A stretch of DNA of 64,000 nucleotides from positions 124,001 to 188,000 of the IMG/VR virus record IMGVR_UViG_3300046003_007892; one strand, 5' to 3'. The notes under the pieces were generated by a model. The model was not told where the DNA came from, ran no database searches, and was given only the letters and a program-made list of their open reading frames with translations. This stretch comes from a virus. Both the position numbers and the translations under genes were made by a program. Positions 1-64,000 of this stretch are shown piece by piece (positions within the stretch are counted from its first letter, which is position 1; each line of letters begins with the position of its first letter).

Positions 1-253
1 GGTCTGGTGGCTGAGATAAAACGAGATGCAGTCCGTGTGGGTCTCGAAGTTGACGGTGAAAATCAGGAAAGCGTCATCGGCCACGGAGATGACGTCAATG
101 TCCTTGAACTGATACCACAAGGTCTGCCCGCGATACCTAGAGCGTACTTCGCAGAAATCTTTCACGCTGCCGGTCATATAGAACCGGTAGGCAAACGGTT
201 CTCCGGTCTCGAACTTCACTGGCCGACCATCTTGATGTGGCTGATTCGACATT
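1..253 (-). CDS. Small phage protein, partial (3' end outside window)
   Basis: The gene reads from an ATG at 253 down to the window edge, at least 84 residues, so the C-terminus is missing. It has no recognised domain. The visible end alternates hydrophobic and polar residues (FLIFTVNFETHTDCISFYL), the pattern shared by many 70-160 residue proteins of this phage: strand, then F, then an acidic residue and a helix. Its first codons overlap the preceding gene, so it is probably translated in the same minus-strand operon. Function unknown. Confidence 0.7.
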
Positions 254-446
254 CGGCGGCGTGACGGAGGAAGAACTCGACGGCGGCAGCCTCGCTCTCG
301 AACTCTTTGTTCACGACGAAATAAATCGTGCTGTCTTCCTCTACAATGGTTCCCTTGGTGAGACCAGTGGTGACGAGGACATCGACATCCCCGGTGAGAA
401 ACATGTCCTTCAACGGTCGCAAAAAGAACCGATACCGGTAGGCCAT
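216..446 (-). CDS. Small paralogous phage protein, 76 aa
   Basis: The start ATG overlaps the stop of the preceding gene as ATGA, which favours 446 over a longer upstream start. The protein has no signal peptide or membrane segment. Its core, STIYFVVNKEFESEAAAVEFF, has the strand-F-acidic-helix pattern of the phage's expanded small-protein family. It overlaps the next gene by 38 bases. Function unknown. Confidence 0.7.
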   Translation of the reverse strand: MAYRYRFFLRPLKDMFLTGDVDVLVTTGLTKGTIVEEDSTIYFVVNKEFESEAAAVEFFLRHAAECRISHIKMVGQ

Positions 447-931
447 CAGTCTTCGGTGTTCTCGGTCAGCCCCATGAGCATGACGAGTCGCTCCCATTGG
501 CCCCGGTAGTCGTCGTTAGCCAGGATGGCGTCGAGCATGATCTGGAAGTCGCAACCCTTCTCGGCCGCGTTCAGGATGTTGGTCACCATGTCGATGTCGG
601 ACTGGTTGTTCTCCGTCGAGGCAAGCTCGCTGTCGAGTTCCTCTGACCGGGTAAACTGCCAACGCAGAGGGATTCGCCGCTCTAGCCCGCCCATGGAGAG
701 CATATTGAAGAAATTGCTGACCCGCTCGTTATTGCTACGCAGAAGAGCCACGTGTTCGGCGTGCTGGGACTTCAGTCTCGTGATCTCCGACATCCACCGT
801 TGCTCGGCGGCCTGCTCGATGGCGAAAGTGTCGGGAGTCTGCGAGGCCATCTGGATGAGGGCGGCGCGGAGATCATCAGAGCCGCCCTGCGAGTTGAGGG
901 CGTCGTTCATGTCGTCGTTGGTTTGGGTCAT
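446..931 (-). CDS. Hypothetical protein, 161 aa, helical
   Basis: The N-terminus is polar and Asp/Asn/Gln-rich. A long amphipathic helical stretch follows (about residues 35-75), then a tail containing NILNAAEKGCDFQIMLDAIL. No domain was recognised. It sits between clpS and the small paralogous genes in one minus-strand operon, with a 4-base ATGA overlap to the next gene. A soluble regulatory or structural protein is possible, but nothing in the sequence decides. Confidence 0.7.
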   Translation of the reverse strand: MTQTNDDMNDALNSQGGSDDLRAALIQMASQTPDTFAIEQAAEQRWMSEITRLKSQHAEHVALLRSNNERVSNFFNMLSMGGLERRIPLRWQFTRSEELDSELASTENNQSDIDMVTNILNAAEKGCDFQIMLDAILANDDYRGQWERLVMLMGLTENTED

Positions 932-951
932 TCGTCCTTTCGGCCGACGAC

Positions 952-1263
952 TTAAGCGGTCGGCTCGGTGGTGATCTTCACGCTATGCTGGCCGTGTTGG
1001 GCGCAGAAAGCGGTAGCGCGATCAACGCGCTGGTTTGCGACTTCACGGGGGTAGGTCCCCACGGTGGCGCGCTTCTTGTCCTGAATGGTCGCCGCCAGGG
1101 ACTTGGCCTCGGAGGCTTCCTTGTAGAAGATGGCCGCCAGCAGGGCGATCAGGAACTGCGGCGGCGCCGGGGTTCCATCCTCATTGTGAACGATGACGCG
1201 CCACAGCTTCGGCATCGAGAGCCGTTGCTTGGTACGGGATTCGGTCATCGTATCGTCGGACAA
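952..1263 (-). CDS. clpS: ClpS-like protease adaptor
   Basis: The 103-residue protein has the ClpS core: LWRVIVHNEDGTP near residue 20, an FLIALLAAIF helix, then GTYPREVANQRV and a C-terminal strand. In bacteria ClpS hands N-degron substrates to ClpA. The usual NDD loop is NED here, and the conserved pocket histidine appears replaced by a polar residue in TIQDKKRA, so substrate choice may differ or be lost. The start is taken as TTG at 1263, with AGAGGTG a few bases upstream; an ATG at 1248 is the alternative. It lies near rpsU, infC and clpX. Phage-encoded ClpS beside ClpX suggests redirection of host Clp proteolysis, which is inference. Confidence 0.85.
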   Translation of the reverse strand: MSDDTMTESRTKQRLSMPKLWRVIVHNEDGTPAPPQFLIALLAAIFYKEASEAKSLAATIQDKKRATVGTYPREVANQRVDRATAFCAQHGQHSVKITTEPTA

Positions 1264-1322
1264 GGGACACCTCTGAAAAACTTGAAATCAGAGCATGACC
1301 CCAAAACGCGATTTGGTCAACT

Positions 1323-1347
1323 AAAAAAGACGGCCCCGAGAGGCCGC
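1323..1347 (-). terminator. Rho-independent terminator after rpsU
   Basis: On the minus strand a GC-rich hairpin (CGGCC pairing with GGCCG) is followed by six T. It lies just past the rpsU stop and separates rpsU from clpS. Confidence 0.8.
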
Positions 1348-1351
1348 CTCC

Positions 1352-1579
1352 TTATGCGTTCTCGGCAGCGAGACGCTTGGCTTTGGCGACCCGGCGCGTG
1401 CCTTCGGCTGCCTTGCGACGACGAACCGTGGACGGTTTCTCGAAGAATTGGCGAGCACGAATTTCCTTGAGAATGCCCTCTTGCTTGACCTTGCGGTTCA
1501 GCAAACGGATGGCCTTCTCAATGTTGTTGTTGCGGACTTCGACCAGAAGGCCCCGCTTTTCAAAAGACTTTACAGCCAC
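1352..1579 (-). CDS. rpsU: Ribosomal protein bS21
   Basis: The 75-residue, very basic protein has the S21 signature: VEVRNNNIEKAIRLLNRKVKQ, then a helix with RARQFFEKPSTVRRRKA and an Arg/Lys/Ala tail. bS21 binds the 30S platform near the anti-Shine-Dalgarno end of 16S rRNA and affects initiation. Phage S21 copies are known in large phages and are thought to swap into host ribosomes. The gene has its own near-consensus promoter and its own terminator, so it is a single-gene unit. Together with infC it points to control of translation initiation. Confidence 0.95.
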   Translation of the reverse strand: MAVKSFEKRGLLVEVRNNNIEKAIRLLNRKVKQEGILKEIRARQFFEKPSTVRRRKAAEGTRRVAKAKRLAAENA

Positions 1580-1620
1580 GAAAATAACTCCAAGTATTAC
1601 CCCTGCGGCAATACTATGAA

Positions 1621-1650
1621 ATTATAGGTCTTTACTGTATTGGTTGTCAA
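1621..1650 (-). promoter_or_regulatory. Consensus sigma70-type promoter of rpsU
   Basis: On the minus strand TTGACA (1645-1650) and TATAAT (1621-1626) are separated by 18 nt. Both boxes are perfect, making this the strongest host-type promoter in the window. Confidence 0.85.
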
Positions 1651-1653
1651 ATA

Positions 1654-2190
1654 TTATTGATGGCGTTCTTTGTAGATGTCAGCCTTCGACTTGACCGGAG
1701 CCAGGACGGCTTGCATGTCGCGACCACCATCGGCGAGGGGTTTGTCGAGCTTGTGCTCTCCGACCATCCCAAGGAAGGAATCGACTGTCGCTCGACCGAT
1801 ATCCTTGTGGGCCCGTTCGCGGCCACGGAAGCGGACCACGATCTTGACCTTGTTGCCTTCAGCGAGGAACCCTGCGGCCCGCTTCGCCTTGACGAGAAGA
1901 TCGTTGTCGTCGGTGCCCGGCCGTAGCTGAACTTCCTTGACCTCAATCGTTAGCTCCCGCTGGCGGCGGGCAAGCTCTCGCTCCTGTTTCTTTTTCTCGA
2001 AGACAAACTTCCCGGCGTCCATGATGCGGCAGACCGGGATATCCCCGCTCCCGATTTGAACAACGTCAAGGCCTTGGTGGCGGGCACTGTTGAGGGCTTC
2101 CTTCAACAGATACACACCCATCTGCTTGCCGCTGTCATCTACCAACCGGACCTTCAGGGCCCGGATTTTATCATTCACGAATACGCTCAC
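1654..2190 (-). CDS. infC: Translation initiation factor IF-3
   Basis: This 178-residue protein matches full-length IF-3. The N-terminal domain has VRLVDDSGKQMGVYLLKEAL and DVVQIGSGDIPVCRIMDAGKF. After a basic linker (EKKKQERELARRQRE) the C-terminal domain has KEVQLRPGTDDNDL and KVKIVVRFRGRERAH. IF-3 prevents 30S-50S joining and checks start codons. The start is GTG at 2190. Cellular infC often uses a rare start codon for self-control; this copy does not show that. It follows clpX after 8 bases and is probably co-transcribed. A phage IF-3 plus S21 would favour phage mRNAs, including the leaderless-looking late genes, which is inference. Confidence 0.95.
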   Translation of the reverse strand: MSVFVNDKIRALKVRLVDDSGKQMGVYLLKEALNSARHQGLDVVQIGSGDIPVCRIMDAGKFVFEKKKQERELARRQRELTIEVKEVQLRPGTDDNDLLVKAKRAAGFLAEGNKVKIVVRFRGRERAHKDIGRATVDSFLGMVGEHKLDKPLADGGRDMQAVLAPVKSKADIYKERHQ

Positions 2191-2198
2191 GCGAGAGT

Positions 2199-3479
2199 TT
2201 AGCTTTCTACTACGACTGGGGTTGGGGTTGGCTCCACCGGCTTAGTCGGCCCAGTCGGGGAGTGTTCGAGGTGCGGTTGCTCGTGATTGGTCACGACGCC
2301 CTCGTGGACCCGAACCGTTCCGACGCCGTCGTTGCGGAGATCGGGAAGGCGGAACTGGGTCTTCATCAGGATAGTTTCGATGACGCTGCGGAGGCCGCGT
2401 GCGCCGGTCTTTTGGTCGATGGCCCGCTTGGCGATAGCCAGGAGGGCGTTGTCTTCGAAGACGAGATCGACTTCGTCGATCTTGAACAGCTTGGCGAACT
2501 GACGGATGACCGCGTTCTTCGGCTTGGTGAGGATGTGGACCAGTTGCTCCTCAGAGAGTTCATCGAGCACGGCGATGACCGGTAGGCGGCCAACCATTTC
2601 AGGGATGAGGCCGAACTTGACGAGATGGCTGGGCTGGATGTGGACCATGACTTCCGACAGCGGGCGATTGCCCTTGGCGCCGACGTTTGAAGCCGAGAAC
2701 CCGATGGTCGCGCCGGATTTCTCCATGTCCTTCTGAACGACCTTGTCGAGACCGACGAAGGCGCCGCCAACGATGAACAGGATGTTCTTGGTGTTGATCT
2801 TGATCATCGTGTGGTTGGCATTCTTCTTGCCACCCGAAGGAGGAACGTAAACTTCCGAGCCTTCGATGATCTTCAGCAGGGCCTGCTGCACGCCCTCGCC
2901 CGACACGTCGCGCGTTCCTGAGCCGCCAGCTTCCTTGGCTTTTTTCTTGTCGATCTCGTCGATGTAGATGATGCCCCGCTCGGCTTTCTCGACGTCGTGG
3001 TTGCACGACTGAAGGAGACGAGTGATGATCGACTCGACGTCGTCACCCACGTATCCGGCTTCGGTCAGCGAGGTCGCATCGGCGATGGCGAACGGGACGT
3101 CCAGGTAACGGGCGATGGACTGGGCGATCAGAGTCTTGCCCGAGCCAGTCGGGCCCAGCAAGAGGATGTTGGATTTTTCGATTTCGACGTCGTCGATGAT
3201 CGGATATTCAAGACGCTTGTAGTGGTTGTAGACCGCTACGGCGAGGGTCTCTTTGGCCGAATCCTGGCCGATGACGTATTGGTCGAGATGGTCTTTGATT
3301 GTCTGAGGGGTGGGGAGGGATTTCTTTTCCACCTCTTCGTTGGATTTGACCGTCTCGTTCATGACGGAGAGGCAAAGGTTTACGCACTCATCACAGATAT
3401 AGACACTGGGTCCGGCGATCAACTTTTTCACTTCCGTTGCGCTCTTCGAGCAGAAGGAGCAGTGCAGGGAATCAGACAT
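2199..3479 (-). CDS. clpX: ClpX, ATP-dependent unfoldase
   Basis: The 426-residue protein has all ClpX parts. An N-terminal four-Cys zinc domain (CSFCSKS..., then ICDECVNLC) is followed by Walker A GPTGSGKT and Walker [11 protein letters not shown]. An IGF loop (ATIGFSASN) of the kind that docks ClpP is kept, and the sensor region KTGARGLRS is present. The extra Pro/Thr-rich tail after about residue 400 is not typical. ClpX unfolds proteins into ClpP; no phage ClpP is seen here, so host ClpP would be used. A TAAATA box lies about 30 nt upstream, so expression is probably late. With the phage ClpS it suggests deliberate control of proteolysis. Confidence 0.97.
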
Positions 3480-3509
3480 TTCAAATCCTTACTGGGAATA
3501 CTGTAGTAG

Positions 3510-3515
3510 TATTTA
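3510..3515 (-). promoter_or_regulatory. Late-type TAAATA box upstream of clpX
   Basis: TAAATA on the minus strand lies about 30 nt before the clpX ATG, leaving room for a leader with an AAGGA-type ribosome site. It resembles the T4 late promoter core TATAAATA. Confidence 0.55.
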
Positions 3516-3546
3516 GGAAAGCCGAGGCGGCTTCAATAATTACGAC

Positions 3547-4752
3547 CTAGGACGGGTCATTATCCCGTGGTTGAAAGTTTTCAGCCGTAAGCCACCCAGT
3601 ATCGACCATTTCTTGCTCAGATTTGTCGCTTTCGTGAACGGCGGCGACAATTTCTTCCAGGAGGTGAGGATTGTTTTCCAGGATGGTAAGCACCTGTTCC
3701 TTGGCCGATACTGAACTTTCTTCGGCAACTGTGGACTGAATTTCCGGCTCAGCTTCGGGTGTGTCCGCTACCGTATCGTCTTGACTCGCCAGAGCTTCTT
3801 TGGCAGCGATTTCAAAAATCGATGGTTCCTGGAGGAATGCCGATAGGCGTTCGTTCGGTGCCGGGACGAGTGGGATGACATCCTCGTAGGAAACCGGTCG
3901 TTCATCTTCCGGGATGAAGTCGTCCTCTGGGGAATCTTCTTCGATGACATCGGTCTCGCTGAGGTCTTCCTCGACTGGTTCCTGAACGGCTTCCACGACC
4001 ACCGGCTTCGGTTGGCGAGAACGTGACCATTCTCCAAGCGTGATCGTGCCTGAGATCATCAGGACGATAGCCAGAGGGTCGAAGGCGAACATCAGTGTTC
4101 CGATGACGGCTTGAACGGCTGCCGTGGGGTCTTTGAAGCCCATGGTGGTCAGGGGGCCCAGCTTGGCGGTGGCGGCGTTGGCCTGACTCCGCAAAGGTGC
4201 CATCTCGACGTTCTTGGCGGTGATCTGCGCGTTCAGGGCGGCGATCTCTCTGGAGATGCGATCACGGTCCCGGCGTTGTTGGCTCATGAACGTCGTTGCG
4301 CCCCTGGCCGAGCCGCCCGCAAGATAGGTGTCCACGGTCTTGTTGATGTTGGCTTGCTGGCGTTCCAGTTCCGTCCGTTGGGCGAGCAACTGGTCAAGTT
4401 GAGCCTGATGACTTTCAACCTGCATCGTGATCTCGGCCGCAGGCGCCTTCTGGTCGAGATGGGCCTTCATCAGATAGCCGTAGATGCCCAAGCTCGTGAT
4501 CAGCATCAGGGCGATGACCGCTGCGCAGAGGTAGAAGCGGTGGAACTTGCTGACGAGGGGGTTCTTCCAGTTGGAATGGACCCAACCCGCAGCGACGAGC
4601 TTGCTGACTTCGAGGACGACGCCCATGATGGCGACCGGCAAGAATGCAGCCGAGAACAAAGCAGCCAGTCCGACCACGCTGAAATAAGCCGCAACAGCGG
4701 AGATCGCCACGGCACAAAACAGGGTCAAGGACCCGACGAGAAGTTTTTGCAA
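3547..4752 (-). CDS. Membrane protein with coiled coil and acidic tail, 401 aa
   Basis: Three hydrophobic segments lie at about residues 5-27, 30-55 and 75-95. A long coiled coil follows (about 110-190, with TELERQQANINKTVDTYL and SREIAALNAQITAK). A fourth hydrophobic segment lies at about 220-240 and the remaining 160 residues are Glu/Pro/Asp-rich and probably disordered. The order is membrane, periplasmic or cytoplasmic coil, membrane, acidic tail. No family was recognised, although large T4-like phages carry membrane coiled-coil proteins of unknown role. It sits between the speD-like gene and clpX on the same strand. Functions such as holin control or superinfection exclusion are guesses. 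Confidence 0.8.
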   Translation of the reverse strand: MQKLLVGSLTLFCAVAISAVAAYFSVVGLAALFSAAFLPVAIMGVVLEVSKLVAAGWVHSNWKNPLVSKFHRFYLCAAVIALMLITSLGIYGYLMKAHLDQKAPAAEITMQVESHQAQLDQLLAQRTELERQQANINKTVDTYLAGGSARGATTFMSQQRRDRDRISREIAALNAQITAKNVEMAPLRSQANAATAKLGPLTTMGFKDPTAAVQAVIGTLMFAFDPLAIVLMISGTITLGEWSRSRQPKPVVVEAVQEPVEEDLSETDVIEEDSPEDDFIPEDERPVSYEDVIPLVPAPNERLSAFLQEPSIFEIAAKEALASQDDTVADTPEAEPEIQSTVAEESSVSAKEQVLTILENNPHLLEEIVAAVHESDKSEQEMVDTGWLTAENFQPRDNDPS

Positions 4753-4756
4753 AGGT

Positions 4757-5143
4757 TTAGCCTTCTTTCACCAAAGTCAGGCCATGCTCACGATCAAGGA
4801 ACTTGTATTCAACCTTGACTGTCTCAAACACGCCTAGAGCTTCGATCACCATATCTGTGTCTAGCTCAGAGCAGGTGTAAAGATCAAATTGAAGAACAGC
4901 CGGAACGCATTCGTCCCATGAGTGCATGCCGATGTGGCTAGTCTCAATGATGGCGTCGGCGGTCAGTCCACGATTACCTTCTACTGGACAATAACGTGCA
5001 CGCGGCGCGGCGAGTTCTTTCATCCCGATATCCTTGATCAGCTTGGACATCCAAGCACAAACAGCGGCAATGTCCTTCTCCAGCGGAGGATTCATGACCT
5101 CGGCGCGGACAATGAGGTGTTGGTGGCGGTTATCGGGTGTCAT
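4757..5143 (-). CDS. speD: S-adenosylmethionine decarboxylase-like (SpeD family)
   Basis: The 128-residue size fits the small bacterial SpeD subunit. The self-cleavage region is visible as ETSHIGMHSW (Ser69, His74), followed by FDLYTCSELD with the acid Cys91. SpeD makes its pyruvoyl cofactor by cutting before this serine and then decarboxylates AdoMet for spermidine synthesis. In most family members the residue before the serine is Glu; here it is Thr, which is unusual. Phage SpeD relatives are known, and some SpeD homologues have changed substrate to arginine or ornithine, so the substrate is open. No aminopropyltransferase is seen nearby. Confidence 0.8.
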   Translation of the reverse strand: MTPDNRHQHLIVRAEVMNPPLEKDIAAVCAWMSKLIKDIGMKELAAPRARYCPVEGNRGLTADAIIETSHIGMHSWDECVPAVLQFDLYTCSELDTDMVIEALGVFETVKVEYKFLDREHGLTLVKEG

Positions 5144-5212
5144 TATTCGTGAACGACCTCTCTAAAAGTAGTGGAACCGGAAATACTATCTAGGTTGTAG
5201 TATAGGTGCGAA

Positions 5213-5743
5213 TTAAATCGCGGTGACTGTGATGGCCGCTTCGGCTGCGGCAAGGTTTGCCGCCAGAGAACCCACGTCGATCTTCTCGATGCGAGTGCCA
5301 AAGCGGGCAACGTTGGTCGTGAGGCCAGCGTCATTCTCGGAGGCGGTTGCGGTGGGGTCGAAATAGTCTCCAGACTCGATACGGTTCGTCAGCAGAGAGC
5401 GGGCGATCACGCGCTTGAGCGCAGCGGCGCCGACCAGACCTTCGGCAGCCAAGCAATCCTCGCCGTGTTCGCTCACCAGAGTGAACGCGAACGTGGTGGC
5501 GTCCGTGTTGGCGTCAGCGTCCGACGTCACCGAGGTGACGTAGAGGTTGCCCATCATGCCCAGCATCCCGATCATCATTTCGTAGCGGGAGTTGCCGCGT
5601 TCCTTGGCGAGAGATGCGGCAACATCGGCAGCGAAATCGTCTTCGGCCATGTATTGTTCGATTTTTTTATTGTCGATGAAACCGTCGCCATCGGTTGCCC
5701 CGACCAGCGTTGTGATTTCAACTTCATAGGTTTTGCTCGCCAT
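5213..5743 (-). CDS. Hypothetical late protein, 176 aa
   Basis: The protein is acidic, rich in Ala, Thr and Asp, and has no Cys except near EHGEDCLAAEG. It has no signal peptide or membrane segment. The composition is like that of abundant phage structural or internal proteins. A TAAATA late box lies 25 nt upstream, followed by a good ribosome site (GGAG) before the ATG, which supports strong late expression. No homology was recognised; a head or tail decoration protein is one possibility. Confidence 0.7.
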   Translation of the reverse strand: MASKTYEVEITTLVGATDGDGFIDNKKIEQYMAEDDFAADVAASLAKERGNSRYEMMIGMLGMMGNLYVTSVTSDADANTDATTFAFTLVSEHGEDCLAAEGLVGAAALKRVIARSLLTNRIESGDYFDPTATASENDAGLTTNVARFGTRIEKIDVGSLAANLAAAEAAITVTAI

Positions 5744-5768
5744 GGGGTATCTCCAGAATCCAGTCAGT

Positions 5769-5774
5769 TATTTA
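5769..5774 (-). promoter_or_regulatory. Late-type TAAATA box
   Basis: TAAATA on the minus strand precedes the 176-residue protein by 25 nt. It is divergent from the topoisomerase promoter. Confidence 0.55.
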
Positions 5775-5801
5775 TCGTAATGCACTGTCCACGATTGTAT
5801 T

Positions 5802-5829
5802 TTGACTGTCGGGACTCTGCTTTGATAAA
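5802..5829 (+). promoter_or_regulatory. Sigma70-type promoter before topoisomerase genes
   Basis: TTGACT, 16 nt, GATAAA, ending 33 nt before the topoisomerase large-subunit ATG. The spacing agrees with the other early-type promoters in the window. Confidence 0.5.
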
Positions 5830-5862
5830 TGGTTTGCAGACACCCTGTGTAAACGAGACCTA

Positions 5863-7731
5863 ATGACAACGACCAAAGAGTGGAAAAAGCTCAGCCCATA
5901 TCAACAAGCCCGCCAACGGACAGAGATGTGGCTAGGCTCACGCGACCCCCATACGCAATCCATTCTCGAATATACCGAGGATGGACCGGTCTCGGTTTCG
6001 ACGACCTGGGTCCCGGCCCTGTTCACCGCGTTCCGCGAACTCTTCGACAACGCTCTCGACGAAGTCGTCTCGCACGGCAACGGTGACCGCATCGACGTCA
6101 GCTATGATGAGACCAGCAAGGTGTTCAGCATCCGAGACAACGGACGCGGTGTCCCCATCGAATGGGACGAGACCGAACAGAAATATGCCGCCACCGTCCT
6201 CCTATCTGAGCAGAACGCGGGACGGAACTTCGAGGATGACCGTGGTGCGACTCGCGGTCTGAATGGCGTCGGCGGCGCCGTGGTCAATTTCACCTCGGAA
6301 TATTTCCTCGCACACATCATTCGTGGCGGTCAGTCCTTCACCCAGAGGTTCGTCGAAGGTTTGGAGCACGTCGCCGAAGACCCCGTCATCCTTCCGGCCA
6401 AGAAATCCGACGTCAACGGGACCCGCATCGAGTTCAAGCTCTCGAAGAAAGTCTTCAAGGACATGCGCCTGCCCGAATCGTTCATTCGTTCGCGAATGTT
6501 CGAGGCCGCCCTCTGCTACCCGAATCTCAAGATTTTCTACAACGGCAAGCAGGTGAAAACGCGCGGCGTCGAGAAAGACCTGTTCCCGAAAAGGAAGCCC
6601 ATCACGGTCGAGATCGACGAGCCCGGTTTCCGCTCACGCTTCTGGTTGGTCCCGCAGTTCTTTGCCGATGGAACCGAGACCTCCCACAGTCTCGTCAACG
6701 CCATCCCGATGTTCAATGGCGGCGTGCACATCGACACCTTCAAGCGGATGTTCTTCTCCGGGCTCATCAACGCGCTGGCCAAGGAATCGAAAAAGCGCAA
6801 GCTGACGCCGAACCGCTCCGACCTCGCGGACGGAATGCTGATCTACAACATCACCGAGATGGATGCCCCGCATTTCGACAGCCAGTCGAAGACCCGAGTC
6901 ATCAACGAAGGGGTGAACAAGATCGTCACCGCCGCGCTCGACAACCCGGATTTCTTCAAGAACGTCATCCGCAAAAATGGTGAATGGATTGAGGACGTCT
7001 ACAAGCGGTGCGCCGAGCGGACCCTGAAGAAAGAATCGTCGGAAATCTCCAAGCTGGCCAAGAAGGGCGGCAAGGTCCGCGTGGCCAAACTCAAGGACGC
7101 CACCCACTCCGACCGCCAGCAGTGCAGCCTCTACATCACCGAGGGCGATTCGGCCGTTGGTGGTCTCGTCGATGCCCGCGACGCCCGCATCCATGCCGCC
7201 ATGCCCCTGAAGGGGAAGGTGATGAATGTGCACGGCATGTCGCCCAAGCAGATTTACGAGAACGAAGAACTGGCCAGGATGATGAACGCCATCGGGCTCG
7301 TGCCCGGCCAGCGCGTGAACCGCCATCTGCTCCGCTATGGCCGCGTCTACATCACCTGCGACGCCGACGAGGACGGTAAGTCGATCACCGGCCTGCTGAC
7401 CAACTTCTTCTACCTGAACTGGCCGGAGCTTTTCGAGGCCGACCGCCCGTTCATCCACGTCTTCGACACCCCGCTCATCATTGCGGCGAAAGGCAAAGAG
7501 CGGAAGTATTGGTACGCCGACAATGAGCACACGTTCAAGCAGGAAGATTTCAAGGGCTGGGAGATCACCCGTGCCAAGGGTCTGGCCCAGTTGAAGAAAC
7601 CGGACTGGCAGTTCGCGCTCAATAATCCGAAGTCCATCCCGCTCACCGATGACGGCGACCTCAATGCCGCCTTGTCACTGATCTTTGACCCCAAAAAAGC
7701 CGACGCCCGCAAAGAGTGGATTGGCATCTAA
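5863..7731 (+). CDS. DNA topoisomerase II, large (ATPase/TOPRIM) subunit
   Basis: The 622-residue protein is a GyrB-like type II topoisomerase subunit. GHKL ATPase motifs appear as FDNALDEV, DNGRGVP and RGLNGVGGAVVN. The transducer region is followed by TOPRIM motifs SLYITEGDSAVGG and TCDADEDGKS, which hold the metal. T4 splits this subunit into gp39 and gp60; here both are in one chain. It would pair with the product of the next gene, starting 3 bases later, to form the phage enzyme that relaxes DNA during replication. The ATG at 5863 sits directly after a TAA-containing leader and fits the family N-terminus. Confidence 0.96.
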   Translation: MTTTKEWKKLSPYQQARQRTEMWLGSRDPHTQSILEYTEDGPVSVSTTWVPALFTAFRELFDNALDEVVSHGNGDRIDVSYDETSKVFSIRDNGRGVPIEWDETEQKYAATVLLSEQNAGRNFEDDRGATRGLNGVGGAVVNFTSEYFLAHIIRGGQSFTQRFVEGLEHVAEDPVILPAKKSDVNGTRIEFKLSKKVFKDMRLPESFIRSRMFEAALCYPNLKIFYNGKQVKTRGVEKDLFPKRKPITVEIDEPGFRSRFWLVPQFFADGTETSHSLVNAIPMFNGGVHIDTFKRMFFSGLINALAKESKKRKLTPNRSDLADGMLIYNITEMDAPHFDSQSKTRVINEGVNKIVTAALDNPDFFKNVIRKNGEWIEDVYKRCAERTLKKESSEISKLAKKGGKVRVAKLKDATHSDRQQCSLYITEGDSAVGGLVDARDARIHAAMPLKGKVMNVHGMSPKQIYENEELARMMNAIGLVPGQRVNRHLLRYGRVYITCDADEDGKSITGLLTNFFYLNWPELFEADRPFIHVFDTPLIIAAKGKERKYWYADNEHTFKQEDFKGWEITRAKGLAQLKKPDWQFALNNPKSIPLTDDGDLNAALSLIFDPKKADARKEWIGI

Positions 7732-7734
7732 GAC

Positions 7735-9078
7735 ATGAAAACTTCAGAATATATTCTCAAGACCAACCGCGAATATTCCCTCTACGTCTGCTCGCAGCGG
7801 GCCATCCCCAATATCGAAGACGGGCTCAAACCCTCTCAGCGGATGCCGTTGTGGCTGCTGCGGAACAAGGCCGGGAAGATCAAGGTCTCGGCTCTCTCGG
7901 GCATGCTGGCGGCCGAGAAAATCTACAATCACGGTGAGATGTCGGCCAACAACGCCATCTCCCTCCTGGCGGCGCCGTTCAAGAACAACAACTGCCTCAT
8001 CGAAGGCGTCGGTATGTTCGGCAGCCGCGTGGTTCCCGATGGCATCGGGGCCCCTCGTTATGTCGAGGTCGCCCGTGCCGCCATCTCAGAGAAGGTTCTC
8101 TACCGGGACCTCGATCTCGTTCCCCAGACGGAGAACTACGACGCTTCGACCATGCAGCCCATCCACATGCTGCCCATCATCCCTCTGGTGCTCCTCAACG
8201 GCATTGAGGGCATCGCGGTCGGTTGGTCCACCTCCATCCTGCCCAGGTCTCTGAAGGCCATCGTAGACGCCAGCATCGCCGCCCTTGAAGGCAAGAAGAT
8301 CAAGACCCTGGTGCCCCACTACGGCCGGTATGACGTCAGCGTCGCGCCTCTGGCCGTCAACCAGTGGGAAATCCGTGGCAAGGTCAAGATCGAAGACACC
8401 TCGACGATTCGCGTCACCGAGCTTCCTCCGGGCCTGCACGTCGAGAACTTCCTCAAGCGTCTCGACGAGATGGAAGACCGCGATCAGATCACCGGCTTCA
8501 CCGACAACTCATCCGAGGCCATCGACATCGTCGTCCGTTTCAAGCGCGGCACCCTGAAAGCATGGGACGAGGAGTCGGCCATCGACTTCCTCAAGCTGAA
8601 GGAGAAAGTCACCGAGCGCATCACCGTCGTCGATTTCGGCGGGCAGTCCATCCGCACCTATGAGAATGCCGAAGAGGTCGTCAAGGCTTTCGTCCAGTGG
8701 CGTCTGGGTTGGTATTCAAAGCGGTTCGACAAGATGCTCGCCGACGCCGTCTATGAGGTCAACTACTGGCGAGTCCTCAAGGCCCTGTTCGATGACGGCT
8801 TCACCAAACGACTCGGCACGTTCGCCGACAGGTCAGCCGTTGAAGCCGACGTCGAAAAGGTCTCGAAGAAGGTTAAGCTCAACCTGGACGCCAAGCAGTT
8901 GGACCGTGTCGTCAACCTCCCGACCTACCGGTGGACGAAGGCGTTCGAGGCCGACGTGGATGCCAAGATCATCGACATCGACGGGGCCATCTCCGACTAT
9001 CAGGCCATTCTGTCATCGCCGGACCTCCTCAAGTCCGTCTACGCGGGGGAACTCGACGAACTGCGGAAGAAAATCTGA
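7735..9078 (+). CDS. DNA topoisomerase II, medium (DNA-cleaving) subunit
   Basis: The 447-residue GyrA/T4 gp52-like protein starts with the conserved region AIPNIEDGLKPSQRM. It carries the catalytic tyrosine in GAPRYVEVAR (Tyr109), followed by the winged-helix and tower regions and a terminal coiled coil. It lacks the GyrA C-terminal DNA-wrapping domain, as T4 gp52 does, so the enzyme probably relaxes rather than supercoils. It is coupled to the large subunit, with 3 bases between stop and start. Confidence 0.96.
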   Translation: MKTSEYILKTNREYSLYVCSQRAIPNIEDGLKPSQRMPLWLLRNKAGKIKVSALSGMLAAEKIYNHGEMSANNAISLLAAPFKNNNCLIEGVGMFGSRVVPDGIGAPRYVEVARAAISEKVLYRDLDLVPQTENYDASTMQPIHMLPIIPLVLLNGIEGIAVGWSTSILPRSLKAIVDASIAALEGKKIKTLVPHYGRYDVSVAPLAVNQWEIRGKVKIEDTSTIRVTELPPGLHVENFLKRLDEMEDRDQITGFTDNSSEAIDIVVRFKRGTLKAWDEESAIDFLKLKEKVTERITVVDFGGQSIRTYENAEEVVKAFVQWRLGWYSKRFDKMLADAVYEVNYWRVLKALFDDGFTKRLGTFADRSAVEADVEKVSKKVKLNLDAKQLDRVVNLPTYRWTKAFEADVDAKIIDIDGAISDYQAILSSPDLLKSVYAGELDELRKKI

Positions 9079-9146
9079 TGGTGGTGTTCGTCGTCGGAAC
9101 CGCGCTGTTCCTGTCTGTCATCATCGGCGTTCTCGCGGCCAAATGA
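9078..9146 (+). CDS. Tiny membrane peptide, 22 aa
   Basis: The ATG overlaps the topoisomerase stop (TGATG), which favours coupled translation. The 22 residues are almost entirely hydrophobic (VVFVVGTALFLSVIIGVLAA) with one final Lys, enough for one membrane span. A terminator-like hairpin follows directly. There are no homologues to cite; its small size keeps confidence moderate. Confidence 0.5.
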   Translation: MVVFVVGTALFLSVIIGVLAAK

Positions 9147-9154
9147 ATACGGTG

Positions 9155-9180
9155 TGACCGGGTCCTGCGGGGTCCGGTCA
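9155..9180 (+). terminator. Hairpin after the topoisomerase operon
   Basis: TGACCGG pairs perfectly with CCGGTCA. No clear T-run follows, so it may act as a Rho-independent stop only weakly or as an RNA-stabilising hairpin. Confidence 0.5.
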
Positions 9181-9220
9181 TCGGTCGTGTCCTACCAGCT
9201 AACATTTTTTGGGTAGGGTA

Positions 9221-9249
9221 TTGCGGCTCAATCGGCTTCACCGTATAGG
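9221..9249 (+). promoter_or_regulatory. Promoter before the small HTH gene
   Basis: TTGCGG, 17 nt, TATAGG, ending 7 nt before the ATG at 9257. If used, the mRNA would have almost no leader. Confidence 0.4.
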
Positions 9250-9256
9250 TTCGGAA

Positions 9257-9529
9257 ATGATAGTAGATTTCGTACCCCCAACAAAAAAATATCGTTTTGG
9301 AACAGCGAGTAAGAGTGCGCGGCTCACCGACAGCATCGTGATTGCGATTCGTCAGGCTGACCCGAGAATTTCGTGCAAAACCCTTGGCGAACGCTACGGA
9401 TGTTCGCACGTTTCGGTATGGAAGGCCCGCACAGGCGCGTCCTGGAAGCACGTCCCCATGTACGCCCCCGTGATCGATCATTCGCTGGACGGTGAAACCG
9501 GTTACCTCGAACTCCAAACCGGGACTTGA
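9257..9529 (+). CDS. Small helix-turn-helix protein, 90 aa
   Basis: A helix-turn-helix is visible at about residues 38-60: DPRISCKTLGERYGCSHVSV followed by W. This resembles resolvase/homeodomain-type HTH units used by phage regulators. The N-terminus is basic (PPTKKYRF), which suits DNA contact. It stands alone between two intergenic signals, so it may be a transcription regulator. The ATG at 9257 follows GGAAA; an upstream in-frame start lies inside the proposed promoter and was rejected. Confidence 0.65.
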   Translation: MIVDFVPPTKKYRFGTASKSARLTDSIVIAIRQADPRISCKTLGERYGCSHVSVWKARTGASWKHVPMYAPVIDHSLDGETGYLELQTGT

Positions 9530-9560
9530 AGGAGTCGGAAATGCCATCTATCGTGGCACC

Positions 9561-9782
9561 ATGACCATCAAGAACATCACCCACTGCTATCCGCCCGGTT
9601 TCGAGGACGGAGACGACGATGCGAAGACCTACGACGTCATCCAGTACGCAGACGGCACGGTGGTCATCCACAGCGAGTCCACCAGCCAGACCCTGACCGC
9701 CAAGGAAGGTGTTCCGCAGGAATTCCGTTCGGCGGTGACGCTCGGCAAGAAGCTGGCGAAACAGGCTATAGGGTGGCGATGA
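9561..9782 (+). CDS. Hypothetical protein, 73 aa
   Basis: The ATG at 9561 was chosen over an upstream start that would overlap the HTH gene. The protein begins MTIKNITHCYPPGFEDGDDD, contains a strand pair (YDVIQYADGTVVIHS) and ends in a helix (AVTLGKKLAKQAIGWR). The middle looks like a small beta-hairpin. Its end overlaps the convergent minus gene by 17 bases. Function unknown. Confidence 0.6.
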   Translation: MTIKNITHCYPPGFEDGDDDAKTYDVIQYADGTVVIHSESTSQTLTAKEGVPQEFRSAVTLGKKLAKQAIGWR

Positions 9783-10155
9783 TCTCGGCCTGAGGACAAC
9801 CGCGCTTCACGGCGGCCGGAGTGGCGGGGAGTTCGCCGATCAGGATGACTTTGATCGTCAGGTTCTTGCAGTCGATGACGTGCGAATCACACATGAACCC
9901 GTCCGAGTAGATTACGAGTTCGCCCTGGCCGCAGTCGTGCTTGTCCGCCCAATCGACGACCGGCTGGAACAGGGTTCCCCCACCAGAACGCAGACGCTGG
10001 CTCCGAAGCGAGCCCACGCAGGTCTCGGACATAACCTCCGTTGTGAATGTGCAGACGAAATCGAGGGGATGGCCGCGCTTCTCGATATCGGAGACCACCG
10101 CTTCCAGCGTCTCCGCCGTGATTCCACCCGACACGTCGATGGCGAACAGTCTCAT
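9766..10155 (-). CDS. VWA-like metal-binding domain protein, 129 aa
   Basis: The three elements of a von Willebrand A metal site can be seen in order: DVSGG near the N-terminus, SGGGTLF in the middle and IYSDGF after it. This resembles the C-terminal VWA part of the bacterial DUF2201 metallopeptidase-like proteins, here standing alone. Such domains mediate metal-dependent protein contacts. It overlaps the next upstream gene by 4 bases and belongs to a six-gene minus operon. It is one of three VWA proteins in the window. Confidence 0.7.
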   Translation of the reverse strand: MRLFAIDVSGGITAETLEAVVSDIEKRGHPLDFVCTFTTEVMSETCVGSLRSQRLRSGGGTLFQPVVDWADKHDCGQGELVIYSDGFMCDSHVIDCKNLTIKVILIGELPATPAAVKRGCPQAEIIATL

Positions 10156-10589
10156 GCGCGGGTTTCCTTGCGGGCTGCTTTCTGGCGAGCCAGGGACCGC
10201 TGGCGGTCACGTACCTTCTTGCGGATAATGTTCATGGTCGTGACGTCCATGAGTTCGACGGAGAACTCGTCGGCGGGGCCGTTGTATTCGGCCATCAGGG
10301 CGCCGACCAGACGCTCTGCCGGAGTGGCGAGCGGGAACACGCGTTCGCGGACGATGCAGGACGTGTCGTGCGCGAGTTTGAACTTGGCCGCGTCGATCTC
10401 GGACAGCCAGATGGGCCGCTCGTAGACGTCGGCGAGGGTATGGGAGTTCGAGCGGAACACGTAGAGGACCGTCGAATGATTGTGGGCGAACTTCCACGTC
10501 GGGCAGTTGTCGTCCAGCCATGCGATCACGGTCGGCCACACCGACGAGTGCAGACGGACGTTCAGGAACGCGGTGTTAGGGCGGCTCAC
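10152..10589 (-). CDS. Hypothetical protein, 145 aa
   Basis: The start is GTG at 10589, overlapping the previous stop (GTGA). The protein has a beta-rich N-terminal half (TAFLNVRLHSSVWPTVIAWL) and a strongly basic C-terminal helix (IIRKKVRDRQRSLARQKAAR), which could bind nucleic acid. No family was recognised. It may work with the VWA-like protein encoded just downstream. Confidence 0.65.
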   Translation of the reverse strand: MSRPNTAFLNVRLHSSVWPTVIAWLDDNCPTWKFAHNHSTVLYVFRSNSHTLADVYERPIWLSEIDAAKFKLAHDTSCIVRERVFPLATPAERLVGALMAEYNGPADEFSVELMDVTTMNIIRKKVRDRQRSLARQKAARKETRA

Positions 10590-10891
10590 AGGCTCGTCCT
10601 CAGGCCGGTCACGCGCTCGAAGACGGGGCGGAGTTGGTCGTTGAAGAGACCATCGACCTTCTCGACCTCGGTGACTTCGAGGTTGGTCGGCGAGTAGCGC
10701 GAGAACGTGATGTTGTAGAGATCGGCCCCGGTGAGTTCGATGGTCACGCGGTTGATGCGCTTGAGGGCGCGGCCGATCTGGAACTGAAGGCTGGTCGGCG
10801 TGGACTGAAGGTTCTTCGCGCCGGTCATGGCAGCGAAGCGGCTTCCGCCAAGCTGGTTCAGGATGGTGTGGGCGACGGTTTGATCGGACAT
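10586..10891 (-). CDS. Hypothetical protein, 101 aa
   Basis: A soluble protein with mixed helices and strands (QIGRALKRINRVTIELTGAD). No motif was recognised. It overlaps its neighbours by 4 bases on both sides (ATGA and GTGA), so it is firmly in the operon. Confidence 0.65.
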   Translation of the reverse strand: MSDQTVAHTILNQLGGSRFAAMTGAKNLQSTPTSLQFQIGRALKRINRVTIELTGADLYNITFSRYSPTNLEVTEVEKVDGLFNDQLRPVFERVTGLRTSL

Positions 10892-11253
10892 CAGATTGCC
10901 ACCACGCCGCAGGTGACTTCACCGAACATGGCCGGGGTGCCGTTCAGGGGCGGGAAGATTTTGCGGAACTGGCCGGGGAGGACGCGGTCGGGCTGGTCTT
11001 CGCCGCCGATGACGACGCGGTCCACCAGGATGCGGTAGCGTTGGCATCCTTCGAGACGGTCATTCCCGATGGCCTCCAGCACGCCTTCCACATAGGCGGC
11101 GCGCTCGCTGTCGGTTTCCATCCCGAGCACGACGTTGCCGGGAGTGATGAGCGGGAAGTCGAAGGACCGGACCCGCTGGCCGACCGTCAGGGTCTTGCCA
11201 TAGATGTCGGTCGTCGAGGTCAGGGTGGCGGGGTCAAACGTCGGGTTCGTCAT
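10891..11253 (-). CDS. Hypothetical protein, 120 aa, beta-rich
   Basis: The ATG at 11253 is preceded by GAGGAGA at ideal spacing, so this start is preferred over a longer reading. The protein has a turn-rich beta pattern: DIYGKTLTVGQRVRSFDFP, MGMETDSERAAYVEGVLEAI, then YRILVDRVVIGG. The first part resembles the small beta-barrel opening seen in phage proteins that begin with a hydrophilic turn and VGQRV. Function unknown. Confidence 0.65.
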   Translation of the reverse strand: MTNPTFDPATLTSTTDIYGKTLTVGQRVRSFDFPLITPGNVVLGMETDSERAAYVEGVLEAIGNDRLEGCQRYRILVDRVVIGGEDQPDRVLPGQFRKIFPPLNGTPAMFGEVTCGVVAI

Positions 11254-11312
11254 GGCGATCTCCTCAAACTTGACTCGTTTTCGCATGCCGCGAAAATCTT
11301 GTCAAGTAAATA

Positions 11313-11453
11313 TCAGTGACCCTTGCGCGGACCCTTCGGCGGCTGGTTCATGCGGTGGAAGTTCTTGACCGGCTTGCCCGGAAGGGCACCGGCCTCGAAA
11401 CGGCTCCAGCGGCCATAGTTGTCCGAGAACCTGATGTTGAAGATCATGTTCAT
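11313..11453 (-). CDS. Small basic protein, 46 aa
   Basis: The ATG overlaps the upstream stop (ATGA). The protein is short and basic with a Pro/Lys-rich end (MNQPPKGPRKGH) and an aromatic core (NIRFSDNYGRWSRFEAG). It has no close family. Coupling and codon use like its neighbours support it as real. Confidence 0.55.
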   Translation of the reverse strand: MNMIFNIRFSDNYGRWSRFEAGALPGKPVKNFHRMNQPPKGPRKGH

Positions 11454-11740
11454 GTGTAGGCCTCCAGCATGTCGGCGGCGCGGCGAATGGCGCGCTCATA
11501 GTCGAGATCGGCGGACGGGTCGGCGGGCAGGTGCTTGCGCAGATCGGCCACGAGTTCATCCCGCTCGGTGACGCGGAGTTCGGCCAGGAGCTTCTTGAAG
11601 TCCTTGATGGCCGCGTCGCGGTCGGGCGTCAGCACGTGCAGGGCCTGCAAGTTGGCGATGTGACCCTCGGTCTGCTTGATCATGTGTTCGGTCGGGGCGC
11701 CGCTGGCGACGAGTACCCGCATCCCTTTGGCGAAATCCAT
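11450..11740 (-). CDS. Hypothetical helical protein, 96 aa
   Basis: The start ATG at 11740 overlaps the preceding stop (ATGA). The protein is mostly helical and charged (DAAIKDFKKLLAELRVTERD, RAIRRAADMLEAYT). No domain was recognised. It is part of the minus operon whose promoter lies at 12058-12085. Confidence 0.65.
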   Translation of the reverse strand: MDFAKGMRVLVASGAPTEHMIKQTEGHIANLQALHVLTPDRDAAIKDFKKLLAELRVTERDELVADLRKHLPADPSADLDYERAIRRAADMLEAYT

Positions 11741-12036
11741 CACGCCCTCCCTGCCATAACGTTGTCGTAGTGTTCCTGGCCGTAGGCCCTGATGTAGGAG
11801 GCCTTGATGATCTCGGCCTTCCGGTTCTTCAAGACGGTGGCGCACATATCGAGCGAGTCGCCCGCCGAGATTTGCTCGAAGCCTTCGCGCCAGACGATCT
11901 TGGTGTGGCCGAACTTCACCACGGAGCCGCGCCCGTATTCGTCCACGACGATGGCGGCGGTCTTGGGGTCACGGCAGGAGGCGACATAGACGCCGTCCGG
12001 GCCGAACACTTTCCAGTCGTGGGATTCGCGAGCCAT
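11740..12036 (-). CDS. Hypothetical protein, 98 aa, first gene of minus operon
   Basis: The ATG at 12036 has an AAGGAG ribosome site 6 nt upstream and is preferred to an ATG at 12060. The N-terminal part (HDWKVFGPDGVYVASCRDPK) resembles a small strand-turn-strand domain; the rest is helical. Function unknown. It opens the operon running down to 9766. Confidence 0.65.
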   Translation of the reverse strand: MARESHDWKVFGPDGVYVASCRDPKTAAIVVDEYGRGSVVKFGHTKIVWREGFEQISAGDSLDMCATVLKNRKAEIIKASYIRAYGQEHYDNVMAGRA

Positions 12037-12057
12037 CAGTTTCTCCTTCACGACCAT

Positions 12058-12085
12058 CACCTAGCATGGTTCGGCAAGGTGTCAA
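12058..12085 (-). promoter_or_regulatory. Sigma70-type promoter of the 12036-9766 operon
   Basis: On the minus strand TTGACA (12080-12085), 16 nt, TAGGTG (12058-12063). The spacing matches the other early-type promoters. Confidence 0.6.
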
Positions 12086-12097
12086 TGTTTATTTGAC

Positions 12098-12127
12098 AAA
12101 AAAGGGCCCCCACGCTTGCGAGGACCC
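12098..12127 (-). terminator. Rho-independent terminator, minus strand
   Basis: On the minus strand a GC-rich imperfect hairpin is followed by six T. It lies just upstream of the next promoter and insulates the operon from the short transcription unit at 12140-12262. Confidence 0.65.
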
Positions 12128-12139
12128 CTCCGACCAGAT

Positions 12140-12235
12140 TTAGCGATGCTTCACGAGATACTGAGCGGTTCCTCTCGGGTGTTTCCGAGCGTCTCGCCAC
12201 GCGTTGTCACCGGTCTTTCTTTTTTGCCCAACCAC
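12140..12235 (-). CDS. Possible small basic protein, 31 aa
   Basis: A GTG-started frame encodes VGQKRKTGDNAWRDARKHP and then a basic tail ending QYLVKHR. It lies between a TTGACA-containing sequence (12257-12262) and a strong terminator (12098-12127), so the stretch looks like an independent short transcript of about 130 nt. The frame is basic and amphipathic, but there is no clear ribosome site and the -10 box is poor. A small RNA instead of a peptide is equally possible. The rest of the 12128-12402 gap holds only the leader of the next gene. Confidence 0.35.
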   Translation of the reverse strand: MVGQKRKTGDNAWRDARKHPRGTAQYLVKHR

Positions 12236-12317
12236 TCTGGATGCTGCCCCATTTCCTGTCAAGTAAATATTTCACTTTTCTGAAAAAGTATTTTGACCTC
12301 AAGGGGTTAACTATGGC

Positions 12318-12402
12318 TAAATAGGTTCACACGGGAATTCACCCGTGGTGGGCAGGAAGACCTCTCAAGACGGAGAGGCAGCTAAGACCCACAAGGAGAA
12401 AT
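12318..12402 (+). promoter_or_regulatory. TAAATA box and two-hairpin leader before VWA gene
   Basis: TAAATA at 12318-12323 is followed by two hairpins, CACGGG-AATT-CACCCGTG and CCTCTC-AAGACG-GAGAGG, then AAGGAG five bases before the ATG. A structured leader of this kind may stabilise or time a late mRNA. Confidence 0.5.
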
Positions 12403-13053
12403 ATGACTGCTACCCCACAAGGGCGGCGCGTAAATGCGCATGCCATAAAATCCCCCACAATCGAAACCCCCACCATCATCGAGTTTATCCTCGACGAGAC
12501 CGGCTCCATGGGTGTCTGCAAAGATGCTGTCGTGGCCGGGTTCAACGACTACATAGAAGAACAGCGAAGTGTGCCGGGCCTGTGCCAGATCACACTGACC
12601 AAGTTCGAGGGCGGCAAGCTCGTCACGCCGTATCAAGACCTCGACATCGGGCTCGTGCCCCTCATGACTGACCGGATGTTCAATCCTGGTGGCATGACCA
12701 ACCTCTACGATGCCATCGGCGAGCGGATAGCTTCCGTTCAAGAGCGCACTCGGGATTGGTCTGTGACGCCAAACGTCCTGATCGTCGTCATGACTGACGG
12801 TGCCGACAACCAGAGCCGGGACTATTCACACAAGGCCATCAAATCGGTCCTGTGGTCCCACCAGCGTCTGGGCTGGACGTGCGTCTATCTGGGCGCACAG
12901 GAAGGAGCGATGAAGATCGCCTCCGGCCTCGGCTTCAAAGAAGGCAACATCAAATGCTTCAAGCAAGCACAGATGAAAGAGACCATGCGTGATCTCTCTG
13001 CCGCCACCACGGTCTACCGCACTCAACCTGCTACCGCAGCAGCGTTCTTCTAA
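12403..13053 (+). CDS. VWA-domain protein, 216 aa
   Basis: A single von Willebrand A domain fills the protein. The metal-site DxTGS motif is seen as LDETGSM (about residue 31), the threonine element as GGMTNLYDAIG and the aspartate element as VMTDGADN. It has no signal peptide. VWA proteins assemble metal-dependent complexes. The next gene follows after 10 bases and may be its partner. The ATG has AAGGAG at good spacing. The two genes form a short operon ended by the terminator at 13965. Confidence 0.85.
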   Translation: MTATPQGRRVNAHAIKSPTIETPTIIEFILDETGSMGVCKDAVVAGFNDYIEEQRSVPGLCQITLTKFEGGKLVTPYQDLDIGLVPLMTDRMFNPGGMTNLYDAIGERIASVQERTRDWSVTPNVLIVVMTDGADNQSRDYSHKAIKSVLWSHQRLGWTCVYLGAQEGAMKIASGLGFKEGNIKCFKQAQMKETMRDLSAATTVYRTQPATAAAFF

Positions 13054-13063
13054 GGATAACGAA

Positions 13064-13954
13064 ATGAAAACCAACGAATTTGAAATCCGGCTCCTGATCA
13101 AGGGCCGCCCGGTCGTCGAATACCCCCACAACGGACGCACCTTCATTGAAGGTCGCGAAGGTAGTGAGTTCGAGATCGAGTTCATCAATCACCGCGCTGA
13201 GCGAGTCGAAGCCCTCATCTCCGTCGATGGCCTTTCGGTCACGGACGGCAAGACCGCTGGCATCGAGTCCACCGGCTATCTCGTCGAGCCAAACGGTCGC
13301 ATCACCATTCCGGGCTGGAAGCTCAACAACGAAGCCGTGGCGAAGTTCTTCTTCTCCGGCAAGAACAAATCCTACTCCACCCAGACGACCGGGTCGTCGG
13401 CCAACAACGGCGTCATCGGCGCCATGGTCTTCAGGGAGCGTTACGTTCTGCCCGTGCATGTGGCTCCTCCGGGCGTCTATCACCAGTACCTGCGCGGTGG
13501 CGTTTGGGGCGGGTCGGCAGGAGACGTCAACACCACGCTGATCGGCATGAACGGTGGTTCTGGTCTCGACGCGGATACCCTGGATGGCTTCGGAGTGGCG
13601 TCGTTCACCTCCGCAATGGCCTGTTCTGCTCCTCTTGAGCGGTCGCGGGCGGCTGCTCCCCCGAGCGGGGCTCGTCGCAAGGGTATCGCCACAACCCTTC
13701 AGAACACTCGGCCGGAAACCGTGACCTTGAACCAACTCGGCACTGGCTTCGGTCGCGCTGAGGAGTTCGCCACCACGGTGGTGTCGTTCGAACGCGGTGA
13801 TCTGGCTGCCCAGATCGTCGTCTACTACGACAACGCTCAAGGCCTGAAGGCTCGGGGCATCCAGGTCGGTCGTCCGTCGCGGCTCAAGTATGCTGTGGAG
13901 CCTCAGGCATTCCCTGGCATGGGCTGCACGCCGCCGAAAGACTGGCGGGCGTAA
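13064..13954 (+). CDS. Conserved hypothetical protein, 296 aa
   Basis: The N-terminal half is beta-rich with GRTFIEGREGSEFEIEFINH and a SVDGLSVTDGK turn, then PNGRITIPGWKLNNEAVAKF. I recall this as a widespread bacterial family of unknown function, but no name can be given. The C-terminal half is Gly/Ala/Ser-rich and looks flexible, then ends in VVSFERGDLAAQIVVYYDN. It is co-transcribed with the VWA protein upstream. Confidence 0.75.
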   Translation: MKTNEFEIRLLIKGRPVVEYPHNGRTFIEGREGSEFEIEFINHRAERVEALISVDGLSVTDGKTAGIESTGYLVEPNGRITIPGWKLNNEAVAKFFFSGKNKSYSTQTTGSSANNGVIGAMVFRERYVLPVHVAPPGVYHQYLRGGVWGGSAGDVNTTLIGMNGGSGLDADTLDGFGVASFTSAMACSAPLERSRAAAPPSGARRKGIATTLQNTRPETVTLNQLGTGFGRAEEFATTVVSFERGDLAAQIVVYYDNAQGLKARGIQVGRPSRLKYAVEPQAFPGMGCTPPKDWRA

Positions 13955-13964
13955 TAAATAAGGG

Positions 13965-13995
13965 GGAGGGGTTTCGGCCCCTCCTTTCTTTTTAT
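13965..13995 (+). terminator. Rho-independent terminator
   Basis: GGAGGGG pairs with CCCCTCC around TTTCGG, followed by TTTCTTTTT. It ends the VWA operon directly before a new promoter. Confidence 0.85.
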
Positions 13996-13996
13996 G

Positions 13997-14025
13997 TTGA
14001 CACCCTGAGTGGTATCGCCTACATT
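13997..14025 (+). promoter_or_regulatory. Sigma70-type promoter of a short RNA
   Basis: TTGACA, 17 nt, TACATT. The expected start near 14032 lies about 135 nt before a terminator, so this drives a short transcript or an attenuated leader. Confidence 0.65.
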
Positions 14026-14029
14026 CAAA

Positions 14030-14170
14030 TCTCAACCCCGGCTCGGGTTCGCCCCGGCCACCTTTCGGAGACTACCGTCGTGACCATGTAGATTGCTACT
14101 AACGACATTCTGACCGACCACCAGATCGACTCCCCGTGCCTCCCGCACGGTACGGAGCCGGTCTTTTTTT
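14030..14170 (+). ncRNA. Candidate small RNA or attenuated leader
   Basis: The stretch runs from a good promoter to a branched terminator. The inner hairpin is CCGTGC/GCACGG (14134-14150), the outer stem is GACCG/CGGTC (14112-14116 with 14159-14163), then seven T. It contains CCCCGG repeats that can fold and a GTG ACC ATG TAG string at about 14081. If the phage amber-reading tRNAs are active, that string could open a short peptide; otherwise it is a four-codon leader. The next gene starts 20 nt after the T-run, so attenuation of that gene is the simplest reading. Confidence 0.5.
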
Positions 14171-14189
14171 GTGCCCGGAGTTCGCTCCA

Positions 14190-14525
14190 ATGGAAATGAA
14201 GGATGACTTCTATGACGACAATCTAGATCGCACCTACAACGAATCGGACCTGGAGATACACGCTCTCCTGTTCGATGATGATGATGACTACGAGTGGGAA
14301 GACAGGCCCGCCATAGCCACTATCCGACAGCAGTATCCGGGCTGGTACTTGATGAAGATCATCAACTACTCGGCTCCCAAGCTCGCTGAAATCGAGAAGT
14401 GGCTCGAAGACAATACGAGGGGGCGTTGGGCCCGCATCGGTTGGTCTTCAGGCTGTGCCTACACGGTCGGTCTCGCTTTCGAGAACGACTACGACACCCT
14501 CCTCTACAAGCTGCAATGGCAGTGA
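14190..14525 (+). CDS. Small paralogous phage protein, 111 aa
   Basis: The start is taken at ATG 14190 with GGAG upstream. The N-terminus is very acidic (FDDDDDYEWED). The second half matches the phage's own small-protein family: PGWYLMKIINYSA, a helix EIEKWLEDN, then RWARIGWSSGCAYTVGLAF with an acidic residue and helix. It is most like the gene at 17165. Function unknown. Confidence 0.7.
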   Translation: MEMKDDFYDDNLDRTYNESDLEIHALLFDDDDDYEWEDRPAIATIRQQYPGWYLMKIINYSAPKLAEIEKWLEDNTRGRWARIGWSSGCAYTVGLAFENDYDTLLYKLQWQ

Positions 14526-14551
14526 AACTCATCTCATCAAAGGAAAACACC

Positions 14552-15124
14552 ATGTCTGCTCTGAACCTCAAGCCCACTTTCACCGACCGCGAATCCTACA
14601 AGGCCTGGATTGCCTCGTGGCGGGCCGCCTACCGCGAAATGTCCCAGGACATCCGCACGCGGAAATACAAGCTCAAGGACGCCCAGCGGGCCGAAGAGAG
14701 CAACGCCGGAACCCTTCAGGCCCAGCTTCGTCAGCACCGCCACATGGCGGCCAAGATGATGATGCTCCGTGAGGAGGCCACGCAGCGTCGTGACCGAATC
14801 CTGGGCATGCACAAAGCCCTGAAGGAACAGTTCGACTCGTTCCCGCTCGACCTCGGCACCTGCAAGAACGTCGATTTCCACTTCAACAAGGGTCACATCG
14901 AATTCCCCTTCCTGCCCATGTGGGCTCTGAAGGTGAAGGGCCAGACCTTCTACGTCCACAACATCGAGTCCGAGGCTCCGTGGAATACCCACGAGCGTTC
15001 CTCGGGTTCGACCAAGGGCGTGCTCCGCTTCAAGAAATGCAACATCGTGATCGATCAGTCCGGCACTGCTCGCATCACGGAGGCCGTCGATTTTTTCGTT
15101 GACGAAATGGCGGAGGCAGCATAG
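14552..15124 (+). CDS. Hypothetical protein, 190 aa, coiled coil plus beta domain
   Basis: The ATG at 14552 has AAAGGA upstream. Residues 15-95 form a long charged helix (KYKLKDAQRAEESNAGTLQA), and residues 105-185 are beta-rich (WALKVKGQTFYVHNIESE, GVLRFKKCNIVID). It ends with TAG followed two codons later by TAA, so readthrough of the amber codon would add only one residue. It is the last protein gene before the RNA island. Function unknown. Confidence 0.75.
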   Translation: MSALNLKPTFTDRESYKAWIASWRAAYREMSQDIRTRKYKLKDAQRAEESNAGTLQAQLRQHRHMAAKMMMLREEATQRRDRILGMHKALKEQFDSFPLDLGTCKNVDFHFNKGHIEFPFLPMWALKVKGQTFYVHNIESEAPWNTHERSSGSTKGVLRFKKCNIVIDQSGTARITEAVDFFVDEMAEAA

Positions 15125-15130
15125 GAGTAA

Positions 15131-15418
15131 AGGACTGAGAGTGTCTTGGAGGCCGAGACCGCATTCTGGAACTAAGCGACTTCCCGCAAGGGACGCTCCA
15201 GATGCCCGAACGCTAGCCAAGTAGTCCTCCAAGCGGAGGCAAGAAGTGGGCGCACATCCTGCCGCACTCTCTAGACCCGGCGACGGGTCGAGGTAGAAGC
15301 TCTGAAGCACAAGGAAATCCTCTCGGGGATAGTGTGCCCTCGGAATTGGCGGCTCTTAGCGGGGTCGTCATGTAGCCGGGGAGGTATGGAGGTGAAAATC
15401 CCCCTGAGCATCTATTAC
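15131..15418 (+). ncRNA. Candidate structured RNA (~290 nt) leading into a tRNA
   Basis: No reading frame fits here, but complementary segments nest well. GAGAGTG (15137-15143) pairs with CACTCTC (15265-15271). Inside, CTTGGAGG (15145-15152) pairs with CCTCCAAG (15226-15233). TCTGGA (15165-15170) pairs with TCCAGA (15197-15202) and encloses a GCG/CGC stem and a TCCC-GCAA-GGGA hairpin. Then come ACCCG-GCGA-CGGGT (15275-15288), CGAGG/CCTCG (15289-15293 with 15338-15342) around GCAC/GTGC, and CGGCT/AGCCG (15350-15354 with 15374-15378). The tRNA follows without a gap and a terminator follows the tRNA, so one transcript is likely. I found no RNase P, tmRNA or group I intron core signatures. Confidence 0.6.
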
Positions 15419-15487
15419 GCGCCCGAAAGGCCTATCCTGGGCTTCTAACCCCCAAGGGTGAGGTTTCGATTACCTCCGGGCGCACCA
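15419..15487 (+). tRNA. Unusual tRNA, anticodon CUA, reduced D arm
   Basis: A perfect 7-bp acceptor (GCGCCCG with CGGGCGC), A73 and an encoded CCA bound it. The T arm is normal (GAGGT, loop TTCGATT, ACCTC) and the variable loop is AGGGT. The anticodon stem is TGGG/CCCA with a C-C mismatch next to loop TTCTAAC, placing CTA at 15445-15447 after the conserved U33. Only 10 nt lie between positions 9 and 27, so the D arm is at most a 2-bp stem. Anticodon CUA would read amber codons. The acceptor and loop recall tRNA-Arg(UCU), a possible ancestor. A decayed or tRNA-like end of the upstream RNA is the alternative. Confidence 0.6.
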
Positions 15488-15494
15488 TTTTGAG

Positions 15495-15530
15495 GAAAGG
15501 CGGGGACCAGCGGGTCTCCGCCTTTCTTTC
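15495..15530 (+). terminator. Strong terminator after the RNA-tRNA unit
   Basis: A long hairpin (GAAAGGCGG, bulge, GACC, AGCG loop, GGTC, CCGCCTTTC) is followed by TTTC. It separates the first tRNA unit from the next one. The following 15532-15654 stretch holds two more hairpins (GCTTGGG/CCCAAGC and CGCCA/TGGCG) but no gene. Confidence 0.8.
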
Positions 15531-15654
15531 ACAGGCTTCGGTGGCTTGGGAACCTGGGACCCAAGCGACTGTTGAGCCGCCATTGTCTTCGGAGGTGGCG
15601 GTGTGGGGGCGGTATGGATTTGGCGGCGCCGCTGGCCTGCCGTCCCCAACCAGC

Positions 15655-15730
15655 GCGTCGTTAGCTCAGATGGTAGAGCATCGGCTTCTAACACCGAGGG
15701 TCACGGGTTCGAGTCCCGTCCGACGCGCCA
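15655..15730 (+). tRNA. tRNA with anticodon CUA (amber suppressor type)
   Basis: This is a canonical 76-nt cloverleaf: D stem GCTC/GAGC, G18-G19, T stem ACGGG/CCCGT with TTCGAGT loop, variable loop GGGTC, G73 and encoded CCA. Counting from position 1 puts CTA at 34-36, with U33 and A37. The anticodon loop is TTCTAAC, the same as in the tRNA 240 nt upstream, and position 31-39 is again a mismatch (C-A). Position 7-66 is also mismatched. It should decode UAG. Which synthetase charges it is not clear; the phage encodes AspRS, SerRS and LysRS, and G73 is an Asp identity base. Confidence 0.85.
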
Positions 15731-15783
15731 TTTCCTTTACAATAAATCTTGCCTTTGCTGCATTGCGATGGTATCCCTATTTT

Positions 15784-16371
15784 ATGCAAAATAGTAATGT
15801 CTCTTTGGTCCGAGCAGATGGCTCGCCCCGCATCCGCGTCAACCTGGACGTCGATGGCGTCATGTGTGATTTCGATGGCTGGTGCCGCACCAACTACGGT
15901 GGCGGCTCGCGCGAACTCTCGTTCGAAAACCCCGATGGCAGCATCCTGACTGGCGACGAAGCCCTGTGGGCCTATGTCGATCAGCACCCGGAGTTCTGGC
16001 TCGACATGCCGTTCTTCTACGGTGCCGACGAAATCATGGACATCTGCCGCCCCTACGGCGTCCGGTTCCTGACCGGCTGCCCGCGCGATGAGAATCGTTT
16101 CGCTCGCGCCTCGGCCGAAAAGGTCCAGAAACTGAACGGCAAGTTCCCCGGCATCGAAGTCGTCACGTGCTGGTCGAAGCACAAGATGCTCCACATGCAG
16201 GAGCCCGGCGACATCCTGGTCGATGATTTCATCGCCAACATTCGCCGCTGGGAAAAGGCGGGCGGCTGCGCGGTCTACTTCAAGACCCACAAGCAGGCCG
16301 TGTCCGATCTCCGTTCGGCTCTGGCTCGTCAGTTCCCCGACATCAAAGCGGGCGAGCGCGTCTGGGTGTGA
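15784..16371 (+). CDS. 5'(3')-deoxyribonucleotidase-like HAD phosphatase
   Basis: The 195-residue protein begins after a short polar stretch with the HAD motif I LDVDGVMCDFDG. It ends with ILVDDFIANIRRWEKAGGCAVYF, which matches motif IV and the closing strand of the NT5C family. These enzymes remove phosphate from deoxynucleoside monophosphates. A phage copy would adjust nucleotide pools or dispose of host nucleotides. It is the first protein gene after the tRNA and overlaps the next start by one base (TGATG). Confidence 0.85.
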   Translation: MQNSNVSLVRADGSPRIRVNLDVDGVMCDFDGWCRTNYGGGSRELSFENPDGSILTGDEALWAYVDQHPEFWLDMPFFYGADEIMDICRPYGVRFLTGCPRDENRFARASAEKVQKLNGKFPGIEVVTCWSKHKMLHMQEPGDILVDDFIANIRRWEKAGGCAVYFKTHKQAVSDLRSALARQFPDIKAGERVWV

Positions 16372-16757
16372 TGACCACGGTCCTCTATCCTCTGTCACCA
16401 CGCCAGAAGATCATGGCCTTGATCATTCACGCCCATGCGGCTGTACTGAATAAGAAAAGCCGGTCGTATCCCGACGCAGATTTCGGCGACATCGACTGGT
16501 TTTTCGAGGTCAAAGAGTTCGGCTACACGATGAACTTCAGACTATCGAGTCCTCACGAAATCATGACCCGTGACTGGAAGGTCTATATGGACCCTTCTCT
16601 TCAGGATATGAATTTCGTAGCCAACACCGATGACTTCGGATATTTCACCAAATCGTTCTGGCAACTCTACAGAGACGTCAACGCGGTCTTCGCCAAAGAG
16701 CCGACGCCCGACTGGTTGGTGCCTCGTCTGAAGAAAATAGGGGGCTGTCATCCCTAA
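16371..16757 (+). CDS. Small paralogous phage protein, possible +1 frameshift donor
   Basis: The 128-residue protein has the family's alternating pattern (EFGYTMNFRLSSPHE, FVANTDDFGYFTKSFW). Its last codons are CAT CCC TAA. Reading +1 after CCC leads without a stop into the frame ending at 17013, which itself has no ATG, GTG or TTG start for its first 48 codons. CCC before a stop codon is a known +1 slip context in other phages. The alternative is that the downstream frame starts at ATC 16750. Function unknown. Confidence 0.65.
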   Translation: MTTVLYPLSPRQKIMALIIHAHAAVLNKKSRSYPDADFGDIDWFFEVKEFGYTMNFRLSSPHEIMTRDWKVYMDPSLQDMNFVANTDDFGYFTKSFWQLYRDVNAVFAKEPTPDWLVPRLKKIGGCHP

Positions 16758-17013
16758 GGCGCGAAAGAAAAAATGTTTCCGGCGCCTCTACACGCCGGAC
16801 TCGACCGGACTCGAATTCCGTTTCGATTTCGTTCGTCCGCTGGGTTCTCGGGCGCGGGCAACGCACCCTCTACGGGATGACCAGTTGCAGGAAATGTGGG
16901 GGCATTGGAGCCGTGACAGCATCGAGCTAGATGACGAGCGGCAGATGATCTCGCTCTACTTTGAGGATGAACGTGATTTTGTCCTCGCCAGCCTGACAAT
17001 TCCCGCAGAATAA
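16750..17013 (+). CDS. Small paralogous protein without a standard start (ATC start or +1 frameshift)
   Basis: The frame is open from a TAG at 16738 to TAA at 17011-17013 and clearly coding: after a basic KARKKK opening it has FRFDFVRP and HWSRDSIELDDERQMISLYF with an acidic helix, the signature of the phage's small-protein family. AGGGGG lies 5 nt before ATC 16750, which would give PKARKKK as a natural N-terminus. Alternatively ribosomes slip +1 at CCC-TAA of the previous gene. An ATG at 16894 exists but would discard half the protein. A sequencing error (ATG to ATC) is also possible. Confidence 0.6.
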   Translation: MPKARKKKCFRRLYTPDSTGLEFRFDFVRPLGSRARATHPLRDDQLQEMWGHWSRDSIELDDERQMISLYFEDERDFVLASLTIPAE

Positions 17014-17055
17014 GCTTGCCAGGATGGCAACGGGCCTGTAAGGAAAGATTTCTAC

Positions 17056-17146
17056 GCGAGGGTGCCAGAGCATTCAAATGGGCCGGACTGCAAATCCGGT
17101 GGAGCCAATAACTCCTACGAAGGTGCGAATCCTTCCCCTCGCTCCA
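17056..17146 (+). tRNA. tRNA-Cys (GCA) with a long variable arm
   Basis: The 91-nt tRNA has acceptor GCGAGGG/CCCTCGC, U73 and encoded CCA. The anticodon stem CCGGA/TCCGG holds loop CTGCAAA, giving GCA at 17090-17092. The variable region is a class II arm (GGAG pairing with CTCC), normally seen in Ser, Leu and Tyr tRNAs, and the T loop starts TGC rather than TTC. U73 and GCA are cysteine identity elements. The long arm is what SerRS reads, so charging by the phage SerRS cannot be excluded. Confidence 0.85.
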
Positions 17147-17164
17147 CCCTTTCTGGAGCCAGTC

Positions 17165-17641
17165 GTGAATGTCGTAGACGAACACGAATACGGCGACGAC
17201 GGCTACCTTCTCGAAATTCGCGACTGGTGGGGCGGAGAAAGCATCGGTGCCTTCGGTCATATCCCCATCAAGGAAGTCGCCACGCAGGCTCGGCGCGACG
17301 GTAGGTCGTTCGGCTCCCAGGTTCGCGACATCCGTGCATCGGAAGGCTACTACCTGAAATCCATCAACTACGGCGCCTACCATGAACTTCGAGTTGAGTT
17401 CGAAGGTCGGGCGGGTCGCCGGACCATAACCTTGGCTGAAATCTCGGACGCCGTCTACCGCACGTTTTTGGAGTTCAGCGTTTCGTTCGAGAAACCTTGG
17501 ACGTCGATGGTGGTCAGAGCCAGGAACAAACTCCCGGAAGGCTTCATCGTTGGTTTTCAGAGCGACGCCGACCTGACCAAATACATCATGATGCTGGACG
17601 CCGCGATTGCCAGCCTGAACAAACCCTTTATAGTCAAGTAG
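17165..17641 (+). CDS. Small paralogous phage protein, 158 aa
   Basis: The start is GTG 17165 with TGGAG upstream; earlier codons would run into the tRNA. It shows the fullest form of the repeated family: [18 protein letters not shown], a helix, [14 protein letters not shown], then [20 protein letters not shown]. The pattern is beta strands around a W-S/T strand, then F, an Asp and a C-terminal helix. It ends with TAG nine bases before the aspS start. Function unknown. Confidence 0.7.
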
Positions 17642-17649
17642 GCCCCAAG

Positions 17650-19596
17650 ATGAGCAAGTATCGCACCCACACCTGTGGCAAAGTAGACAAATGGACCGCT
17701 GGCGTCCGGGTCAAGCTCTCCGGCTGGGTCCATTCGCGTCGCGATCACGGTGGCCTGTGCTTCATCGATCTCCGGGACAACTACGGCATCGTCCAACTCG
17801 TCGCCCACCCCGAGAGCCCCGCTTTCGCTATCCTCAACGATGTCCGCCTCGAAAGCGTGATCTGCGTCGAGGGACCGGTGATTATGCGGGCCAAGGAACA
17901 CGTCAACGCCAATCTGGCTTCCGGCGAGGTCGAGGTTCAGGTCATGGCCTGCGAAGTTCTCAGCGAAGCCGAACCCCTTCCGGTGCCGGTCGTGCCGCCG
18001 CGCAACAAGGAAGGTGAGGAAGTCCTCTACCCGGAAGAGCTTCGCCTCAAGCACCGCTATCTCGACCTCCGCCGTGACGCCCTGCACCGCAACATTCTCC
18101 TCCGCAGCGACGTCATCGCTCATATTCGCGAGGGCATGATCTATCAGGGATTCCGGGAGTTTCAGACCCCCATCCTGACCGCCTCTTCGCCCGAGGGGGC
18201 GCGGGACTTCCTGGTGCCCTCCAGGGTCCATCCGGGCCAGTATTACGCCCTCCCGCAGGCCCCGCAGCAGTTCAAGCAACTCCTCATGGTCGCGGGCTTC
18301 GACCGCTATTTCCAGATCGCTCCCTGTTTCCGCGACGAGTCCGCGCGTGCCGACCGCAGCCCTGGTGAGTTCTACCAACTCGACATCGAGATGTCGTTCG
18401 TCGAGCAGGACGAAGTCTTCGCTGTCGCCGAAAAGATTCTGTCGAGCACCTTCGAAAAGTTCGCCCCCAAAGGCATGACCGTCGATCAGGCGCCCTACGT
18501 CCGTATTCCCTACCGGGAATCCATTCAGCGTTTCGGCTCCGACAAGCCCGATCTCCGAAACCCTCTGGAGTTCCGTGACGTCACCGAAACTTTCCGGGAC
18601 GGTGACTTCCCGTTCTTCGCCGACATGATCGCCAAGGACCCCGAGGCCCGCGTCTGGGGCATCGTGGCTTACGACAAGCAGTATCTGCAAGGCCTGCACG
18701 ACCCTCTGCTCCCCGAAGGCTATCCACTGGTCACGTCGGGTTTCTGCAAGAAAATGGACCAGTGGGCCAAAGACGAGGGACGGGGTCTGGCTTATATCCG
18801 CTACGCCGACGACCCCTATGTCGATGGCGTGACCCCCTATGCCCATCGCCCGCATGGGCCGGTGGCGAACAAGATCGGCGAAGACGCGGCTGGCAAGATC
18901 GGCCAGGACTTCAACATCCTCGACGCCAACGAGTGTGCCATCTTCTTCGTCGCGGGGCGGCCGGATGAGATGTATAAGTTCGCCGGACTGGTGCGCACCA
19001 AGCTGGGAGAAGAACTCGACCTGATCGAGAAGAATGCCTTCAGGTTCTGTTGGGTGGTTGACTTTCCCATGTTCGAACTCAACGACGAAGGCCGGGTGGA
19101 TTTCTCCCACAACCCCTTCTCGATGCCACAGGGCGAGATGGACGCTCTGGAGAACCAGAACCCGCTCGACATTCTCGCCTATCAATACGACATCGTCTGC
19201 AACGGCATCGAACTCTGCTCGGGCGGCATTCGGAACCACAAGCCGGAGATCATGCTCAAGGCTTTCGAGATCGCCGGGTATGGGCCCGAGATTGTCGAGC
19301 AGCAGTTCGGCGGTATGCTCAATGCTTTCCGCTACGGGGCTCCCCCGCATGGCGGCATGGCGCCCGGTATCGACCGCATCGTCATGCTCCTGGCTGGTGA
19401 GGAGAGCATCCGCGACGTCATCGCCTTCCCGCTCAACCAGCAGGGCCAGGATTTGATGATGAACGCGCCCGCGCCGCCGACCGAGAAACAGGTTCGGGAA
19501 CTCGGCCTGAAGGTTCGTCTCAAGGATGGGCCGCACCTCATCGACGGCAAGACCGCAGACGTCAAGAACGGCGTCATCACGGTGGTGCAGGGGTAG
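17650..19596 (+). CDS. aspS: Aspartyl-tRNA synthetase
   Basis: The 648-residue class II enzyme is complete and of bacterial type. An N-terminal anticodon-binding OB fold ([17 protein letters not shown]) comes first. Class II motif 1 lies near [20 protein letters not shown], motif 2 at [20 protein letters not shown], a GAD-like insertion follows, and motif 3 is at [14 protein letters not shown]. It charges tRNA-Asp. Carrying a whole AspRS is rare even in jumbo phages. It could keep charging going after host shut-off or charge the CUA tRNA that has G73; the latter is speculation. Confidence 0.97.
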
Positions 19597-19597
19597 C

Positions 19598-19912
19598 GTG
19601 AGGGGCATCGAACAACAGACGGTGTATGACAAGCCGCCGCCTGCGGTGGGTGTCCTCGCGGCTGCGCTGAACATCAGCATCCCGGAGGCCAAGGCGGCTC
19701 TTCGGGAGTTGATCTCCGCAGGCTACGTCATCGCCCCGCGTGAGCCTACAAACTCGATGCTGGTCGCCTACTTCGAATCCTACGGCAAAGTTGCCACCAA
19801 CCCGAATACGTTCGTGGTCGGTATTGGAAAAGCTCGGCGGCGATGGGCGGCGATGGGCAAAGCGGGAACAGCGGTCGCGCTCTCGACAAAGGCTATCCCA
19901 GATGAAACGTGA
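19598..19912 (+). CDS. Hypothetical protein with a winged-helix-like start, 104 aa
   Basis: The GTG start at 19598 follows the aspS stop by one base. Residues 15-48 (AVGVLAAALNISIPEAKAAL, then RELISAGYV) resemble a helix-turn-helix or winged helix. The rest is beta-like, then Ala-rich. A DNA- or RNA-binding role is possible but not shown. Confidence 0.6.
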   Translation: MRGIEQQTVYDKPPPAVGVLAAALNISIPEAKAALRELISAGYVIAPREPTNSMLVAYFESYGKVATNPNTFVVGIGKARRRWAAMGKAGTAVALSTKAIPDET

Positions 19913-20120
19913 TCTAGAAGCCATCGACGCCGCGACCGACGCTGCCGCAAAGGTGGTGTCGGCTCGCCTGCCGGAGATCATCCGCGAGCACATGGGCCGT
20001 GACATGACTTTCGCCGAGGTCATCCGTGCCGGTAATGCCGCTGTGCCCGACCCGGCCGCTGGGAGGTGCCGTGCGGCGATCTCGGTTGAACTCTATAAGG
20101 AAACGATGGCCCGCCTATGA
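19902..20120 (+). CDS. Hypothetical helical protein, 72 aa
   Basis: The ATG lies inside the end of the previous gene (11-base overlap). The protein is helical and Ala-rich (DAATDAAAKVVSARLPEIIR) and ends AISVELYKETMARL. No motif was recognised. Confidence 0.6.
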   Translation: MKRDLEAIDAATDAAAKVVSARLPEIIREHMGRDMTFAEVIRAGNAAVPDPAAGRCRAAISVELYKETMARL

Positions 20121-20506
20121 TCGACATCGACGACGAGGACAGCGAAGAAAAAGTCTGGGATGATTTCCAGAAAAACGGGTCAGCTTCGATCAGCATCAAC
20201 GGCGAGGTCGTGACCCTGACCGAACTCTTCTTCTACCGAGAGCCCGACAACCAAATCTTTTGGGCCGGGTACGTGGAGCCGCGTCGTGGTCGCGGTGGCG
20301 GCTGTGAAGACCTCAACATCCCCGACAAAGCCTTAGAGGCGATCTGTCCTGGACTGGGCATACACTGGAACACGTGCGAGCAGGGGCACGAAGTCGGCGA
20401 GCCCATCTACATGGGACGGAACAAACGGTCTCAGCAGCCCTACGATGAGGCGGAAATGAAGAGAATCGAGGCCATCTTCGTCTCGAAGGGTTTCCGGGTC
20501 CTCTAA
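20117..20506 (+). CDS. Hypothetical acidic protein, 129 aa
   Basis: It begins with an acidic stretch (DIDDEDSEEKVWDD), then beta strands (SASISINGEVVTLTELFFY) and a helical end with EMKRIEAIFVSKGFRVL. It overlaps the previous gene by 4 bases. No domain was recognised. Confidence 0.65.
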   Translation: MIDIDDEDSEEKVWDDFQKNGSASISINGEVVTLTELFFYREPDNQIFWAGYVEPRRGRGGGCEDLNIPDKALEAICPGLGIHWNTCEQGHEVGEPIYMGRNKRSQQPYDEAEMKRIEAIFVSKGFRVL

Positions 20507-20513
20507 CATTTAC

Positions 20514-20541
20514 TTGACAAGTCATCGCGGCATGCTACTGT
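20514..20541 (+). promoter_or_regulatory. Early-type promoter with ACTTGACAAGT
   Basis: TTGACA, 16 nt, TACTGT. The -35 box lies inside the near-palindrome ACTTGACAAGT seen at several other promoters of this phage. Confidence 0.7.
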
Positions 20542-20568
20542 GCGGCATCGCTTCACAGGATTGTCCCG

Positions 20569-21426
20569 ATGATCGTCGCCCCGCACCTTCACCTCGCCCT
20601 CTTCTGCCTCGTCAGTTTCCAGGTCTGGACTCGCGAAGACCGCGCGTGGGTGGTCGGCGCCAAGGATGAGATCGACCTCGATTTTGAGGGCGTGCAGGAA
20701 CTGATCGACCTCGGTCTCGTGGACCGTCAGGTGAACCCCAAGCAAGGCGCCAACGTCGGCAACACGTGGCTGCGCGTCGATGACTACGACAGCCCGGCCA
20801 ATAAGGCGTTCGACGAGACGTTCGCTGTCCATCCCCTGCCGGAACATCCGGGCCTGTGGGCCATCGGCGACTGGGATGAGGGCACGAACACCATCTACGT
20901 CCCGGCACCGGAAGGCAGCGTCCAAGGCGAAAACGGCGTCTTCGACAGCGAATCGAACGGTTGCCTCATGATGCCGGTCAATACGCCGGTCCCGCGTCTC
21001 CGCAACGCCTTCAACGAAGACCTCAGGATGTGGGGGCCGACGACCGAGAGAAACGCCTACTATGCGCGTTTCCGGGGTTCGAAGCGGCGTCACAATGTCG
21101 GCTACGCCGACGCCTCCATGCTGGCCACGCTGCGGTGTATCATCGAAGATGAGGTCTACTCGTCGGGTCACCTCTACTGCGTGGGGGTCGAGGACAAGTT
21201 CAAGGGCACGGGCAAGTATGCCCCTATTCTCGACAGCAGTGCCCTGTATGTGATGCTTCGCTTCGGCATTGCGGAAGTCACCCGCGAATACGAGCGCGGC
21301 GTCTCCAGCGAGGGCTACGGCGTCACCGACCTGGGCCGCAAGGTCTACGAAATCCTGATGGCCAACTACGACAAGTTGGCCGACAAGAAACGCTACGAAG
21401 AAATCGCCAAAGCGATGGGGTGGTAA
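20569..21426 (+). CDS. Hypothetical protein, 285 aa
   Basis: A soluble protein with an N-terminal helical part, a central beta-rich part (GLWAIGDWDEGTNTIYVPAP) and a C-terminal part that looks like a winged helix (ALYVMLRFGIAEVTREYERG, then a VTDLGRKVYEIL helix typical of marR-like tails). No catalytic motif was found. It has its own promoter and starts 28 nt after the -10 box. It is the largest unknown in this operon. Confidence 0.7.
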   Translation: MIVAPHLHLALFCLVSFQVWTREDRAWVVGAKDEIDLDFEGVQELIDLGLVDRQVNPKQGANVGNTWLRVDDYDSPANKAFDETFAVHPLPEHPGLWAIGDWDEGTNTIYVPAPEGSVQGENGVFDSESNGCLMMPVNTPVPRLRNAFNEDLRMWGPTTERNAYYARFRGSKRRHNVGYADASMLATLRCIIEDEVYSSGHLYCVGVEDKFKGTGKYAPILDSSALYVMLRFGIAEVTREYERGVSSEGYGVTDLGRKVYEILMANYDKLADKKRYEEIAKAMGW

Positions 21427-21427
21427 G

Positions 21428-21730
21428 ATGGCCCAGACGGGAAGACTTGTTCGGAAAACCGACCACGACACCGACGCCGGTATTCTGGCCGTCTACAGCA
21501 ATGGCCTGACCGGAAAGTTCGTCTGCCTCTACGACGGTGCCGCGCAGGGTCTGGACACCGACGCGGGGAAATACACCCTGCTGTGCACCTGCCACGGCCT
21601 GACGCTGTCCCACAACAACCGCGCCCAAGCGGCGCAGATGGCCCGCAACCCGACTGAATGGTGCGAGGAGTGCCGCGATGCGGACGACGAACTCCAAGCC
21701 CTGGCGGCCAAGATCAAAGGAGAACTGTAA
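21428..21730 (+). CDS. Small zinc-ribbon-like protein, 100 aa
   Basis: Cysteines and a histidine are placed as CTCHGL, then WCEEC near the C-terminus, with a helix between (NRAQAAQMARNP). This recalls short bacterial and actinophage proteins with a C-x-H then WCxxC layout, likely binding one zinc. Function unknown. It is followed by an overlapping gene (TAATG). Confidence 0.65.
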   Translation: MAQTGRLVRKTDHDTDAGILAVYSNGLTGKFVCLYDGAAQGLDTDAGKYTLLCTCHGLTLSHNNRAQAAQMARNPTEWCEECRDADDELQALAAKIKGEL

Positions 21731-21936
21731 TGCGTCTCGGCGAACTCAAGAAACAGATCGGCGACCATCCGGGCTCCGTCTTCGCTTGGTCGAACCTCCT
21801 CGATAGCTGGGTTGCCCAACAGAAGGGCAGTCTCAAGGATGCGCTCGACCACAAGTTCGAGAAGAAACGCAACGTCGAGACCTACATGAAGATCGAGCCC
21901 GCGACCGGGCGTCTGGTCCACGACCGCGAAGACTGA
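21730..21936 (+). CDS. Hypothetical protein, 68 aa
   Basis: The ATG overlaps the upstream stop. The protein is helical and basic (LSDW-type helices, SLKDALDHKFEKKRNVETYM). No motif was recognised. Confidence 0.6.
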   Translation: MRLGELKKQIGDHPGSVFAWSNLLDSWVAQQKGSLKDALDHKFEKKRNVETYMKIEPATGRLVHDRED

Positions 21937-21937
21937 C

Positions 21938-21965
21938 TTGACATTACCATCGGGGCGAGTATTGG
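21938..21965 (+). promoter_or_regulatory. Sigma70-type promoter
   Basis: TTGACA, 16 nt, TATTGG, ending 7 nt before the ATG at 21973, so the mRNA would be nearly leaderless. Confidence 0.6.
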
Positions 21966-21972
21966 GTATCGT

Positions 21973-22287
21973 ATGGAATGGTTCACCGAAAAATATGCAG
22001 CCCTGATGGCCAACGAAGTTTTCGTCTCGTTGGCCATGAGCGTGATCGCAGCCGTTGGCTCCACCATGCTGGTCGTCATGCCCCTCCTGGTCTGGTGCGC
22101 ATGGCGGGTGCGGAAGCACATGGCCGACATGGTCAACTGGGACGTCGTCCGCGTCGTCACCACGCAGGCCCACGAATATCAGATTCATCGAACCACCGGC
22201 AAGCGACGTGTGACCTCGCGTCTCATCCCCGTTCCGCCCATCGACAAAGACTGGCTGGCCGGTCGCACGGAGAAACTCCATGACTGA
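21973..22287 (+). CDS. Single-span membrane protein, 104 aa
   Basis: One long hydrophobic segment lies at about residues 17-45 (VFVSLAMSVIAAVGSTMLVV), then a basic cytoplasmic part (RKHMADMVNW, GKRRVTSR). By positive-inside reasoning the C-terminus is in the cytoplasm. It overlaps the Pth2-like membrane protein by 8 bases, so the two may act together at the membrane. Confidence 0.7.
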   Translation: MEWFTEKYAALMANEVFVSLAMSVIAAVGSTMLVVMPLLVWCAWRVRKHMADMVNWDVVRVVTTQAHEYQIHRTTGKRRVTSRLIPVPPIDKDWLAGRTEKLHD

Positions 22288-22960
22288 CGCTCCAATCAAG
22301 ACGGCGGCCGAAATAAGCCGCGAGTATCGTCGCAGCCTCAACAAATGGCAGATCGCTTTTCTGTATCTGTTCTGCGCTTGCGCCATCGCCTTCCTTGTTG
22401 TGATCATCGCCGCCGTGAACGGTTTCCTACCGGAATCGTATCTCAAGACGGCGGTCGAGACTTTTCCGTGGGTCATCGGGCCGATCTTTGGCGCCATCAT
22501 GGTCTTTCAAACCATGAGCATCATTGCCGAAGGCAAAGCCTTACTGGCGAGAGATGTGCGCATCGCCGCCCTGATGGCCCGCCGCTACAAAATCTACACA
22601 GTGGTCTCCCGTGAGGCCATGGCCAAGATGGGCGACGAGGTCGGCAAGATGTTCGCACAGGGCGGACACGCCGCCCTTCATGCTTGGTGGGATTCCTTCA
22701 CTCGCTTCCCCCTGTTTGCTAAGGCGTACAAGGACAGCCAGCACGCTTTCAAGATCACTCTGGTCGTGGACACCGATGCGGAGCTTGAGGCCCTCTACGA
22801 GGCCTTCCAGCCGATTTGCGGGGTATCCCTGGTTCGAGACGCCGGGTTCACCGTTTTCAAGGAGCCCACGATCACCTGTTTGGGCATCGGCCCCATCGCC
22901 GACGAGGACCGGGGTGCGCTGGCCGACCTGAAGACCCTGAGGCCCGCCAAGTCGAAATGA
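22280..22960 (+). CDS. Membrane-anchored Pth2-like peptidyl-tRNA hydrolase
   Basis: Two transmembrane segments occupy about residues 23-47 and 60-80. The remaining part matches the Pth2 fold: a first strand KIYTVVSREA, a Met-Gly-Lys-like loop and helix with AQGGHAALHAW, then KITLVVDTDAELEALYEAF, and the family ending LVRDAGFTVFKEPTITCLGI followed by GP. Pth2 frees tRNA from stalled peptidyl-tRNA in archaea, eukaryotes and some bacteria. A membrane-tethered phage version is unusual. It could recycle tRNA near the membrane, or the fold may have another role. Confidence 0.75.
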   Translation: MTDAPIKTAAEISREYRRSLNKWQIAFLYLFCACAIAFLVVIIAAVNGFLPESYLKTAVETFPWVIGPIFGAIMVFQTMSIIAEGKALLARDVRIAALMARRYKIYTVVSREAMAKMGDEVGKMFAQGGHAALHAWWDSFTRFPLFAKAYKDSQHAFKITLVVDTDAELEALYEAFQPICGVSLVRDAGFTVFKEPTITCLGIGPIADEDRGALADLKTLRPAKSK

Positions 22961-23325
22961 GTTGGCCCCCTCGCTATCTCGATATCCACAACTACTTCAA
23001 CGAGGATGAATTCCGCTCGTTGGGGTATGTGGATATCGGCCTCTTCACGCAGGCCGAACTCGTTGATGAGGATAGGCGGGTCGATCTGTCCCGCGTCGGC
23101 TTCCCCTACATCTTCCGAATCGAAGACACCGACCGCACGAGCGCATTCACCCTCGCCGTGGCGAACATGATCTTCGCCCAGCCGGGTCTCCTCGAACGCT
23201 GGACGTCGCTCCGGGTGGGGAGCGAGATCATCATGGGGTTCACGACCGCGCTCGAAGTGACCAAGTTCCGCCTCATGGTGGACCCCCTTCTGGCCGAGTA
23301 TCAATTTCAGATTCCCGATGATTGA
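22957..23325 (+). CDS. Small paralogous phage protein, 122 aa
   Basis: The ATG overlaps the previous stop. The sequence has the family layout: RYLDIHNYFNEDEFRSLGYV, a middle helix (SAFTLAVANMIFAQ), then RWTSLRVGSEIIMGF with a C-terminal helix. It is first of three consecutive paralogues (22957, 23318, 23782). Function unknown. Confidence 0.7.
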   Translation: MSWPPRYLDIHNYFNEDEFRSLGYVDIGLFTQAELVDEDRRVDLSRVGFPYIFRIEDTDRTSAFTLAVANMIFAQPGLLERWTSLRVGSEIIMGFTTALEVTKFRLMVDPLLAEYQFQIPDD

Positions 23326-23785
23326 ATTCCTCACCCCGGTCGAGGATGACCACTTCCTTCGCGGCGCCCCAGCCGAGCCCCTGTTCTGCGACTGGTTCAT
23401 CCCCGAGCATTTCACCCATCTGGGCTACCAACCGCTGGCGGAATGCGGGCCCGTCATGAGCCAGGAAGACGGTGAGAACATCATCGACCTGACGCCCAGC
23501 GGCTTCGTACATTTCATGAAGATTCCGCGTGGTCGAGACCAGATCGCGTTCGGGAACGCGGTCGGTTCGGTCATCATCGACCAGAGTCTTTCGATGCGGT
23601 TTACGTCGATCAATGCCCGCTACGTTGGGGGCGTGTACGACAAGAGTATCGCCCACAAAAACGCCGCACGGCCCACGCTCCACGACGGCGACGGCTATAT
23701 CATGCTCACCAAGTTGTCCGAACTCGCCAAACTCAAGATGCTTATATTGCAAGTCACTGAGGACTATGGTTATCGTTTCAGATGA
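23318..23785 (+). CDS. Small paralogous phage protein, 155 aa
   Basis: It begins 8 bases inside the previous gene. It has FLTPVEDDHFLRG, FIPEHFTHLGYQPL like the YFNEDEFRSLGYV of its neighbour, then a C-terminal strand and helix (GYIMLTKLSELAKLKML). Its tandem position suggests gene duplication. Function unknown. Confidence 0.7.
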   Translation: MIEFLTPVEDDHFLRGAPAEPLFCDWFIPEHFTHLGYQPLAECGPVMSQEDGENIIDLTPSGFVHFMKIPRGRDQIAFGNAVGSVIIDQSLSMRFTSINARYVGGVYDKSIAHKNAARPTLHDGDGYIMLTKLSELAKLKMLILQVTEDYGYRFR

Positions 23786-24177
23786 CCTACAAATGCCCCG
23801 GCGACGAAAAGCAGCCGAACAACTGGTTCAATCCCGTCACCTTCAAGCCGTATGGCTACGTCGATTACATCGACCTTCGCGATAAAGGTTTCGAGACCCT
23901 GGTCAGCACTGACGGGGAGCGGCGAGAGTGGTCATTCGACACCGCTGCCGTGGGTTTCATGAAGGAATGCTATAGCATCTCTGGAGATCAGAGAACCATG
24001 GACATCATGATGGAGGAATTGGCCGTTCTCCTGATAGAGTACGGTCTCGTCATGCAACCCTGGTCCTCTGTGACCATACGGGGGACCGTCATGATGTTCT
24101 TTACCGACAAAAAAGATTTGACCAAGCTCCTCTTCATTGGAGACCCGGTTTTGGGAAAAATCCCTGACGCCGAATGA
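23782..24177 (+). CDS. Small paralogous phage protein, 131 aa
   Basis: Third tandem member: NPVTFKPYGYVDYIDL, a helix ERREWSFDTAAVGFM, then QPWSSVTIRGTVMMFF with DKKDLTKLLF. This shows the W-S strand, F-F and Asp-helix signature most clearly. Function unknown. Confidence 0.7.
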   Translation: MTYKCPGDEKQPNNWFNPVTFKPYGYVDYIDLRDKGFETLVSTDGERREWSFDTAAVGFMKECYSISGDQRTMDIMMEELAVLLIEYGLVMQPWSSVTIRGTVMMFFTDKKDLTKLLFIGDPVLGKIPDAE

Positions 24178-24181
24178 ATAC

Positions 24182-24209
24182 TTGACAAGTATCCATTATC
24201 CCCTACACT
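24182..24209 (+). promoter_or_regulatory. Early-type promoter with ACTTGACAAGT
   Basis: TTGACA, 16 nt, TACACT, followed by GAGGAG and the ATG pair at 24224/24227. Confidence 0.7.
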
Positions 24210-24226
24210 GGCGTGAGGAGGATATG

Positions 24227-24634
24227 ATGAAAACCACGACTTTGGATTTGGTGATGGACAAGCCGCTCGCCAACGCCCCGTATGTGCGCCCGCAAGAGAT
24301 GGCGCCCGCGTCGATGAACGGCATCATCTTCGGCGTTCGGTCGCGCATCCTGGTCCGCTCCGCCGATTATCTGCTGGTCTGGGTTCCCGGCCACACCATC
24401 TATCTGAATCGCATGCAGGGCTCGGGCTATGGCTCGTCGTCCCTCCAGGTCGTCGGCAACAAGCGGCCGGTCCAGTATTACCGCACGCTGGTTCGCGGTG
24501 GTCGTCTCAATGAGGCGATGCTCAAGAGCAAGGCGGTCGAGATCGACGAACTCTTCGGTGAAGGAACTGCTGCCGCCATCGATCTCAAAGCCACCTTCGC
24601 CCTCGGCACGCCCGACTGGTTCCAGCCCCGGTGA
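24227..24634 (+). CDS. Hypothetical protein, 135 aa
   Basis: ATG 24227 has GAGGAG six bases upstream; the ATG three bases earlier is also possible. The protein has a beta-rich middle (GIIFGVRSRILVRSADYLLV) and a helical C-terminus (LNEAMLKSKAVEIDELF). No motif was recognised. Confidence 0.65.
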   Translation: MKTTTLDLVMDKPLANAPYVRPQEMAPASMNGIIFGVRSRILVRSADYLLVWVPGHTIYLNRMQGSGYGSSSLQVVGNKRPVQYYRTLVRGGRLNEAMLKSKAVEIDELFGEGTAAAIDLKATFALGTPDWFQPR

Positions 24635-24909
24635 AGAAAACCACCTACGAGTATGGGGTCCACGAGACCAATGCGGAGGCCTGTCAGTTCGTGGTCTGCT
24701 TCCCGGTACGCCGACATGCAGGGCGTCACTGGGGCGACCGCAAGCTGATCATGAAATGGCTGCGCAACAACGCCCCCAAGGGCAGCTACCTCACGCCGTC
24801 GCACAACTTCCGCAACGAAGCCGGGGAAGAAATCTGGATGGTTCGCGTTGAGACCTTCACGCTCGCCACCGCCCTCTACTTGGTCTTCGGTGAAGGTTTC
24901 GGCGGGTAG
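24631..24909 (+). CDS. Small paralogous-type protein, 92 aa
   Basis: The start is GTG overlapping the previous stop (GTGA). It has TYEYGVHETNAEACQFVVCF, then EEIWMVRVETFTLATALYLV, similar in layout to the small-protein family. The C-terminus overlaps the convergent minus gene by 34 bases. It ends with TAG. Confidence 0.65.
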   Translation: MKKTTYEYGVHETNAEACQFVVCFPVRRHAGRHWGDRKLIMKWLRNNAPKGSYLTPSHNFRNEAGEEIWMVRVETFTLATALYLVFGEGFGG

Positions 24910-26570
24910 ACGGAGTCCACGATCTTCTTCAGAACGCCGCCGTGGCGGTCGTAGGCGCACGCGCCGATAGCACTCGTTCGGTCCAGCTTCTGGACGGCCA
25001 TCTTCATCTGCGCTGGCGTGAATTCCTTCTGCGGCATGTAGCCGACCATCTGCATCCGGTTGTAGGGCTCAAGCTTGTCCAGGAAATTTAGGAAGATCGG
25101 CATCGGGATGCGGTTGGCCTCATAGGAGGCATAATACTTTCTCGCGAACATTTCGACGTCGTGATCGAGTGTCGCTTGCAGGATAAACGGCGGGACGTCG
25201 CCGGGACCACCAGTCCAGGATTCAAGAACGTGGGGGTCGCGGGCAATCAGGGTTTCCATGTTGGCTTGGCTCATCCGCAGGCCCTGGTAATATTTTCTGA
25301 ACTTCTCGTGGTTCTGGAGAATGAACTGCTGAACTCCAGCGGACAGCTTGCGGCCGACTGCGCGGCGAGGCGTCTCTGAGATGATCTCGATCACCTGCTT
25401 GTCTCCAAACGGAGCGATGCTCATGATGAGATTGTCAGTCTCCCCCATGGCGCACAACGGGTCAGCCATGATGCGGTCCTGCACGGACTTCGGAAGATCG
25501 CTCCACTGTATACCATTGTTGCCCAGACCGGACAGCACGATAGACGACGTGTAGAGGAATGAGATGATCTCATCGTCGGACAGTTTGCCTTGCCGCATCT
25601 GGTTGATGAAAATCTGCGGCTTGGCCGACCAGATTGCACGGTTGGACTTCGGCTCGTTGCCTTCGTAGCGGTTATTGACCGTCTGGAGGAGCTTGATGCC
25701 CTTCATGGACATGAAGACAGCCTGCGAGGGCTCGTTCTCGTGGATGATGCCCTGGCCCTCGTGCTTGGACCAGTCGTAGTCCAGGACGCCGTCGTAGCCC
25801 ATCTTGCGAAGAATCTTGTTCCAGTCCAGAGACGGGTTGAGGCTTTCTTCGTCGTCGGCCCAAGAATTCTGGGTCTCGTATTCGTCGAGGTCGCGATGAT
25901 ATTGCTCTACCGCCCCCGCGTGGGTCTCCAGTGCCTCTTCCCATTCGTCTTCGCTGTCGAAGTCCTCGTATTCTGGCTCGTCGGGCCATTCCGGGCGGGT
26001 CAGGTCGGGGTCCACGAGACGCATCTTCGTTTTTTCGAGTGCGGCCTTGTAGAGAACATTCCACAGGGCGCCGCCCTCGGTATCTACGGGGAGATCGTCA
26101 TCCGGGACTTCGTTGAACTCCGAAGATGCGTAGCGGACATCCGATACGCTCACCTTGGCGAGGTCGAGAACATTCAGCGACGGGCTGATCTCGAATACCT
26201 GGATGTATGGAGCCGTGGAAGCGAACTCGACGCCGCCTTTGCCCTTATGGAGCACGTAGTCGATAGGGTAGGCGTAGATGCCCAGCGGTGTCCGATAGCT
26301 GGACTGGGGGTTGATGCCCAGTTTGGCTCCACGGGTATTGTGGGTCTTACCGGATGCGCCCGAGACGCCGCCGTCGCGGAAGTTCTTGCCTTCGATCTTG
26401 CCGCCGTAACTGCCAGCCTTGCCCATATGGGTCAGGTTGCCGACGTCTTCCGTGTAGGAGACGAACACGTCCTTTCGGCCCTCGTAGGGACGAAGCTGAT
26501 CTTCAATCGAACGCTTGAAGTTCTGGTCGGGATTCCGTCGCTGTTCGAGGAGGATTTCGTGGAAACGCAT
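24876..26570 (-). CDS. Packaged-protein candidate with ADP-ribosyltransferase-like part, 564 aa
   Basis: The N-terminus MRFHEILLEQ matches the capsid-targeting-like leader shared by ten proteins here. Residues 30-320 look like an ADP-ribosyltransferase-type fold: DVFVSYTEDVGNLTHMGKAG, YRTPLGIYAYPIDYVL, then MGYDGVLDYDW and GIIHENEPSQAVFMSM. An acidic insert (about residues 195-245) interrupts it. The last 240 residues are helical with no recognised domain. A TAAATA box ends 4 nt before the ATG. By analogy with T4 Alt it may be injected with DNA; that is inference. Confidence 0.7.
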   Translation of the reverse strand: MRFHEILLEQRRNPDQNFKRSIEDQLRPYEGRKDVFVSYTEDVGNLTHMGKAGSYGGKIEGKNFRDGGVSGASGKTHNTRGAKLGINPQSSYRTPLGIYAYPIDYVLHKGKGGVEFASTAPYIQVFEISPSLNVLDLAKVSVSDVRYASSEFNEVPDDDLPVDTEGGALWNVLYKAALEKTKMRLVDPDLTRPEWPDEPEYEDFDSEDEWEEALETHAGAVEQYHRDLDEYETQNSWADDEESLNPSLDWNKILRKMGYDGVLDYDWSKHEGQGIIHENEPSQAVFMSMKGIKLLQTVNNRYEGNEPKSNRAIWSAKPQIFINQMRQGKLSDDEIISFLYTSSIVLSGLGNNGIQWSDLPKSVQDRIMADPLCAMGETDNLIMSIAPFGDKQVIEIISETPRRAVGRKLSAGVQQFILQNHEKFRKYYQGLRMSQANMETLIARDPHVLESWTGGPGDVPPFILQATLDHDVEMFARKYYASYEANRIPMPIFLNFLDKLEPYNRMQMVGYMPQKEFTPAQMKMAVQKLDRTSAIGACAYDRHGGVLKKIVDSVYPPKPSPKTK

Positions 26571-26574
26571 CCAC

Positions 26575-26580
26575 TATTTA
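26575..26580 (-). promoter_or_regulatory. Late TAAATA box 4 nt before the start codon
   Basis: TAAATA then GTGG then ATG on the minus strand. The TAA is also the stop of the upstream gene. Confidence 0.65.
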
Positions 26581-26994
26581 GACCGGGTCGCTGACCTCGA
26601 ACGAGTCGAAAATAAAAACGAGACGGTGAACCTGGGGGTTGCCGTCCATGGTGTTCATATTCATGTCGGTGACCGCGTGCGTGTAGAGACGGCAGCCGAG
26701 AAAGTTTCTCGTCGCCCCCTTCTCTCTCTTGCCCTGCCGATTGATATTGTGGGGCGTCATTCGAACCGCGACTTTGCTGGCCTCGTCATTGGAACCTCGG
26801 GACGACGCCATGCGGCCGATCATCCTGACGATGCGTCCGTCGAGATCATCGGCGGCAGCTAGCCAAACCCGATGAGCGGTGAGATCAAATCCGATTTCGT
26901 GGACATGGTTGGCCCAGATGCTCGGCTCATCGGCCAGCATGAGCATCATTCCAGTCACATCCACCACGAACCTGTTGGACGCGGTTCTGGTCAT
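26578..26994 (-). CDS. Hypothetical protein, 138 aa
   Basis: The protein has an N-terminal strand region (RFVVDVTGMMLMLADEP), a basic middle (HNINRQGKREKGATRNF) and the ending VHRLVFIFDSFEV. This ending resembles that of the neighbour at 26991 (SHRLTFTYGLFEV), suggesting duplicated genes. A virion role is possible but not shown. It overlaps its neighbour by 4 bases. Confidence 0.65.
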   Translation of the reverse strand: MTRTASNRFVVDVTGMMLMLADEPSIWANHVHEIGFDLTAHRVWLAAADDLDGRIVRMIGRMASSRGSNDEASKVAVRMTPHNINRQGKREKGATRNFLGCRLYTHAVTDMNMNTMDGNPQVHRLVFIFDSFEVSDPV

Positions 26995-27464
26995 CGGCCG
27001 CCCTTGCGGAGCTTGATCGGTTTCGTCTTCGGCAAACGGACCTCGAACAGCCCGTAGGTGAACGTCAGACGATGCGAGATCATGACCCGCTCGGATTCAT
27101 AGTCGCGCCTCATCGGCGTGATGCGGTCGTGCCGTTTCAGCACGAGATCGCTGAACACCTTGGTGTGCCCCTCTGTGAATTCGTCCGGGTCACCCTTGAC
27201 CGAAATCGTGAGCCCGTCTGGACAGTGGAGGCGCGACATCATCATGGCCACCTGACCATGGCGGTCCTCCGAGACGGTGAACCTTACGGTTTTCTTCGCG
27301 ACGTTGAAGTGGATGTTCCACACGAACCGACCGATATCTTCGCAGTCGTTGAGGGCCAGGAAGACCGAGTTGACGGTGACCTCGAAGTCTTGGTTGAGGG
27401 CCGTGAAATCGTCATCCTCTCCAAGAAAATGTTCGTCCTCGGGGTCGTACTTGTAGACGCTCAC
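26991..27464 (-). CDS. Hypothetical protein, 157 aa
   Basis: It has an acidic start (DPEDEHFLGEDDDFTAL), a beta-rich middle (WNIHFNVAKKTVRFTVSED) and ends HRLTFTYGLFEVRLP plus a basic tail. It is related to the next gene by its ending. Function unknown. Confidence 0.65.
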   Translation of the reverse strand: MSVYKYDPEDEHFLGEDDDFTALNQDFEVTVNSVFLALNDCEDIGRFVWNIHFNVAKKTVRFTVSEDRHGQVAMMMSRLHCPDGLTISVKGDPDEFTEGHTKVFSDLVLKRHDRITPMRRDYESERVMISHRLTFTYGLFEVRLPKTKPIKLRKGGR

Positions 27465-28072
27465 GCGCCCTTCTCCCCATGGATGGCTTTCACGAGGGCC
27501 ATCTGCGTGGTGAGCAGATGCTTGATGTTCTCGTAGGCGGCCTCCTGGTCGGGGAAGAGGCGACGAGCCTTCTTGATCATCGGCAGGAAGAACTCCTCGC
27601 CCTCAGCCACGTAGGCGAGTTGTTTCTTGGCATTGAAAACGCCCACCATGGAGTTGAAGTTGTGGCCCCGGTCGGCGCCCTTGCCGATGCTCGCATAGGG
27701 GTCTTGAGCGATGCTGGCGAAAACCTCGGTAGGGTTGCGTTTGACGCCCTTGAACTCCTTGGTCATCGCCCAGACAGAGGTCGCGACATCCTCGCCGAAG
27801 CGGCGGGCCTGTTCGTCGCGCGCAATCCCATAGTCTTCGGAGACGTCGTGGAGGAGACAGACCGTCAGGGTCTTCTCCATGTCGCGCAGCGCGGGCAGGG
27901 TGCGGACGTAGTGGCAGATCGCGATCTGATGACTGAACTCCGGCGTGACGCCGTCCTTGCGGAAGCCATTGTGATGGAAAGCTGCGAACTCCATGGCCTC
28001 TAGGGCGAGGTTGTAGCCTCGACCCAGAAGCCAGTATCGGAGGGCGATTTCTTGTTTCTTGAGAGGGTCCAT
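27461..28072 (-). CDS. HD-domain alarmone hydrolase-like protein (SpoT/MESH1 type)
   Basis: The 203-residue protein carries the metal-site motifs of single-domain (p)ppGpp hydrolases: AAFHHNGFRKDG (His33/34), the second His in FSHQIA, the HD pair in CLLHDVSED (His75-Asp76), and KGADRGHNFNSM with Asp134, the counterpart of the KLADRLHN motif of SpoT. Such enzymes remove the 3'-pyrophosphate of (p)ppGpp. No synthetase domain is present. It would let the phage lower the stringent signal during infection. The start ATG at 28072 gives the natural N-terminus. It overlaps the downstream gene by 4 bases and lies next to a MazG protein. Confidence 0.85.
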   Translation of the reverse strand: MDPLKKQEIALRYWLLGRGYNLALEAMEFAAFHHNGFRKDGVTPEFSHQIAICHYVRTLPALRDMEKTLTVCLLHDVSEDYGIARDEQARRFGEDVATSVWAMTKEFKGVKRNPTEVFASIAQDPYASIGKGADRGHNFNSMVGVFNAKKQLAYVAEGEEFFLPMIKKARRLFPDQEAAYENIKHLLTTQMALVKAIHGEKGA

Positions 28073-28102
28073 GACTTCATGATGGCTCCTTACTCAGGAT
28101 TG

Positions 28103-28789
28103 TCAAGAAGAAGGAGCATCAATTCCCGCAAGTCTGGCAAGAATTTCGCAGTCGCCTACGTTGACCTCGACCAGACCCATTGCTTCGGTGCGGTCAGCGA
28201 AGCATTTGTTCGCAGCTTCGGCCACAGCGACACCCGCATCGCGCTTGCCGTTGTCATATCCCTTGCCTTGTCCGAAGTGATGACCGAGGCCGAACATGAC
28301 GGCGCAGACGAACGTCAGAAGGAGTATGCTGCTGACGATCTCAACCACGCTGTGCTCGCCGGGTTTCTTGACGACGGGCTTGGGCTTCGGGGCATTGGTG
28401 ACGAGGGCGGCAGCCGGTGACACAGCCTCATTGAGGATTTGGCGAGAGCCGGAAAGACCCAGTCGATCACCTAGAGGGCTGTAGCCGTCGCTGATCAACG
28501 GCGCGATCAGACGAAGCTTGTTCAGTTTATCGATTCGGCTGTTTTCCAGTTTGGTGACGTCGAGGAGACCGCGCTCGACCGCAAACGACGTGGCGCCGAG
28601 AACATCACCGATCTCGTCGTGGATGAGGTCCAGGTTGGTCCTCTTCGATTTGTCGTCGGGATTGTAGGAGTCGTAGCCGTGGCGGAGGGTCTTGCCGATG
28701 ATCTGCACGACTTCGCCGCACTCTTCTGACAGGACGCCGATCTCGTATTGATGAGCAAGTTTCTCGGGATGGGGATGACGATTGGACAA
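28103..28789 (-). CDS. MazG-like pyrophosphohydrolase fused to a membrane segment
   Basis: Residues 10-75 match the MazG helical core: LSEECGEVVQIIGKTLRHGY with the EExxE metal motif, then HDEIGDVLGATSF with the second acidic pair. A flexible Pro/Lys linker follows, then one hydrophobic span (VVEIVSSILLLTFVCAVMFG, about residues 150-170) and a short C-terminal part with two Cys. MazG hydrolyses nucleoside triphosphates and in phages is linked to altering (p)ppGpp or dNTP pools. Anchoring to the membrane is unusual. It lies directly upstream of the alarmone hydrolase. Confidence 0.8.
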   Translation of the reverse strand: MSNRHPHPEKLAHQYEIGVLSEECGEVVQIIGKTLRHGYDSYNPDDKSKRTNLDLIHDEIGDVLGATSFAVERGLLDVTKLENSRIDKLNKLRLIAPLISDGYSPLGDRLGLSGSRQILNEAVSPAAALVTNAPKPKPVVKKPGEHSVVEIVSSILLLTFVCAVMFGLGHHFGQGKGYDNGKRDAGVAVAEAANKCFADRTEAMGLVEVNVGDCEILARLAGIDAPSS

Positions 28790-28846
28790 AATATGACCTA
28801 GTGGGACGTGGTTATAGGTCTGTTGCTGTCCCTCAATACGACAAAA

Positions 28847-28867
28847 GACCGGGGATTAACCCCGGCC
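28847..28867 (-). terminator. Rho-independent terminator, minus strand
   Basis: CCGGGG-TTAAT-CCCCGG followed by TTTT on the minus strand, after the 102-residue gene. Confidence 0.8.
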
Positions 28868-28909
28868 TTATGGTAACCGATAGGGTTCGGCAGAGCCGAA
28901 TTAAATCGA

Positions 28910-29218
28910 TCAGACGGCGCGCAGCGTCGGCGTTGTTTTGCCGCGTTGAATGCCGAACGGTTCTCCCGCGACCTGAAGGGCCTGCTTGGCGGTTTGCAGC
29001 GCGGCGAGGGCCTCGCCGATTTTGTTGATCTGGATGGTCTCCAGTCCAGCCCGCGTCTTCGACAGCGCAGTCAGGCGCGTGATCGAATCGTTGACGACCA
29101 GCAGGTTGCTCGTCAGTTCCTGTTCCAGGAGAGCAGGCAGGGACTGCGAGATCGAATTGATCTGGTCGATCACCGAGAGATCGGTTGTCGGGGCGACAGA
29201 TGCGGGAATTGCGGACAT
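28910..29218 (-). CDS. Hypothetical helical protein, 102 aa
   Basis: The protein is Ala/Leu/Thr/Ser-rich and nearly all helical (SISQSLPALLEQELTSNLLV, RAGLETIQINKIGEALAAL), with a flexible Pro-rich start. It has no Cys or Trp. It may form a coiled-coil oligomer. It forms a single-gene unit with its own terminator, GGAGGA ribosome site and a weak -10 box. Function unknown. Confidence 0.7.
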   Translation of the reverse strand: MSAIPASVAPTTDLSVIDQINSISQSLPALLEQELTSNLLVVNDSITRLTALSKTRAGLETIQINKIGEALAALQTAKQALQVAGEPFGIQRGKTTPTLRAV

Positions 29219-29257
29219 GGGTTCCTCCTCAGGAATTTCACAGGATGGTCACAGAAT

Positions 29258-29289
29258 ATCCGGTTTCCCAAATTTGGAAAGGTTTTTTT
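29258..29289 (+). terminator. Hairpin with T-run (plus strand)
   Basis: TTTCC and GGAAA pair around CAAATTT, followed by seven T. No plus-strand gene lies before it, so it may belong to an unseen transcript or be part of the structured region. Confidence 0.45.
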
Positions 29290-29377
29290 CGGACTACGAG
29301 ATGTCCGACTGTCGTCGTCCATCTGCTTCTGTTCGTCTCACTCGCAAGCTCGTTCGCTTGAACATCAGCAATTCAGA

Positions 29378-29792
29378 CACTTAAACAAACAAGTCATCAT
29401 CCCTAGATCGCGAAGCATCACTTTTATCCCCCTATGATTCTGGAGGTCCCCATAGGGGCAGAATCATAGAAGGAAAAGTAATCAGACACCCTGAGTCGGC
29501 TCATGACCAGCCACATCAGCCGCGATGTCGTTTTACGGACGGCTGGCGGTTCCCCGCTACCAGCATGAGCGGCCCAATCCCGGCGAGCTTACTATGGTGA
29601 ACGAGACCTCAGCTTGTTCCTCTGGATATCGATCAGGTCGATTTAATCCCCAGGAGCCTATGTCTCAGCGTGCTATTTTTGTGCCGAACGGTTATGGAAT
29701 TGCTTCCAAGCTTACACGGAGGGCGATGGGCGGACCCCACGTGCACGGATAGACGTCAAGCGTTAGACGTAGCTATCCTCTTTGTTTAAGTG
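29378..29792. ncRNA. Candidate large structured RNA in a gene-free stretch
   Basis: The 29219-29993 stretch has no convincing gene. CACTTAAACAAA (29378-29389) is exactly complementary to TTTGTTTAAGTG (29781-29792), closing a 415-nt domain. Inside are clear stems: ACTTTT/AAAAGT (29420 with 29474) around a 10-bp stem (29432-29441 with 29460-29469) and a CCCC-ATA-GGGG tip. Further hairpins are GGCT/AGCC (29498-29512), GCTGG/CCAGC (29542-29564), a three-part hairpin at 29622-29653, and GGATAG-ACGTC/GACGT-CTATCC (29747-29778). Sequence on to 29950 is also foldable. CCCCTAT (29429-29435) can pair instead with ATAGGGG (29452-29458), so two folds compete. The strand is undecided; large phage RNAs of the ROOL/GOLLD kind are a comparison. 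Confidence 0.55.
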
Positions 29793-29993
29793 CCTTTTCG
29801 CGAATACGAACTCCGCCGAGGGGCTGACCGCTGGGAAGCAAATCACCTCACTGGTCGTCCTACCCTGTAGCCGGTCATTCTTCCCGACTTTCAGTGTTGA
29901 GGCGGGCATCACCTCTAGTAGCCCTGGACGCGCTATGTAGGGGTAACTATAGAATCGAATCCTCGGAGTCGTCAAATAGAATCAGAGGTTGTA

Positions 29994-30803
29994 TTAGCGG
30001 CACCCCATGGCGCGTCTATACTGTGCGAAGTTTGCTTGCACCCATTGGATTACTACGCTCATGTCGTCGTTCACGAACAGAGGCCGCAATCCCCTGTTCT
30101 GGTTTTTGTTTATCACCTTCCAGGTCCCGCCATCGTTGGCGATGAAGACGATATCGCGGGGGTCAACGTCTGCTCCCCAGAACACGATCTGTTCTTCCTG
30201 ATCGCCGTGGTGGTCACACTTGACGCCTGAGTTCATGAACATGACGGCCTCTCGCCCATACTTGCTGCCGCTGTCGGCATTGCGGTAGTTGGCGTCGTAG
30301 GCGAAATTGTAGCCGCCGTGCTTTTTTGCCTCGTCTGAGAACCACGTAGTCAGCCCGAGCTTGTCCATCTCGTCCATTCCGTACTTGAAACCATAGAGGG
30401 AGATTTCGCGGGCGTTGTCCGAAAAATGGATGAGCCACGTCGTGCGAGGAATCAGGCGATCTTTCCCGAGTGTCATGTGGGCGGTGGTCGGGGCATCGGC
30501 CGGGTCGTGGTGCAAGATCGTACCGATGATATCCTGGGCGCATTCTTTCTGGATGTGCTCGGGGAGCTTGTAGAAAAAATCGGCATCATACGTGATGGAG
30601 TTGGCGAGATCGTTCCAGGTGACCTCTTCGCCCGCCGCCTCATTGGTCTCGTCGGGATAGTTGTCCACGAGCCATGACGCGATATGACTCCAGTGCTGGT
30701 AGGGGTCGAAATCTCCACCCTTCATGTACTGGAGGAAATTCGTGTTGTCGGGAGAATACTTCTCCATCACGGACTCGGCGACGATTTCGAAGTAGGTTTT
30801 CAT
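29994..30803 (-). CDS. Packaged-protein candidate, ADP-ribosyltransferase-like, 269 aa
   Basis: The N-terminus MKTYFEIVAE is strikingly like the T4 internal protein leader MKTYQEFIAE. Residues 140-260 suggest an ADP-ribosyltransferase-type fold: TTWLIHFSDNAREISLYGFK, GGYNFAYDANYRNAD, KYGREAVMFMNSGVKCDHHG, and EEQIVFWGADVDP. TAAATA ends 5 nt before the ATG, and no ribosome site precedes it. The idea of head packaging and injection rests on the leader. Enzyme activity is inferred from fold-like patterns only. Confidence 0.7.
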   Translation of the reverse strand: MKTYFEIVAESVMEKYSPDNTNFLQYMKGGDFDPYQHWSHIASWLVDNYPDETNEAAGEEVTWNDLANSITYDADFFYKLPEHIQKECAQDIIGTILHHDPADAPTTAHMTLGKDRLIPRTTWLIHFSDNAREISLYGFKYGMDEMDKLGLTTWFSDEAKKHGGYNFAYDANYRNADSGSKYGREAVMFMNSGVKCDHHGDQEEQIVFWGADVDPRDIVFIANDGGTWKVINKNQNRGLRPLFVNDDMSVVIQWVQANFAQYRRAMGCR

Positions 30804-30808
30804 CCACC

Positions 30809-30814
30809 TATTTA
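30809..30814 (-). promoter_or_regulatory. Late TAAATA box 5 nt before the start codon
   Basis: AATAAATA then GGTGG then ATG on the minus strand, divergent from an early-type promoter on the other strand. Confidence 0.65.
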
Positions 30815-30844
30815 TTGACTGGCCGGGCCCGGTTGTCCTATCGC
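30815..30844 (+). promoter_or_regulatory. Early-type promoter giving a leaderless start
   Basis: TTGACT, 18 nt, TATCGC. The expected transcription start falls on the ATG at 30851. It overlaps the divergent late box, so the two could exclude each other. Confidence 0.5.
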
Positions 30845-30850
30845 TCCCGT

Positions 30851-31261
30851 ATGAACATGTCATTTGAGAGCCACGGCTTCACCTACCTGATCGGGCACCC
30901 GATCACCAAAATCGAAATCGGCAACTCGGGTGCCTATCTGCGTCTGACTGCCTTCGGCGTCGAGTATGCATTCGGAGCCTTCGGTGACTGCTGCTCGCAT
31001 AGTTGGATTGAGCACATCGACGGCGTCGCCGCTTTGCATTCTGGAATCGTTGAGGTCGAAGAAGTCACCCAGACCGTAGACGAGAAAGACAACCGGGACG
31101 AACTCGTTCAGGTGTATTTCTACAAGCTCATTACTGCGCTCGGAAATGTCACCATCGAGATGCGGAATGCCAGCAACGGCTACTACGGTGGCTGGCTGGA
31201 GACTTGCCCGCACGGCACTCCAAAGGACGTCGTGTGGAAGACCATCACGGAGGATTTCTGA
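30851..31261 (+). CDS. Conserved CCS-motif protein of unknown function (DUF7448-like), 136 aa
   Basis: The core LIGHPITKIEIGNSGAYLRL followed by GAFGDCCSHSWIEHIDGV matches a small conserved domain of phages and actinobacteria that I believe is DUF7448. The CCS-x-S-W segment is its hallmark. The rest is beta-rich (LVQVYFYKLITALGNVTIEM). Function unknown. It overlaps the next gene by one base (TGATG). Confidence 0.75.
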   Translation: MNMSFESHGFTYLIGHPITKIEIGNSGAYLRLTAFGVEYAFGAFGDCCSHSWIEHIDGVAALHSGIVEVEEVTQTVDEKDNRDELVQVYFYKLITALGNVTIEMRNASNGYYGGWLETCPHGTPKDVVWKTITEDF

Positions 31262-31530
31262 TGCTAACCGCGAGTGATCGTGCCCTCCAACTCGCCTTGC
31301 TGGTTCTCGTCGTCCCATACGCGATTTTGTGTTGGGTGGTGGCTCCATGCTTCCTGCTTTTTGCCGCGATAATAACGCTCGGCGCCGCCTTGCTCGACCG
31401 GTGCGGCTTCGAAGAGTTCTCCGGGATGTTCATCGTCACGCTGTTTGTCGTCACATCGCCGTTCCGCTTCGTGTTCGACCGAATCTACGCAGCCGTGTTG
31501 GGTCGCGAACACGAGTGGAAGTTTCACTAA
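31261..31530 (+). CDS. Three-span membrane protein, 89 aa
   Basis: Hydrophobic segments lie at about residues 8-28, 28-46 and 55-72. The C-terminus is charged (REHEWKFH). No family was recognised; size and topology fit a small inner-membrane protein, with holin or exclusion protein only possible. Its TAA stop is the first half of the next gene's TAAATA box. Confidence 0.65.
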   Translation: MLTASDRALQLALLVLVVPYAILCWVVAPCFLLFAAIITLGAALLDRCGFEEFSGMFIVTLFVVTSPFRFVFDRIYAAVLGREHEWKFH

Positions 31531-31533
31531 ATA
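31528..31533 (+). promoter_or_regulatory. Late TAAATA box 4 nt before the start codon
   Basis: TAAATA then TGGA then ATG 31538. The box overlaps the upstream stop codon. Confidence 0.65.
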
Positions 31534-31537
31534 TGGA

Positions 31538-32122
31538 ATGCGTCTGACCGAACTCTCTATCCCGCACGACCGCGAAGAACTCTCGCTGGAACTCATGGTC
31601 GCAGGCTACAGTCCGTTGGGTTCCGGCGACTTCGCCGATGTCTACCACAAGCCCGGCGCCGCCTACGTCCTAAAGGTTTTCGAGCCTCGCGACGAAGCCT
31701 ATCGGGCATTCCTGACCCTGGCCCGCTCCCATCAGGACAACCCGCATTTCCCGAAGATCATCGGGAAGCTCGTAAATATCAAAAACAAATGGTTCGCTGT
31801 TCGGCTCGAAAAGCTGGAGCGGTATCGCTACGACAGCACTCTGATCTACCGCTACATTCGCTGGCGGGATGAGCGAGGCAAGCATGACCCGCAGGGTATG
31901 TTCGCGATGGAACTCGAAGACGCGTTCGAGTTCATGGAGGAATACCCGAAACTCCAAGAAGCATGCGATCTCATCATCGACAATCTCCTCACGCAGGGCG
32001 GCCAATCCCTGGCCGGTCATGTGCCGGATTTCCGTCAGGACATCCGCAACGACAACATCATGATGCGGGGAAATACCATCGTGATCGTTGACCCTATCGT
32101 GCCCAACAAAGAGATGAAGTAG
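31538..32122 (+). CDS. Protein-kinase-like packaged-protein candidate, 194 aa
   Basis: After a leader-like start (MRLTELSIPHD) the sequence has a glycine loop YSPLGSGDFADVYH, a strand with lysine AAYVLKVF, and a catalytic-loop-like DIRNDNIMMRGNTIVIVDP, in which Asp and Asn are placed as in HRDxxxxN and VDP replaces DFG. It is shorter than standard kinases. Similar small kinase-like phage proteins exist. The leader and late box suggest it travels in the virion. It could be an active kinase or a pseudokinase. Confidence 0.7.
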   Translation: MRLTELSIPHDREELSLELMVAGYSPLGSGDFADVYHKPGAAYVLKVFEPRDEAYRAFLTLARSHQDNPHFPKIIGKLVNIKNKWFAVRLEKLERYRYDSTLIYRYIRWRDERGKHDPQGMFAMELEDAFEFMEEYPKLQEACDLIIDNLLTQGGQSLAGHVPDFRQDIRNDNIMMRGNTIVIVDPIVPNKEMK

Positions 32123-32135
32123 CGGATAGAAGAAA

Positions 32136-32157
32136 GGCCCGGACTTGCGTCCGGGCC
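32136..32157. terminator. Bidirectional terminator between convergent genes
   Basis: GGCCCGGAC-TTGC-GTCCGGGCC, a 9-bp hairpin between the kinase-like gene and the convergent SleB-like gene. No clear T-run follows on the plus strand. Confidence 0.7.
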
Positions 32158-32161
32158 CCTC

Positions 32162-32707
32162 TCAAAATCCTCTCAATCTTACAAAAACGTGCTGACCATT
32201 CCTCCAGGAGTGGAGCGGGTTTCGGGCCCAAGATGGTCTGACGCTGACGTTATGGAAGTGGGTAGCCCCTCCGGTCGGGTCGCCTGACGTGGCGAGATCG
32301 GTCCCATAGAGGGTATCGTAGGCGAGTTGCTGGGAAGCCAGCCAAGCAGAGCGTTCGCGGGGAATGATTCCGCCAACCGGGCGGGTCGTCCACGTGAACT
32401 GTCCGTCATCCCATACGACGCCGCATACTGTTTGCGGAAAACGAGGGGATTCGGAACGGTTGAGAACTACGTGCGCTACGGCACGTCGGCCGTCGATGTC
32501 ACGGACACCTCGGGCTTCATGATAGATAGTCAGAGCGAGACAAAGAAACTCACGACGCTCGTTATCTTGCAGTTCCTGGGCTTGTTGGAACACGGGCACC
32601 TGACTACTCAGGGGTCCCATCTTCCATGCGTTCGCGAACGCGGTAGTAGACGTAAAGAGTGAAATGACTACTGCCGCAGCCGCGAGAGCGGCTTTGGATA
32701 TCTTCAA
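32162..32707 (-). CDS. SleB-type cell wall hydrolase (endolysin candidate)
   Basis: The 181-residue protein starts with a signal-like segment (KISKAALAAAAVVISLFTST, then TAFA as a cleavage site). The rest is a SleB-type Hydrolase_2 domain: LALTIYHEARGVRDIDGRRA, VAHVVLNR, PRFPQTVCGVVWDDGQFTW, ending in GATHFHNV. SleB enzymes are lytic transglycosylases acting on peptidoglycan. The signal segment suggests export through Sec, as in signal-arrest endolysins. A TAAATA box lies 28 nt upstream. A small membrane protein gene precedes it and may help lysis. Confidence 0.88.
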   Translation of the reverse strand: MKISKAALAAAAVVISLFTSTTAFANAWKMGPLSSQVPVFQQAQELQDNERREFLCLALTIYHEARGVRDIDGRRAVAHVVLNRSESPRFPQTVCGVVWDDGQFTWTTRPVGGIIPRERSAWLASQQLAYDTLYGTDLATSGDPTGGATHFHNVSVRPSWARNPLHSWRNGQHVFVRLRGF

Positions 32708-32735
32708 AATAGCGGTCCTTTTGCTGTTGAAGGGT

Positions 32736-32741
32736 TATTTA
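32736..32741 (-). promoter_or_regulatory. Late TAAATA box before the lysin gene
   Basis: TAAATA on the minus strand, 28 nt before the SleB-like ATG. Confidence 0.55.
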
Positions 32742-32797
32742 GGCATTTTGGTTGCCCAAATGTCAAAATCAGCGTGGCGCGCATTGTCGCAGCCAGT

Positions 32798-32923
32798 TCA
32801 CTGGCGGTGTTTCTGCCATGCGGAGATGCCCCACAGGGTGCCGACGAGGGCGCCGATCACGTAGCCGAGACCGAATGCGGGCATGGAAATGTTGGCGAGT
32901 TGGTCTGCTGTCAGGCCGTACAT
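32798..32923 (-). CDS. Small membrane protein, 41 aa (holin candidate)
   Basis: GGAG lies six bases before the ATG. The peptide has a short polar start (MYGLTADQLANIS), one hydrophobic segment with Gly (FGLGYVIGALVGTLWGI) and a basic tail (WQKHRQ). It lies upstream of the SleB-type lysin on the same strand, which makes a holin or lysis-helper role reasonable, but it is shorter than most holins. Confidence 0.55.
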   Translation of the reverse strand: MYGLTADQLANISMPAFGLGYVIGALVGTLWGISAWQKHRQ

Positions 32924-33052
32924 TTTCTGCTCCGAAACAATTTGATCGCGTGGGGAATAAACTCGTATAACCAAACCAGACGGAAACGTTCCGAGCCCGG
33001 CGTTCTGCAAATCATACCACGGGTTCTCATATTACAGCAAGGCTTCATTATT

Positions 33053-33445
33053 TTGTCCGCCAACACTTTGAACAATAACAACAATCGCCCGAGCACGGGT
33101 CCCCGCAAGCCCCGTTCGGAGACGGCTGTTCGTTCACCGAAAGCGGTGCGCCGCCTGTCGGACCCGGACGCCATCCACGATTTCGTCAAGCCCCTGCGGG
33201 ACCTCGTCGAATCCTTCGGTCTGCACGTCAAGCCGACCGTGCACGTCAATGGCCCGTCGTCGGACGCCGCCATCATCGTCGTCGATTTCGGCTCACCGCT
33301 CGTCCAGGTCCGCCTCAACTCCGAGCAGTCCGGTGAACTCGCTGCCCGCCTGCGCCGCCTCACCAAGGAATTCTACCAAGGCGAAGTCAACGTCCGCATC
33401 GGCGTCGATAACCAGAACGGCATTCACTGGTCGGCTCTCGCTTAA
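33053..33445 (+). CDS. Hypothetical protein, 130 aa (TTG start)
   Basis: No ATG or GTG fits, so TTG 33053 is taken as start, giving SANTLNNNNNRPSTGPRKP. After this flexible start come a helix (AIHDFVKPLRDLVESFG) and strands (SSDAAIIVVDFGSPLVQVRL), then a charged helix. Codon use is like its neighbours. A promoter may lie at 32941-32970 (TTGATC, 18 nt, TATAAC). Function unknown. Confidence 0.6.
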   Translation: MSANTLNNNNNRPSTGPRKPRSETAVRSPKAVRRLSDPDAIHDFVKPLRDLVESFGLHVKPTVHVNGPSSDAAIIVVDFGSPLVQVRLNSEQSGELAARLRRLTKEFYQGEVNVRIGVDNQNGIHWSALA

Positions 33446-33448
33446 TAC

Positions 33449-33504
33449 TTGACAAGTTTTGCAACTGGTCTACAAGGGGGTTCCGAGCAATCGGAACCCT
33501 TTTT
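33449..33504 (+). promoter_or_regulatory. Early-type promoter overlapping a terminator hairpin
   Basis: TTGACA (33449-33454), 16 nt, TACAAG (33471-33476). GGGTTCCGA-GCAA-TCGGAACCC plus TTTTT spans 33478-33504. The expected start near 33483 lies inside the 5' arm, so new transcripts lack the full hairpin while upstream ones are terminated. Confidence 0.65.
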
Positions 33505-33518
33505 GGTTGGAGAGCGGC

Positions 33519-33746
33519 GTGAAGTTTTCTGAGGCTCCGGGTTCATCTCTACCCAACGACAGCAGTGGCTGGACCGTTATGGCGTGGATTGTCGGGCTAT
33601 TTTTCTGGAACGTCCGGGACTTCATTTTCGACGTTCCCCATGACCCCACCCATCTCGTCGTCGCTTTCCTGTGTGTGTTCGTCGTCGCATTGCAGATTTC
33701 CCTGAATCGCCTCACTGCGATCATTCGCGGCCTGGAAGGAAAATAA
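33519..33746 (+). CDS. Two-span membrane protein, 75 aa
   Basis: GTG 33519 has GGAGAG upstream. Two hydrophobic segments (TVMAWIVGLFFWNVRDFIF and LVVAFLCVFVVALQISL) are separated by a short polar loop. The C-terminus is basic. Function unknown. Confidence 0.65.
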   Translation: MKFSEAPGSSLPNDSSGWTVMAWIVGLFFWNVRDFIFDVPHDPTHLVVAFLCVFVVALQISLNRLTAIIRGLEGK

Positions 33747-33747
33747 G

Positions 33748-34044
33748 ATGTCGCTTCATTTCGAACCCGTATCGACCACGGTCGCTCGCGTCGGCTATCG
33801 TGCTGGCAGGGCCCGCGACGTGAATCTCATCCGCTACGCCGTCTATAGCGACGGCGTCTTTGTCGGCCATGTCGCCAATGAAATGGTCACCTTCGAAAAG
33901 AGCCGTCCGGGCAAAAACTATGTGGACCGCCGCTGGCAGTCCCCGCGCTGGAAGTTCTACGAAGAGGACAGCGTGCGGTGCCGCGTCTATTTCGAAACCC
34001 GAGATCGGGCAGTGGCTGAGCTTCTCGCTCAAGTCGCCGCGTAA
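33748..34044 (+). CDS. Hypothetical protein, 98 aa
   Basis: A beta-rich basic protein (NLIRYAVYSDGVFVGHVANE) ending in SVRCRVYFETRDRAVAELL, a strand then acidic-helix ending similar to the small-protein family. Function unknown. Confidence 0.65.
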   Translation: MSLHFEPVSTTVARVGYRAGRARDVNLIRYAVYSDGVFVGHVANEMVTFEKSRPGKNYVDRRWQSPRWKFYEEDSVRCRVYFETRDRAVAELLAQVAA

Positions 34045-34089
34045 TTTTGGGTAAACGAAGCCTCTTGCAAACCTGCCAATATAGGTTGT

Positions 34090-34124
34090 AGTTTGCGACT
34101 CCCTGCCTCAAGGAGTCACCCCAC
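34090..34124 (+). promoter_or_regulatory. Leader hairpin hiding the ribosome site
   Basis: GACTCC and GGAGTC pair just before the ATG at 34125, so the GGAG ribosome site is inside a hairpin. A TATAGG box lies upstream (34080-34085). Translation may be held back until the hairpin opens. Confidence 0.45.
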
Positions 34125-34592
34125 ATGGTCACCAAGCCACCCAGGAAAAACAACCTCAACCTCGCGGCGCAACCGTCCGCTCAGGGCTATCGCTTCATCG
34201 ACAAAGACCCCGACATGGAAGTCGTCGTCGCCGCGATTGCCAACTCGGGCCTCACGGTCGAAGCCATCAGCGAAATGACTGAACGGCAAGGCAACAAGGT
34301 CTCCGCCGCCGCCATGGTGGGCTGGATGTACGGCAAAACCAAGCGTCCCCAGAACTACACCCTCACCGCCGTCATGCAGGCTCTGGGCTATAATCGGAAG
34401 TGGATGGAAGCCAACATGGCCCCGACCGTCTCCATCGCCGTCGCCACCGCCGCCGTGGACAACATGGTGTCGAAGTTCAAGCTCAAAGGCGGTCTGCCGC
34501 CTCGGGGCCAGAAGGGCAAGACGGCCAAGAAAGCCCTCAAGGGAAAGACGGCCAAGTCCGGTAAACCGAAAGCCTTGGAGGCGACATCGTGA
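34125..34592 (+). CDS. HTH protein with a histone-like tail, 155 aa
   Basis: Residues 35-95 look like an XRE-type fold: VVAAIANSGLTVEAISEMTE, then VSAAAMVGWMYGKTKRPQNY and TLTAVMQALGYN. The last 40 residues are repeats of Lys, Ala, Gly and Thr (KGKTAKKALKGKTAKSGKPK), like histone H1 tails. It is probably a DNA-binding regulator or nucleoid protein. It overlaps the next gene by 4 bases; both carry HTH units and Lys/Ala-rich parts. Confidence 0.75.
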   Translation: MVTKPPRKNNLNLAAQPSAQGYRFIDKDPDMEVVVAAIANSGLTVEAISEMTERQGNKVSAAAMVGWMYGKTKRPQNYTLTAVMQALGYNRKWMEANMAPTVSIAVATAAVDNMVSKFKLKGGLPPRGQKGKTAKKALKGKTAKSGKPKALEATS

Positions 34593-35653
34593 TCGACCCC
34601 AAGCACCTCTCGGAGTTCATCACCTCCCCCGACGCCACCGATATCATGCAGGCTTTCTCCTCCATGGACCAGGGGCCCTTCAGAGCCTCGCTGGTGGCTC
34701 ACCTGATGACGATGTCGTCCATGGCCGCCATGACCGCGAACGCCGCTCCAGCACCCGTTCCCGCGCCCCCTGCACCGGTCCCCGACCGACCGTTCGTCTC
34801 CGAGACTGTGGAAGGACGGATTCTGGAGCGTAAGCTTCGGGGCGAGACCATTCGCAGCATCGAGAAGTCGGAGAACGTCTCCTTCCGTTTCGTTCGCACC
34901 GTTCTGGACAAAGCGTCCAAGCAAGGCGTGGACGTCGGTCGCCTCCCGGCCAAAGCCCCTGCGGCCAAAGCCCCTCCGGCCAAGCACACACTGAGCAAGG
35001 AAGATCGCGGCCTGCGTCGCAAGGAAGCCATCCGTCTTCGCTACCTCGGGATGGGTCCCAAGGAGATCGCCGTTCAACTCGACATGTCGATTGGCAACGT
35101 CGGGAATGCGATCTGGGCCGCGAAGACTGGCGACAAAGGAGAGCCCGTCACGGTCTTTCCCGATATCGACGAGACCATCCTGGCGGGAAGCATCCCCGGA
35201 CCATTCAATGTGAAGTCTTCGGGGAAACGGTTCGTCTGGGCTGATCATCCCGAGATCGAGCACGCCGTGATCGACCGCTTTCTTCAGGGCGAACGAGCCA
35301 GCACCCTGATGAAGTTCATCCGCGAGCAATCCGGCGACGACATCACCGAGAACATGGTTCTGGGCCGTCTCTACAACCGCCGCCCTGAGTTCCCCGTCGA
35401 AGTCCTCCGCGATGGTCCGATCTCGTGGATGGAGGCGTGGACGATCATGTCGGTGGTGAACAAGTCCCCCGAGGGCTGGCTGACCAAACTGTCTGATCGT
35501 CTCGGTCTTCGGGAGCGCATCACGCCGCCGCAGGATATCAACGCGATTGCGGCGCCGGAGAAGATCGCACTCATTCGGTCGGCCTACCACGCGACCATTC
35601 TCGCGCGGGGAAATACGGGAACGGTTGCCCAAACGGTCGCCCAAACGGCCTGA
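34589..35653 (+). CDS. DNA-binding protein with two HTH units, 354 aa
   Basis: The start is GTG overlapping the previous stop. An Ala/Pro-rich linker (about residues 48-68) precedes one HTH (GETIRSIEKSENVSFRFVRT), another Ala/Lys/Pro linker follows, and then a second HTH (LRYLGMGPKEIAVQLDMSIG). The C-terminal half is helical with SWMEAWTIMSVVNKSPEGWL. It likely acts with the 34125 protein in transcription or DNA organisation. A strong terminator follows. Confidence 0.75.
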   Translation: MIDPKHLSEFITSPDATDIMQAFSSMDQGPFRASLVAHLMTMSSMAAMTANAAPAPVPAPPAPVPDRPFVSETVEGRILERKLRGETIRSIEKSENVSFRFVRTVLDKASKQGVDVGRLPAKAPAAKAPPAKHTLSKEDRGLRRKEAIRLRYLGMGPKEIAVQLDMSIGNVGNAIWAAKTGDKGEPVTVFPDIDETILAGSIPGPFNVKSSGKRFVWADHPEIEHAVIDRFLQGERASTLMKFIREQSGDDITENMVLGRLYNRRPEFPVEVLRDGPISWMEAWTIMSVVNKSPEGWLTKLSDRLGLRERITPPQDINAIAAPEKIALIRSAYHATILARGNTGTVAQTVAQTA

Positions 35654-35664
35654 CCCAACGATGG

Positions 35665-35692
35665 CCCCGGTGGTGCAAGCCACCGGGGTTCT
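35665..35692 (+). terminator. Rho-independent terminator
   Basis: CCCCGGTGG-TGCAAG-CCACCGGGG followed by TTCT. Confidence 0.8.
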
Positions 35693-35699
35693 GTCCGTC

Positions 35700-35705
35700 T
35701 AAATA
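35700..35705 (+). promoter_or_regulatory. Late TAAATA box 4 nt before a GTG start
   Basis: TAAATA then AGCC then GTG 35710, at the head of the sugar-related gene cluster. Confidence 0.65.
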
Positions 35706-35709
35706 AGCC

Positions 35710-36480
35710 GTGCGCATAGCGGTATGTATATCTGGGCAGTTGCGAAACTGGGACCAATGCGGAGCATGGTGGGAACCTCTGTTCTCCCATCTCGCCCCCA
35801 CGTATGACGTCTTCGTCCACACCTGGGATTACCGCACGGAGCCGGGCAGCACGGTCTCGGCCCCGGTCTCCGATATCGAACTCGCCGCCTTTCGGGATTG
35901 CTTTGACCCAGTCGCCATGCAGGTTAGCCCTGCGGCCGATTATGCGTGGCTGGACGAACGAGCAGCCAGGATTCCCAACACCTGCCACCTCGTCACACCC
36001 GGACGACCATCGACCCAGCACGCCAGCCAGTTCGATTCGATGCGGCGAGCCTTCCATCTCAAACGAGAGCACGAGATCGCCGAGGGGTTCCTCTACGACA
36101 TCGTCATACGCGCCCGCACAGACATTCGCATAACCAAGCCCCAGCCCCTTGCGGCTCCAGGACGCGACACCGTCATGGGTGAACTGTTCCGTCGTCTTGC
36201 GTGGCGGCACACCCATTTCTCCGACCGTTTCTTCATCTCCGATTCGGTGACGGCGGACAAGATCGGCAACGTCTTCGCTGCCCTCCCCATGATTCGCTCC
36301 GGCGTTTTCTTTGAACCCGACAAGGACATCACGCCCGAGACCGTTCTGCATTTCTACCTTCGAATGCTGGGACTCAAAATTCAATCTATCGACGTCGCCA
36401 CCCGCCTCGTTCGATCATCTCAATACGCCGCCGCCCAGTGCGAGCTTGGGCGCGGACTGGGAGCCCATGAAACGATCTAG
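35710..36480 (+). CDS. Glycosyltransferase-like protein A, 256 aa
   Basis: It opens RIAVCISGQLRNWDQCGAWW and continues YDVFVHTWDYR, the start of a glycosyltransferase-like family (phage and LPS-type, related to WavE-like proteins). A DIVIRARTDIRI segment fits the acidic metal motif of the fold, and SDRFFISDS follows. It would transfer a sugar; donor and target are unknown. It overlaps the next gene, a paralogue, by 14 bases. Late box upstream. Confidence 0.7.
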   Translation: MRIAVCISGQLRNWDQCGAWWEPLFSHLAPTYDVFVHTWDYRTEPGSTVSAPVSDIELAAFRDCFDPVAMQVSPAADYAWLDERAARIPNTCHLVTPGRPSTQHASQFDSMRRAFHLKREHEIAEGFLYDIVIRARTDIRITKPQPLAAPGRDTVMGELFRRLAWRHTHFSDRFFISDSVTADKIGNVFAALPMIRSGVFFEPDKDITPETVLHFYLRMLGLKIQSIDVATRLVRSSQYAAAQCELGRGLGAHETI

Positions 36481-37183
36481 AATTGCCGTCTGCCTATCGG
36501 GCCAGCCCCGCACGTGGAAGACCTGTGCGGCCAACATTCGAGCTTTCTTCGACCCGGCCGGAGACGTGGATTATTTCATCTCGACCTGGACGCGGAACAC
36601 ATGGTGGAACGACGGTCAGGCGTACCTCGAAGATGCCGACACTGAAGGACTATCTGAGGCTTTCAACCCTGTTGCTCTACGGATTGAACCCCTGCCTAAG
36701 AAATTCGGATGGAACGGTCTATTCGATTCGTTCACTTCTAGTGTGCATGATAAGAAAAGTCATGAAATCGCGAACTCTTTCCTGTATGATGTTGTAGTAA
36801 AAGGCCGGTTGGATTGCGTATTTGATCCTCGCTTGACGTTCAAGCCCGGCGCAGTAGAGTCCATGACCGCCTATTCTGTAAATCATATGGAGAGAATGCC
36901 CCACGAATACTATGGGGCCAATTTCTCCGACATGTGGTTCCACTCTGGAACCATGGAGATGGACATCCTCGCCGACTGCATGCGGGATGCCGACATCATC
37001 GAGCACGAGGACTACGGCCCCGGAGTTCTTCTCTGGAACCACATGACCAAGTATCGCATCCATCCAAGCTATTCTCCCGCGATGGTGCACAACACCATCG
37101 TCCGCAAGGAGTTCGAGCATCTCGACGGCCTCGTGGATTACGAGGAGATCAGGGACCGCTTCAAGGGCTGGGTGGGACGATGA
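36467..37183 (+). CDS. Glycosyltransferase-like protein B, 238 aa
   Basis: RIAVCLSGQPRTWKTCAANI and DYFISTWTRNTWW repeat the opening of the preceding protein, with DVVVKGRLDCVFDP as the acidic segment and NFSDMWFHSGT later. The two are paralogues with different C-termini. The 36760-36880 part has more A and T than its surroundings, possibly a recent insertion or transfer. Confidence 0.7.
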   Translation: MKRSRIAVCLSGQPRTWKTCAANIRAFFDPAGDVDYFISTWTRNTWWNDGQAYLEDADTEGLSEAFNPVALRIEPLPKKFGWNGLFDSFTSSVHDKKSHEIANSFLYDVVVKGRLDCVFDPRLTFKPGAVESMTAYSVNHMERMPHEYYGANFSDMWFHSGTMEMDILADCMRDADIIEHEDYGPGVLLWNHMTKYRIHPSYSPAMVHNTIVRKEFEHLDGLVDYEEIRDRFKGWVGR

Positions 37184-38766
37184 CCGAGACTGTAGTCATC
37201 CTCGCTGCGGGATACGGGAGCCGCATGGGACCCTACGCGGACAAAATCGCCAAGACCCTCTTGCCGGTCGGCCAGAAAGCTGTGGTGAGTCACATCATCG
37301 ACCGCTTCGACCCCCAGACCCATTTCGTGATCGCGGTCGGTCATCTCGGGACGCAGATCAAATCCTATATCGCGATGGCGCACCCTCGGCTCAACGTCAC
37401 CTTCGTGGACGTCGATATCACTGCGGCGCCCGACTCCACTTTCGGACCAAACGCGGCCGGTCCCGGCACCACCCTCTTGGCCTGTCGCCCCGACCTCGGT
37501 GAAGGCCCGTTCTTTCTCGTGACCGGAGACACCCTGTTCGAACTTCCCGCCGACCTGACGGGCAACTGGGTTGGCATTCAGCACGTCGATGATCAGACCG
37601 AATACTGCAATGTCGTCCTCGACGGCGACATGGTCATAGAGGTGGCGGACAAGGTCGAGAAACCAGGAAGCATGGCCTGGACTGGTCTTGCCCACATCGA
37701 AGATCACAGCTTCCTCGACAAGCTCGACTACGCGTCAAACACCGGCCTTCCGCCTAGCGTGGTCAGATGGTTGAACGTGCGGACCAACCAGGAGAACTCC
37801 CTCTCGCGGGGTATCCGCCACCTGACCGATATGGGCACCCTCAAAGGACGTTGCCATGAGTGGTCGGACACGGGCACCTATGCGAAATACCGAGCAGTCG
37901 CAGGGGCAGAGGGGACATTCGCCTTCGAGAAAGAGGGTGAGTTCCTCTATCGGGTCGGAGATAGAATCGTAAAATATTTTGAGAATCCCAAGATTGCCTA
38001 TGATCGCGTCTGCAAGGCGACCATGCGGGAGGACGTCTTCCCCAAGATCGTCGGCTCCAGTGGGTCCTTCTATGCATACGAGTTCGTCCCCGGCCGGACC
38101 CTATACGAAGGTCTGACGCCGGGGCGTTTCATTGAACTCACCCTCTTTCTTCACGACCGGGTCTGGGACCCCAACGGCGACCCCGTGCACCCAACGCTCG
38201 TTCATGATTTCTATGTCCGCAAGACTGAAGCTCGTCTCGCGGCCTTCATGGAACGGAACCCCGATTTCGAAGAGGCCGAGTGCGTTAACGGTTTCGAAGT
38301 CAGACCCATCGCGGAACTCCTTCTGACCATTCCCGCGCACGAGGGCGTGAAGTCTTTCATCCACGGTGATTTGCAGTTCGACAACATCATCGACGACGGA
38401 ACAAAGTTCACCCTGATTGACTGGCGGCAGGATTTCGCAGGCCGGGTCGAGTACGGCGATCTCTACTACGATTTCGCAAAACTCCTGGCTGGCATATGGG
38501 TGGATTTCAGAGCCGTGAAAACCATTCAGCCAACCGTGGACGGTGGTCGAACGACAACCCTGTCATGCTTGCCGTCGATTGGTAACACGCTCGCCTACGC
38601 GTCGATTCTACAGGCAGCGGCGGCGCGGTATGATCTGGATTTCGCTGTCGTGAAAAAAATCACCGGCCTCATCTACTTGAATATGGCGGGACTCCACAAC
38701 AATCCGCTAGACTTGTATTTCTACAGTCTAGCTCAAGTGGTCCTCTCCGGTTATGATCTCGCGTAA
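37180..38766 (+). CDS. Fused nucleotidyltransferase and choline/aminoglycoside-kinase-like protein
   Basis: The 528-residue protein has two parts. Residues 1-235 are a sugar-phosphate/choline nucleotidyltransferase: VVILAAGYGSRMGPYADKIA, KTLLPV and FFLVTGDTLFE. Residues 250-525 are a kinase of the APH/choline kinase type: FEFVPG-like hinge, FIHGDLQFDNIIDDG as catalytic loop and FTLIDWRQDF as the metal motif. The layout is like a fusion of LicC and LicA, which activate phosphocholine for surface polysaccharides. The substrate here could instead be a sugar alcohol or ethanolamine. It lies between two glycosyltransferases and a sugar-phosphate phosphatase. Confidence 0.85.
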   Translation: MTETVVILAAGYGSRMGPYADKIAKTLLPVGQKAVVSHIIDRFDPQTHFVIAVGHLGTQIKSYIAMAHPRLNVTFVDVDITAAPDSTFGPNAAGPGTTLLACRPDLGEGPFFLVTGDTLFELPADLTGNWVGIQHVDDQTEYCNVVLDGDMVIEVADKVEKPGSMAWTGLAHIEDHSFLDKLDYASNTGLPPSVVRWLNVRTNQENSLSRGIRHLTDMGTLKGRCHEWSDTGTYAKYRAVAGAEGTFAFEKEGEFLYRVGDRIVKYFENPKIAYDRVCKATMREDVFPKIVGSSGSFYAYEFVPGRTLYEGLTPGRFIELTLFLHDRVWDPNGDPVHPTLVHDFYVRKTEARLAAFMERNPDFEEAECVNGFEVRPIAELLLTIPAHEGVKSFIHGDLQFDNIIDDGTKFTLIDWRQDFAGRVEYGDLYYDFAKLLAGIWVDFRAVKTIQPTVDGGRTTTLSCLPSIGNTLAYASILQAAAARYDLDFAVVKKITGLIYLNMAGLHNNPLDLYFYSLAQVVLSGYDLA

Positions 38767-39223
38767 GCCCCAGCATCTCATCTTCGACGTCGATGGCGTA
38801 TTCACTGACGGGAAGTTCTACTACACCGCTGACGGCAAAGTCATGAAGGCGTTCTGCTGCCAGGATAGCGATGGTCTCAGAGACCTCATGGGCGAGTTCA
38901 ACATCCATCTCATCACCGCCGACAAGAACGGCTTCGAAATCTCTCAGGTGCGGGCCAAGGATATGGGATTCCCCATCCATCTGGTCCCCAACGCAGACCG
39001 TGCCGCGCACGTTGCCCACTACGTCAAGTTCGGTGGTGCGATCTTCATGGGTGACTCGATGACGGACATCCCGGCCCTCAGGGAGGCCACCTACGCCATC
39101 GTCCCCAAACAGTCCCGCATCGAAGTCCGCGATGAAGCCGACTACGTGACCGCCTACGCTGGCGGAGAGGGCGCCGTCTTGGACGCCTGCCTGCATCTGA
39201 AAGAGAAGTTCCGAGCCCGCTAA
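38753..39223 (+). CDS. KdsC-like HAD phosphatase, 156 aa
   Basis: HAD motif I HLIFDVDGVFTDGKFYY, motif II LITADKNGFEI, the conserved Lys region, and motif IV IFMGDSMTDIPALREA match the KdsC group, which also includes the phosphatase part of NeuA-type enzymes. KdsC removes phosphate from KDO 8-phosphate; related members act on other nine-carbon acids. Its overlap with the fusion gene suggests one pathway making a surface or virion sugar. The stop TAA is part of the next late box. Confidence 0.85.
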   Translation: MISRKPQHLIFDVDGVFTDGKFYYTADGKVMKAFCCQDSDGLRDLMGEFNIHLITADKNGFEISQVRAKDMGFPIHLVPNADRAAHVAHYVKFGGAIFMGDSMTDIPALREATYAIVPKQSRIEVRDEADYVTAYAGGEGAVLDACLHLKEKFRAR

Positions 39224-39226
39224 ATA
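39221..39226 (+). promoter_or_regulatory. Late TAAATA box 4 nt before the start codon
   Basis: TAAATA then TGGC then ATG 39231; it overlaps the upstream stop codon. Confidence 0.65.
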
Positions 39227-39230
39227 TGGC

Positions 39231-39740
39231 ATGCGATATGCCGAACTGAGCGAGAAGTGGGTTGGGGCCGTCAAGACCAAATGGTCCAACGATCACATCG
39301 ACCTCTACATGGACCCGTCGCGGGCTGAGTTCATGAAACTCATGAAGGAATGGGGCACCGCCGCCCGCGCACTCGTGTCCACGCAGGGCAACCTTCTTTT
39401 CTGGCATATGGACCAAGCCCTCCACAGCGAGGCCGCAATGTCGATTGAAGGTCACGCCTGGGTCCCCGCCCATCTTGTCCTGTATCCGCCCGGCAACGAA
39501 TGTTCGATCATCATCAACGAGTTCGAGAACTTCATGTGGGATGACGACTTCGATGACGCCAACGGCGGTGGCTATAAACCCCTGCTGACCCGCGTCGTCT
39601 CGACCCTTCAGGCCAACGAGCATCTCCAGCGCATCTACGGCACGGTCGAACTCTGGGGTCTCGCCGAAGACCGTGGTCTCGACAATCCCTACATCGCCAT
39701 CACGCCGGAATGGCTGGCTGCCAACGTGGTGAAGAAATGA
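39231..39740 (+). CDS. Packaged-protein candidate, 169 aa
   Basis: It has the leader MRYAELSEKW. The following part (WSNDHIDLYMDPSRAEFMKL, STQGNLLFWHMDQALHSEA) is related to the duplicated domain of the 41296-42525 protein (IFFWDASKAIHADIW). So this appears to be a single-copy version of that domain. Function unknown. Confidence 0.65.
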   Translation: MRYAELSEKWVGAVKTKWSNDHIDLYMDPSRAEFMKLMKEWGTAARALVSTQGNLLFWHMDQALHSEAAMSIEGHAWVPAHLVLYPPGNECSIIINEFENFMWDDDFDDANGGGYKPLLTRVVSTLQANEHLQRIYGTVELWGLAEDRGLDNPYIAITPEWLAANVVKK

Positions 39741-40294
39741 AGTTCGACGACATCCTCCTCCATGAAGCGGTCGGCGACGACTACCTCTATCACGGCACCG
39801 ACTGCGACAACGCCGAGAGCATCCTGCACGCCAACGTCCTGCGCGGAGAGACCGATCACCATTCCACCACCCTGATGCCCATCAAGGGTTTGAACCGGGC
39901 CCACCCCCTGCCATTCCGGGCCAAGGAGGTCGAGCAGAACGGCCGAGTTTGGGGAGTGTCGCTGACCAGGAGCCTGAGGTTCGCCCGGCAGTGGACATCC
40001 GGCTGGGGTGCCGTCTTCGTCCTAGATCGGAAGAAGCTGGCAACCCGTCATCGGTTCGTCCCCATCGACTACGACAAGAATCGCCGCGAGGCCGAGGAGT
40101 TCCTTCTCGGGAGCATCGAGAGCCTTGATGACTTCCTGGTCCGCATCGAGATCAGCGGCGAAGCACACGAAACCCTTCTGGAAGCCAACGAGGATTTTCT
40201 CGACGGTCAGAAGCCCAACGAACTTCTCCTCGCGCACCCCAAGCTTGTCGTGGTCGGCAAGGCGTGGAACATCAATGGGATGGTGAATACCTAG
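39737..40294 (+). CDS. Packaged-protein candidate, ADP-ribosyltransferase-like, 185 aa
   Basis: The leader MKFDDILLHEA is followed directly by YLYHGTDCDNAESILHANVL, the NAD-site opening of many ADP-ribosyltransferases and RNA phosphotransferases. GVSLTRSLRFARQW supplies the conserved Ser-Thr strand and FVLDRKKL the next strand; a glutamate-bearing end is less clear. T4 injects Alt and ModA-type enzymes to modify RNA polymerase; a similar role is possible. It overlaps the previous gene by 4 bases. Confidence 0.7.
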   Translation: MKFDDILLHEAVGDDYLYHGTDCDNAESILHANVLRGETDHHSTTLMPIKGLNRAHPLPFRAKEVEQNGRVWGVSLTRSLRFARQWTSGWGAVFVLDRKKLATRHRFVPIDYDKNRREAEEFLLGSIESLDDFLVRIEISGEAHETLLEANEDFLDGQKPNELLLAHPKLVVVGKAWNINGMVNT

Positions 40295-40596
40295 TCGCGA
40301 GGCGGCACATAGAAGCCGTAGCGAATGCGCTCCCGGCGAATTTGCTCGTCGGCCATCGCCTGCTCGTCGTTGAGGTCTTTGTAGATGCCCCAGCGAAGAA
40401 CCCGCCACATTCCACTACCGAGTTTCTCGACCATCGCCTGAGCTTCCTCCTGCGAGCAGAAGCCAGCATAGACGGAGTTGGTCCCGGCACCAACGACGTA
40501 GATGCCGTTGCGGTCCTGCCACTCGGTCCAGGTCCCCTTCACGATCTTGTCGTTCGGGGTCATGCTCTGTTCGACGATGTCTATGATTTCGCGCAT
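40291..40596 (-). CDS. Packaged-protein candidate, 101 aa
   Basis: The start MREIIDIVEQ fits the shared leader. The rest is a compact alpha/beta protein (GIYVVGAGTNSVYAGFCSQE) and a charged helix. Unlike its relatives, it has an early-type promoter. Function unknown. Confidence 0.6.
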   Translation of the reverse strand: MREIIDIVEQSMTPNDKIVKGTWTEWQDRNGIYVVGAGTNSVYAGFCSQEEAQAMVEKLGSGMWRVLRWGIYKDLNDEQAMADEQIRRERIRYGFYVPPRD

Positions 40597-40601
40597 ACCG
40601 C

Positions 40602-40630
40602 CTTTAAGCAGTGTAGGTAATATTTGTCAA
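40602..40630 (-). promoter_or_regulatory. Sigma70-type promoter
   Basis: On the minus strand TTGACA (40625-40630), 17 nt, TTAAAG (40602-40607), ending 5 nt before the ATG at 40596. Confidence 0.55.
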
Positions 40631-41299
40631 GTTAATAGGTTTCTCATTGAGGAGATCGTATCTCTCGATCACGCTCTGAACAAACAGGGGAGAACCCTTG
40701 AGGACGCGAAGTTCGTATTCGTTCTCGCCGGTTTCCCAATCCATCCCGGCCATGATGGTGTGGTGCCAGTCAATGTGGGATGGGTCTACGACGGCGTGGA
40801 TGACCACGTTGACGCCTTCGGACTTGAGATCGCTCCAGACGGGTTCGAAATCCCAAGCATGGGGGTCGTAGGTCCAGTAGATGCCCAAGCTGGTCTGGCC
40901 GATGCGCTGGACGGTAGCCGCCCAGTTGGTCGGGACCTTCATGATGCGGTGGATGGAATACAGGCCGGAATGTTTCTCAATAGCGGTCAGGCGTGCGATG
41001 ACCTCGTCGTAGCGATTGTCGCACCACCACATCGCAAACGCACGGAACTCCGGCGTATCCTGGACGTCGATATCTTCCATGTCCGCGAATTGATCGGGGA
41101 ACGGATAGTTGAAATCACCCTCTCGCCAGTATTCAATCATGCGTGCGCCATTGTCGGAACCCTGGAACTTGCCCGGATAGGCCGCATGCGCTTGATCATC
41201 CCAGAAGAGACCCTGAACGAGGCTGTCCGTCATCTTGGCGCAGATGGCAGCCTTGTCCGTGGCGCCGACGCTTTCCGCGAGCGTGATCAAATGTCTCAT
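40604..41299 (-). CDS. Packaged-protein candidate, mono-ADP-ribosyltransferase-like, 231 aa
   Basis: The leader is MRHLITLAESVG. The C-terminal half shows the three elements of R-S-E transferases in order: SGLYSIHRIMKVP with the Arg, SLGIYWTYDPHAW as the aromatic strand, and TGENEYELRVLKGSPLFV with the E-x-E glutamates. These enzymes attach ADP-ribose from NAD to host proteins. It overlaps the upstream gene by 4 bases (ATGA). Activity is inferred. Confidence 0.75.
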   Translation of the reverse strand: MRHLITLAESVGATDKAAICAKMTDSLVQGLFWDDQAHAAYPGKFQGSDNGARMIEYWREGDFNYPFPDQFADMEDIDVQDTPEFRAFAMWWCDNRYDEVIARLTAIEKHSGLYSIHRIMKVPTNWAATVQRIGQTSLGIYWTYDPHAWDFEPVWSDLKSEGVNVVIHAVVDPSHIDWHHTIMAGMDWETGENEYELRVLKGSPLFVQSVIERYDLLNEKPINLTNITYTA

Positions 41300-42525
41300 C
41301 GGAACTCGTAGGGACGCAGTCCCGAGAAGAGTTTCTTGAAGGCCGGGTTGGCGAGCATCTGAGCGGCCGAGTGCTTCGGCACGTAGACGAACACGTCGCC
41401 GGTCGTGAAGAAGGCCATCTTGGAAGTTCCGCCGATTTCGCCCGCCGCATCGCCGAGGAGTTTGTCGAAGTCCGTGGCGGCCATGAAGGGAGCAACGGTG
41501 GTGATGTCGTCGGTCATCTGACGGTAAATCTGTTGGTGGATGGCTGAGTTGGCGTCCCAGATATAGACCGACGCCCCGAACGTGACGCCACGGACGAGGC
41601 CGTATTTGGCGTTAGCGATGAGGCTCCTGGTCGTGTTCGGTGTGGGGTCGATATGAACGATGACTTCGCGGTCCCGGACATCGAACTTCTCCATCCGTTC
41701 CGTCAGGGGGCGAGCCGATTTTCGCAACATCAAATCGCTGTCGGCGTCGAACTCAAATCCGAGACGTTCATACCAGCTTTCAAGATCGATCTGGCCGAGC
41801 GCATTCGTGTTGTCGTCCTCGGCGTTTCCGAACTCGACATCCGATCTAGGGAACAACTCCAGGTCCACGCTGAGTTGATCAGCCGTCCGCATAAGGTCGG
41901 TCATGATCTGGCGACCCTTCCCATCATGGCGTTCGCCAGCCGGAACATGGAGCCATCGAATTTCTACGGTGTCGTGGTTGAGCGCAATGAGCTTCAGGTT
42001 GCTGCGGTGATATTTTTCCGCCATCGCCTTGATGAGCGCAGCAGCGTTGCCGGTGTTCTCGATCAGGGAGCGTTTCATCTCCTCAGAGACGTCGATGATG
42101 CGCGGATTGAACATTCGCTGGAACGCCGGGTTGCCCATCAGGTCGCCCTCGGCACCAGCGGCGACATAGAAGAAACCGACCTCGGGGTCTTCGATGAAGG
42201 TGAAGAAGTTGGCCTTCTCGTATTCCCGACGCGCATCATCGACCACCGTTTGGAGATCAAAGCCCATCATGAACAGGCGGACCTCGTGGAACTGGTCTGT
42301 AACCTGACGCCAGATGTCGGCGTGGATAGCCTTGCTGGCATCCCAGAAGAAAATGTCGTTGTTGACCGCAAAGCCACGCACCATGCCGAACTGCGCATTG
42401 GCCAGCAGGGCTTCCAGCGTGTTCGCGGTTGGATTGCTGTGCACGACAACGTCGCGGCCACGAACATCAAACTGTTCGGCGCGCTCCGTGAGGTCGGACT
42501 CAGCGAGAGATATGAACTGACGCAT
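41296..42525 (-). CDS. Packaged-protein candidate: duplicated domain around a GNAT domain, 409 aa
   Basis: The leader is MRQFISLAES. Residues 12-75 (AEQFDVRGRDVVVHSNPTAN, then NDIFFWDASKAIHADIWRQV) recur at about 277-345 (MEKFDVRDREVIVHIDPTPN, then ASVYIWDANSAIHQQIYRQM). Between them, residues 170-270 look like a GNAT acetyltransferase: VEIRWLHVPAGERHDGKGRQ, then LESWYERLGFEF. The layout is domain, acetyltransferase, same domain. A related single domain is encoded at 39231. The substrate is unknown. Confidence 0.75.
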   Translation of the reverse strand: MRQFISLAESDLTERAEQFDVRGRDVVVHSNPTANTLEALLANAQFGMVRGFAVNNDIFFWDASKAIHADIWRQVTDQFHEVRLFMMGFDLQTVVDDARREYEKANFFTFIEDPEVGFFYVAAGAEGDLMGNPAFQRMFNPRIIDVSEEMKRSLIENTGNAAALIKAMAEKYHRSNLKLIALNHDTVEIRWLHVPAGERHDGKGRQIMTDLMRTADQLSVDLELFPRSDVEFGNAEDDNTNALGQIDLESWYERLGFEFDADSDLMLRKSARPLTERMEKFDVRDREVIVHIDPTPNTTRSLIANAKYGLVRGVTFGASVYIWDANSAIHQQIYRQMTDDITTVAPFMAATDFDKLLGDAAGEIGGTSKMAFFTTGDVFVYVPKHSAAQMLANPAFKKLFSGLRPYEFR

Positions 42526-43064
42526 TACTCGTCTTCATGCCACGTCTGGGGATTGCCGTAGAAATGGCGAATCTGTTGTGCATCAGCGGGGTCCTGCATG
42601 TCAAACACTGCTTGACGGGACAGTCCCTCGACGTTCTTCAACCATCCATCCACGATGAAGCGATCATCTACCACGGCGAAGGCGTGACCGTCGCAATAGT
42701 CGGCCAGCGCGGATTCGTCGTTGTCCTCATAGTTGATTCCGCCTGCGCCATGCATCCAGAACCCCATTTTCTTGGCTCGCTCCGGTAGGGCGGCGACAAC
42801 GAAGCGGGCCCAACTATCACAGAACACGGCGGGGCCATGGTCTCCCATGACGTGTTGCCCGCCGCCCATGGCGTCGTATTCTTCATCGGAAAGATCATTG
42901 ATCTCGGGGGTGGACTCGTCGTGATCATCGAACTCGATGCTGTTTGGATAGTTGGACTCATCTCCGAAATAGTCTTCGAGTTCGGCCTTGACCTGGAGGG
43001 CCGTCTTAGGAGGCGTGGCGTCTCGGTGGCGAGCCATGGCTTCGAGGAGGTTGGCGTATCTCAA
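42525..43064 (-). CDS. Packaged-protein candidate, 179 aa (TTG start)
   Basis: TTG 43064 overlaps the upstream stop (TTGA) and gives the leader RYANLLEAMARHRD. The middle is acidic; the C-terminal part has DGHAFAVVDDRFIVDGWLKN and MHGAGGINYEDND, somewhat like a papain or transglutaminase-type His region. No Cys nucleophile is certain (VFCDSWARF is a candidate). Function unknown. Confidence 0.65.
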   Translation of the reverse strand: MRYANLLEAMARHRDATPPKTALQVKAELEDYFGDESNYPNSIEFDDHDESTPEINDLSDEEYDAMGGGQHVMGDHGPAVFCDSWARFVVAALPERAKKMGFWMHGAGGINYEDNDESALADYCDGHAFAVVDDRFIVDGWLKNVEGLSRQAVFDMQDPADAQQIRHFYGNPQTWHEDE

Positions 43065-43513
43065 CGGTTTTCTCCGATGCGGTCCCATAGGCCATCGAGT
43101 TTGCCACCGATGACCGTGCGGTAGAGGAACTGGTAGCCGTCGTCGCGGAGTTTATCGAAAGCCTGCACGTCTTCGTGCCGGTTATCGCAGATGAAATCTC
43201 CCCGGTCGGTGGTCACGCACAGGACGGCGTGACCCTCATTTTCTTCAGTCTTGCAGACAGTAAAGAGAAGCGCGGATGCGGGGAACCCCGCCTTGAGGAG
43301 CATGTCGAGTTTGTAGAGGGTGATGCCGTCACAATCCTCGATCTTGTCGCTAGCAACATCGCGCGGGAAATCCCAGCGTTCGATGACGCCCCAGGTCTCC
43401 TCGTCCGAGGTCCACACGACCTCATTGCCCAGACGATTGACGCGTCGGAGTTCAGCCCATGCCTTGGTGGTCAGGACGAGACGATTATTTCCATCAACGG
43501 TGTATTTCAGCAT
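43061..43513 (-). CDS. Transglutaminase-like cysteine peptidase (BTLCP type), 150 aa
   Basis: The catalytic order Cys-His-Asp of the bacterial transglutaminase-like cysteine peptidase family is visible: EDCDGITLYKLDMLLKAG, then GHAVLCVTTDRGDFICDN. The family cleaves or modifies proteins and is often linked to secretion or surface proteins. The neighbour at 42525 shares a similar His region and may be a diverged copy. It could act in maturing packaged proteins, which is a guess. Confidence 0.8.
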   Translation of the reverse strand: MLKYTVDGNNRLVLTTKAWAELRRVNRLGNEVVWTSDEETWGVIERWDFPRDVASDKIEDCDGITLYKLDMLLKAGFPASALLFTVCKTEENEGHAVLCVTTDRGDFICDNRHEDVQAFDKLRDDGYQFLYRTVIGGKLDGLWDRIGENR

Positions 43514-43695
43514 TGTTCGAACTCCGGGTTGCGCTCGCAGAACTCTGTCGCCGCTGGGGGAGTTGTGACCCTGCCCTGCGTTTCCATGTGCTCAGCACAG
43601 GGCAGGCCGGGCTCTGGAGTGCAGTGATCGTATTTGGGTTGTTCAGTACAGCCCAAGACAAACAGCGTGGCGAGGATAGCAAAAGCAGCTTTCAT
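43507..43695 (-). CDS. Small lipoprotein, 62 aa (o-spanin candidate)
   Basis: The signal peptide KAAFAILATLFVLGC ends in a lipobox (VLGC) with Cys at residue 16. The mature part is short, Pro/Thr-rich and has several Cys. Such small outer-membrane lipoproteins are typical of Rz1-type spanins that complete lysis in Gram-negative hosts. No partner i-spanin is certain; the single-span protein at 46574 is one candidate. TAAATA ends 5 nt before the ATG. Confidence 0.7.
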   Translation of the reverse strand: MKAAFAILATLFVLGCTEQPKYDHCTPEPGLPCAEHMETQGRVTTPPAATEFCERNPEFEQC

Positions 43696-43700
43696 GCTGC

Positions 43701-43706
43701 TATTTA
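43701..43706 (-). promoter_or_regulatory. Late TAAATA box, minus strand
   Basis: TAAATA then GCAGC then ATG of the lipoprotein; divergent from the late box at 43736. Confidence 0.65.
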
Positions 43707-43735
43707 GACAAAGAAAATCCAGATAAGGTGGAGGA

Positions 43736-43741
43736 TAAATA
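43736..43741 (+). promoter_or_regulatory. Late TAAATA box, plus strand
   Basis: GATAAATA, 28 nt before the ATG at 43770, followed by an AAAAC/GTTTT hairpin and GGAG. Confidence 0.6.
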
Positions 43742-43769
43742 CCCAAAACACACCGTTTTGGAGAAACCA

Positions 43770-44267
43770 ATGTCTAAGAAACCCGCATGGCTCGAAGTAG
43801 CCGAACGTTACATCGGCACGAAAGAATATCCCGGCGCCGGAAACAACCCCGTCATCCTCCAGTGGGCCAGCAAGACCGCCCGCTTCCTCGGTATTTCCTA
43901 CAAACAGGACAGCGTGCCGTGGTGTGGCCTCTTCACTGCATTCTGCATCAACGAAGTAGGTCTGGTGCCGGTCAAGGTCGCGGTTCGCGCGTCCGAGTGG
44001 GCCAAGTTCGGCGTCGCCGTTCGGGAACCCGTTCTCGGAGCTATCGCGGTCTTCACCCGCGAGGGTGGTGGTCACGTCGGCTTCGTTGTCGGCCATGACG
44101 CCGACGCCCTGCACGTTCTCGGTGGCAACCAATCTGACGCCGTCAACGTCCAGCGTATCGCGAAGTCGCGCTGCTCTGCGATGCGCTACCCGGCCGGTCT
44201 CCCGACCCCGCGTCCGCTCGCACATTCGACCCTGGCTGATTCCCGTCTGAGCACCAACGAAGCCTAA
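43770..44267 (+). CDS. CHAP/NlpC-type peptidoglycan hydrolase (TIGR02594-like)
   Basis: The 165-residue protein begins PAWLEVAERYIGTKEYPGAG, then NNPVILQWA, VPWCGLFTAFCINE with the catalytic Cys, GHVGFVVGHD with the catalytic His, and VLGGNQSDAVNVQRI. This is the TIGR02594 type of phage cell wall amidase/endopeptidase. It has no signal peptide. It may be the second lysin or a virion enzyme; the flanking late promoter and lipoprotein favour lysis. Confidence 0.85.
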   Translation: MSKKPAWLEVAERYIGTKEYPGAGNNPVILQWASKTARFLGISYKQDSVPWCGLFTAFCINEVGLVPVKVAVRASEWAKFGVAVREPVLGAIAVFTREGGGHVGFVVGHDADALHVLGGNQSDAVNVQRIAKSRCSAMRYPAGLPTPRPLAHSTLADSRLSTNEA

Positions 44268-44641
44268 TGCGCGATCTGATCAAGCTGGCCGAAGGCCTGC
44301 GGCTCCTGACCCTCTACCACGGCACCTGCGCGCACAACGCGAAGATGATCTGTAAGGATGGTTGGCAGCCGCATTCCGGGGCTCCCTACGGGGCCTCACA
44401 CGGCGGCCAGTCTGATTATCTCTACATGAGTACCGACGAGGAAGACGCTCTTTGGTTTGCCGAAGAGCAGGGCTGCACGACGGTCATTCAGGTCATCAAC
44501 GTCCCCATCGATTACTTGATAGTGGACCCCGAAGACGGTTGCTCTGAGACAGTCGAGGAAGAAATCTCGGGACCGTATCCGGGCAAGGTTGCTTTGACTC
44601 GCGCCCTTGGTCCCGAACACTTCATTCTTTCTCAGGTCTAA
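44267..44641 (+). CDS. Packaged-protein candidate, ADP-ribosyltransferase-like, 124 aa
   Basis: The leader is MRDLIKLAEGL. LYHGTCAHNAKMICKDGWQP and YLYMSTDEEDALWFAEEQGC match the opening and Ser-Thr strand of small ADP-ribosyltransferase-like proteins, with VIQVINVP and EEEISGPYPG as later strands. It is close in design to the 39737 protein but shorter. It overlaps the lysin stop by one base (TAATG), and its own stop TAA is part of the next late box. Confidence 0.7.
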   Translation: MRDLIKLAEGLRLLTLYHGTCAHNAKMICKDGWQPHSGAPYGASHGGQSDYLYMSTDEEDALWFAEEQGCTTVIQVINVPIDYLIVDPEDGCSETVEEEISGPYPGKVALTRALGPEHFILSQV

Positions 44642-44644
44642 ATA
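44639..44644 (+). promoter_or_regulatory. Late TAAATA box 4 nt before the start codon
   Basis: TAAATA then GCTG then ATG 44649 of the tail gene. Confidence 0.65.
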
Positions 44645-44648
44645 GCTG

Positions 44649-45983
44649 ATGATCAGAGAACTCGACTACTGGTATGGCGCGCAGACGAAGCGTTTCCTCG
44701 AACAAATCGTCCGCGCCTTCTCGGGCTATCAATACATGACCGGCTGGCGCAATGGCGACGAGCCCCAGTTGAAGATGGTCCCATGCCGGGTCGATTCTCG
44801 TGATCGCCTCGTCGGTCACATCATGCGCAACAACTCGGAGAACACCCTCCTGGCGGCGCCGATGATCACGGTGTCCCACACCGGCCTGACGATGCGCCGT
44901 GAGGACGTTCAGAACCTGACCCACATCGACACGCTCCAAATTCACGAGCGCGAGGTTGATGAGAACGGCGAGTACACGGGCAGATCGGGGAACCGCTACA
45001 CCGTGGAACGCCTGATGCCCCGGCCATTCAACATGCTGGTCAGCGTCGATATCTGGACCTCAAACCTGGACCAGAAGCATCAACTCCTGGAACAAATCCT
45101 GACCGTGATTGTCCCCACGTTCGAAATTCAGAACTCCGACAATCCGCTGGATTGGACAGCCAAGACGCACGTCGAGGTCGAGGACATCAACTGGTCCTCT
45201 CGTCAAATCCCCATCGGAACTGGCGGAGAGAACGATCTCGAAATCGCGACCATCACCCTGCGGGTTCCGATCTGGCTCTCTCCTCCGGCCAAGATCACCC
45301 AACAGCGTCGCATCGAGAAAATCATCACGAACATTCACGACGACACCATTGAGGGTGACACCGGCTCACCACACGTCGTGACGCCGGGCAACCACCGCAT
45401 CAGTGTCTCGGGCGACACCATTACTCTGCTGGGCTCCAAGGGAGCACTGAAGAATGACGCGAACGAATTCCACTCGTGGGCTGATTTGATCAACGACTAT
45501 TCGAAAGACCTTCGCCCGACCCTGAGCCAACTTCGTCTGAGCAAGAACCTCGTTCTCGAAGACGAAGACGAGATCGTGGGAACGCTTCAGTACGACAACG
45601 CGCACCCGAACAAACTCTTCTGGCAGATCGACCCCGACACCCTACCGTCCAACACCCTCTCGCCGGTTCTGGCGATCATCGACCCACTGCGGAACTGGCC
45701 CGATAACGGCCTGCCGGTTAGTGCCTCCGGTCAACGCTATCTGGTGGTCTCTGCGGTCGGTGCTTCCACTCAAGCTTGGGGCAACCTCGTCGCGTCTGAA
45801 AATGACATCATCCAATACAACAATGGTCAATGGTCGGTCGTGTTCGACGCCAGCGTGGCCATTACTGAGCGGCACTATATGGTAAACCTGAACAGAAGCA
45901 AGCAGTTGAAATGGACGGGAGAGAACTGGGTCGTGGCCATTGACGGTGACTATGCTCCCGGATATTGGCGTCTCGTGCTCTGA
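44649..45983 (+). CDS. T4 gp15-like tail sheath stabiliser, with extension
   Basis: The first 230 residues match the T4 gp15 family: LDYWYGAQTKRFLEQIVRAF, KMVPCRVDSRDRLVGHIMRN, ENTLLAAPMITVSHTGLTM, then FNMLVSVDIWTSNLDQKHQL and IATITLRVPIWL. gp15 caps the tail tube and sheath and joins the head. T4 gp15 is about 270 residues; this one has 444, the extra part being beta-rich (QRYLVVSAVGASTQAWGNLV, GYWRLVL) like phage carbohydrate- or structure-binding repeats. This is the best structural marker of a T4-type myovirus here. Confidence 0.88.
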   Translation: MIRELDYWYGAQTKRFLEQIVRAFSGYQYMTGWRNGDEPQLKMVPCRVDSRDRLVGHIMRNNSENTLLAAPMITVSHTGLTMRREDVQNLTHIDTLQIHEREVDENGEYTGRSGNRYTVERLMPRPFNMLVSVDIWTSNLDQKHQLLEQILTVIVPTFEIQNSDNPLDWTAKTHVEVEDINWSSRQIPIGTGGENDLEIATITLRVPIWLSPPAKITQQRRIEKIITNIHDDTIEGDTGSPHVVTPGNHRISVSGDTITLLGSKGALKNDANEFHSWADLINDYSKDLRPTLSQLRLSKNLVLEDEDEIVGTLQYDNAHPNKLFWQIDPDTLPSNTLSPVLAIIDPLRNWPDNGLPVSASGQRYLVVSAVGASTQAWGNLVASENDIIQYNNGQWSVVFDASVAITERHYMVNLNRSKQLKWTGENWVVAIDGDYAPGYWRLVL

Positions 45984-46000
45984 GTTTGTCAAATAAATGC

Positions 46001-46029
46001 TTGACTAGGTTTTTGACTCGTCCTATACA
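46001..46029 (+). promoter_or_regulatory. Sigma70-type promoter
   Basis: TTGACT, 17 nt, TATACA, 26 nt before the ATG at 46056. Confidence 0.65.
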
Positions 46030-46055
46030 TGTTCTCACACCGCTGGAGAACACCG

Positions 46056-46577
46056 ATGACCGACCGCAAATACCTCTCGTGCTCCGAAACCGCGAAGATC
46101 ATTCGGGCCGCCCTCAAGGAGAGCTTCCCCGGCGTCAAGTTCTCGGTTAGGAGCCAGACCTACGCGGGCGGTGCCTCGATCAACATCGGCTACCGGGACG
46201 GCCCTGCCGCCAAGCTCGTCGAAGCCATCACGAGCAAGTTCGAAGCTGCCTCGTTCGACGGCATGCAGGACTTGAAGACCTACAACCGCCACACCTACGA
46301 GGGCCGTGAAGTTTCGTTCGGCGCCGACTACATCTTCGTGCGCCGCGAGACGTCCCATGACGCCCTGGCCGCCGCCAAGGACCGCGCTGACACCCTGCGG
46401 GAAACCGACGTTCAGGCTTACTGCGACGCCGTGAACGGCAACCGCGATCTCGTCTATCGTCACGGTCCCGAGGACGGCGAACTCAACTATCGGGCTTGGG
46501 CCGAGTTCTTCGCTCTCAGCTACCCGGTCAAGCCCAGCCCGACTGCCGACAAGGTCGTCATGGTCCAGAAGGGCTAG
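46056..46577 (+). CDS. LPD29-like domain protein, 173 aa
   Basis: The order KYLSCSETAKIIRAALKESF, KFSVRSQTYAGGASINIGY, DGPAAKLVEAI and SFDGMQDLK matches the 'large polyvalent protein associated' domain 29, found in phage and plasmid proteins. FGADYIFVRRETS continues the match. The domain's role is unknown; it usually travels with other domains but is alone here. GGAG lies 9 bases before the ATG. Confidence 0.8.
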   Translation: MTDRKYLSCSETAKIIRAALKESFPGVKFSVRSQTYAGGASINIGYRDGPAAKLVEAITSKFEAASFDGMQDLKTYNRHTYEGREVSFGADYIFVRRETSHDALAAAKDRADTLRETDVQAYCDAVNGNRDLVYRHGPEDGELNYRAWAEFFALSYPVKPSPTADKVVMVQKG

Positions 46578-46855
46578 TAGAAGAGCGGCTCTCCCCGATG
46601 CGGGTGAGCCGGTTCTTCGCGAGGCGAGGACGGCGTTGTCCGCACATAGGCGGCTGGTGGCTCCGCGTAGGTTCCTTGTGGGGGAACGCTCATGACTGCT
46701 TGCGCGGGCGGGGCCACGACCACAATCCTGACCTCCGGGTCAACGACGGTCGGCATCCGACGATCAGGCTCGGGAGGCCTGATGTCCTTGGCGAGCCAAA
46801 GGCCAGCCAGCACGGCAGAGCCCACGAGACCGATCACAAACATGACTTTCCGCAT
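46574..46855 (-). CDS. Single-span protein with Pro-rich tail, 93 aa
   Basis: One hydrophobic segment (VMFVIGLVGSAVLAGLWLA) follows a short basic start, then a Pro/Val/Glu-rich exterior part. GGAGGA precedes the ATG. It could be a signal-anchored periplasmic protein; an i-spanin partner for the lipoprotein at 43507 is possible but there is no coiled coil. Its end overlaps the convergent gene by 4 bases. Confidence 0.6.
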   Translation of the reverse strand: MRKVMFVIGLVGSAVLAGLWLAKDIRPPEPDRRMPTVVDPEVRIVVVAPPAQAVMSVPPQGTYAEPPAAYVRTTPSSPREEPAHPHRGEPLFY

Positions 46856-47017
46856 ACTGTCCTCCTGACGAGCCAACGGAAATCTCATTGGTCCGTTCCG
46901 CGTCAATAGCCTGGGATTGTGGAAATAACCAGAAGATTTCGTGGTGCGAAAAAACCGTTGCACGTCTGGCTAGTATATGGGATAGAGGTAATCTCGCTTT
47001 CCCCTTGAGGACTTACC

Positions 47018-47452
47018 ATGCCTGTTCAGAGCCGCGACGAACGCATCGACGCCGACCCAACCATCGAAACCATCGAGAAAAAGATCAAGGGCAAGGTCGT
47101 CTACGTCGCCGACAAAGCCAAGGGGGATTTCCTCGCCAAGGCGGTGCTGGTTTCGCGTGGCGCGGACACCAACATGATCGTCCACCTGGAATGGAAGGGC
47201 AAGGACGGCGGCCTTCGGCGCGACACGGCCCCCTACGCCAACATCCGAACGCTCGACGAGGTCGCCTCGGCCCTGAAGTCGGCGGCCACGGACGCGGTCT
47301 CGCGTGAGAACGTCGAGCGCACCGTCACCGACCTTTACGCCAAGGCCAAGACGCTGGTCCCGGACACCCGCCTTCTGCGCGGCACCGCGATGGCGGCCTT
47401 CGGCATCTTCATGGAGCGGGTCAACCGCCGCAAGGGCGACGACACGAAATGA
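47018..47452 (+). CDS. Hypothetical protein, 144 aa
   Basis: A basic alpha/beta protein: KKIKGKVVYVADKAKGDFLA, VLVSRGADTNMIVHLEW, then helices and a basic end (MERVNRRKGDD). A promoter may lie at 46953-46981 (TTGCAC, 17 nt, GATAGA). No domain was recognised. It overlaps the next gene by 4 bases. Confidence 0.65.
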   Translation: MPVQSRDERIDADPTIETIEKKIKGKVVYVADKAKGDFLAKAVLVSRGADTNMIVHLEWKGKDGGLRRDTAPYANIRTLDEVASALKSAATDAVSRENVERTVTDLYAKAKTLVPDTRLLRGTAMAAFGIFMERVNRRKGDDTK

Positions 47453-47892
47453 TCGAGTATCCGGCCTCATTCTATTGTGCGGTCGGAGAAGGTCATATCC
47501 GGGACCGCAGGCAAGACGGCGAATGGCGGTGGTTCACCATCGACGACCAACACGGTCTGGCCATTCCCCTGATTGCTCTGCGGGCCAACGAAGTCGATGC
47601 GAGCGGCGATCTCTCATACACGGGTCGCTTCGCCAATCTGGTTGAGGATGATCTCGGTCTCGCCGTTGTGGTCATGATCGATTTCTCCCTCAAGCACCAT
47701 CAGGCGTTTCTGAACGACATTTTTCGTTTCGTCGTTGAATCCGGTTCCCCTTGGACGATGCGGGTGGCCCGCCAACTTGAGGTGGCCCCCGTGCAGATGA
47801 TCATCGGGACGGCATGCTTCCGCACCTATGCGGCCATGTTCGAGCAGTGGCCGAAGGACGTCCTCGACGCAACCGACCCCGCCTACCGATAG
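47449..47892 (+). CDS. Small paralogous phage protein, 147 aa
   Basis: It has LVEDDLGLAVVVMIDFSLKH, a helix, then SPWTMRVARQLEVAPVQMII followed by F and a helix. The W-T strand and the hydrophobic strand plus F match the small-protein family. Function unknown. Confidence 0.7.
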   Translation: MIEYPASFYCAVGEGHIRDRRQDGEWRWFTIDDQHGLAIPLIALRANEVDASGDLSYTGRFANLVEDDLGLAVVVMIDFSLKHHQAFLNDIFRFVVESGSPWTMRVARQLEVAPVQMIIGTACFRTYAAMFEQWPKDVLDATDPAYR

Positions 47893-47899
47893 GGCCATC

Positions 47900-48808
47900 A
47901 TGTATTCGAAAATCAGAGACCTCCATAACGTAGCCGACGCGGTGTCTGATCGCACGGCACCGGACTCCGTCGTCAACCAAGAGATCGATTCGGCTTGCCG
48001 GGACGTGCCCGGATATCGGTCTCTCGACTATGCGGGTTCCTCGGAAAATGCTCTGGTTCTTGTTTCCCTCCTGGCCGGGACCCGCGTTCGTGTCCTGATC
48101 GATTCGGACCCAGACCGCAGCCCCGAATGGCGATGCCTCATCCGTCTTTCAGGAGAGGATGGGACCTCGGCCCAAGGGTTGACCCATCACAGCATGGCGC
48201 GCGCTATTCTGCGTGCTCTGTTCGCCCACATAGCGAACCAGTGCAGTCATACCTGGACACCAGCCATGGCCAGCTATGGCATGTATTGTGGCACCTGTGG
48301 GGTGTTCTCGACGGCGGTGTTCGACGGCGATGACCCGGTCGAGAAGGTCGTGAACCAAAAATCCATCATCGACGTCATTGATACCCCCGAGGCCCCCAAG
48401 GGAAGTCAACGATTTCGGGGTGAACTCGGTGAGCTTTATCATTGGGCTTCTCAGCACATCGACCGCACACCCAAGCTCCCGTGCGCCGTCACCGATATGA
48501 CCCCGAGGGAGTTCAAGATTTTCGAGGTCACCGCCTACGCGTGCGGGTTCGGCCTGTTCATCCGCGATCTTCTTCACGCCCGCCTTGTGCGCGAGCAGTC
48601 TGAATCCGTGACCGACGCTCTCAATGCGGCGGCAGAGGCTATCGGGACCTGGGTGTGCACCTACGCCTCTGACATGTGCTCAGAGGAAGACGTTGTCGAA
48701 GCCCAGAATCGCATCGCCGAAGGCGGCGGCACGCTCGCCTATACGGCCGAGGTGGGGCGCCGCATCCAGAACGCCATTGATGACATCAAAGGGCGGAAGG
48801 ATGTCTGA
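47900..48808 (+). CDS. Hypothetical protein, 302 aa
   Basis: A mixed protein with a beta-rich start (ENALVLVSLLAGTRVRVLID), a possible metal site (CSHTWTPAMASYGMYCGTCG with two Cys pairs and a His) near residue 120, and a helical C-terminal half. The Cys cluster may bind zinc. It overlaps the next gene by 8 bases. Function unknown. Confidence 0.7.
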   Translation: MYSKIRDLHNVADAVSDRTAPDSVVNQEIDSACRDVPGYRSLDYAGSSENALVLVSLLAGTRVRVLIDSDPDRSPEWRCLIRLSGEDGTSAQGLTHHSMARAILRALFAHIANQCSHTWTPAMASYGMYCGTCGVFSTAVFDGDDPVEKVVNQKSIIDVIDTPEAPKGSQRFRGELGELYHWASQHIDRTPKLPCAVTDMTPREFKIFEVTAYACGFGLFIRDLLHARLVREQSESVTDALNAAAEAIGTWVCTYASDMCSEEDVVEAQNRIAEGGGTLAYTAEVGRRIQNAIDDIKGRKDV

Positions 48809-49562
48809 CGCCGAACTCCTCCTTGACCCCAAACACAGAGGCGAAGTCTCGCGGGTGCTCCGCAGTGCCTTGGAGATCAAGGACCGTGACCGCCACATCA
48901 TGGCGGTCTACCAGAAAGCCTTGGAGGCTATCGAGCACCATGGCACCAACACACAGTCGGCCTTCGTTGGTCACGTCCGTGGCGTCGTCCGCTACGCCTT
49001 GGGCGAAGTCCAGCGTCTCAAGAAAGAAAACACCACCGCCGACCATGAGATCGCCGTCAATCCCAAGATCGCCGCCATCGTCGAAGAGTGCTGGCGGTAT
49101 TGGGAACAGGTCAAGGGGAACTGCGGCGACGACATCAACATCGAAAACCAGGAGTTCAACGTCGGGCTCATCTCGTCTTGGGTTCGGGCCACGCATTCTC
49201 TGTCGAAGGCTCCCGGCGAATACATGATCTACGAGAAAGACCTGGACGCTGACTTGATCTTCGACGAAGCCGCTGTCGCCTATCTCCTCGCCCAGCAAGG
49301 GACCACGACATTCAAGACCGATGCGGCCACTTACGTGGACATGTCGGGAATCACGACAGCCATGACCGAGATGGTCAAAATCCTTCTGTCGATCTCCCGC
49401 GTCCGCATCATTCTCATGAACCGTACCATGAAGGAGTTCGCCCGCGAGGCCGAGCACACCGAGCACAAACTCCGGCAGGAGAACATGCTCCTCAGGGCAG
49501 AGCGGGACCAACTCAAGAAGCGGCTCGACAAATATGAGCCGGACATTAAGTCAACGATGTAG
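48801..49562 (+). CDS. Hypothetical protein with C-terminal coiled coil, 253 aa
   Basis: It is mostly helical. A coiled coil occupies about residues 205-245 (HTEHKLRQENMLLRAERDQL). A middle part contains EECWRYWEQVKGNCGDDINI. It ends ATG TAG followed by TAA two codons later. No family was recognised. Confidence 0.7.
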   Translation: MSDAELLLDPKHRGEVSRVLRSALEIKDRDRHIMAVYQKALEAIEHHGTNTQSAFVGHVRGVVRYALGEVQRLKKENTTADHEIAVNPKIAAIVEECWRYWEQVKGNCGDDINIENQEFNVGLISSWVRATHSLSKAPGEYMIYEKDLDADLIFDEAAVAYLLAQQGTTTFKTDAATYVDMSGITTAMTEMVKILLSISRVRIILMNRTMKEFAREAEHTEHKLRQENMLLRAERDQLKKRLDKYEPDIKSTM

Positions 49563-49565
49563 CCC

Positions 49566-49571
49566 TAAATA
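49566..49571 (+). promoter_or_regulatory. TAAATA box upstream of the serS region
   Basis: TAAATA just after the stop at 49562; the next start candidates lie 64 nt or more downstream, so its use is uncertain. Confidence 0.35.
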
Positions 49572-49640
49572 ATCTCAAGCCGGTTGACGAGCGACCCGCG
49601 CGCAGTTACCATTTTTTGGTAGCCCGAGATTGGTTTGAAA

Positions 49641-49844
49641 ATGATCGATTGTCTGCATCGTCCCGCGCCCTTCCACCGCATCCTCGTGGACGGCGTCATA
49701 GGCGTCATCCACAAGATCACCCATGGCCCAAAAAACACTAGACTTATCGTAGTGGTTGTGGGTAAAACAGAGCTTACAATTCCCTTCGCGGCCCTTGCTT
49801 GGGACGCGACGAATGCGCTCTGGAGACCTTTGTGCACGATCTGA
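49641..49844 (+). CDS. Possible small protein, 67 aa, overlapping serS start
   Basis: The ATG at 49641 opens IDCLHRPAPFHRILVDGVIG and continues with beta strands (TRLIVVVVGKTELTIPF), a plausible folded sequence. It overlaps the SerRS GTG by 13 bases, but no good ribosome site precedes it. A 49-codon minus-strand frame (49575-49724) over the same bases is a competing reading. Function unknown. Confidence 0.45.
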   Translation: MIDCLHRPAPFHRILVDGVIGVIHKITHGPKNTRLIVVVVGKTELTIPFAALAWDATNALWRPLCTI

Positions 49845-51151
49845 AAGCAATCACGTCTGACCCCGAAGCATTCATCACCCGGTCGTTGGGTCGAGTGGAT
49901 GCCCAAAGGGTCAAGCAGATTGCCGAACTTCATAGTGGCGCCAAGACTCATCTTCGCATCGTCGAAGAGGCCGCAGCAAACATAAAGCATCTGAGCCGTC
50001 AGATTGGCCCTCTGATGCGAGACCCCGTCGCCAACGCAGAGCAGATCGCGGAACTCAAGTCCCAGGTCGCCGGGTTCAAGGACGCCGAGGTGCGCTCGGC
50101 CGCCCATCACGAAAAGCTCGAAGAAGCGGCACAGGCCGCTGCTCTGGCACTCCCCAACCTGCCCGCGCCAGACGTCCCATTCGGCGTTGGTGAGGAAGAC
50201 AACGTCCAGACCGCAATCTGGGGCGATCTACCCGTGATCGCCAACCCGCTCGATCACGTCGCCATCGGCGAGCGTCTCGGGATGGATTTCGAACAGACGG
50301 TCAAGATGTCGGGCTCGCGCTATGTCACCCTGCGGGGCTCTCTGGCCCGACTGGAACGCGTGCTCGGGCAGTTCATGCTAGACACCCACGTCGCCAACGG
50401 TTGGGAAGAGGTCACGCCACCCCACATCGTCAAGCCCGACGCCATGTTGGGCACGGGTCAGCTTCCCAAGTTTGGCCACGACATGTTCCATACCGGAGAG
50501 ACTGATCTCTGGACCGAGGACACCCGTTTCCTTATCCCGACCGCCGAGGTCTCCCTGACCAATCTGGTCCGCGAAACCCTGATGGACGCGGAACCCCAGC
50601 ACCGCATGGTTGCCCTGACGCCCTGCTACCGCCGCGAAGCTGGTTCGTCGGGTCGTGACACCAAGGGGATGATTCGCCTCCACCAGTTCAACAAGGTCGA
50701 GTTGGTTTCGGTCGTCGCCGCCGAGCATTCGGAAGCCGAACATATCCACATGCTGGAAGCCGCCGAAGGCATCCTGCGTCTGCTCGGCCTGCCGTTCCGC
50801 CGCATTCTCCTGTGCAGCGGTGACATGGGCTTCTCGGCTCGCAAGACGTTCGATCTCGAAGTTTGGGTCCCGAGCCAGGACACCTATCGGGAGATTTCGT
50901 CGATTTCGAACTGCGGTGACTTCCAAGCTCGCCGCATGGATGCTCGCTGCCGTCGCGGGAGCCGGTCGGACCCGCACCGCAAGGGAACTGACTTCGTCCA
51001 TACCCTCAACGGGTCTGGCGTCGCTGTTGGCCGCGCCCTCGTGGCCATTCTGGAAAACTATCAGGAGCCGGACGGCAACGTCCGCATCCCTGGCGTCCTG
51101 CAAGATCGTCTCGGTGGTGCCGAACTCCTCACCCCGGAAGGTTTCAAATGA
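49832..51151 (+). CDS. serS: Seryl-tRNA synthetase
   Basis: The 439-residue class II enzyme is complete. The N-terminal long coiled-coil arm (about residues 28-100) is the part that contacts the long variable arm of tRNA-Ser. Motif 2 is seen as LTPCYRREAGSSGRDTKGMI, motif 3 as GVAVGRALVAILENYQEPDG. GTG 49832 is chosen because HDLKAITSDPEAF is the family N-terminus and GGAG lies 6 bases upstream. The phage tRNA-Cys has a long variable arm, so an interaction is worth considering. It overlaps the next gene by 4 bases. Confidence 0.96.
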   Translation: MHDLKAITSDPEAFITRSLGRVDAQRVKQIAELHSGAKTHLRIVEEAAANIKHLSRQIGPLMRDPVANAEQIAELKSQVAGFKDAEVRSAAHHEKLEEAAQAAALALPNLPAPDVPFGVGEEDNVQTAIWGDLPVIANPLDHVAIGERLGMDFEQTVKMSGSRYVTLRGSLARLERVLGQFMLDTHVANGWEEVTPPHIVKPDAMLGTGQLPKFGHDMFHTGETDLWTEDTRFLIPTAEVSLTNLVRETLMDAEPQHRMVALTPCYRREAGSSGRDTKGMIRLHQFNKVELVSVVAAEHSEAEHIHMLEAAEGILRLLGLPFRRILLCSGDMGFSARKTFDLEVWVPSQDTYREISSISNCGDFQARRMDARCRRGSRSDPHRKGTDFVHTLNGSGVAVGRALVAILENYQEPDGNVRIPGVLQDRLGGAELLTPEGFK

Positions 51152-51312
51152 GTGAAGACGAAACGCTGACCGAGGACGTCAAGCGCGCATATCAGATTTC
51201 TCGTAATTCCACTGGTTTCTCTGGCGATGCCTTGGCGTCAGTGGTGGCTGGTGTTTTGACCGTCATGGCGATCAACCGTCTCACACAGGCGATTCAAGAC
51301 CGTGAGGAATAG
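51148..51312 (+). CDS. Small protein with a hydrophobic segment, 54 aa
   Basis: The ATG overlaps the serS stop (ATGA). After a polar start (SEDETLTEDVKRAYQISRN) comes a short hydrophobic helix (ALASVVAGVLTVMAI). It may be a small membrane protein. It ends TAG, 11 bases inside the next gene. Confidence 0.6.
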   Translation: MSEDETLTEDVKRAYQISRNSTGFSGDALASVVAGVLTVMAINRLTQAIQDREE

Positions 51313-51547
51313 CGTCCCGCACGACAAGCTCTCGCCGGGCTTCTGGTATATCCATATCGACGTCAAACCCTTTTATTCTATCGTGGAAATCACGCGAGAT
51401 ATCACCGGGTTCACCAACACCGGAGAGATCATCTTCGGTGATTTGGTCGTGTGGTCCATGGACCATGAAGGCAATCACGAACTCGGGGCCTACTGCCCTG
51501 ACCAGTTCATCGGTCTCGTTCCCGCCCCTCTGCAAGCAATGCCATGA
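51302..51547 (+). CDS. Hypothetical protein, 81 aa
   Basis: GTG start inside the previous gene. A beta-rich protein (FWYIHIDVKPFYSIVEITRD, GEIIFGDLVVWSMDHEG). Function unknown. Confidence 0.65.
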   Translation: MRNSVPHDKLSPGFWYIHIDVKPFYSIVEITRDITGFTNTGEIIFGDLVVWSMDHEGNHELGAYCPDQFIGLVPAPLQAMP

Positions 51548-51717
51548 GAAACATTCTCGAATACCCCATCACCGACGAGGAAATGCTCAACGCCATCGAC
51601 CGTGCAATTTCGGAGGTCGATTTCAGCACGCTCGCCATGGGGGACATGCATTTGGCTTCCCTTCACGCCGCGCGCGCCCGCCTTCTCGCGACCTTTGAAG
51701 TTCCTCCTTCAATTTAG
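51544..51717 (+). CDS. Hypothetical protein, 57 aa
   Basis: The ATG overlaps the previous stop. The protein is helical and acidic (DEEMLNAIDRAISEVDFSTL, then LASLHAARARLLA). Its TAG stop lies directly before the LysRS promoter. Confidence 0.6.
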   Translation: MRNILEYPITDEEMLNAIDRAISEVDFSTLAMGDMHLASLHAARARLLATFEVPPSI

Positions 51718-51745
51718 TTGACGAAAAAATGAAAGACGGTAGTTT
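51718..51745 (+). promoter_or_regulatory. Sigma70-type promoter of lysK
   Basis: TTGACG, 16 nt, TAGTTT, ending 6 nt before the ATG at 51752, so the mRNA is almost leaderless. Confidence 0.6.
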
Positions 51746-51751
51746 GTCAGG

Positions 51752-53548
51752 ATGGATTTCCTGCCCTCTGCCGCTCTTCGCTCCTGGCCGCATCGCCAAG
51801 CCATCGACGTTCTGCGTCACGTCGTAAAGACGCGCCTGCCGAGTGCTGCTCTGAAGGACGCTATGGCCCTGCTGTCGCAGGGTCGGGTCGAGGAACTCAT
51901 CACTGCGTTCCCGGCACTGTCCGGGCGTCAGGTCACCTTCCAGACCGGCTACGGCCCTTCGGGTGCCCCGCACATCGGCACCTTCGCTGAAGTCGTGCGG
52001 ACCTCGTGGGTCCAGCACGCTTTCCGGCACCTGACTGGAGACCGCATCAAGACTGCCCTCTACGTCGTCAGCGATGACTTCGATGGTTTCCGCAAGGTTC
52101 CCGATGGTCTCCCGGCGTGGATGGAAGAGGATTTCGGAAAGCCCCTGACGAGCGTTCGGGACCCCGATGACATCTATGAGAGCTTCGGCGCCGCGAACAA
52201 CGCCAAGCTCCGTGCGTTCCTGGCCAACCTCGGCATCGAACATTTCTTCGTCTCGGCGACGCGGGCGTATGACTCCGGCGTTTTCAACGACGAACTCCTC
52301 AACGTCTTCGATCATCACGACGCCATCCTGGACATCATTCTCCCGACGCTTGGCGAAGAGCGGCGCGCGACTTACTGCGCCTTCATGCCCCTCTCGCAGG
52401 AGGGGCGTCTGCTCCAGACCGGAACCCGTCTATCGCAAAACCATCGCGGCTTGCTCCTCTACGATGACCGGTTCGGCTGCCAGACCGGCAACGTGGTCAC
52501 GGATGGCAACGCCAAGCTTCAATGGAAGGTCGATTGGGCCATGCGTTGGGCTGCGCTCGGCACCGACTACGAAATGTCGGGAAAGGACTTGATCGAGTCG
52601 GTCAAGATCGGCAACCAGATCGTGCGCGTTCTGGGCAGCCAACCGCCCGTGCAGATGACCTACGAGATGTTCCTCGACGAGAATGGCGAGAAGATCAGCA
52701 AGTCGCGGGGCAACGGCCTCTCGGTTGAGCAATGGCTCCGCTATGGCTCGCGCGAGGGTCTGTCCTACTTCATGTTCGGCAACCCCACGGCGGCGAAGAA
52801 GCTCCACGTTGGCGTCATCCCACGCGCCGAGGACGACTATCTCGAAGACCTGGAAGCAGTCACGCCGGATTCGCCGTCGTGGCATATCCACCGAGCCGCC
52901 CCGCCCGCGCCGCTCACCACCGAAACCTCCTACGCGATGTTGGTCAACATGGCGTCGGTTTCGCGCGCCCCGGACCCCGGCATCCTCCTCCAGTATCTGA
53001 GCCAGAATCGTCCCATCGCCGAGGAAGAGATCGCCCGCGTCCATGCCCTGGCGCAGACGGTGGTCAACTACTGTGCTGGTGAGGTCTATCCGCACATGAA
53101 GCCCCGCGTGGCGACCAAGATGGAGAAGGTTGCCCTCTACGAATTCGCCTATGAACTCGAACAGATGGCCGATGGCCTCACGGCTGAGGAATACCAGACG
53201 GTCGTCTACGAGGTAGGCAAGACGCGGGGCTATGCGGACGACCTCCGTGCATGGTTCCGGGTCATCTATGAGACCGTCTTCGGTTCCGAAGAGGGCCCGC
53301 GCATCGGAGCGTTCATCTGTGCCATCGGCCGCCTGAACGCCATCTCGCTTTTCAACGGCGTGCCGATGGCTCGCGACCCCTTCATTGGTCGCAACCCCAC
53401 CGAGGTGCGCGCGTGGGAGATCGCCCGCGAGGCGCACGGCCCAGATATCCCGAGCCCGCACGAAGGCATGCCGCCCTCGGTGTGGTGCGCATTCGTGGCT
53501 GCCGCCGAGAAGGAACTCGGGCTGAGCAAGGAAATCGGAAATGCTTGA
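51752..53548 (+). CDS. lysK: Lysyl-tRNA synthetase, class I
   Basis: The 598-residue protein has the class I signatures: TGYGPSGAPHIGTFAEVVRT with the HIGH-like HIGT, and ENGEKISKSRGNGL as the KMSKS element. Between them are the LysK-type insertion and Rossmann segments; the C-terminal part is the helical anticodon-binding cage. Class I LysRS is typical of archaea, spirochaetes and alphaproteobacteria, which supports an alphaproteobacterial host. It is the third aminoacyl-tRNA synthetase in this window. Confidence 0.95.
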   Translation: MDFLPSAALRSWPHRQAIDVLRHVVKTRLPSAALKDAMALLSQGRVEELITAFPALSGRQVTFQTGYGPSGAPHIGTFAEVVRTSWVQHAFRHLTGDRIKTALYVVSDDFDGFRKVPDGLPAWMEEDFGKPLTSVRDPDDIYESFGAANNAKLRAFLANLGIEHFFVSATRAYDSGVFNDELLNVFDHHDAILDIILPTLGEERRATYCAFMPLSQEGRLLQTGTRLSQNHRGLLLYDDRFGCQTGNVVTDGNAKLQWKVDWAMRWAALGTDYEMSGKDLIESVKIGNQIVRVLGSQPPVQMTYEMFLDENGEKISKSRGNGLSVEQWLRYGSREGLSYFMFGNPTAAKKLHVGVIPRAEDDYLEDLEAVTPDSPSWHIHRAAPPAPLTTETSYAMLVNMASVSRAPDPGILLQYLSQNRPIAEEEIARVHALAQTVVNYCAGEVYPHMKPRVATKMEKVALYEFAYELEQMADGLTAEEYQTVVYEVGKTRGYADDLRAWFRVIYETVFGSEEGPRIGAFICAIGRLNAISLFNGVPMARDPFIGRNPTEVRAWEIAREAHGPDIPSPHEGMPPSVWCAFVAAAEKELGLSKEIGNA

Positions 53549-53855
53549 GTCGTCTGGAAGAATCACCCGCGATGCCCTGCGGTCCATGTGCGAGAACTTC
53601 ATCCATCGGGCAGAAGCCGAGGCCGACGAGACGCGTGAACGTCTCCTGGCCCGCGAGGGCGAGCGACGCCATGGCTGGTTCACGTCAACCGAAAAGCTCC
53701 TGACTGCGCGCAAGCACGAAATCGACGACGCGGTGGCGACGGTCCATGGTCCCCGGTTGGACCGCGCCCGCACGCTCCTCAATTTGGCCAACCACGACGA
53801 ACTCACTGATCTCCGCATCAGTGCAAACGATCTCGCATTCCTCGAAGGTGCCTAG
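53541..53855 (+). CDS. Hypothetical helical protein, 104 aa
   Basis: Highly charged and helical (ENFIHRAEAEADETRERLLA, EKLLTARKHEIDDAVATVH), likely coiled coil. It overlaps the LysRS end by 8 bases. It ends TAG. Function unknown. Confidence 0.65.
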   Translation: MLESSGRITRDALRSMCENFIHRAEAEADETRERLLAREGERRHGWFTSTEKLLTARKHEIDDAVATVHGPRLDRARTLLNLANHDELTDLRISANDLAFLEGA

Positions 53856-53857
53856 GG

Positions 53858-54082
53858 ATGTTCGCGTTCACTGGTCGCATCGAAACCCATCTCGACGATG
53901 GTGGCCAAGCCCGCATCGCGGAAGACCTGTCCTGCGTGAGCATCGATCATCCAGAAATCTTTGTCCGATTGCAAAGCTGGCATGACGCGGACGACTGGGG
54001 CGACAAGGGCCCCCGCCACCCGGCCATGGACGAACTCGAAGGCCGTAAGGTGATGATCACCATTGAGATTTTGCCCGAATGA
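53858..54082 (+). CDS. Hypothetical protein, 74 aa
   Basis: A beta-rich, acidic protein: FAFTGRIETHLDDGGQARIA, ISID strands, and a final strand VMITIEILPE. Overlaps the next gene by 4 bases. Function unknown. Confidence 0.65.
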   Translation: MFAFTGRIETHLDDGGQARIAEDLSCVSIDHPEIFVRLQSWHDADDWGDKGPRHPAMDELEGRKVMITIEILPE

Positions 54083-54345
54083 AAAAGATCACGCTCGAAC
54101 TCGACCTCGATATCCCGGACGAGCTTATGGCTCTGACGAGTGACGCCCTCCTTCTTGCTGCCGCCTCCAACGTAGTTGGCTTCGCCATAAAGGGTCACCT
54201 CCTCACGGTCATATCCAACCTCGGAATCAAAGGACTGCCCGCAGAATCCCAAGCCATTCTGGATAGGAGCAACCTGTCCCACAATGGCTGGGCGGAAGTC
54301 CTCTCTGCCTGCACGGAAGACGCCATTCGAGTGAGGCCGAGATGA
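54079..54345 (+). CDS. Hypothetical protein, 88 aa
   Basis: It starts with an acidic amphipathic strand (KKITLELDLDIPDEL), then helices (LMALTSDALLLAAASNVV). No motif was recognised. Overlaps the next gene by 4 bases. Confidence 0.65.
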   Translation: MKKITLELDLDIPDELMALTSDALLLAAASNVVGFAIKGHLLTVISNLGIKGLPAESQAILDRSNLSHNGWAEVLSACTEDAIRVRPR

Positions 54346-54557
54346 AAAAAGTTCGCCTGAAATCTTTTCCGAAAAAGAACTCTCGCCGAGAGCAAAACCG
54401 GATTGCCCGGCTGATGGCGAGTGAGATTTTCGATGATGGTGGTTCGCCCGCTCGGCCGGTCGCTCCCGGTCAGACGCGCCAGGACTACGTGGAGAAGAAC
54501 TGGCGCGTCCACGAAGATCGCGCCCGCTCCGCCGTGACGCTGAACAAGAGATACTGA
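54342..54557 (+). CDS. Small basic protein, 71 aa
   Basis: Strongly basic at the start (KKVRLKSFPKKNSRREQNRI), which could contact nucleic acid. It overlaps its neighbours on both sides. Function unknown. Confidence 0.6.
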   Translation: MKKVRLKSFPKKNSRREQNRIARLMASEIFDDGGSPARPVAPGQTRQDYVEKNWRVHEDRARSAVTLNKRY

Positions 54558-55033
54558 TGAAGACGCTGGAATGCTCTTTCAATCAGGAAGGCATCGGCAA
54601 GACGCTGTCGAACTTGACCTTCCATCCATTCACCTTCCGAGACATCCGTTTCGGGAGCATTGAAGGTTTCCTGCAATCGTTGAAGGTCCGCGACGCCGAC
54701 CGTGCCGCCGACGTTCGCGTGCTGGCCGGATACCGGGCGTGGAAGCTCGGTCAAGAGGGCAACTCCTGGCAGGATAGCCAGACCCTGTGGTTCGATGGCG
54801 CCGCCTACCCCCGCGCCTCGCGCGAGTATCGCGAACTCATCACCGCAGCCTATGATGCCTGCTTCGAGCAGAACGACGGCTTCGTCATCGCCCTGATCGA
54901 GAGCGGCGACAGTTGCCTCGTCCACACCATCGGGAATCACGACCAGACCCGCACGACCCTCACGGAGTGCGAATACATCTATCAACTCTATCGGCTCCGC
55001 GCCCGCGCTCAGCAAATCCTGCGGGAGGACTGA
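54557..55033 (+). CDS. NADAR-like protein (ADP-ribose N-glycosidase candidate), 158 aa
   Basis: The order resembles the NADAR/YbiA family: FTFRDIRFGSIEGFLQSLKV (the conserved E-x-x-x-Q-x-x-K segment), then RVLAGYRAWKLGQ with the A-x-x-x-G pattern, W and FDG, EYRELITAAYDACFEQN, and LTECEYIYQLYRLR at the end. NADAR enzymes remove ADP-ribose from modified guanine or act on related compounds, and phages may use them against ADP-ribosylating defences. With several ADP-ribosyltransferase-like proteins in the same phage, writer and eraser would coexist. The assignment is from pattern only. Confidence 0.6.
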   Translation: MKTLECSFNQEGIGKTLSNLTFHPFTFRDIRFGSIEGFLQSLKVRDADRAADVRVLAGYRAWKLGQEGNSWQDSQTLWFDGAAYPRASREYRELITAAYDACFEQNDGFVIALIESGDSCLVHTIGNHDQTRTTLTECEYIYQLYRLRARAQQILRED

Positions 55034-55452
55034 TGTGGTATGATGAAGAGCGCATTTGCCAGTTCACGATGGTGGACCAGCCGCGCCCCGCCGACCTCAA
55101 CTACTTCAACCTGGGCCGTTTCTGCGGCCCCTATGGTTCCCTGCGCACTCACCTCAAGCTTCGTGACGTCAGCGACGCGACCATAATCGGCCGCCCTGAC
55201 CACAAGCTCCACATTCACGTCTACTATGAGGGCAGAGAGGTGTTGCAGGATTTGCGGCGGGTCGGCTCAGAGCTTGCGAAGATGGACGTAACTTTGCGCC
55301 CGTGGTCGGCAGTGCAGATCGCTCAGCATGGTCGGGGTGACGCTAACAAACACCTGATCGTTCTTATGTTCTCGTCCGAAATCGACGCCATTATTGTTTG
55401 CGGAATGGTACTCCCGTCTCCAACCAAGAAGGTCACCCATGCCGTTCGCTAA
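55033..55452 (+). CDS. Small paralogous phage protein, 139 aa
   Basis: It has DLNYFNLGRFCGPYGSLRTH, a helix (VLQDLRRVGSELAKM), then LRPWSAVQIAQH and KHLIVLMFSSEIDAIIV. The W-S strand and strand-F-acidic-helix end are those of the repeated family. The next gene is a paralogue. It starts one base inside the previous stop (TGATG). Confidence 0.7.
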   Translation: MWYDEERICQFTMVDQPRPADLNYFNLGRFCGPYGSLRTHLKLRDVSDATIIGRPDHKLHIHVYYEGREVLQDLRRVGSELAKMDVTLRPWSAVQIAQHGRGDANKHLIVLMFSSEIDAIIVCGMVLPSPTKKVTHAVR

Positions 55453-55870
55453 TCTGCAAGACCTCTTCAAGGGTGACATCGAACCCTACGAGTGCACCCG
55501 CGTCGGCATGGTGCCGAGACACGAAGTCAACCGTCCCGCCGAAGTGACGTCGTGGGACTGGCCCTATGATTTGATTCTACCGCACATCGGTGGTTTCTCC
55601 GGCCCTGGTTTCTCTGGTTTCACCAGCTATCTCATCTATCGGGATACCATCGACAATCATTTCGCCATCGCCAGTGCTTGCGCTGATCTGATCAGTGCTG
55701 GAACGGTTCTATCGCCCTGGTTGGCCTTGTGCGCTGATATGGACCGTGTCCAAATTTTGTTATTTTCCAATGACAAAGATCAGATTGTAATGCGCATGAT
55801 GATCGATGCAGAAATCATAGTGGTCGAACCAAAAAAACCCTATGCAAGTAATACCCGCCATGCTAGATAG
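55439..55870 (+). CDS. Small paralogous phage protein, 143 aa
   Basis: GFSGFTSYLIYRDTIDNHFA, then SPWLALCADMDRVQILLF with DKDQIV match the repeated family. It lies in tandem with its paralogue at 55033. The end is richer in A/T than its neighbours. Function unknown. Confidence 0.7.
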   Translation: MPFANLQDLFKGDIEPYECTRVGMVPRHEVNRPAEVTSWDWPYDLILPHIGGFSGPGFSGFTSYLIYRDTIDNHFAIASACADLISAGTVLSPWLALCADMDRVQILLFSNDKDQIVMRMMIDAEIIVVEPKKPYASNTRHAR

Positions 55871-55900
55871 CCCATCTGATCTAAGAAAGGTCCCTTGAAC

Positions 55901-57064
55901 ATGTCCGAACCCAAGCCCGTCAAAATCACTCCGACGCCGTCACGCAAGAAAGCCGAAACGCCCTCCGTGCAGCAGGCCACCATCCTGGCTGAAATCCCGG
56001 TCGCGGCCCCGCCCGCTCCGCCCATCCTGTCAGTGGCGCCGACCCGCTCAGCGGTCGCGGTCCAGCAGGCCCCGCTGTCCATCACGGAAATCTCCCAGAT
56101 GGGCGGAACCACGCTGGTCAAGACGGCGGCCATCTCGGGCAAGATCACGTCCGTCGCCAAGGCTGGCGACATGGACGAACTCGGCAAGCTGGTCGGCCAA
56201 CTCCTCATCAAGGCGAAGGAATACGACCCGAGCAAGCTCGGCAAGGGCGGCATTCTGGGCTGGTTCCGCAAGTCCAAGCAGCAACTGCTGAACCACTATC
56301 AGACCGTGGACCAACAGGTCGGCGGCCTCGTCATCGAAGTCGATAAGCGTGTCGGCTTCTTCCGTGGTCGCGTCGCCGATCTGGAAGAGATGTTCAACGC
56401 CAACGAAGAATATCACGAGGAACTCGGTCAGACCATCGCGGCCATGCAGGAGCGCGTCGAGTGGATGCGCAGCAACCAGCCGGTCGTGGACGAGGCCGAC
56501 GCCTTCTCGGCGCAGAAGGCCGCCGACTGGCAGCAGGTGATCACCTTCGCCGAGAAGCGCATCGACGACCTGAGGCGCGGGCAGATGCTGTCCGAGCAAA
56601 CCGGGCCGCAGATCAAGCTGATGGCGATGAACTCCATCGCGCTGTCGCAGACGTTCGACGACATCAAGGTCACCACCATCCCGACCCTGCAACGGACGTT
56701 CGCCCTCTACATCATTAACAAGGAACAGCAGCAAGGCGCGGACATGGCGGAGGCGGTGCGCAACACCACCAACGCGGCCATCATCCAGAACGCCGACCTG
56801 TTGAAGTCCAACACGTCCAAGGTCCACACTCAGCTTTCCAGGTCGAACATCGACATGAAGACGCTGGAGCACAACCAGCAGGCCGTGTTCGATTCCTTGA
56901 AGGAAGTCGAACGCATCCGCGCCGAAATGAAGTCCCGGCTGCAATCGGAGGCACCGAAGATCGAACGCCTGTCGGCCGATCTTCACACCCGCATGGCCGA
57001 GTATGGCCGCGCTCTGCCGGGCGGCAACTCCGCCAAGCAGATCGAACAAACCGCGACCTTCTAA
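55901..57064 (+). CDS. telA: TelA-like toxic-anion resistance protein
   Basis: The 387-residue helical protein matches TelA/KlaA. After a Pro/Ala-rich start come DMDELGKLVGQLLIKAKEYD, GGILGWFRKSKQQL, then the long coiled-coil body with FFRGRVADLEEMFNANEEYH and QQGADMAEAVRNTTNAAIIQ. TelA proteins occur in Ter stress-response operons; their biochemical role is unclear but they are thought to work with Ter membrane complexes. It opens the cassette TelA-VWA-TerC-TerD. ATG 55901 follows AAAGG. Confidence 0.9.
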   Translation: MSEPKPVKITPTPSRKKAETPSVQQATILAEIPVAAPPAPPILSVAPTRSAVAVQQAPLSITEISQMGGTTLVKTAAISGKITSVAKAGDMDELGKLVGQLLIKAKEYDPSKLGKGGILGWFRKSKQQLLNHYQTVDQQVGGLVIEVDKRVGFFRGRVADLEEMFNANEEYHEELGQTIAAMQERVEWMRSNQPVVDEADAFSAQKAADWQQVITFAEKRIDDLRRGQMLSEQTGPQIKLMAMNSIALSQTFDDIKVTTIPTLQRTFALYIINKEQQQGADMAEAVRNTTNAAIIQNADLLKSNTSKVHTQLSRSNIDMKTLEHNQQAVFDSLKEVERIRAEMKSRLQSEAPKIERLSADLHTRMAEYGRALPGGNSAKQIEQTATF

Positions 57065-57076
57065 GGGAAACCCAGA

Positions 57077-57829
57077 ATGCCCATCGAACTCGACAAGAAA
57101 GCCGAAACCGTTCAGCGCGTGCTGCTCGACAAGGGCTTGGCCACGGCGCCGACCATGCGTGTCGCCGTCGCCATCGACATCTCCTACTCGATGAAGGATG
57201 AATTCGAGGACGGCAGCGTCCAGAAAGTTCTCGACCAGCTTCTCGGCGTCGCCAAGACGTTCGATGATGACGGCGCCTTCGACATGTGGCAGTTCGACGA
57301 CCGCACCGATTACATCGGTCAGGCGTCGGAAGCCGACTACGGCACCTACGTGCGGTCCAAGCGTCTGGGCGTCCGGGGCGGCACCCTCTACTCGCCGTGC
57401 CTGCGCGATATCACGTCGCGGATGTTCGGCGCGGCGCAGACCCAGACGACCACCCAGAAGAAGGGCGGCTTCCTCGGCTTCGGCGCCAAAACCGTGCAGC
57501 AGACGGCGAACATCGGCGGCTCCGACGAGCCCGTCATGGTCCTGTTCATCACGGACGGGGCCCCGCAGGAAACCATCTCGGCTGTCCGGGCCGTGCTGAA
57601 GGACGCGCAGAAGCACAACATCTACTTCCAGATGATCGGCATCAACAACCAGGGAGAAGAGTTCGAGTTGCTCTCGACCCTGGCCGACGAGCTTCCCAAC
57701 GTCGGCTTCGTCAAGATGAACGGCTTCCGCAACACCGACGAGCAACTCTATCGCGCCATGATCACCGACGAACTCGTCGCGTGGGTGTCGAAGTTCGCCA
57801 CGTCGGCTGCGAAACCCGCCGTCGCCTGA
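57077..57829 (+). CDS. VWA protein of the Ter cassette (TerF-like), 250 aa
   Basis: The VWA metal site is complete: AVAIDISYSMKDEFE, then GGTLYSPCL and LFITDGAPQE. The N-terminus ELDKKAETVQRVLLDKGL and the ending TDEQLYRAMITDELVAWV match the vWA protein that accompanies TelA and TerD in bacterial stress operons. It lies 12 bases after telA. It probably senses or presents metal-dependent partners. Confidence 0.88.
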   Translation: MPIELDKKAETVQRVLLDKGLATAPTMRVAVAIDISYSMKDEFEDGSVQKVLDQLLGVAKTFDDDGAFDMWQFDDRTDYIGQASEADYGTYVRSKRLGVRGGTLYSPCLRDITSRMFGAAQTQTTTQKKGGFLGFGAKTVQQTANIGGSDEPVMVLFITDGAPQETISAVRAVLKDAQKHNIYFQMIGINNQGEEFELLSTLADELPNVGFVKMNGFRNTDEQLYRAMITDELVAWVSKFATSAAKPAVA

Positions 57830-57838
57830 TTCACCCTG

Positions 57839-57862
57839 CCGGGGGCGGGCAGCCGCCCCCGG
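57839..57862 (+). terminator. Strong hairpin between the VWA and TerC genes
   Basis: CCGGGGGCGG-GCAG-CCGCCCCCGG, a 10-bp stem. It is followed by TTCCTTCT rather than a pure T-run, so partial termination or mRNA protection are both possible. Confidence 0.6.
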
Positions 57863-57906
57863 TTCCTTCTCTGCTCAAAGAGTGCATTTCTAGAAAAGGG
57901 GCCCAA

Positions 57907-58989
57907 GTGCCGCAACGATCTTTCATGAGCTACTTCCGTGGCTCGTTCATTTTCGCCGTCATCGCCATCATCGCGGGCGGCGTCTATGGATACTATACGG
58001 GCGGCACCATCGCCGCCACGCTCACCATGGCGTGGGTCGTCGCCGTGCTGGCCGTCCTTGAGACGAGCCTGTCGTTCGACAACGCCGTCGTCAACGCCAC
58101 CATTCTGGAGAACTGGGATGACAAGTGGCGCCGCATCTTCCTGACCTGGGGTATCTGGATTGCCGTGTTCGGTATGCGGATTGTCTTCCCCATCGCGGTC
58201 GTCGCCATCGCGGCGAACATGAACCCCGTGGACGTCATCAACATCGCCCTGTTCGACCCGGCCACCTATGAGGCCAGGATGCACGAGGTCCATCACGAGG
58301 TCGCTTTCTTCGGCGGCGCCTTCCTCGCCATGGTCGGTCTGGCCTTTTTCTTTGAAGAGCGTCAGGTCTACTGGTGGGAAGCCCTTGAGAGCAAGCTCGG
58401 CAAGGCCGGTGAGATCGAAAGCCTGTCCGCCATTCTGGTCATTCTGGTCGCCGTCTTCGCGTCCGCTGGCCTCGGCGAAGAGCGCATCTCGGCCCTTCTG
58501 GCAGCCATCTTCGGCGTCGGCGCCTTCATCGCCGCCCACGCCATGGGGACCCTGCTCGGCGGTGGTGAGGACGACGGCACCGGCAAGAAGGTCATTCGTG
58601 CTGGCGTCGGTGGCTTCCTCTACATCGAACTGCTCGACGCATCCTTCTCCTTCGACGGCGTGATCGGCGCGTTCGCCCTGACGAACCTGCTGGTCATCAT
58701 CGCCCTCGGCTTGGGTGTCGGCGCCTTCTTCGTCCGCTCGATGACCATCTATCTGGTTGACAAGGGGACGCTGGCCGAGTTTCGTTACCTCGAACACGGG
58801 GCCTTCTACGCGATCATCGCACTGGCCGCGATCATGTTCCTGAGCGGCGTCGGCATCGAACTGCCCGAATGGATTACGGGTCTCATCGGCGCGGCGTTGA
58901 TCGGCGCAGCCCTCGGACACTCCATCCTGGCCAATCGCAAGGACAAGAAACTCGAACAAGCCCACGTGATCAATCAACCGGGCACCTGA
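57907..58989 (+). CDS. terC: TerC/DUF475-family membrane protein
   Basis: The 360-residue protein has about nine hydrophobic segments. Conserved acidic membrane motifs are seen as ETSLSFDNAVVNATILENW and LLDASFSFDGVIGAFALTNL, together with WRRIFLTWGIWIAVFGMR. This is the DUF475 branch of the TerC superfamily, in which paired acidic residues may move metal ions. GTG 57907 has AGGGG at good spacing; ATG 57925 is the alternative. It would form the membrane part of the Ter system. Confidence 0.9.
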   Translation: MPQRSFMSYFRGSFIFAVIAIIAGGVYGYYTGGTIAATLTMAWVVAVLAVLETSLSFDNAVVNATILENWDDKWRRIFLTWGIWIAVFGMRIVFPIAVVAIAANMNPVDVINIALFDPATYEARMHEVHHEVAFFGGAFLAMVGLAFFFEERQVYWWEALESKLGKAGEIESLSAILVILVAVFASAGLGEERISALLAAIFGVGAFIAAHAMGTLLGGGEDDGTGKKVIRAGVGGFLYIELLDASFSFDGVIGAFALTNLLVIIALGLGVGAFFVRSMTIYLVDKGTLAEFRYLEHGAFYAIIALAAIMFLSGVGIELPEWITGLIGAALIGAALGHSILANRKDKKLEQAHVINQPGT

Positions 58990-59061
58990 CAACCTCCGGG
59001 AGCCCGCCCTTTCTTGGGCTCTCACTCATCCTCTGTTCAACTCTCGAAGGACCATAAGACC

Positions 59062-59661
59062 ATGGGTATCAATCTCGACAAAGGCGGTCGCGTCGCTCTC
59101 GGCAAGGACGACGGCCACACCAAGTTCATCGTCGGCCTCGGCTGGAACGCCAATCCCGGCACCGGCGCCACCTATGACCTCGACGCCTCGGCCTTCGGCT
59201 GTGCGCCGGACGCTGGCGGCGACCCCCATCTGATCGGTGACGACTACTTCATCTACTACCGCAACCTCAACTCGCCGTGCGGCGGCATCACCCACTCGGG
59301 CGACAACCTGACCGGCGACGGCGATGGCGACGACGAGCAGATCGTTCTGGACCTGTCGAAGGTCCCGGCGCATCTCCAGGAAATCGCCTGCATGGTGACC
59401 ATCTACGACGCCGCCTCCAAGGGTCAGAACTTCGGCCAAGTCCGCGCCGCCTACATCCGCATCGTGGACGCCGAGACGAATGTCGAGGTCGCCCGCTACG
59501 ACCTGACCGAGGACTACCACGACTCGACCGCCATCCAGTTCGGCTCGGTCTACAAGAAGTCGGACGGCTCGTGGGCCTTCAAGGCCATCGGCCAGGGCTT
59601 CAACACCGATCTGCGCGGCCTGCTGGGCGTTTACGCCCCCAACGCGCAGGTGGTCGGCTAA
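59062..59661 (+). CDS. terD: TerD-family stress protein
   Basis: The 199-residue protein matches TerD almost throughout: INLDKGGRVALGK, FIVGLGWNANPGTGATYDLD, GGITHSGDNLTGDGDGDDEQ (calcium-binding acidic loop), and FGQVRAAYIRIVDAETN. TerD domains bind calcium and dock on TerC-type membrane proteins. It lies 72 bases after terC and is closed by a terminator. Confidence 0.95.
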   Translation: MGINLDKGGRVALGKDDGHTKFIVGLGWNANPGTGATYDLDASAFGCAPDAGGDPHLIGDDYFIYYRNLNSPCGGITHSGDNLTGDGDGDDEQIVLDLSKVPAHLQEIACMVTIYDAASKGQNFGQVRAAYIRIVDAETNVEVARYDLTEDYHDSTAIQFGSVYKKSDGSWAFKAIGQGFNTDLRGLLGVYAPNAQVVG

Positions 59662-59690
59662 CCCGCCCTCCCCGGCTGTTAGACGACGGA

Positions 59691-59718
59691 AAGGCGGGTC
59701 CTCGGGCCCGCCTTTTTT
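59691..59718 (+). terminator. Rho-independent terminator after terD
   Basis: AAGGCGGG and CCCGCCTT pair around TCCTCGGG, followed by a T-run of six. Confidence 0.9.
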
Positions 59719-59800
59719 CGTCCACCGAAATGTAAAATAAAGTCTGGACTTTTAACCTAGTTCCCCTTACGGTGGCAGAGGTGAGAATGGGAGTTCAAGA

Positions 59801-60823
59801 GTGGCGCGCGATAAGGGTTCAACGAAGAAGCTGAAAGCACAGGCGACGGATGTTGCCGGTGAACCCAAGCCTATCGCGCCAGCCTCCCAAGTTGTTGTTC
59901 CGTTCGTTCGGAACGGCGTCAATACCGAGCCGAAAGCTCTGGACCCGACCCGTTTCGAGCCCCGCGCCATCCGCCTCCCGGAGACCCACTTGACCCCGAA
60001 GCCGCCGAAGCCAATCGCGCCAGCAGCAGCCCTGCCGGAACCGGCCGCTCCGCGCTCGCTGATGGACCGGCTGCGCAACAACCCGCCGCCCGCTCCGAAG
60101 CCCCAGCCGGTGGCGCCGCCGCGCGCGTTGGCACCTCCCCGTCCTTCCCCTCCTCGTGTGGAGCCCGTCAAGCCCGTGCCAAATCCGTACAACGTCACGA
60201 TTGACGACAAGATCGACCGCCTGATGGAGCGCGCCTTCGAGATCGACCCCCAGACGACGTCGAACATTCGCTTCCGTCCCCGACTGGACAAAGCGGTCAG
60301 CCAGACCGCCCGCGAGTGGATGGACTGGGGCCAGCGCGGTCTTGAAACCCTCCGCACCGTGACGGTCAAGAACGCCGAGTTCGTCAACAAATACACGACC
60401 CTGAACGCCGCGCAGTGGATTCAGGAGACCCAGAACGCCGCGAACAAGCCGCCGTCCTTCATGGACCGCTTCAACCGCAAGCCCGTCTCCTTCTATGAAG
60501 GCCAGATGGACCGCATTCGCGCCGACCTCGCCGACCTCCTGGTTCCGCTGGAAGCCGAGATCGCCGATCTCCGCCCCCGCTTCGACACCCTGCGCTTGGA
60601 TGTCCTGACCTTCTCGGTCCTCTACGAGACCCTGTCGGACCCGCACGACATCCAGGTCGTGCAGACCCGTCAGCGCACGCTCGTGAATGGCCAGACGTCG
60701 GTCGCCCAACTCCTCCAGATGATGGAGAACACGCGGGCGTCGATCACCCAGAATATCCAAACCATCGACGACCTTCTGCTGACCCTGATTCCGCAGTGGA
60801 AGATGGCTGAGAGCCAGCGGTGA
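59801..60823 (+). CDS. Coiled-coil protein with Pro/Ala-rich linker, TelA-like neighbour, 340 aa
   Basis: GTG start at 59801. Residues 1-125 are basic and then Pro/Ala-rich (PPPAPKPQPVAPPRALAPPR). Residues 135-340 are helical, with QMDRIRADLADLLVPLEAEI and TRASITQNIQTIDDLLLTLI, resembling the TelA body though weakly. The position right after terD and the shared design suggest a Ter-cassette partner. The intergenic space before it (59719-59800) may hold a weak promoter. Confidence 0.7.
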   Translation: MARDKGSTKKLKAQATDVAGEPKPIAPASQVVVPFVRNGVNTEPKALDPTRFEPRAIRLPETHLTPKPPKPIAPAAALPEPAAPRSLMDRLRNNPPPAPKPQPVAPPRALAPPRPSPPRVEPVKPVPNPYNVTIDDKIDRLMERAFEIDPQTTSNIRFRPRLDKAVSQTAREWMDWGQRGLETLRTVTVKNAEFVNKYTTLNAAQWIQETQNAANKPPSFMDRFNRKPVSFYEGQMDRIRADLADLLVPLEAEIADLRPRFDTLRLDVLTFSVLYETLSDPHDIQVVQTRQRTLVNGQTSVAQLLQMMENTRASITQNIQTIDDLLLTLIPQWKMAESQR

Positions 60824-61278
60824 AACGGCGGCAGTTCACGCCCCACGCGTCGATCAAGCCCCTTCCGACCGTGCACCTCTGGGAGAATCGCAACTCGCTC
60901 ACGGGGCAGAACCCGCACGAGGTCAACTTCATCTACACGATCAAGGGTGCGCTTCGAAACGCCCGCACGCTGAAGCAATGGGGGAGCTACAAGCCCGCCA
61001 AGCCGCTCGCCCACAAAGTCGTGCTGGTGTTCAAAGAACCGCTGACTTCCCGCTGGCTGATGGATTCCCCGTTGCTCTCGCTGGTGGCGTGGTTGACCGA
61101 ACACAGCCGTTCGACATGGGAAATCTCGCCACCGTTTCGTGCGCCGATTGATTATACGGAGTTTCCGAGAAGAGAGAATCCGCCCCAGGTCACCGTGGGT
61201 CTGGCCGATCACACCGACTTCGTAGCTCTCATGTTGCTCGGTGAACAGGCCTTCTCCTATCTGGAGACCCGGCCATGA
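60820..61278 (+). CDS. Small paralogous phage protein, 152 aa
   Basis: The GTG start overlaps the previous stop. It has basic N-terminal residues, a helix (LVAWLTEHSRSTWEISPP) and the end PPQVTVGLADHTDFVALMLL, which fits the strand, Asp, helix pattern of the family. Function unknown. Confidence 0.65.
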   Translation: MKRRQFTPHASIKPLPTVHLWENRNSLTGQNPHEVNFIYTIKGALRNARTLKQWGSYKPAKPLAHKVVLVFKEPLTSRWLMDSPLLSLVAWLTEHSRSTWEISPPFRAPIDYTEFPRRENPPQVTVGLADHTDFVALMLLGEQAFSYLETRP

Positions 61279-61703
61279 TTCCCTGCTGGGAGGCGTTGAA
61301 TAATCGACCGGGCGTTGGGGTGTCTTCGAGAGACCATCTGGAACCCCGGACGGAAAATCAGAAACGTTTTGTGGAAGAACTCCACCCGACGCAGAACCCC
61401 TGCATGGGTCGCGTCCGCAACGGAGTAGACTTCCGTGGTGGCTACGATGAGACCCAGTATATCGAGGTCCAAATCGTCCCGCCCCAATATCCAGACGAGC
61501 CCGACTTGTCTGTGACTCCTCGTTGGGTCATGCTCAACATTCTGGGATGGCTCCACTACGAATCTCGGGGCCGGTGGCGTATTGAGGGCTGGGACAAGTT
61601 CAAGATCGGCATCTCCTTCTGGCACCCCAGTGATGCGGCCGAGTTCGCCATGAACCCGCAGGGTCTGGCGATGTATCTGGAGGACCGCATATGGAACTCC
61701 TGA
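61275..61703 (+). CDS. Small paralogous phage protein, 142 aa
   Basis: QYIEVQIVPPQYPDEPDLSV, a helix (MLNILGWLHYESRGRW), then IEGWDKFKIGISFW with an Asp-containing helix. The G-R-W segment is like that of the 14190 protein. Overlaps both neighbours. Function unknown. Confidence 0.65.
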   Translation: MIPCWEALNNRPGVGVSSRDHLEPRTENQKRFVEELHPTQNPCMGRVRNGVDFRGGYDETQYIEVQIVPPQYPDEPDLSVTPRWVMLNILGWLHYESRGRWRIEGWDKFKIGISFWHPSDAAEFAMNPQGLAMYLEDRIWNS

Positions 61704-62008
61704 CCGAACACCTGACCGCCTATCTGGGTCAGCACCCCCTCCCTATCCCCGACTTTGGCGAGTTCTTCGAGTTCGCCATGCCGGGCGATTACGCCATGCT
61801 GGTTCTTCCGTGCGGACTCCACTGCCTTATGTGCGATAGCGGTGGCGGCCACGCCTTGCTCGTTCATGCCATGGAGCGCGACGGGCAAGCTTGGAAAGAT
61901 GTCGATTTCGACGAGGCAGACCCCGAGGCCAACATGCGCTGGGCCGACGACGAAGATCGCGCGGCCTTCGTCCTGACCTTGCTCGCCGCCACAAGGGGAA
62001 CCGCATGA
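61691..62008 (+). CDS. Hypothetical protein, 105 aa
   Basis: A short protein with a central strand pair (YAMLVLPCGLHCLMCDSGGG) holding three Cys and a His, which could bind metal. Acidic C-terminal part (FDEADPEANMRWADDED). Function unknown. Confidence 0.65.
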   Translation: MELLTEHLTAYLGQHPLPIPDFGEFFEFAMPGDYAMLVLPCGLHCLMCDSGGGHALLVHAMERDGQAWKDVDFDEADPEANMRWADDEDRAAFVLTLLAATRGTA

Positions 62009-62406
62009 CCGAGGCGTCAATCGAATGCCCGACGTGTGGGCGTCGGTCCTGGCACCCCAAGGACGTAGAGCACCAGTGGTGCGCCGCGTGTGAACGGTTC
62101 CACTGCCTAATGTTTTACCGGACGATGTTCCACATCGTCACCGTCAAGCCCCTGACGTTCATTTGCCGAATGATCGGAGATGGCCTCATTGACGGCGATC
62201 TTGAGGAAGATCGCATCTATACGCCCGCCAGTCATGGAATCCTTCCCCCGGATTCCAGACCCGGCGACATCTGCACCGCCTATATGAACATCAATGCCGT
62301 GCACCGCCACAAACGGTATGATGGGCTCATCCTCCACACCATTGAGCGACAATTCCGCGAGGGTGAACTACCGACGTGGGAAGACCTCATGGAGTCTGAA
62401 ACATAA
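62005..62406 (+). CDS. Zinc-finger-like protein, 133 aa
   Basis: Two Cys pairs lie close to the start: ECPTCGRRSWHP and HQWCAACERFHC, a typical zinc ribbon. The remaining part has aromatic strands (FYRTMFHIVTVKPLTFICRM) and an acidic helix. It may bind nucleic acid or another protein. Confidence 0.7.
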   Translation: MTEASIECPTCGRRSWHPKDVEHQWCAACERFHCLMFYRTMFHIVTVKPLTFICRMIGDGLIDGDLEEDRIYTPASHGILPPDSRPGDICTAYMNINAVHRHKRYDGLILHTIERQFREGELPTWEDLMESET

Positions 62407-62410
62407 TTAC

Positions 62411-62438
62411 TTGACAAGTCATCGCGCTCGGCTATTGT
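62411..62438 (+). promoter_or_regulatory. Early-type promoter with ACTTGACAAGT
   Basis: TTGACA, 16 nt, TATTGT. Its spacer (AGTCATCGCG...) is nearly identical to that of the promoter at 20514. Confidence 0.75.
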
Positions 62439-62458
62439 GCCGCTGAACGGAGGACACA

Positions 62459-63097
62459 ATGGTTCGCAAGATCACCTATCGGGGTTTCAACATTTCGTTC
62501 TGGGACGCGGCTTTTGACGTCTTGGACGAAAATGGCGTCAACGCCATTCCGGGGAATCTGTCCTTCGAAACCGTCAAGGCGGCCAAGCTCGCCATTGACA
62601 TTCTTTCTGAGGTTTCCTGCCGCCATGGCGCCGGAACCCCCGAGGCCGTGAAAGAGTTCGACCGTCGTCACCGCCTGTCCCTGGCCCGCGCCGCGAACGC
62701 TGACCGGCTCGCCGAAGCGGCTGAGATCATGCTGCGTTCGGTCTCTGCTGACTTCCACAACGACCAGGAGGGCCTCGCCCTGCGGATGGTCTTGCAGGAT
62801 ATCGCCAAGGCCGCCGACCCGCGAGCCACCAGCACGGTGCCGGGCCAGCCGGACAAGATCGCCTTCTACATCAACGACGATGGCAGCCGGGTTGCGGCCG
62901 ACGTCGCCTATCCGGTGATCGAGAATGGCTACAAGGACCCCGTCGAGGTCGAGTTCGACGGTCGCGTCTACATCGTCCGCTTCCGCAACGGTTGCTCGGC
63001 CTATTCGATTTCGGCCAAGGATAAATGCGACGTGCCGGTAGATTCGGATGTCACCGGAGCCATCGCCGACTTGGCCCGCCCGCTCGCGTGCTGCTGA
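62459..63097 (+). CDS. Hypothetical protein, 212 aa
   Basis: GGAGGAC precedes the ATG. The N-terminal part is alpha/beta (ITYRGFNISFWDAAFDVLDE), the middle is helical and the C-terminal part is beta-rich (DPVEVEFDGRVYIVRFRNGC). No motif was recognised. It is a single-gene unit between two early promoters. Confidence 0.7.
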   Translation: MVRKITYRGFNISFWDAAFDVLDENGVNAIPGNLSFETVKAAKLAIDILSEVSCRHGAGTPEAVKEFDRRHRLSLARAANADRLAEAAEIMLRSVSADFHNDQEGLALRMVLQDIAKAADPRATSTVPGQPDKIAFYINDDGSRVAADVAYPVIENGYKDPVEVEFDGRVYIVRFRNGCSAYSISAKDKCDVPVDSDVTGAIADLARPLACC

Positions 63098-63106
63098 ACT
63101 ATTTTC

Positions 63107-63134
63107 TTGACAAGTAATGCAGATCGACTAGATT
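63107..63134 (+). promoter_or_regulatory. Early-type promoter with CTTGACAAGT
   Basis: TTGACA, 16 nt, TAGATT, ending 6 nt before the ATG at 63141, so the mRNA is nearly leaderless. Confidence 0.75.
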
Positions 63135-63140
63135 GACGTC

Positions 63141-63719
63141 ATGGCCCTGATTGACCCCCGCCCCGCACACACTCTTACGGCTCGCGACCGCAGCTATGCT
63201 GAAAAGCATGCCGCCTCTGGCGCCAAGATGCCGGTGCCGTGGTTCACCGGGTCCACGATGGCCCGCCCCCTCACTTTCCTGATCGATCAGATCGAGGAGA
63301 ACCGCCTGCGTCCCCTTCAGGAGGGCGAACGCTACTGTGGGCCCTTCATTCTGCCGCCCTTCCAGCGTCCGGCCACGTGGTCGCTCGAACAGAAGGTTGC
63401 CCTGATCGAATCCATCTGGGCCGGGCTCCCCATTGGCTCGCTGGTCGTCAACGTCGCTGAGACCTATGCCTCGCGCTTCTCGTCCTGGCTGATCGACGGG
63501 CAGCAGCGTGCGACCGCCATCACCGAATACGCCGCCGACGCCTTCCCGGTGAACGGATGCCTGTGGTCCGAACTCGCCGAGGTGGACCGCCGCGTGTTCC
63601 GCATGGCGAAGATCATTTCCGTCTATGAGACCAAGTTCGAGGACGAGGACGTCCTCCGCGAGGTCTACAACCGCCTCGCCTACGGGGGCACCGCCCACAC
63701 CGAAGAGCAACGGGCGTGA
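63141..63719 (+). CDS. DUF262-type (ParB/Srx-fold) protein, single domain, 192 aa
   Basis: The family core is clear: ILPPFQRPATWSLEQKVALI, ESIWAGLPIGSLVV, SSWLIDGQQRATAITEYAAD and RLAYGGTAHTEEQRA. DUF262 is the NTPase-like half of GmrS/SspE-type type IV restriction and related anti-phage nucleases, with DGQQR as the nucleotide site. Here it has no nuclease (DUF1524) half. A phage copy could interfere with such host systems or act in DNA metabolism; this is inference. Driven by its own early promoter. Confidence 0.85.
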   Translation: MALIDPRPAHTLTARDRSYAEKHAASGAKMPVPWFTGSTMARPLTFLIDQIEENRLRPLQEGERYCGPFILPPFQRPATWSLEQKVALIESIWAGLPIGSLVVNVAETYASRFSSWLIDGQQRATAITEYAADAFPVNGCLWSELAEVDRRVFRMAKIISVYETKFEDEDVLREVYNRLAYGGTAHTEEQRA

Positions 63720-64000
63720 TGGATAGTCGAGATTATCTCAACGGACTGCTGGATGAGTTCCTGGCCACTCGTGTATACCCCGAAGCGTCACCGAACTCGG
63801 GCGCGTGGCCGGAAGTCAGCAATGCTGATCTGGCTGCCCTGCGAAACATCATCTCATGTATCGTGGCCCAAAAGTTCGTCTCGGACTCGGCTGGCGACCC
63901 CGTAATCCAGTTCGCATTGTGCGACCGCAACAAGGGTCGGCTATTCTCGATTTTGGACCCGAGGTTTGACGAGAACACCACCACGCCGGTAGAGGTTGCA
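63719..64000 (+). CDS. Hypothetical protein, partial (3' end outside window)
   Basis: The ATG overlaps the DUF262 stop (TGATG). At least 94 residues are visible: DSRDYLNGLLDEFLATRVYP, LAALRNIISCIVAQKF, then a strand region. It is co-transcribed with the DUF262 protein and may be functionally linked. No motif was recognised in the visible part. Confidence 0.65.
   Translation, partial: MDSRDYLNGLLDEFLATRVYPEASPNSGAWPEVSNADLAALRNIISCIVAQKFVSDSAGDPVIQFALCDRNKGRLFSILDPRFDENTTTPVEVA

Follow-up and report, generated by a model that had tools for sequence, protein, structure and literature searches.

The DNA analysed here, a window of 64,000 nucleotides, is part of a 240-kb fragment from a jumbo myophage resembling Atu_ph07 and Phosso. 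The window contains a set of genes with unrelated bodies, most of which open with a similar short N-terminal leader and are served by late promoter boxes of the T4 type. The features are as follows, with a slash marking the end of each leader:

24876..26570, minus strand: g252, leader protein MRFHEILLE/Q, 564 aa; motif score above all ordinary genes
26575..26580, minus strand: late box TAAATA of g252, 4 nt before the ATG
29994..30803, minus strand: g259, leader protein MKTYFEIVAE/S, 269 aa; the leader closest to MKTYQEFIAE/A of T4 IPII/IPIII
30809..30814, minus strand: late box TAAATA of g259, 5 nt before the ATG
31528..31533, plus strand: late box TAAATA of g262
31538..32122, plus strand: g262, protein kinase of the T7 gp0.7-like type, 194 aa; leader doubtful
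39221..39226, plus strand: late box TAAATA of g273-g274
39231..39740, plus strand: g273, leader protein MRYAELSE/K, 169 aa
39737..40294, plus strand: g274, leader protein MKFDDILLHE/A, 185 aa, LYHGT motif, ADP-ribosyltransferase-like; start overlaps g273
40291..40596, minus strand: g275, leader protein MREIIDIVE/Q, 101 aa
40604..41299, minus strand: g276, leader protein MRHLITLAE/S, 231 aa
41296..42525, minus strand: g277, leader protein MRQFISLAE/S, 409 aa; GNAT-like region (residues 187-258) between two repeated-domain copies
42525..43064, minus strand: g278, leader protein MRYANLLE/A, 179 aa, possible papain-like hydrolase; TTG start
43061..43513, minus strand: g279, 150 aa, no leader; in an operon with g275-g278
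43507..43695, minus strand: small ORF of 62 aa, lipoprotein-like with a signal ending LGC; opens the g279-g275 operon
43701..43706, minus strand: late box CTAAATA, 5 nt from the ATG; serves the lipoprotein-g279-g275 operon
43736..43741, plus strand: late box TAAATA, 28 nt before g280 (43770-44267), also upstream of g281
44267..44641, plus strand: g281, leader protein MRDLIKLAE/G, 124 aa, LYHGT motif, ADP-ribosyltransferase-like
44639..44644, plus strand: late box TAAATA, 4 nt before g282 (44649-45983, without leader)

All ten N-termini listed in the initial annotation are present in the sequence. The starts of g259, g262 and g274 (30803, 31538 and 39737) are internal to longer ORFs, and g278, the ninth of the ten, requires a TTG start, with an ATG lying 8 codons upstream. 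The leader resembles the T4 capsid-targeting sequence (CTS) MKTYQEFIAE, with which IPII and IPIII of T4 begin, and its end matches [LI]-x-E, the motif of the gp21 protease. The CTS corresponds to the first 10 residues of IPIII, in which residues 4 and 7 serve targeting and residues 8 and 10 processing, and gp21 recognizes L/I-x-E (PMC9026906); the leader positions of this phage match residues 4 and 7 only loosely. Strict L/I-x-E stands where expected in eight of the ten window proteins, while MKTYFEIVAE (g259) has V-x-E instead and MRLTELSIPH (g262) does not fit. Because LTELS of g262 aligns with residues within the body of the kinase homologue G009_g636, g262 probably carries no real leader, and the proposal that ten unrelated proteins share a capsid-targeting-like leader therefore holds for most of them, with this kinase as the failure. 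The leader is also found well beyond the ten-gene block, since M[KR]-x(3-6)-[LI]-x-E opens about 37 genes across the 240-kb record.

Across that record, [LIVMF]-x-E occurs at the right distance in 25 of 81 genes starting with MK or MR versus 20 of 274 others (Fisher 2.8e-7). The same count of 25 compares with a shuffle mean of 6.9, and a tighter motif was observed 22 times against a shuffle mean of 2.1 and a maximum of 9. A motif model was also trained solely on two other contigs (G001 and G009), using genes with abutting late boxes; it learned Arg at position 2, and of its 45 training leaders 41 have L/I at e-2 and 39 have the E. Under this model, seven of the ten window leaders score above the 99th percentile of this phage's ordinary genes, the three lower ones being MKFDDILLHE (p 0.03), MRLTELSIPH (p 0.016) and MKTYFEIVAE (p 0.16), and a rank test over all ten gives 1.3e-7. 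The value for MKTYFEIVAE is reached despite its being the nearest to the T4 leader. No such motif signal was seen in CcrColossus, a jumbo phage without gp21, which was taken as negative control because phage SP-15, dropped from that role, encodes gp21. In T4 (p 0.69) and RHph_I1_18 (p 0.19), each with a set of only a few genes, the plain motif test does not reach significance.

Conservation of the leader was assessed by searching the two related contigs with bodies stripped of their leaders. The leader is present in 18 of the 23 homologues, a share that compares with 45 out of 1329 among the other genes (p=2e-21), and it is kept even though the homologues' leaders differ in sequence from those in the window. 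Homologues of g252 open with MRFREIIAE (G009) and MRLVELFNN (G001), and that of g276 in G001 opens with MRDFINLVEN; g60 and g165 are homologues of g274, and others are found in SP-15 and RHph_I1_18 (MISFKQHLNES). Among viral contigs, no close relatives of single proteins were found, and the DNA pattern of box plus leader gave no match.

A T4-type late box lies upstream of every leader gene in the window. The record contains 90 TAAATA sites, almost all intergenic, and 41 genes of the fragment, against 0.2 expected, have the box 4-6 nt ahead of the start codon, a spacing that implies leaderless late mRNAs. Leader and abutting box are associated in three genomes (p=1.3e-13, 1.4e-13 and 9e-18). 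The late-box operons include 21 of 25 strict-leader genes versus 81 of 330 others, and the remaining four strict-leader genes lie behind another box. The leader genes are thus predicted from their promoters to be expressed late in infection. Since g282 (homologues in Phosso, E 1e-119, and Atu_ph07, E 1e-110) has an abutting box without a leader, the promoter layout is not restricted to leader genes. Similar T4-type boxes (TATAAATA-like) are found upstream of structural genes, with TAAATA before the portal and protease genes of Phosso and Atu_ph07; the late boxes of those two phages stand 17-50 nt upstream, instead of the 4-6 nt from called starts seen here. A late sigma homologue is present in both and was not found in this 240-kb fragment. 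The placement of promoters on start codons is new, and no description of leaderless late mRNAs from T4-type promoters was found in the literature searched.

A gp21-like prohead protease (Peptidase_S77) is absent from this record, as are portal and capsid genes. The protease is, however, present in Phosso, Atu_ph07 and eight of nine clade contigs, and the G009 contig combines leaders with gp21 and the portal, scaffold and capsid genes; gp21 was not found in G001, the closest relative, whose contig is without a head module. In Atu_ph07, which has 131 virion proteins (PMC6102473), leaders open 13 of 47 genes in the cluster CDS 31-76, which is rich in virion proteins by mass spectrometry, versus 13 of 677 elsewhere (p=4e-10). 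Most of the leader genes in CDS 31-76 look like one paralogue family.

What might the tagged proteins do? A Pfam search of the ten window proteins gave no significant match. The kinase-like protein of the initial annotation is supported for g262, which matches phrog_15752 (E 1e-7), contains the kinase motifs LGSG...VLK...DIRNDN...IVDP, and has a homologue (E 7e-11) starting with MKSFSEHIAES in Rhizobium phage RHph_I1_18, which also encodes gp21. The acetyltransferase-like protein is likewise supported: g277 has no direct Pfam match to GNAT, but in its homologue G009_g664 (Pfam Acetyltransf_1 2e-10) both GNAT regions align with g277 residues 187-258. PDB sequence searches with g262 and g277 gave no match. 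Several ADP-ribosyltransferase-like members had also been suggested, an identity that is plausible for two of the ten, g274 and g281; both have LYHGT and weak RNA 2'-phosphotransferase/KptA matches, with best profile scores of 0.0018 (NCBIfam, g281) and 0.19 (PHROGs). Among leader proteins outside the window, ADP-ribosyltransferases are firmly predicted by the domain PF18760 (3e-16), and leader proteins also include a cell-wall hydrolase domain (4e-23). The possible assignment of g278 as a papain-like hydrolase follows a weak NCBIfam match to Ceg10/Ceg14 (0.007). AlphaFold without deep alignments gave unusable models (pLDDT 40 and 31), that of g274 included.

We consider it highly probable that the leader is a T4-type CTS on injected cargo proteins that are cleaved in the prohead. 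This reading, already suggested in the initial annotation, is well supported by the fit to the T4 and gp21 motifs, retention by homologues, late promoters, gp21 in relatives and the virion-rich cluster of Atu_ph07, with g262 set aside as above. From this pattern we infer that the proteins dock, are cut, packaged and injected, and act as enzymes. Late in infection, the leader genes would be transcribed from T4-type late promoters (the TAAATA box), and because many of the boxes abut the start codon, the mRNAs should be leaderless. The N-terminal leader, about 8-12 residues long, would dock the protein onto the prohead scaffold core, and cleavage behind the [LI]-x-E glutamate by a gp21-type prohead protease would then release the mature protein within the head. 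When the next infection begins, this protein would exit together with the DNA and act at once on the new host, the predicted actions being ADP-ribosylation, acetylation, phosphorylation, cell-wall hydrolysis and others.

The leader proteins might instead be packaged chiefly to serve as minor parts of the head or core: L/I-x-E also stands close to the N-terminus in T4 core proteins and in gp21 itself, and similar N-termini (MSIRKFLNIINES) are encoded by gp21-adjacent genes of both Phosso and Atu_ph07. We regard this as unlikely, since the bodies are very diverse, including PF18760, cell-wall hydrolase, GNAT and kinase, and suit host-acting enzymes. A signal for some other compartment of the virion or cell (tail, baseplate or a phage-built compartment) would accommodate Atu_ph07, where the association is with a virion cluster and not with the head as such; the fit to the T4 CTS and gp21 motif, and the gp21 encoded by clade members, make it quite improbable.

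Two further explanations involve no targeting function. The strong association with abutting late boxes would follow if the shared N-terminus served translation initiation on leaderless mRNAs (AUG-CG context). However, leaders also occur behind normal spacing and a Shine-Dalgarno sequence (g343, box at 20 nt; g377, 25 nt), on the downstream operon genes g274-g278 and g281, and in Atu_ph07 despite its lack of abutting boxes, whereas g175 and g282, genes predicted to have leaderless mRNAs, lack the shared N-terminus. Because leaders and abutting boxes each occur without the other, and the signal reaches residue 8-10 with its L/I-x-E, we give this explanation very little credence. Hardly more credible is a functionless N-terminus left by paralogy or by a single DNA cassette of promoter, start and leader that was copied recently. 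Some bodies are indeed paralogues within the record (g121/g380/g383, g314/g316 and g60/g274/g165), but homologues keep the leader though its sequence differs, and same-residue leader codons match between unrelated families 606 times versus 603 expected from codon usage, a test on which a copied cassette was rejected as the origin.

Read as a CTS, the tag is of a known T4 kind. As with IPI, IPII, IPIII and Alt, a short N-terminal leader ending at the gp21 motif L/I-x-E stands on unrelated bodies, and Alt of T4 is a packaged ADP-ribosyltransferase. The number of tagged proteins is new, with about four in T4 and about 37 in this 240-kb fragment. Also unlike T4, position 2 is usually Arg rather than Lys, the effector bodies are others, and the late box abuts the start codon. 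phiKZ and SPN3US package many ejection proteins, whose propeptides are cut by a gp21 homologue (PMC5694885, PMC9026906), but the phiKZ cleavage motif is S/A-x-E, in contrast to the short T4-type leader with L/I-x-E. Phage polyvalent proteins, which are predicted to be injected, carry ART-PolyVal and GNAT domains (PMC7824862 and work cited there). Predicted injected proteins with ADP-ribosyltransferase and GNAT domains are thus common to both systems, although the proteins described here, unlike the giant polyvalent polyproteins, mostly have one or two domains, each protein with its own leader.

If the CTS reading is correct, such a phage would inject tens of proteins, about ten times the set of T4, and the cargo would be recognisable from sequence alone through leader plus late box. 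This would provide a rule for finding host-takeover or anti-defence effectors among thousands of unnamed jumbo-phage genes, and would test whether the T4 CTS works as a cargo system of general use, a role that has been proposed for T4-like phages (PMC9026906). A broader idea, about which we are slightly more doubtful than confident, is that this branch of jumbo phages has a dedicated layout for expressing virion cargo: boxes would be set on start codons, leaderless mRNAs would express capsid-targeted effectors by the dozen, along with some genes for virion structure, and any newly gained gene could become cargo with very little added sequence. Atu_ph07 and Phosso, Rak2-related jumbo phages with homologous genes throughout, have in addition gp21, a T4-like head module and late boxes that precede their portal and protease genes; their leaders are fewer and shorter, and those of Atu_ph07 appear to belong mostly to a single paralogue family.

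The initial annotation had listed ten window proteins at 24876-44641 with a T4-like N-terminal leader, and all ten N-termini were confirmed at those positions. The T4 capsid-targeting sequence comprises the first ten residues, with cleavage by the prohead protease gp21 after L/I-x-E (PMC9026906); T4 IPII and IPIII begin MKTYQEFIAE/A. Throughout the record, [LIVMF]-x-E lies at the right distance in 25 of 81 genes starting with MK or MR versus 20 of 274 others (p 2.8e-7); shuffled controls for the 25 average 6.9 and reach at most 16, and a tighter motif is seen 22 times against 2.1. The same test finds no enrichment in the gp21-less jumbo phage CcrColossus (3 versus 0.8, p 0.28). With starts corrected, about 37 genes of the record carry the leader, so the ten belong to a genome-wide set. 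The best reading of these sequences is a T4-type capsid-targeted cargo set, expressed late and for the most part from promoters placed directly against the start codon. Such targeting is already known, and the set is a variant of unusual size with abutting promoters; its proteins would enter the phage head, lose the leader by cleavage and then be injected.

Could the leaders simply reflect recent DNA copying? Codons at identical leader residues of unrelated leader genes agree 606 times versus 603 expected from codon usage; agreement at the usage rate rules out such copying, and points to protein-level selection as the source of the likeness.

The record contains 90 copies of TAAATA, the hexamer of T4-type late promoters, almost all of them intergenic; in 41 genes a copy stands 4-6 nt before the start codon, against 0.2 expected. 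The Shine-Dalgarno sequence is mostly missing from these 41, and is present in most of a second group with the box at 19-43 nt. In T4, late transcription starts about one helical turn downstream of the promoter, which is a TATA box of 8 bp (PMC2988020); from this we infer essentially no 5' untranslated region where the box abuts the AUG, and leaderless transcripts are predicted. Only the distant class is found at called starts of the jumbo phages Phosso and Atu_ph07, whose portal and protease genes are preceded by a box. Some boxes in the record read GTCAAGTAAATA (for example at record 69401, 84435 and 135307), often with the next 200 nt free of any called gene start; these may be a different promoter class or belong to unlisted RNAs.

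Strict leaders (L/I-x-E) open 19 of the 41 abutting-box genes versus 11 of 327 others in the record (p 2e-13), and, counting called starts only, late-box operons hold 21 of 25 leader genes versus 81 of 330 (p 4e-9). The four outside that count are window genes g275-g278, which also lie behind a box, the CTAAATA of a small lipoprotein-like ORF upstream, so that a late box heads the transcription unit of every window leader gene.

Thirteen related contigs were recovered using topoisomerase-like g217 as query. Of the related contigs, G001 (415 kb) and G009 (578 kb) repeat the architecture: a box lies 4-6 nt before 35 called starts in G001 and 43 in G009, leaders are numerous (MREFINLLEQ and MRDLIDIVETTE among them), and leader and box are associated at p 1.4e-13 and 9e-18, respectively. 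A motif model was trained on these two contigs only, on genes selected for having a late box against the start codon and K or R as second residue; its seed consisted of E plus a hydrophobic residue. It learned Arg at position 2, L/I two before E, and E, the last being partly built in by the seed and the preference for L/I over V/M/F not. Under this model seven of the ten window proteins score higher than 99% of this phage's ordinary genes. The kinase gene g262 probably lacks a leader, since its LTELS aligns inside a G009 homologue composed of leader, GNAT and kinase. When leader-gene bodies minus 12 residues were searched against the two contigs, 18 of 23 homologues carried a strict leader, compared with 45 among the 1329 remaining genes (p 2e-21), which argues that the leader is inherited with these genes, though its letters vary.

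Of the 131 proteins that virion proteomics identified in Atu_ph07, 29 are encoded by CDS 31-76 (PMC6102473). Compared by cluster, strict leaders open 13 of 47 called genes there versus 13 of 677 elsewhere (p 4e-10), most of the former looking like one paralogue family.

The record (240,363 bp, the window being its bases 124001-188000) is a genome fragment, its first gene truncated at the record end. Protein comparison matches 53 of its genes to Sinorhizobium phage Phosso and 46 to Agrobacterium phage Atu_ph07, with no counterpart for the portal or the prohead protease, nor for almost the whole major capsid protein. Within another gene (L007:4027-4119, record 104027-104119), 31 residues match a section of Phosso's major capsid protein at 55% identity, and G001 and G009 have similar short matches. 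The suggested search for a gp21-like protease came up empty in this fragment, where PF03420 was not found. The family is present in Phosso, Atu_ph07, RHph_I1_18 and 8 of 9 clade contigs; in G009 it adjoins portal, scaffold and capsid genes and matches T4 gp21 at 1e-17, and G001, which lacks it, also lacks the head module. G009 has a second, shortened gp21-like paralogue (C1:497759-498187; phmmer 5e-16 to the main protease), and SPN3US likewise carries a diverged protease paralogue (PMC5694885). A candidate alternative protease inside the record itself, judged by homology, is L007:15269-15877 (record 115269-115877), a homologue (59%) of Atu_ph07 gp676, which is ClpP-like according to the Atu_ph07 paper and named head maturation protease in RefSeq.

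As for the cargo bodies, the kinase proposed earlier is borne out by g262, a predicted gp0.7-like kinase, and the acetyltransferase by a GNAT-like region in g277. A Rhizobium phage that has gp21 encodes a homologue of g262 opening with MKSFSEHIAES. The proposed ADP-ribosyltransferase activity is plausible for two of the ten, g274 and g281, which have LYHGT and weak RNA 2'-phosphotransferase matches. Leader proteins outside the window include g29 (ART-PolyVal, 3e-16) and g4 (cell-wall hydrolase, 4e-23). g277 (window 41296-42525) also carries one domain twice, once at each end (VHxxPTxNT...VRG...WDAxxAIH); parts of g379, g367, g354 and g150 seem to be related to it.

By eye, the window also contains a run of sugar-related genes, the first with a GTG start and a late box 4 nt before it:
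Window 35710-39223: sugar-gene run; two glycosyltransferase-like, a fused nucleotidyltransferase/kinase-like and a KDO-8-P phosphatase-like gene

At L010:1188-2786, L011:5131-6753 and window 17650-19596 the record encodes GroEL (PHROG, 4e-176) and, by eye, aminoacyl-tRNA-synthetase-like proteins. Among its 24 tRNA genes, one with a CTA anticodon (window 15655-15730; tRNA-Pyl according to ARAGORN) is possibly an amber suppressor; 83 called genes end in TAG.
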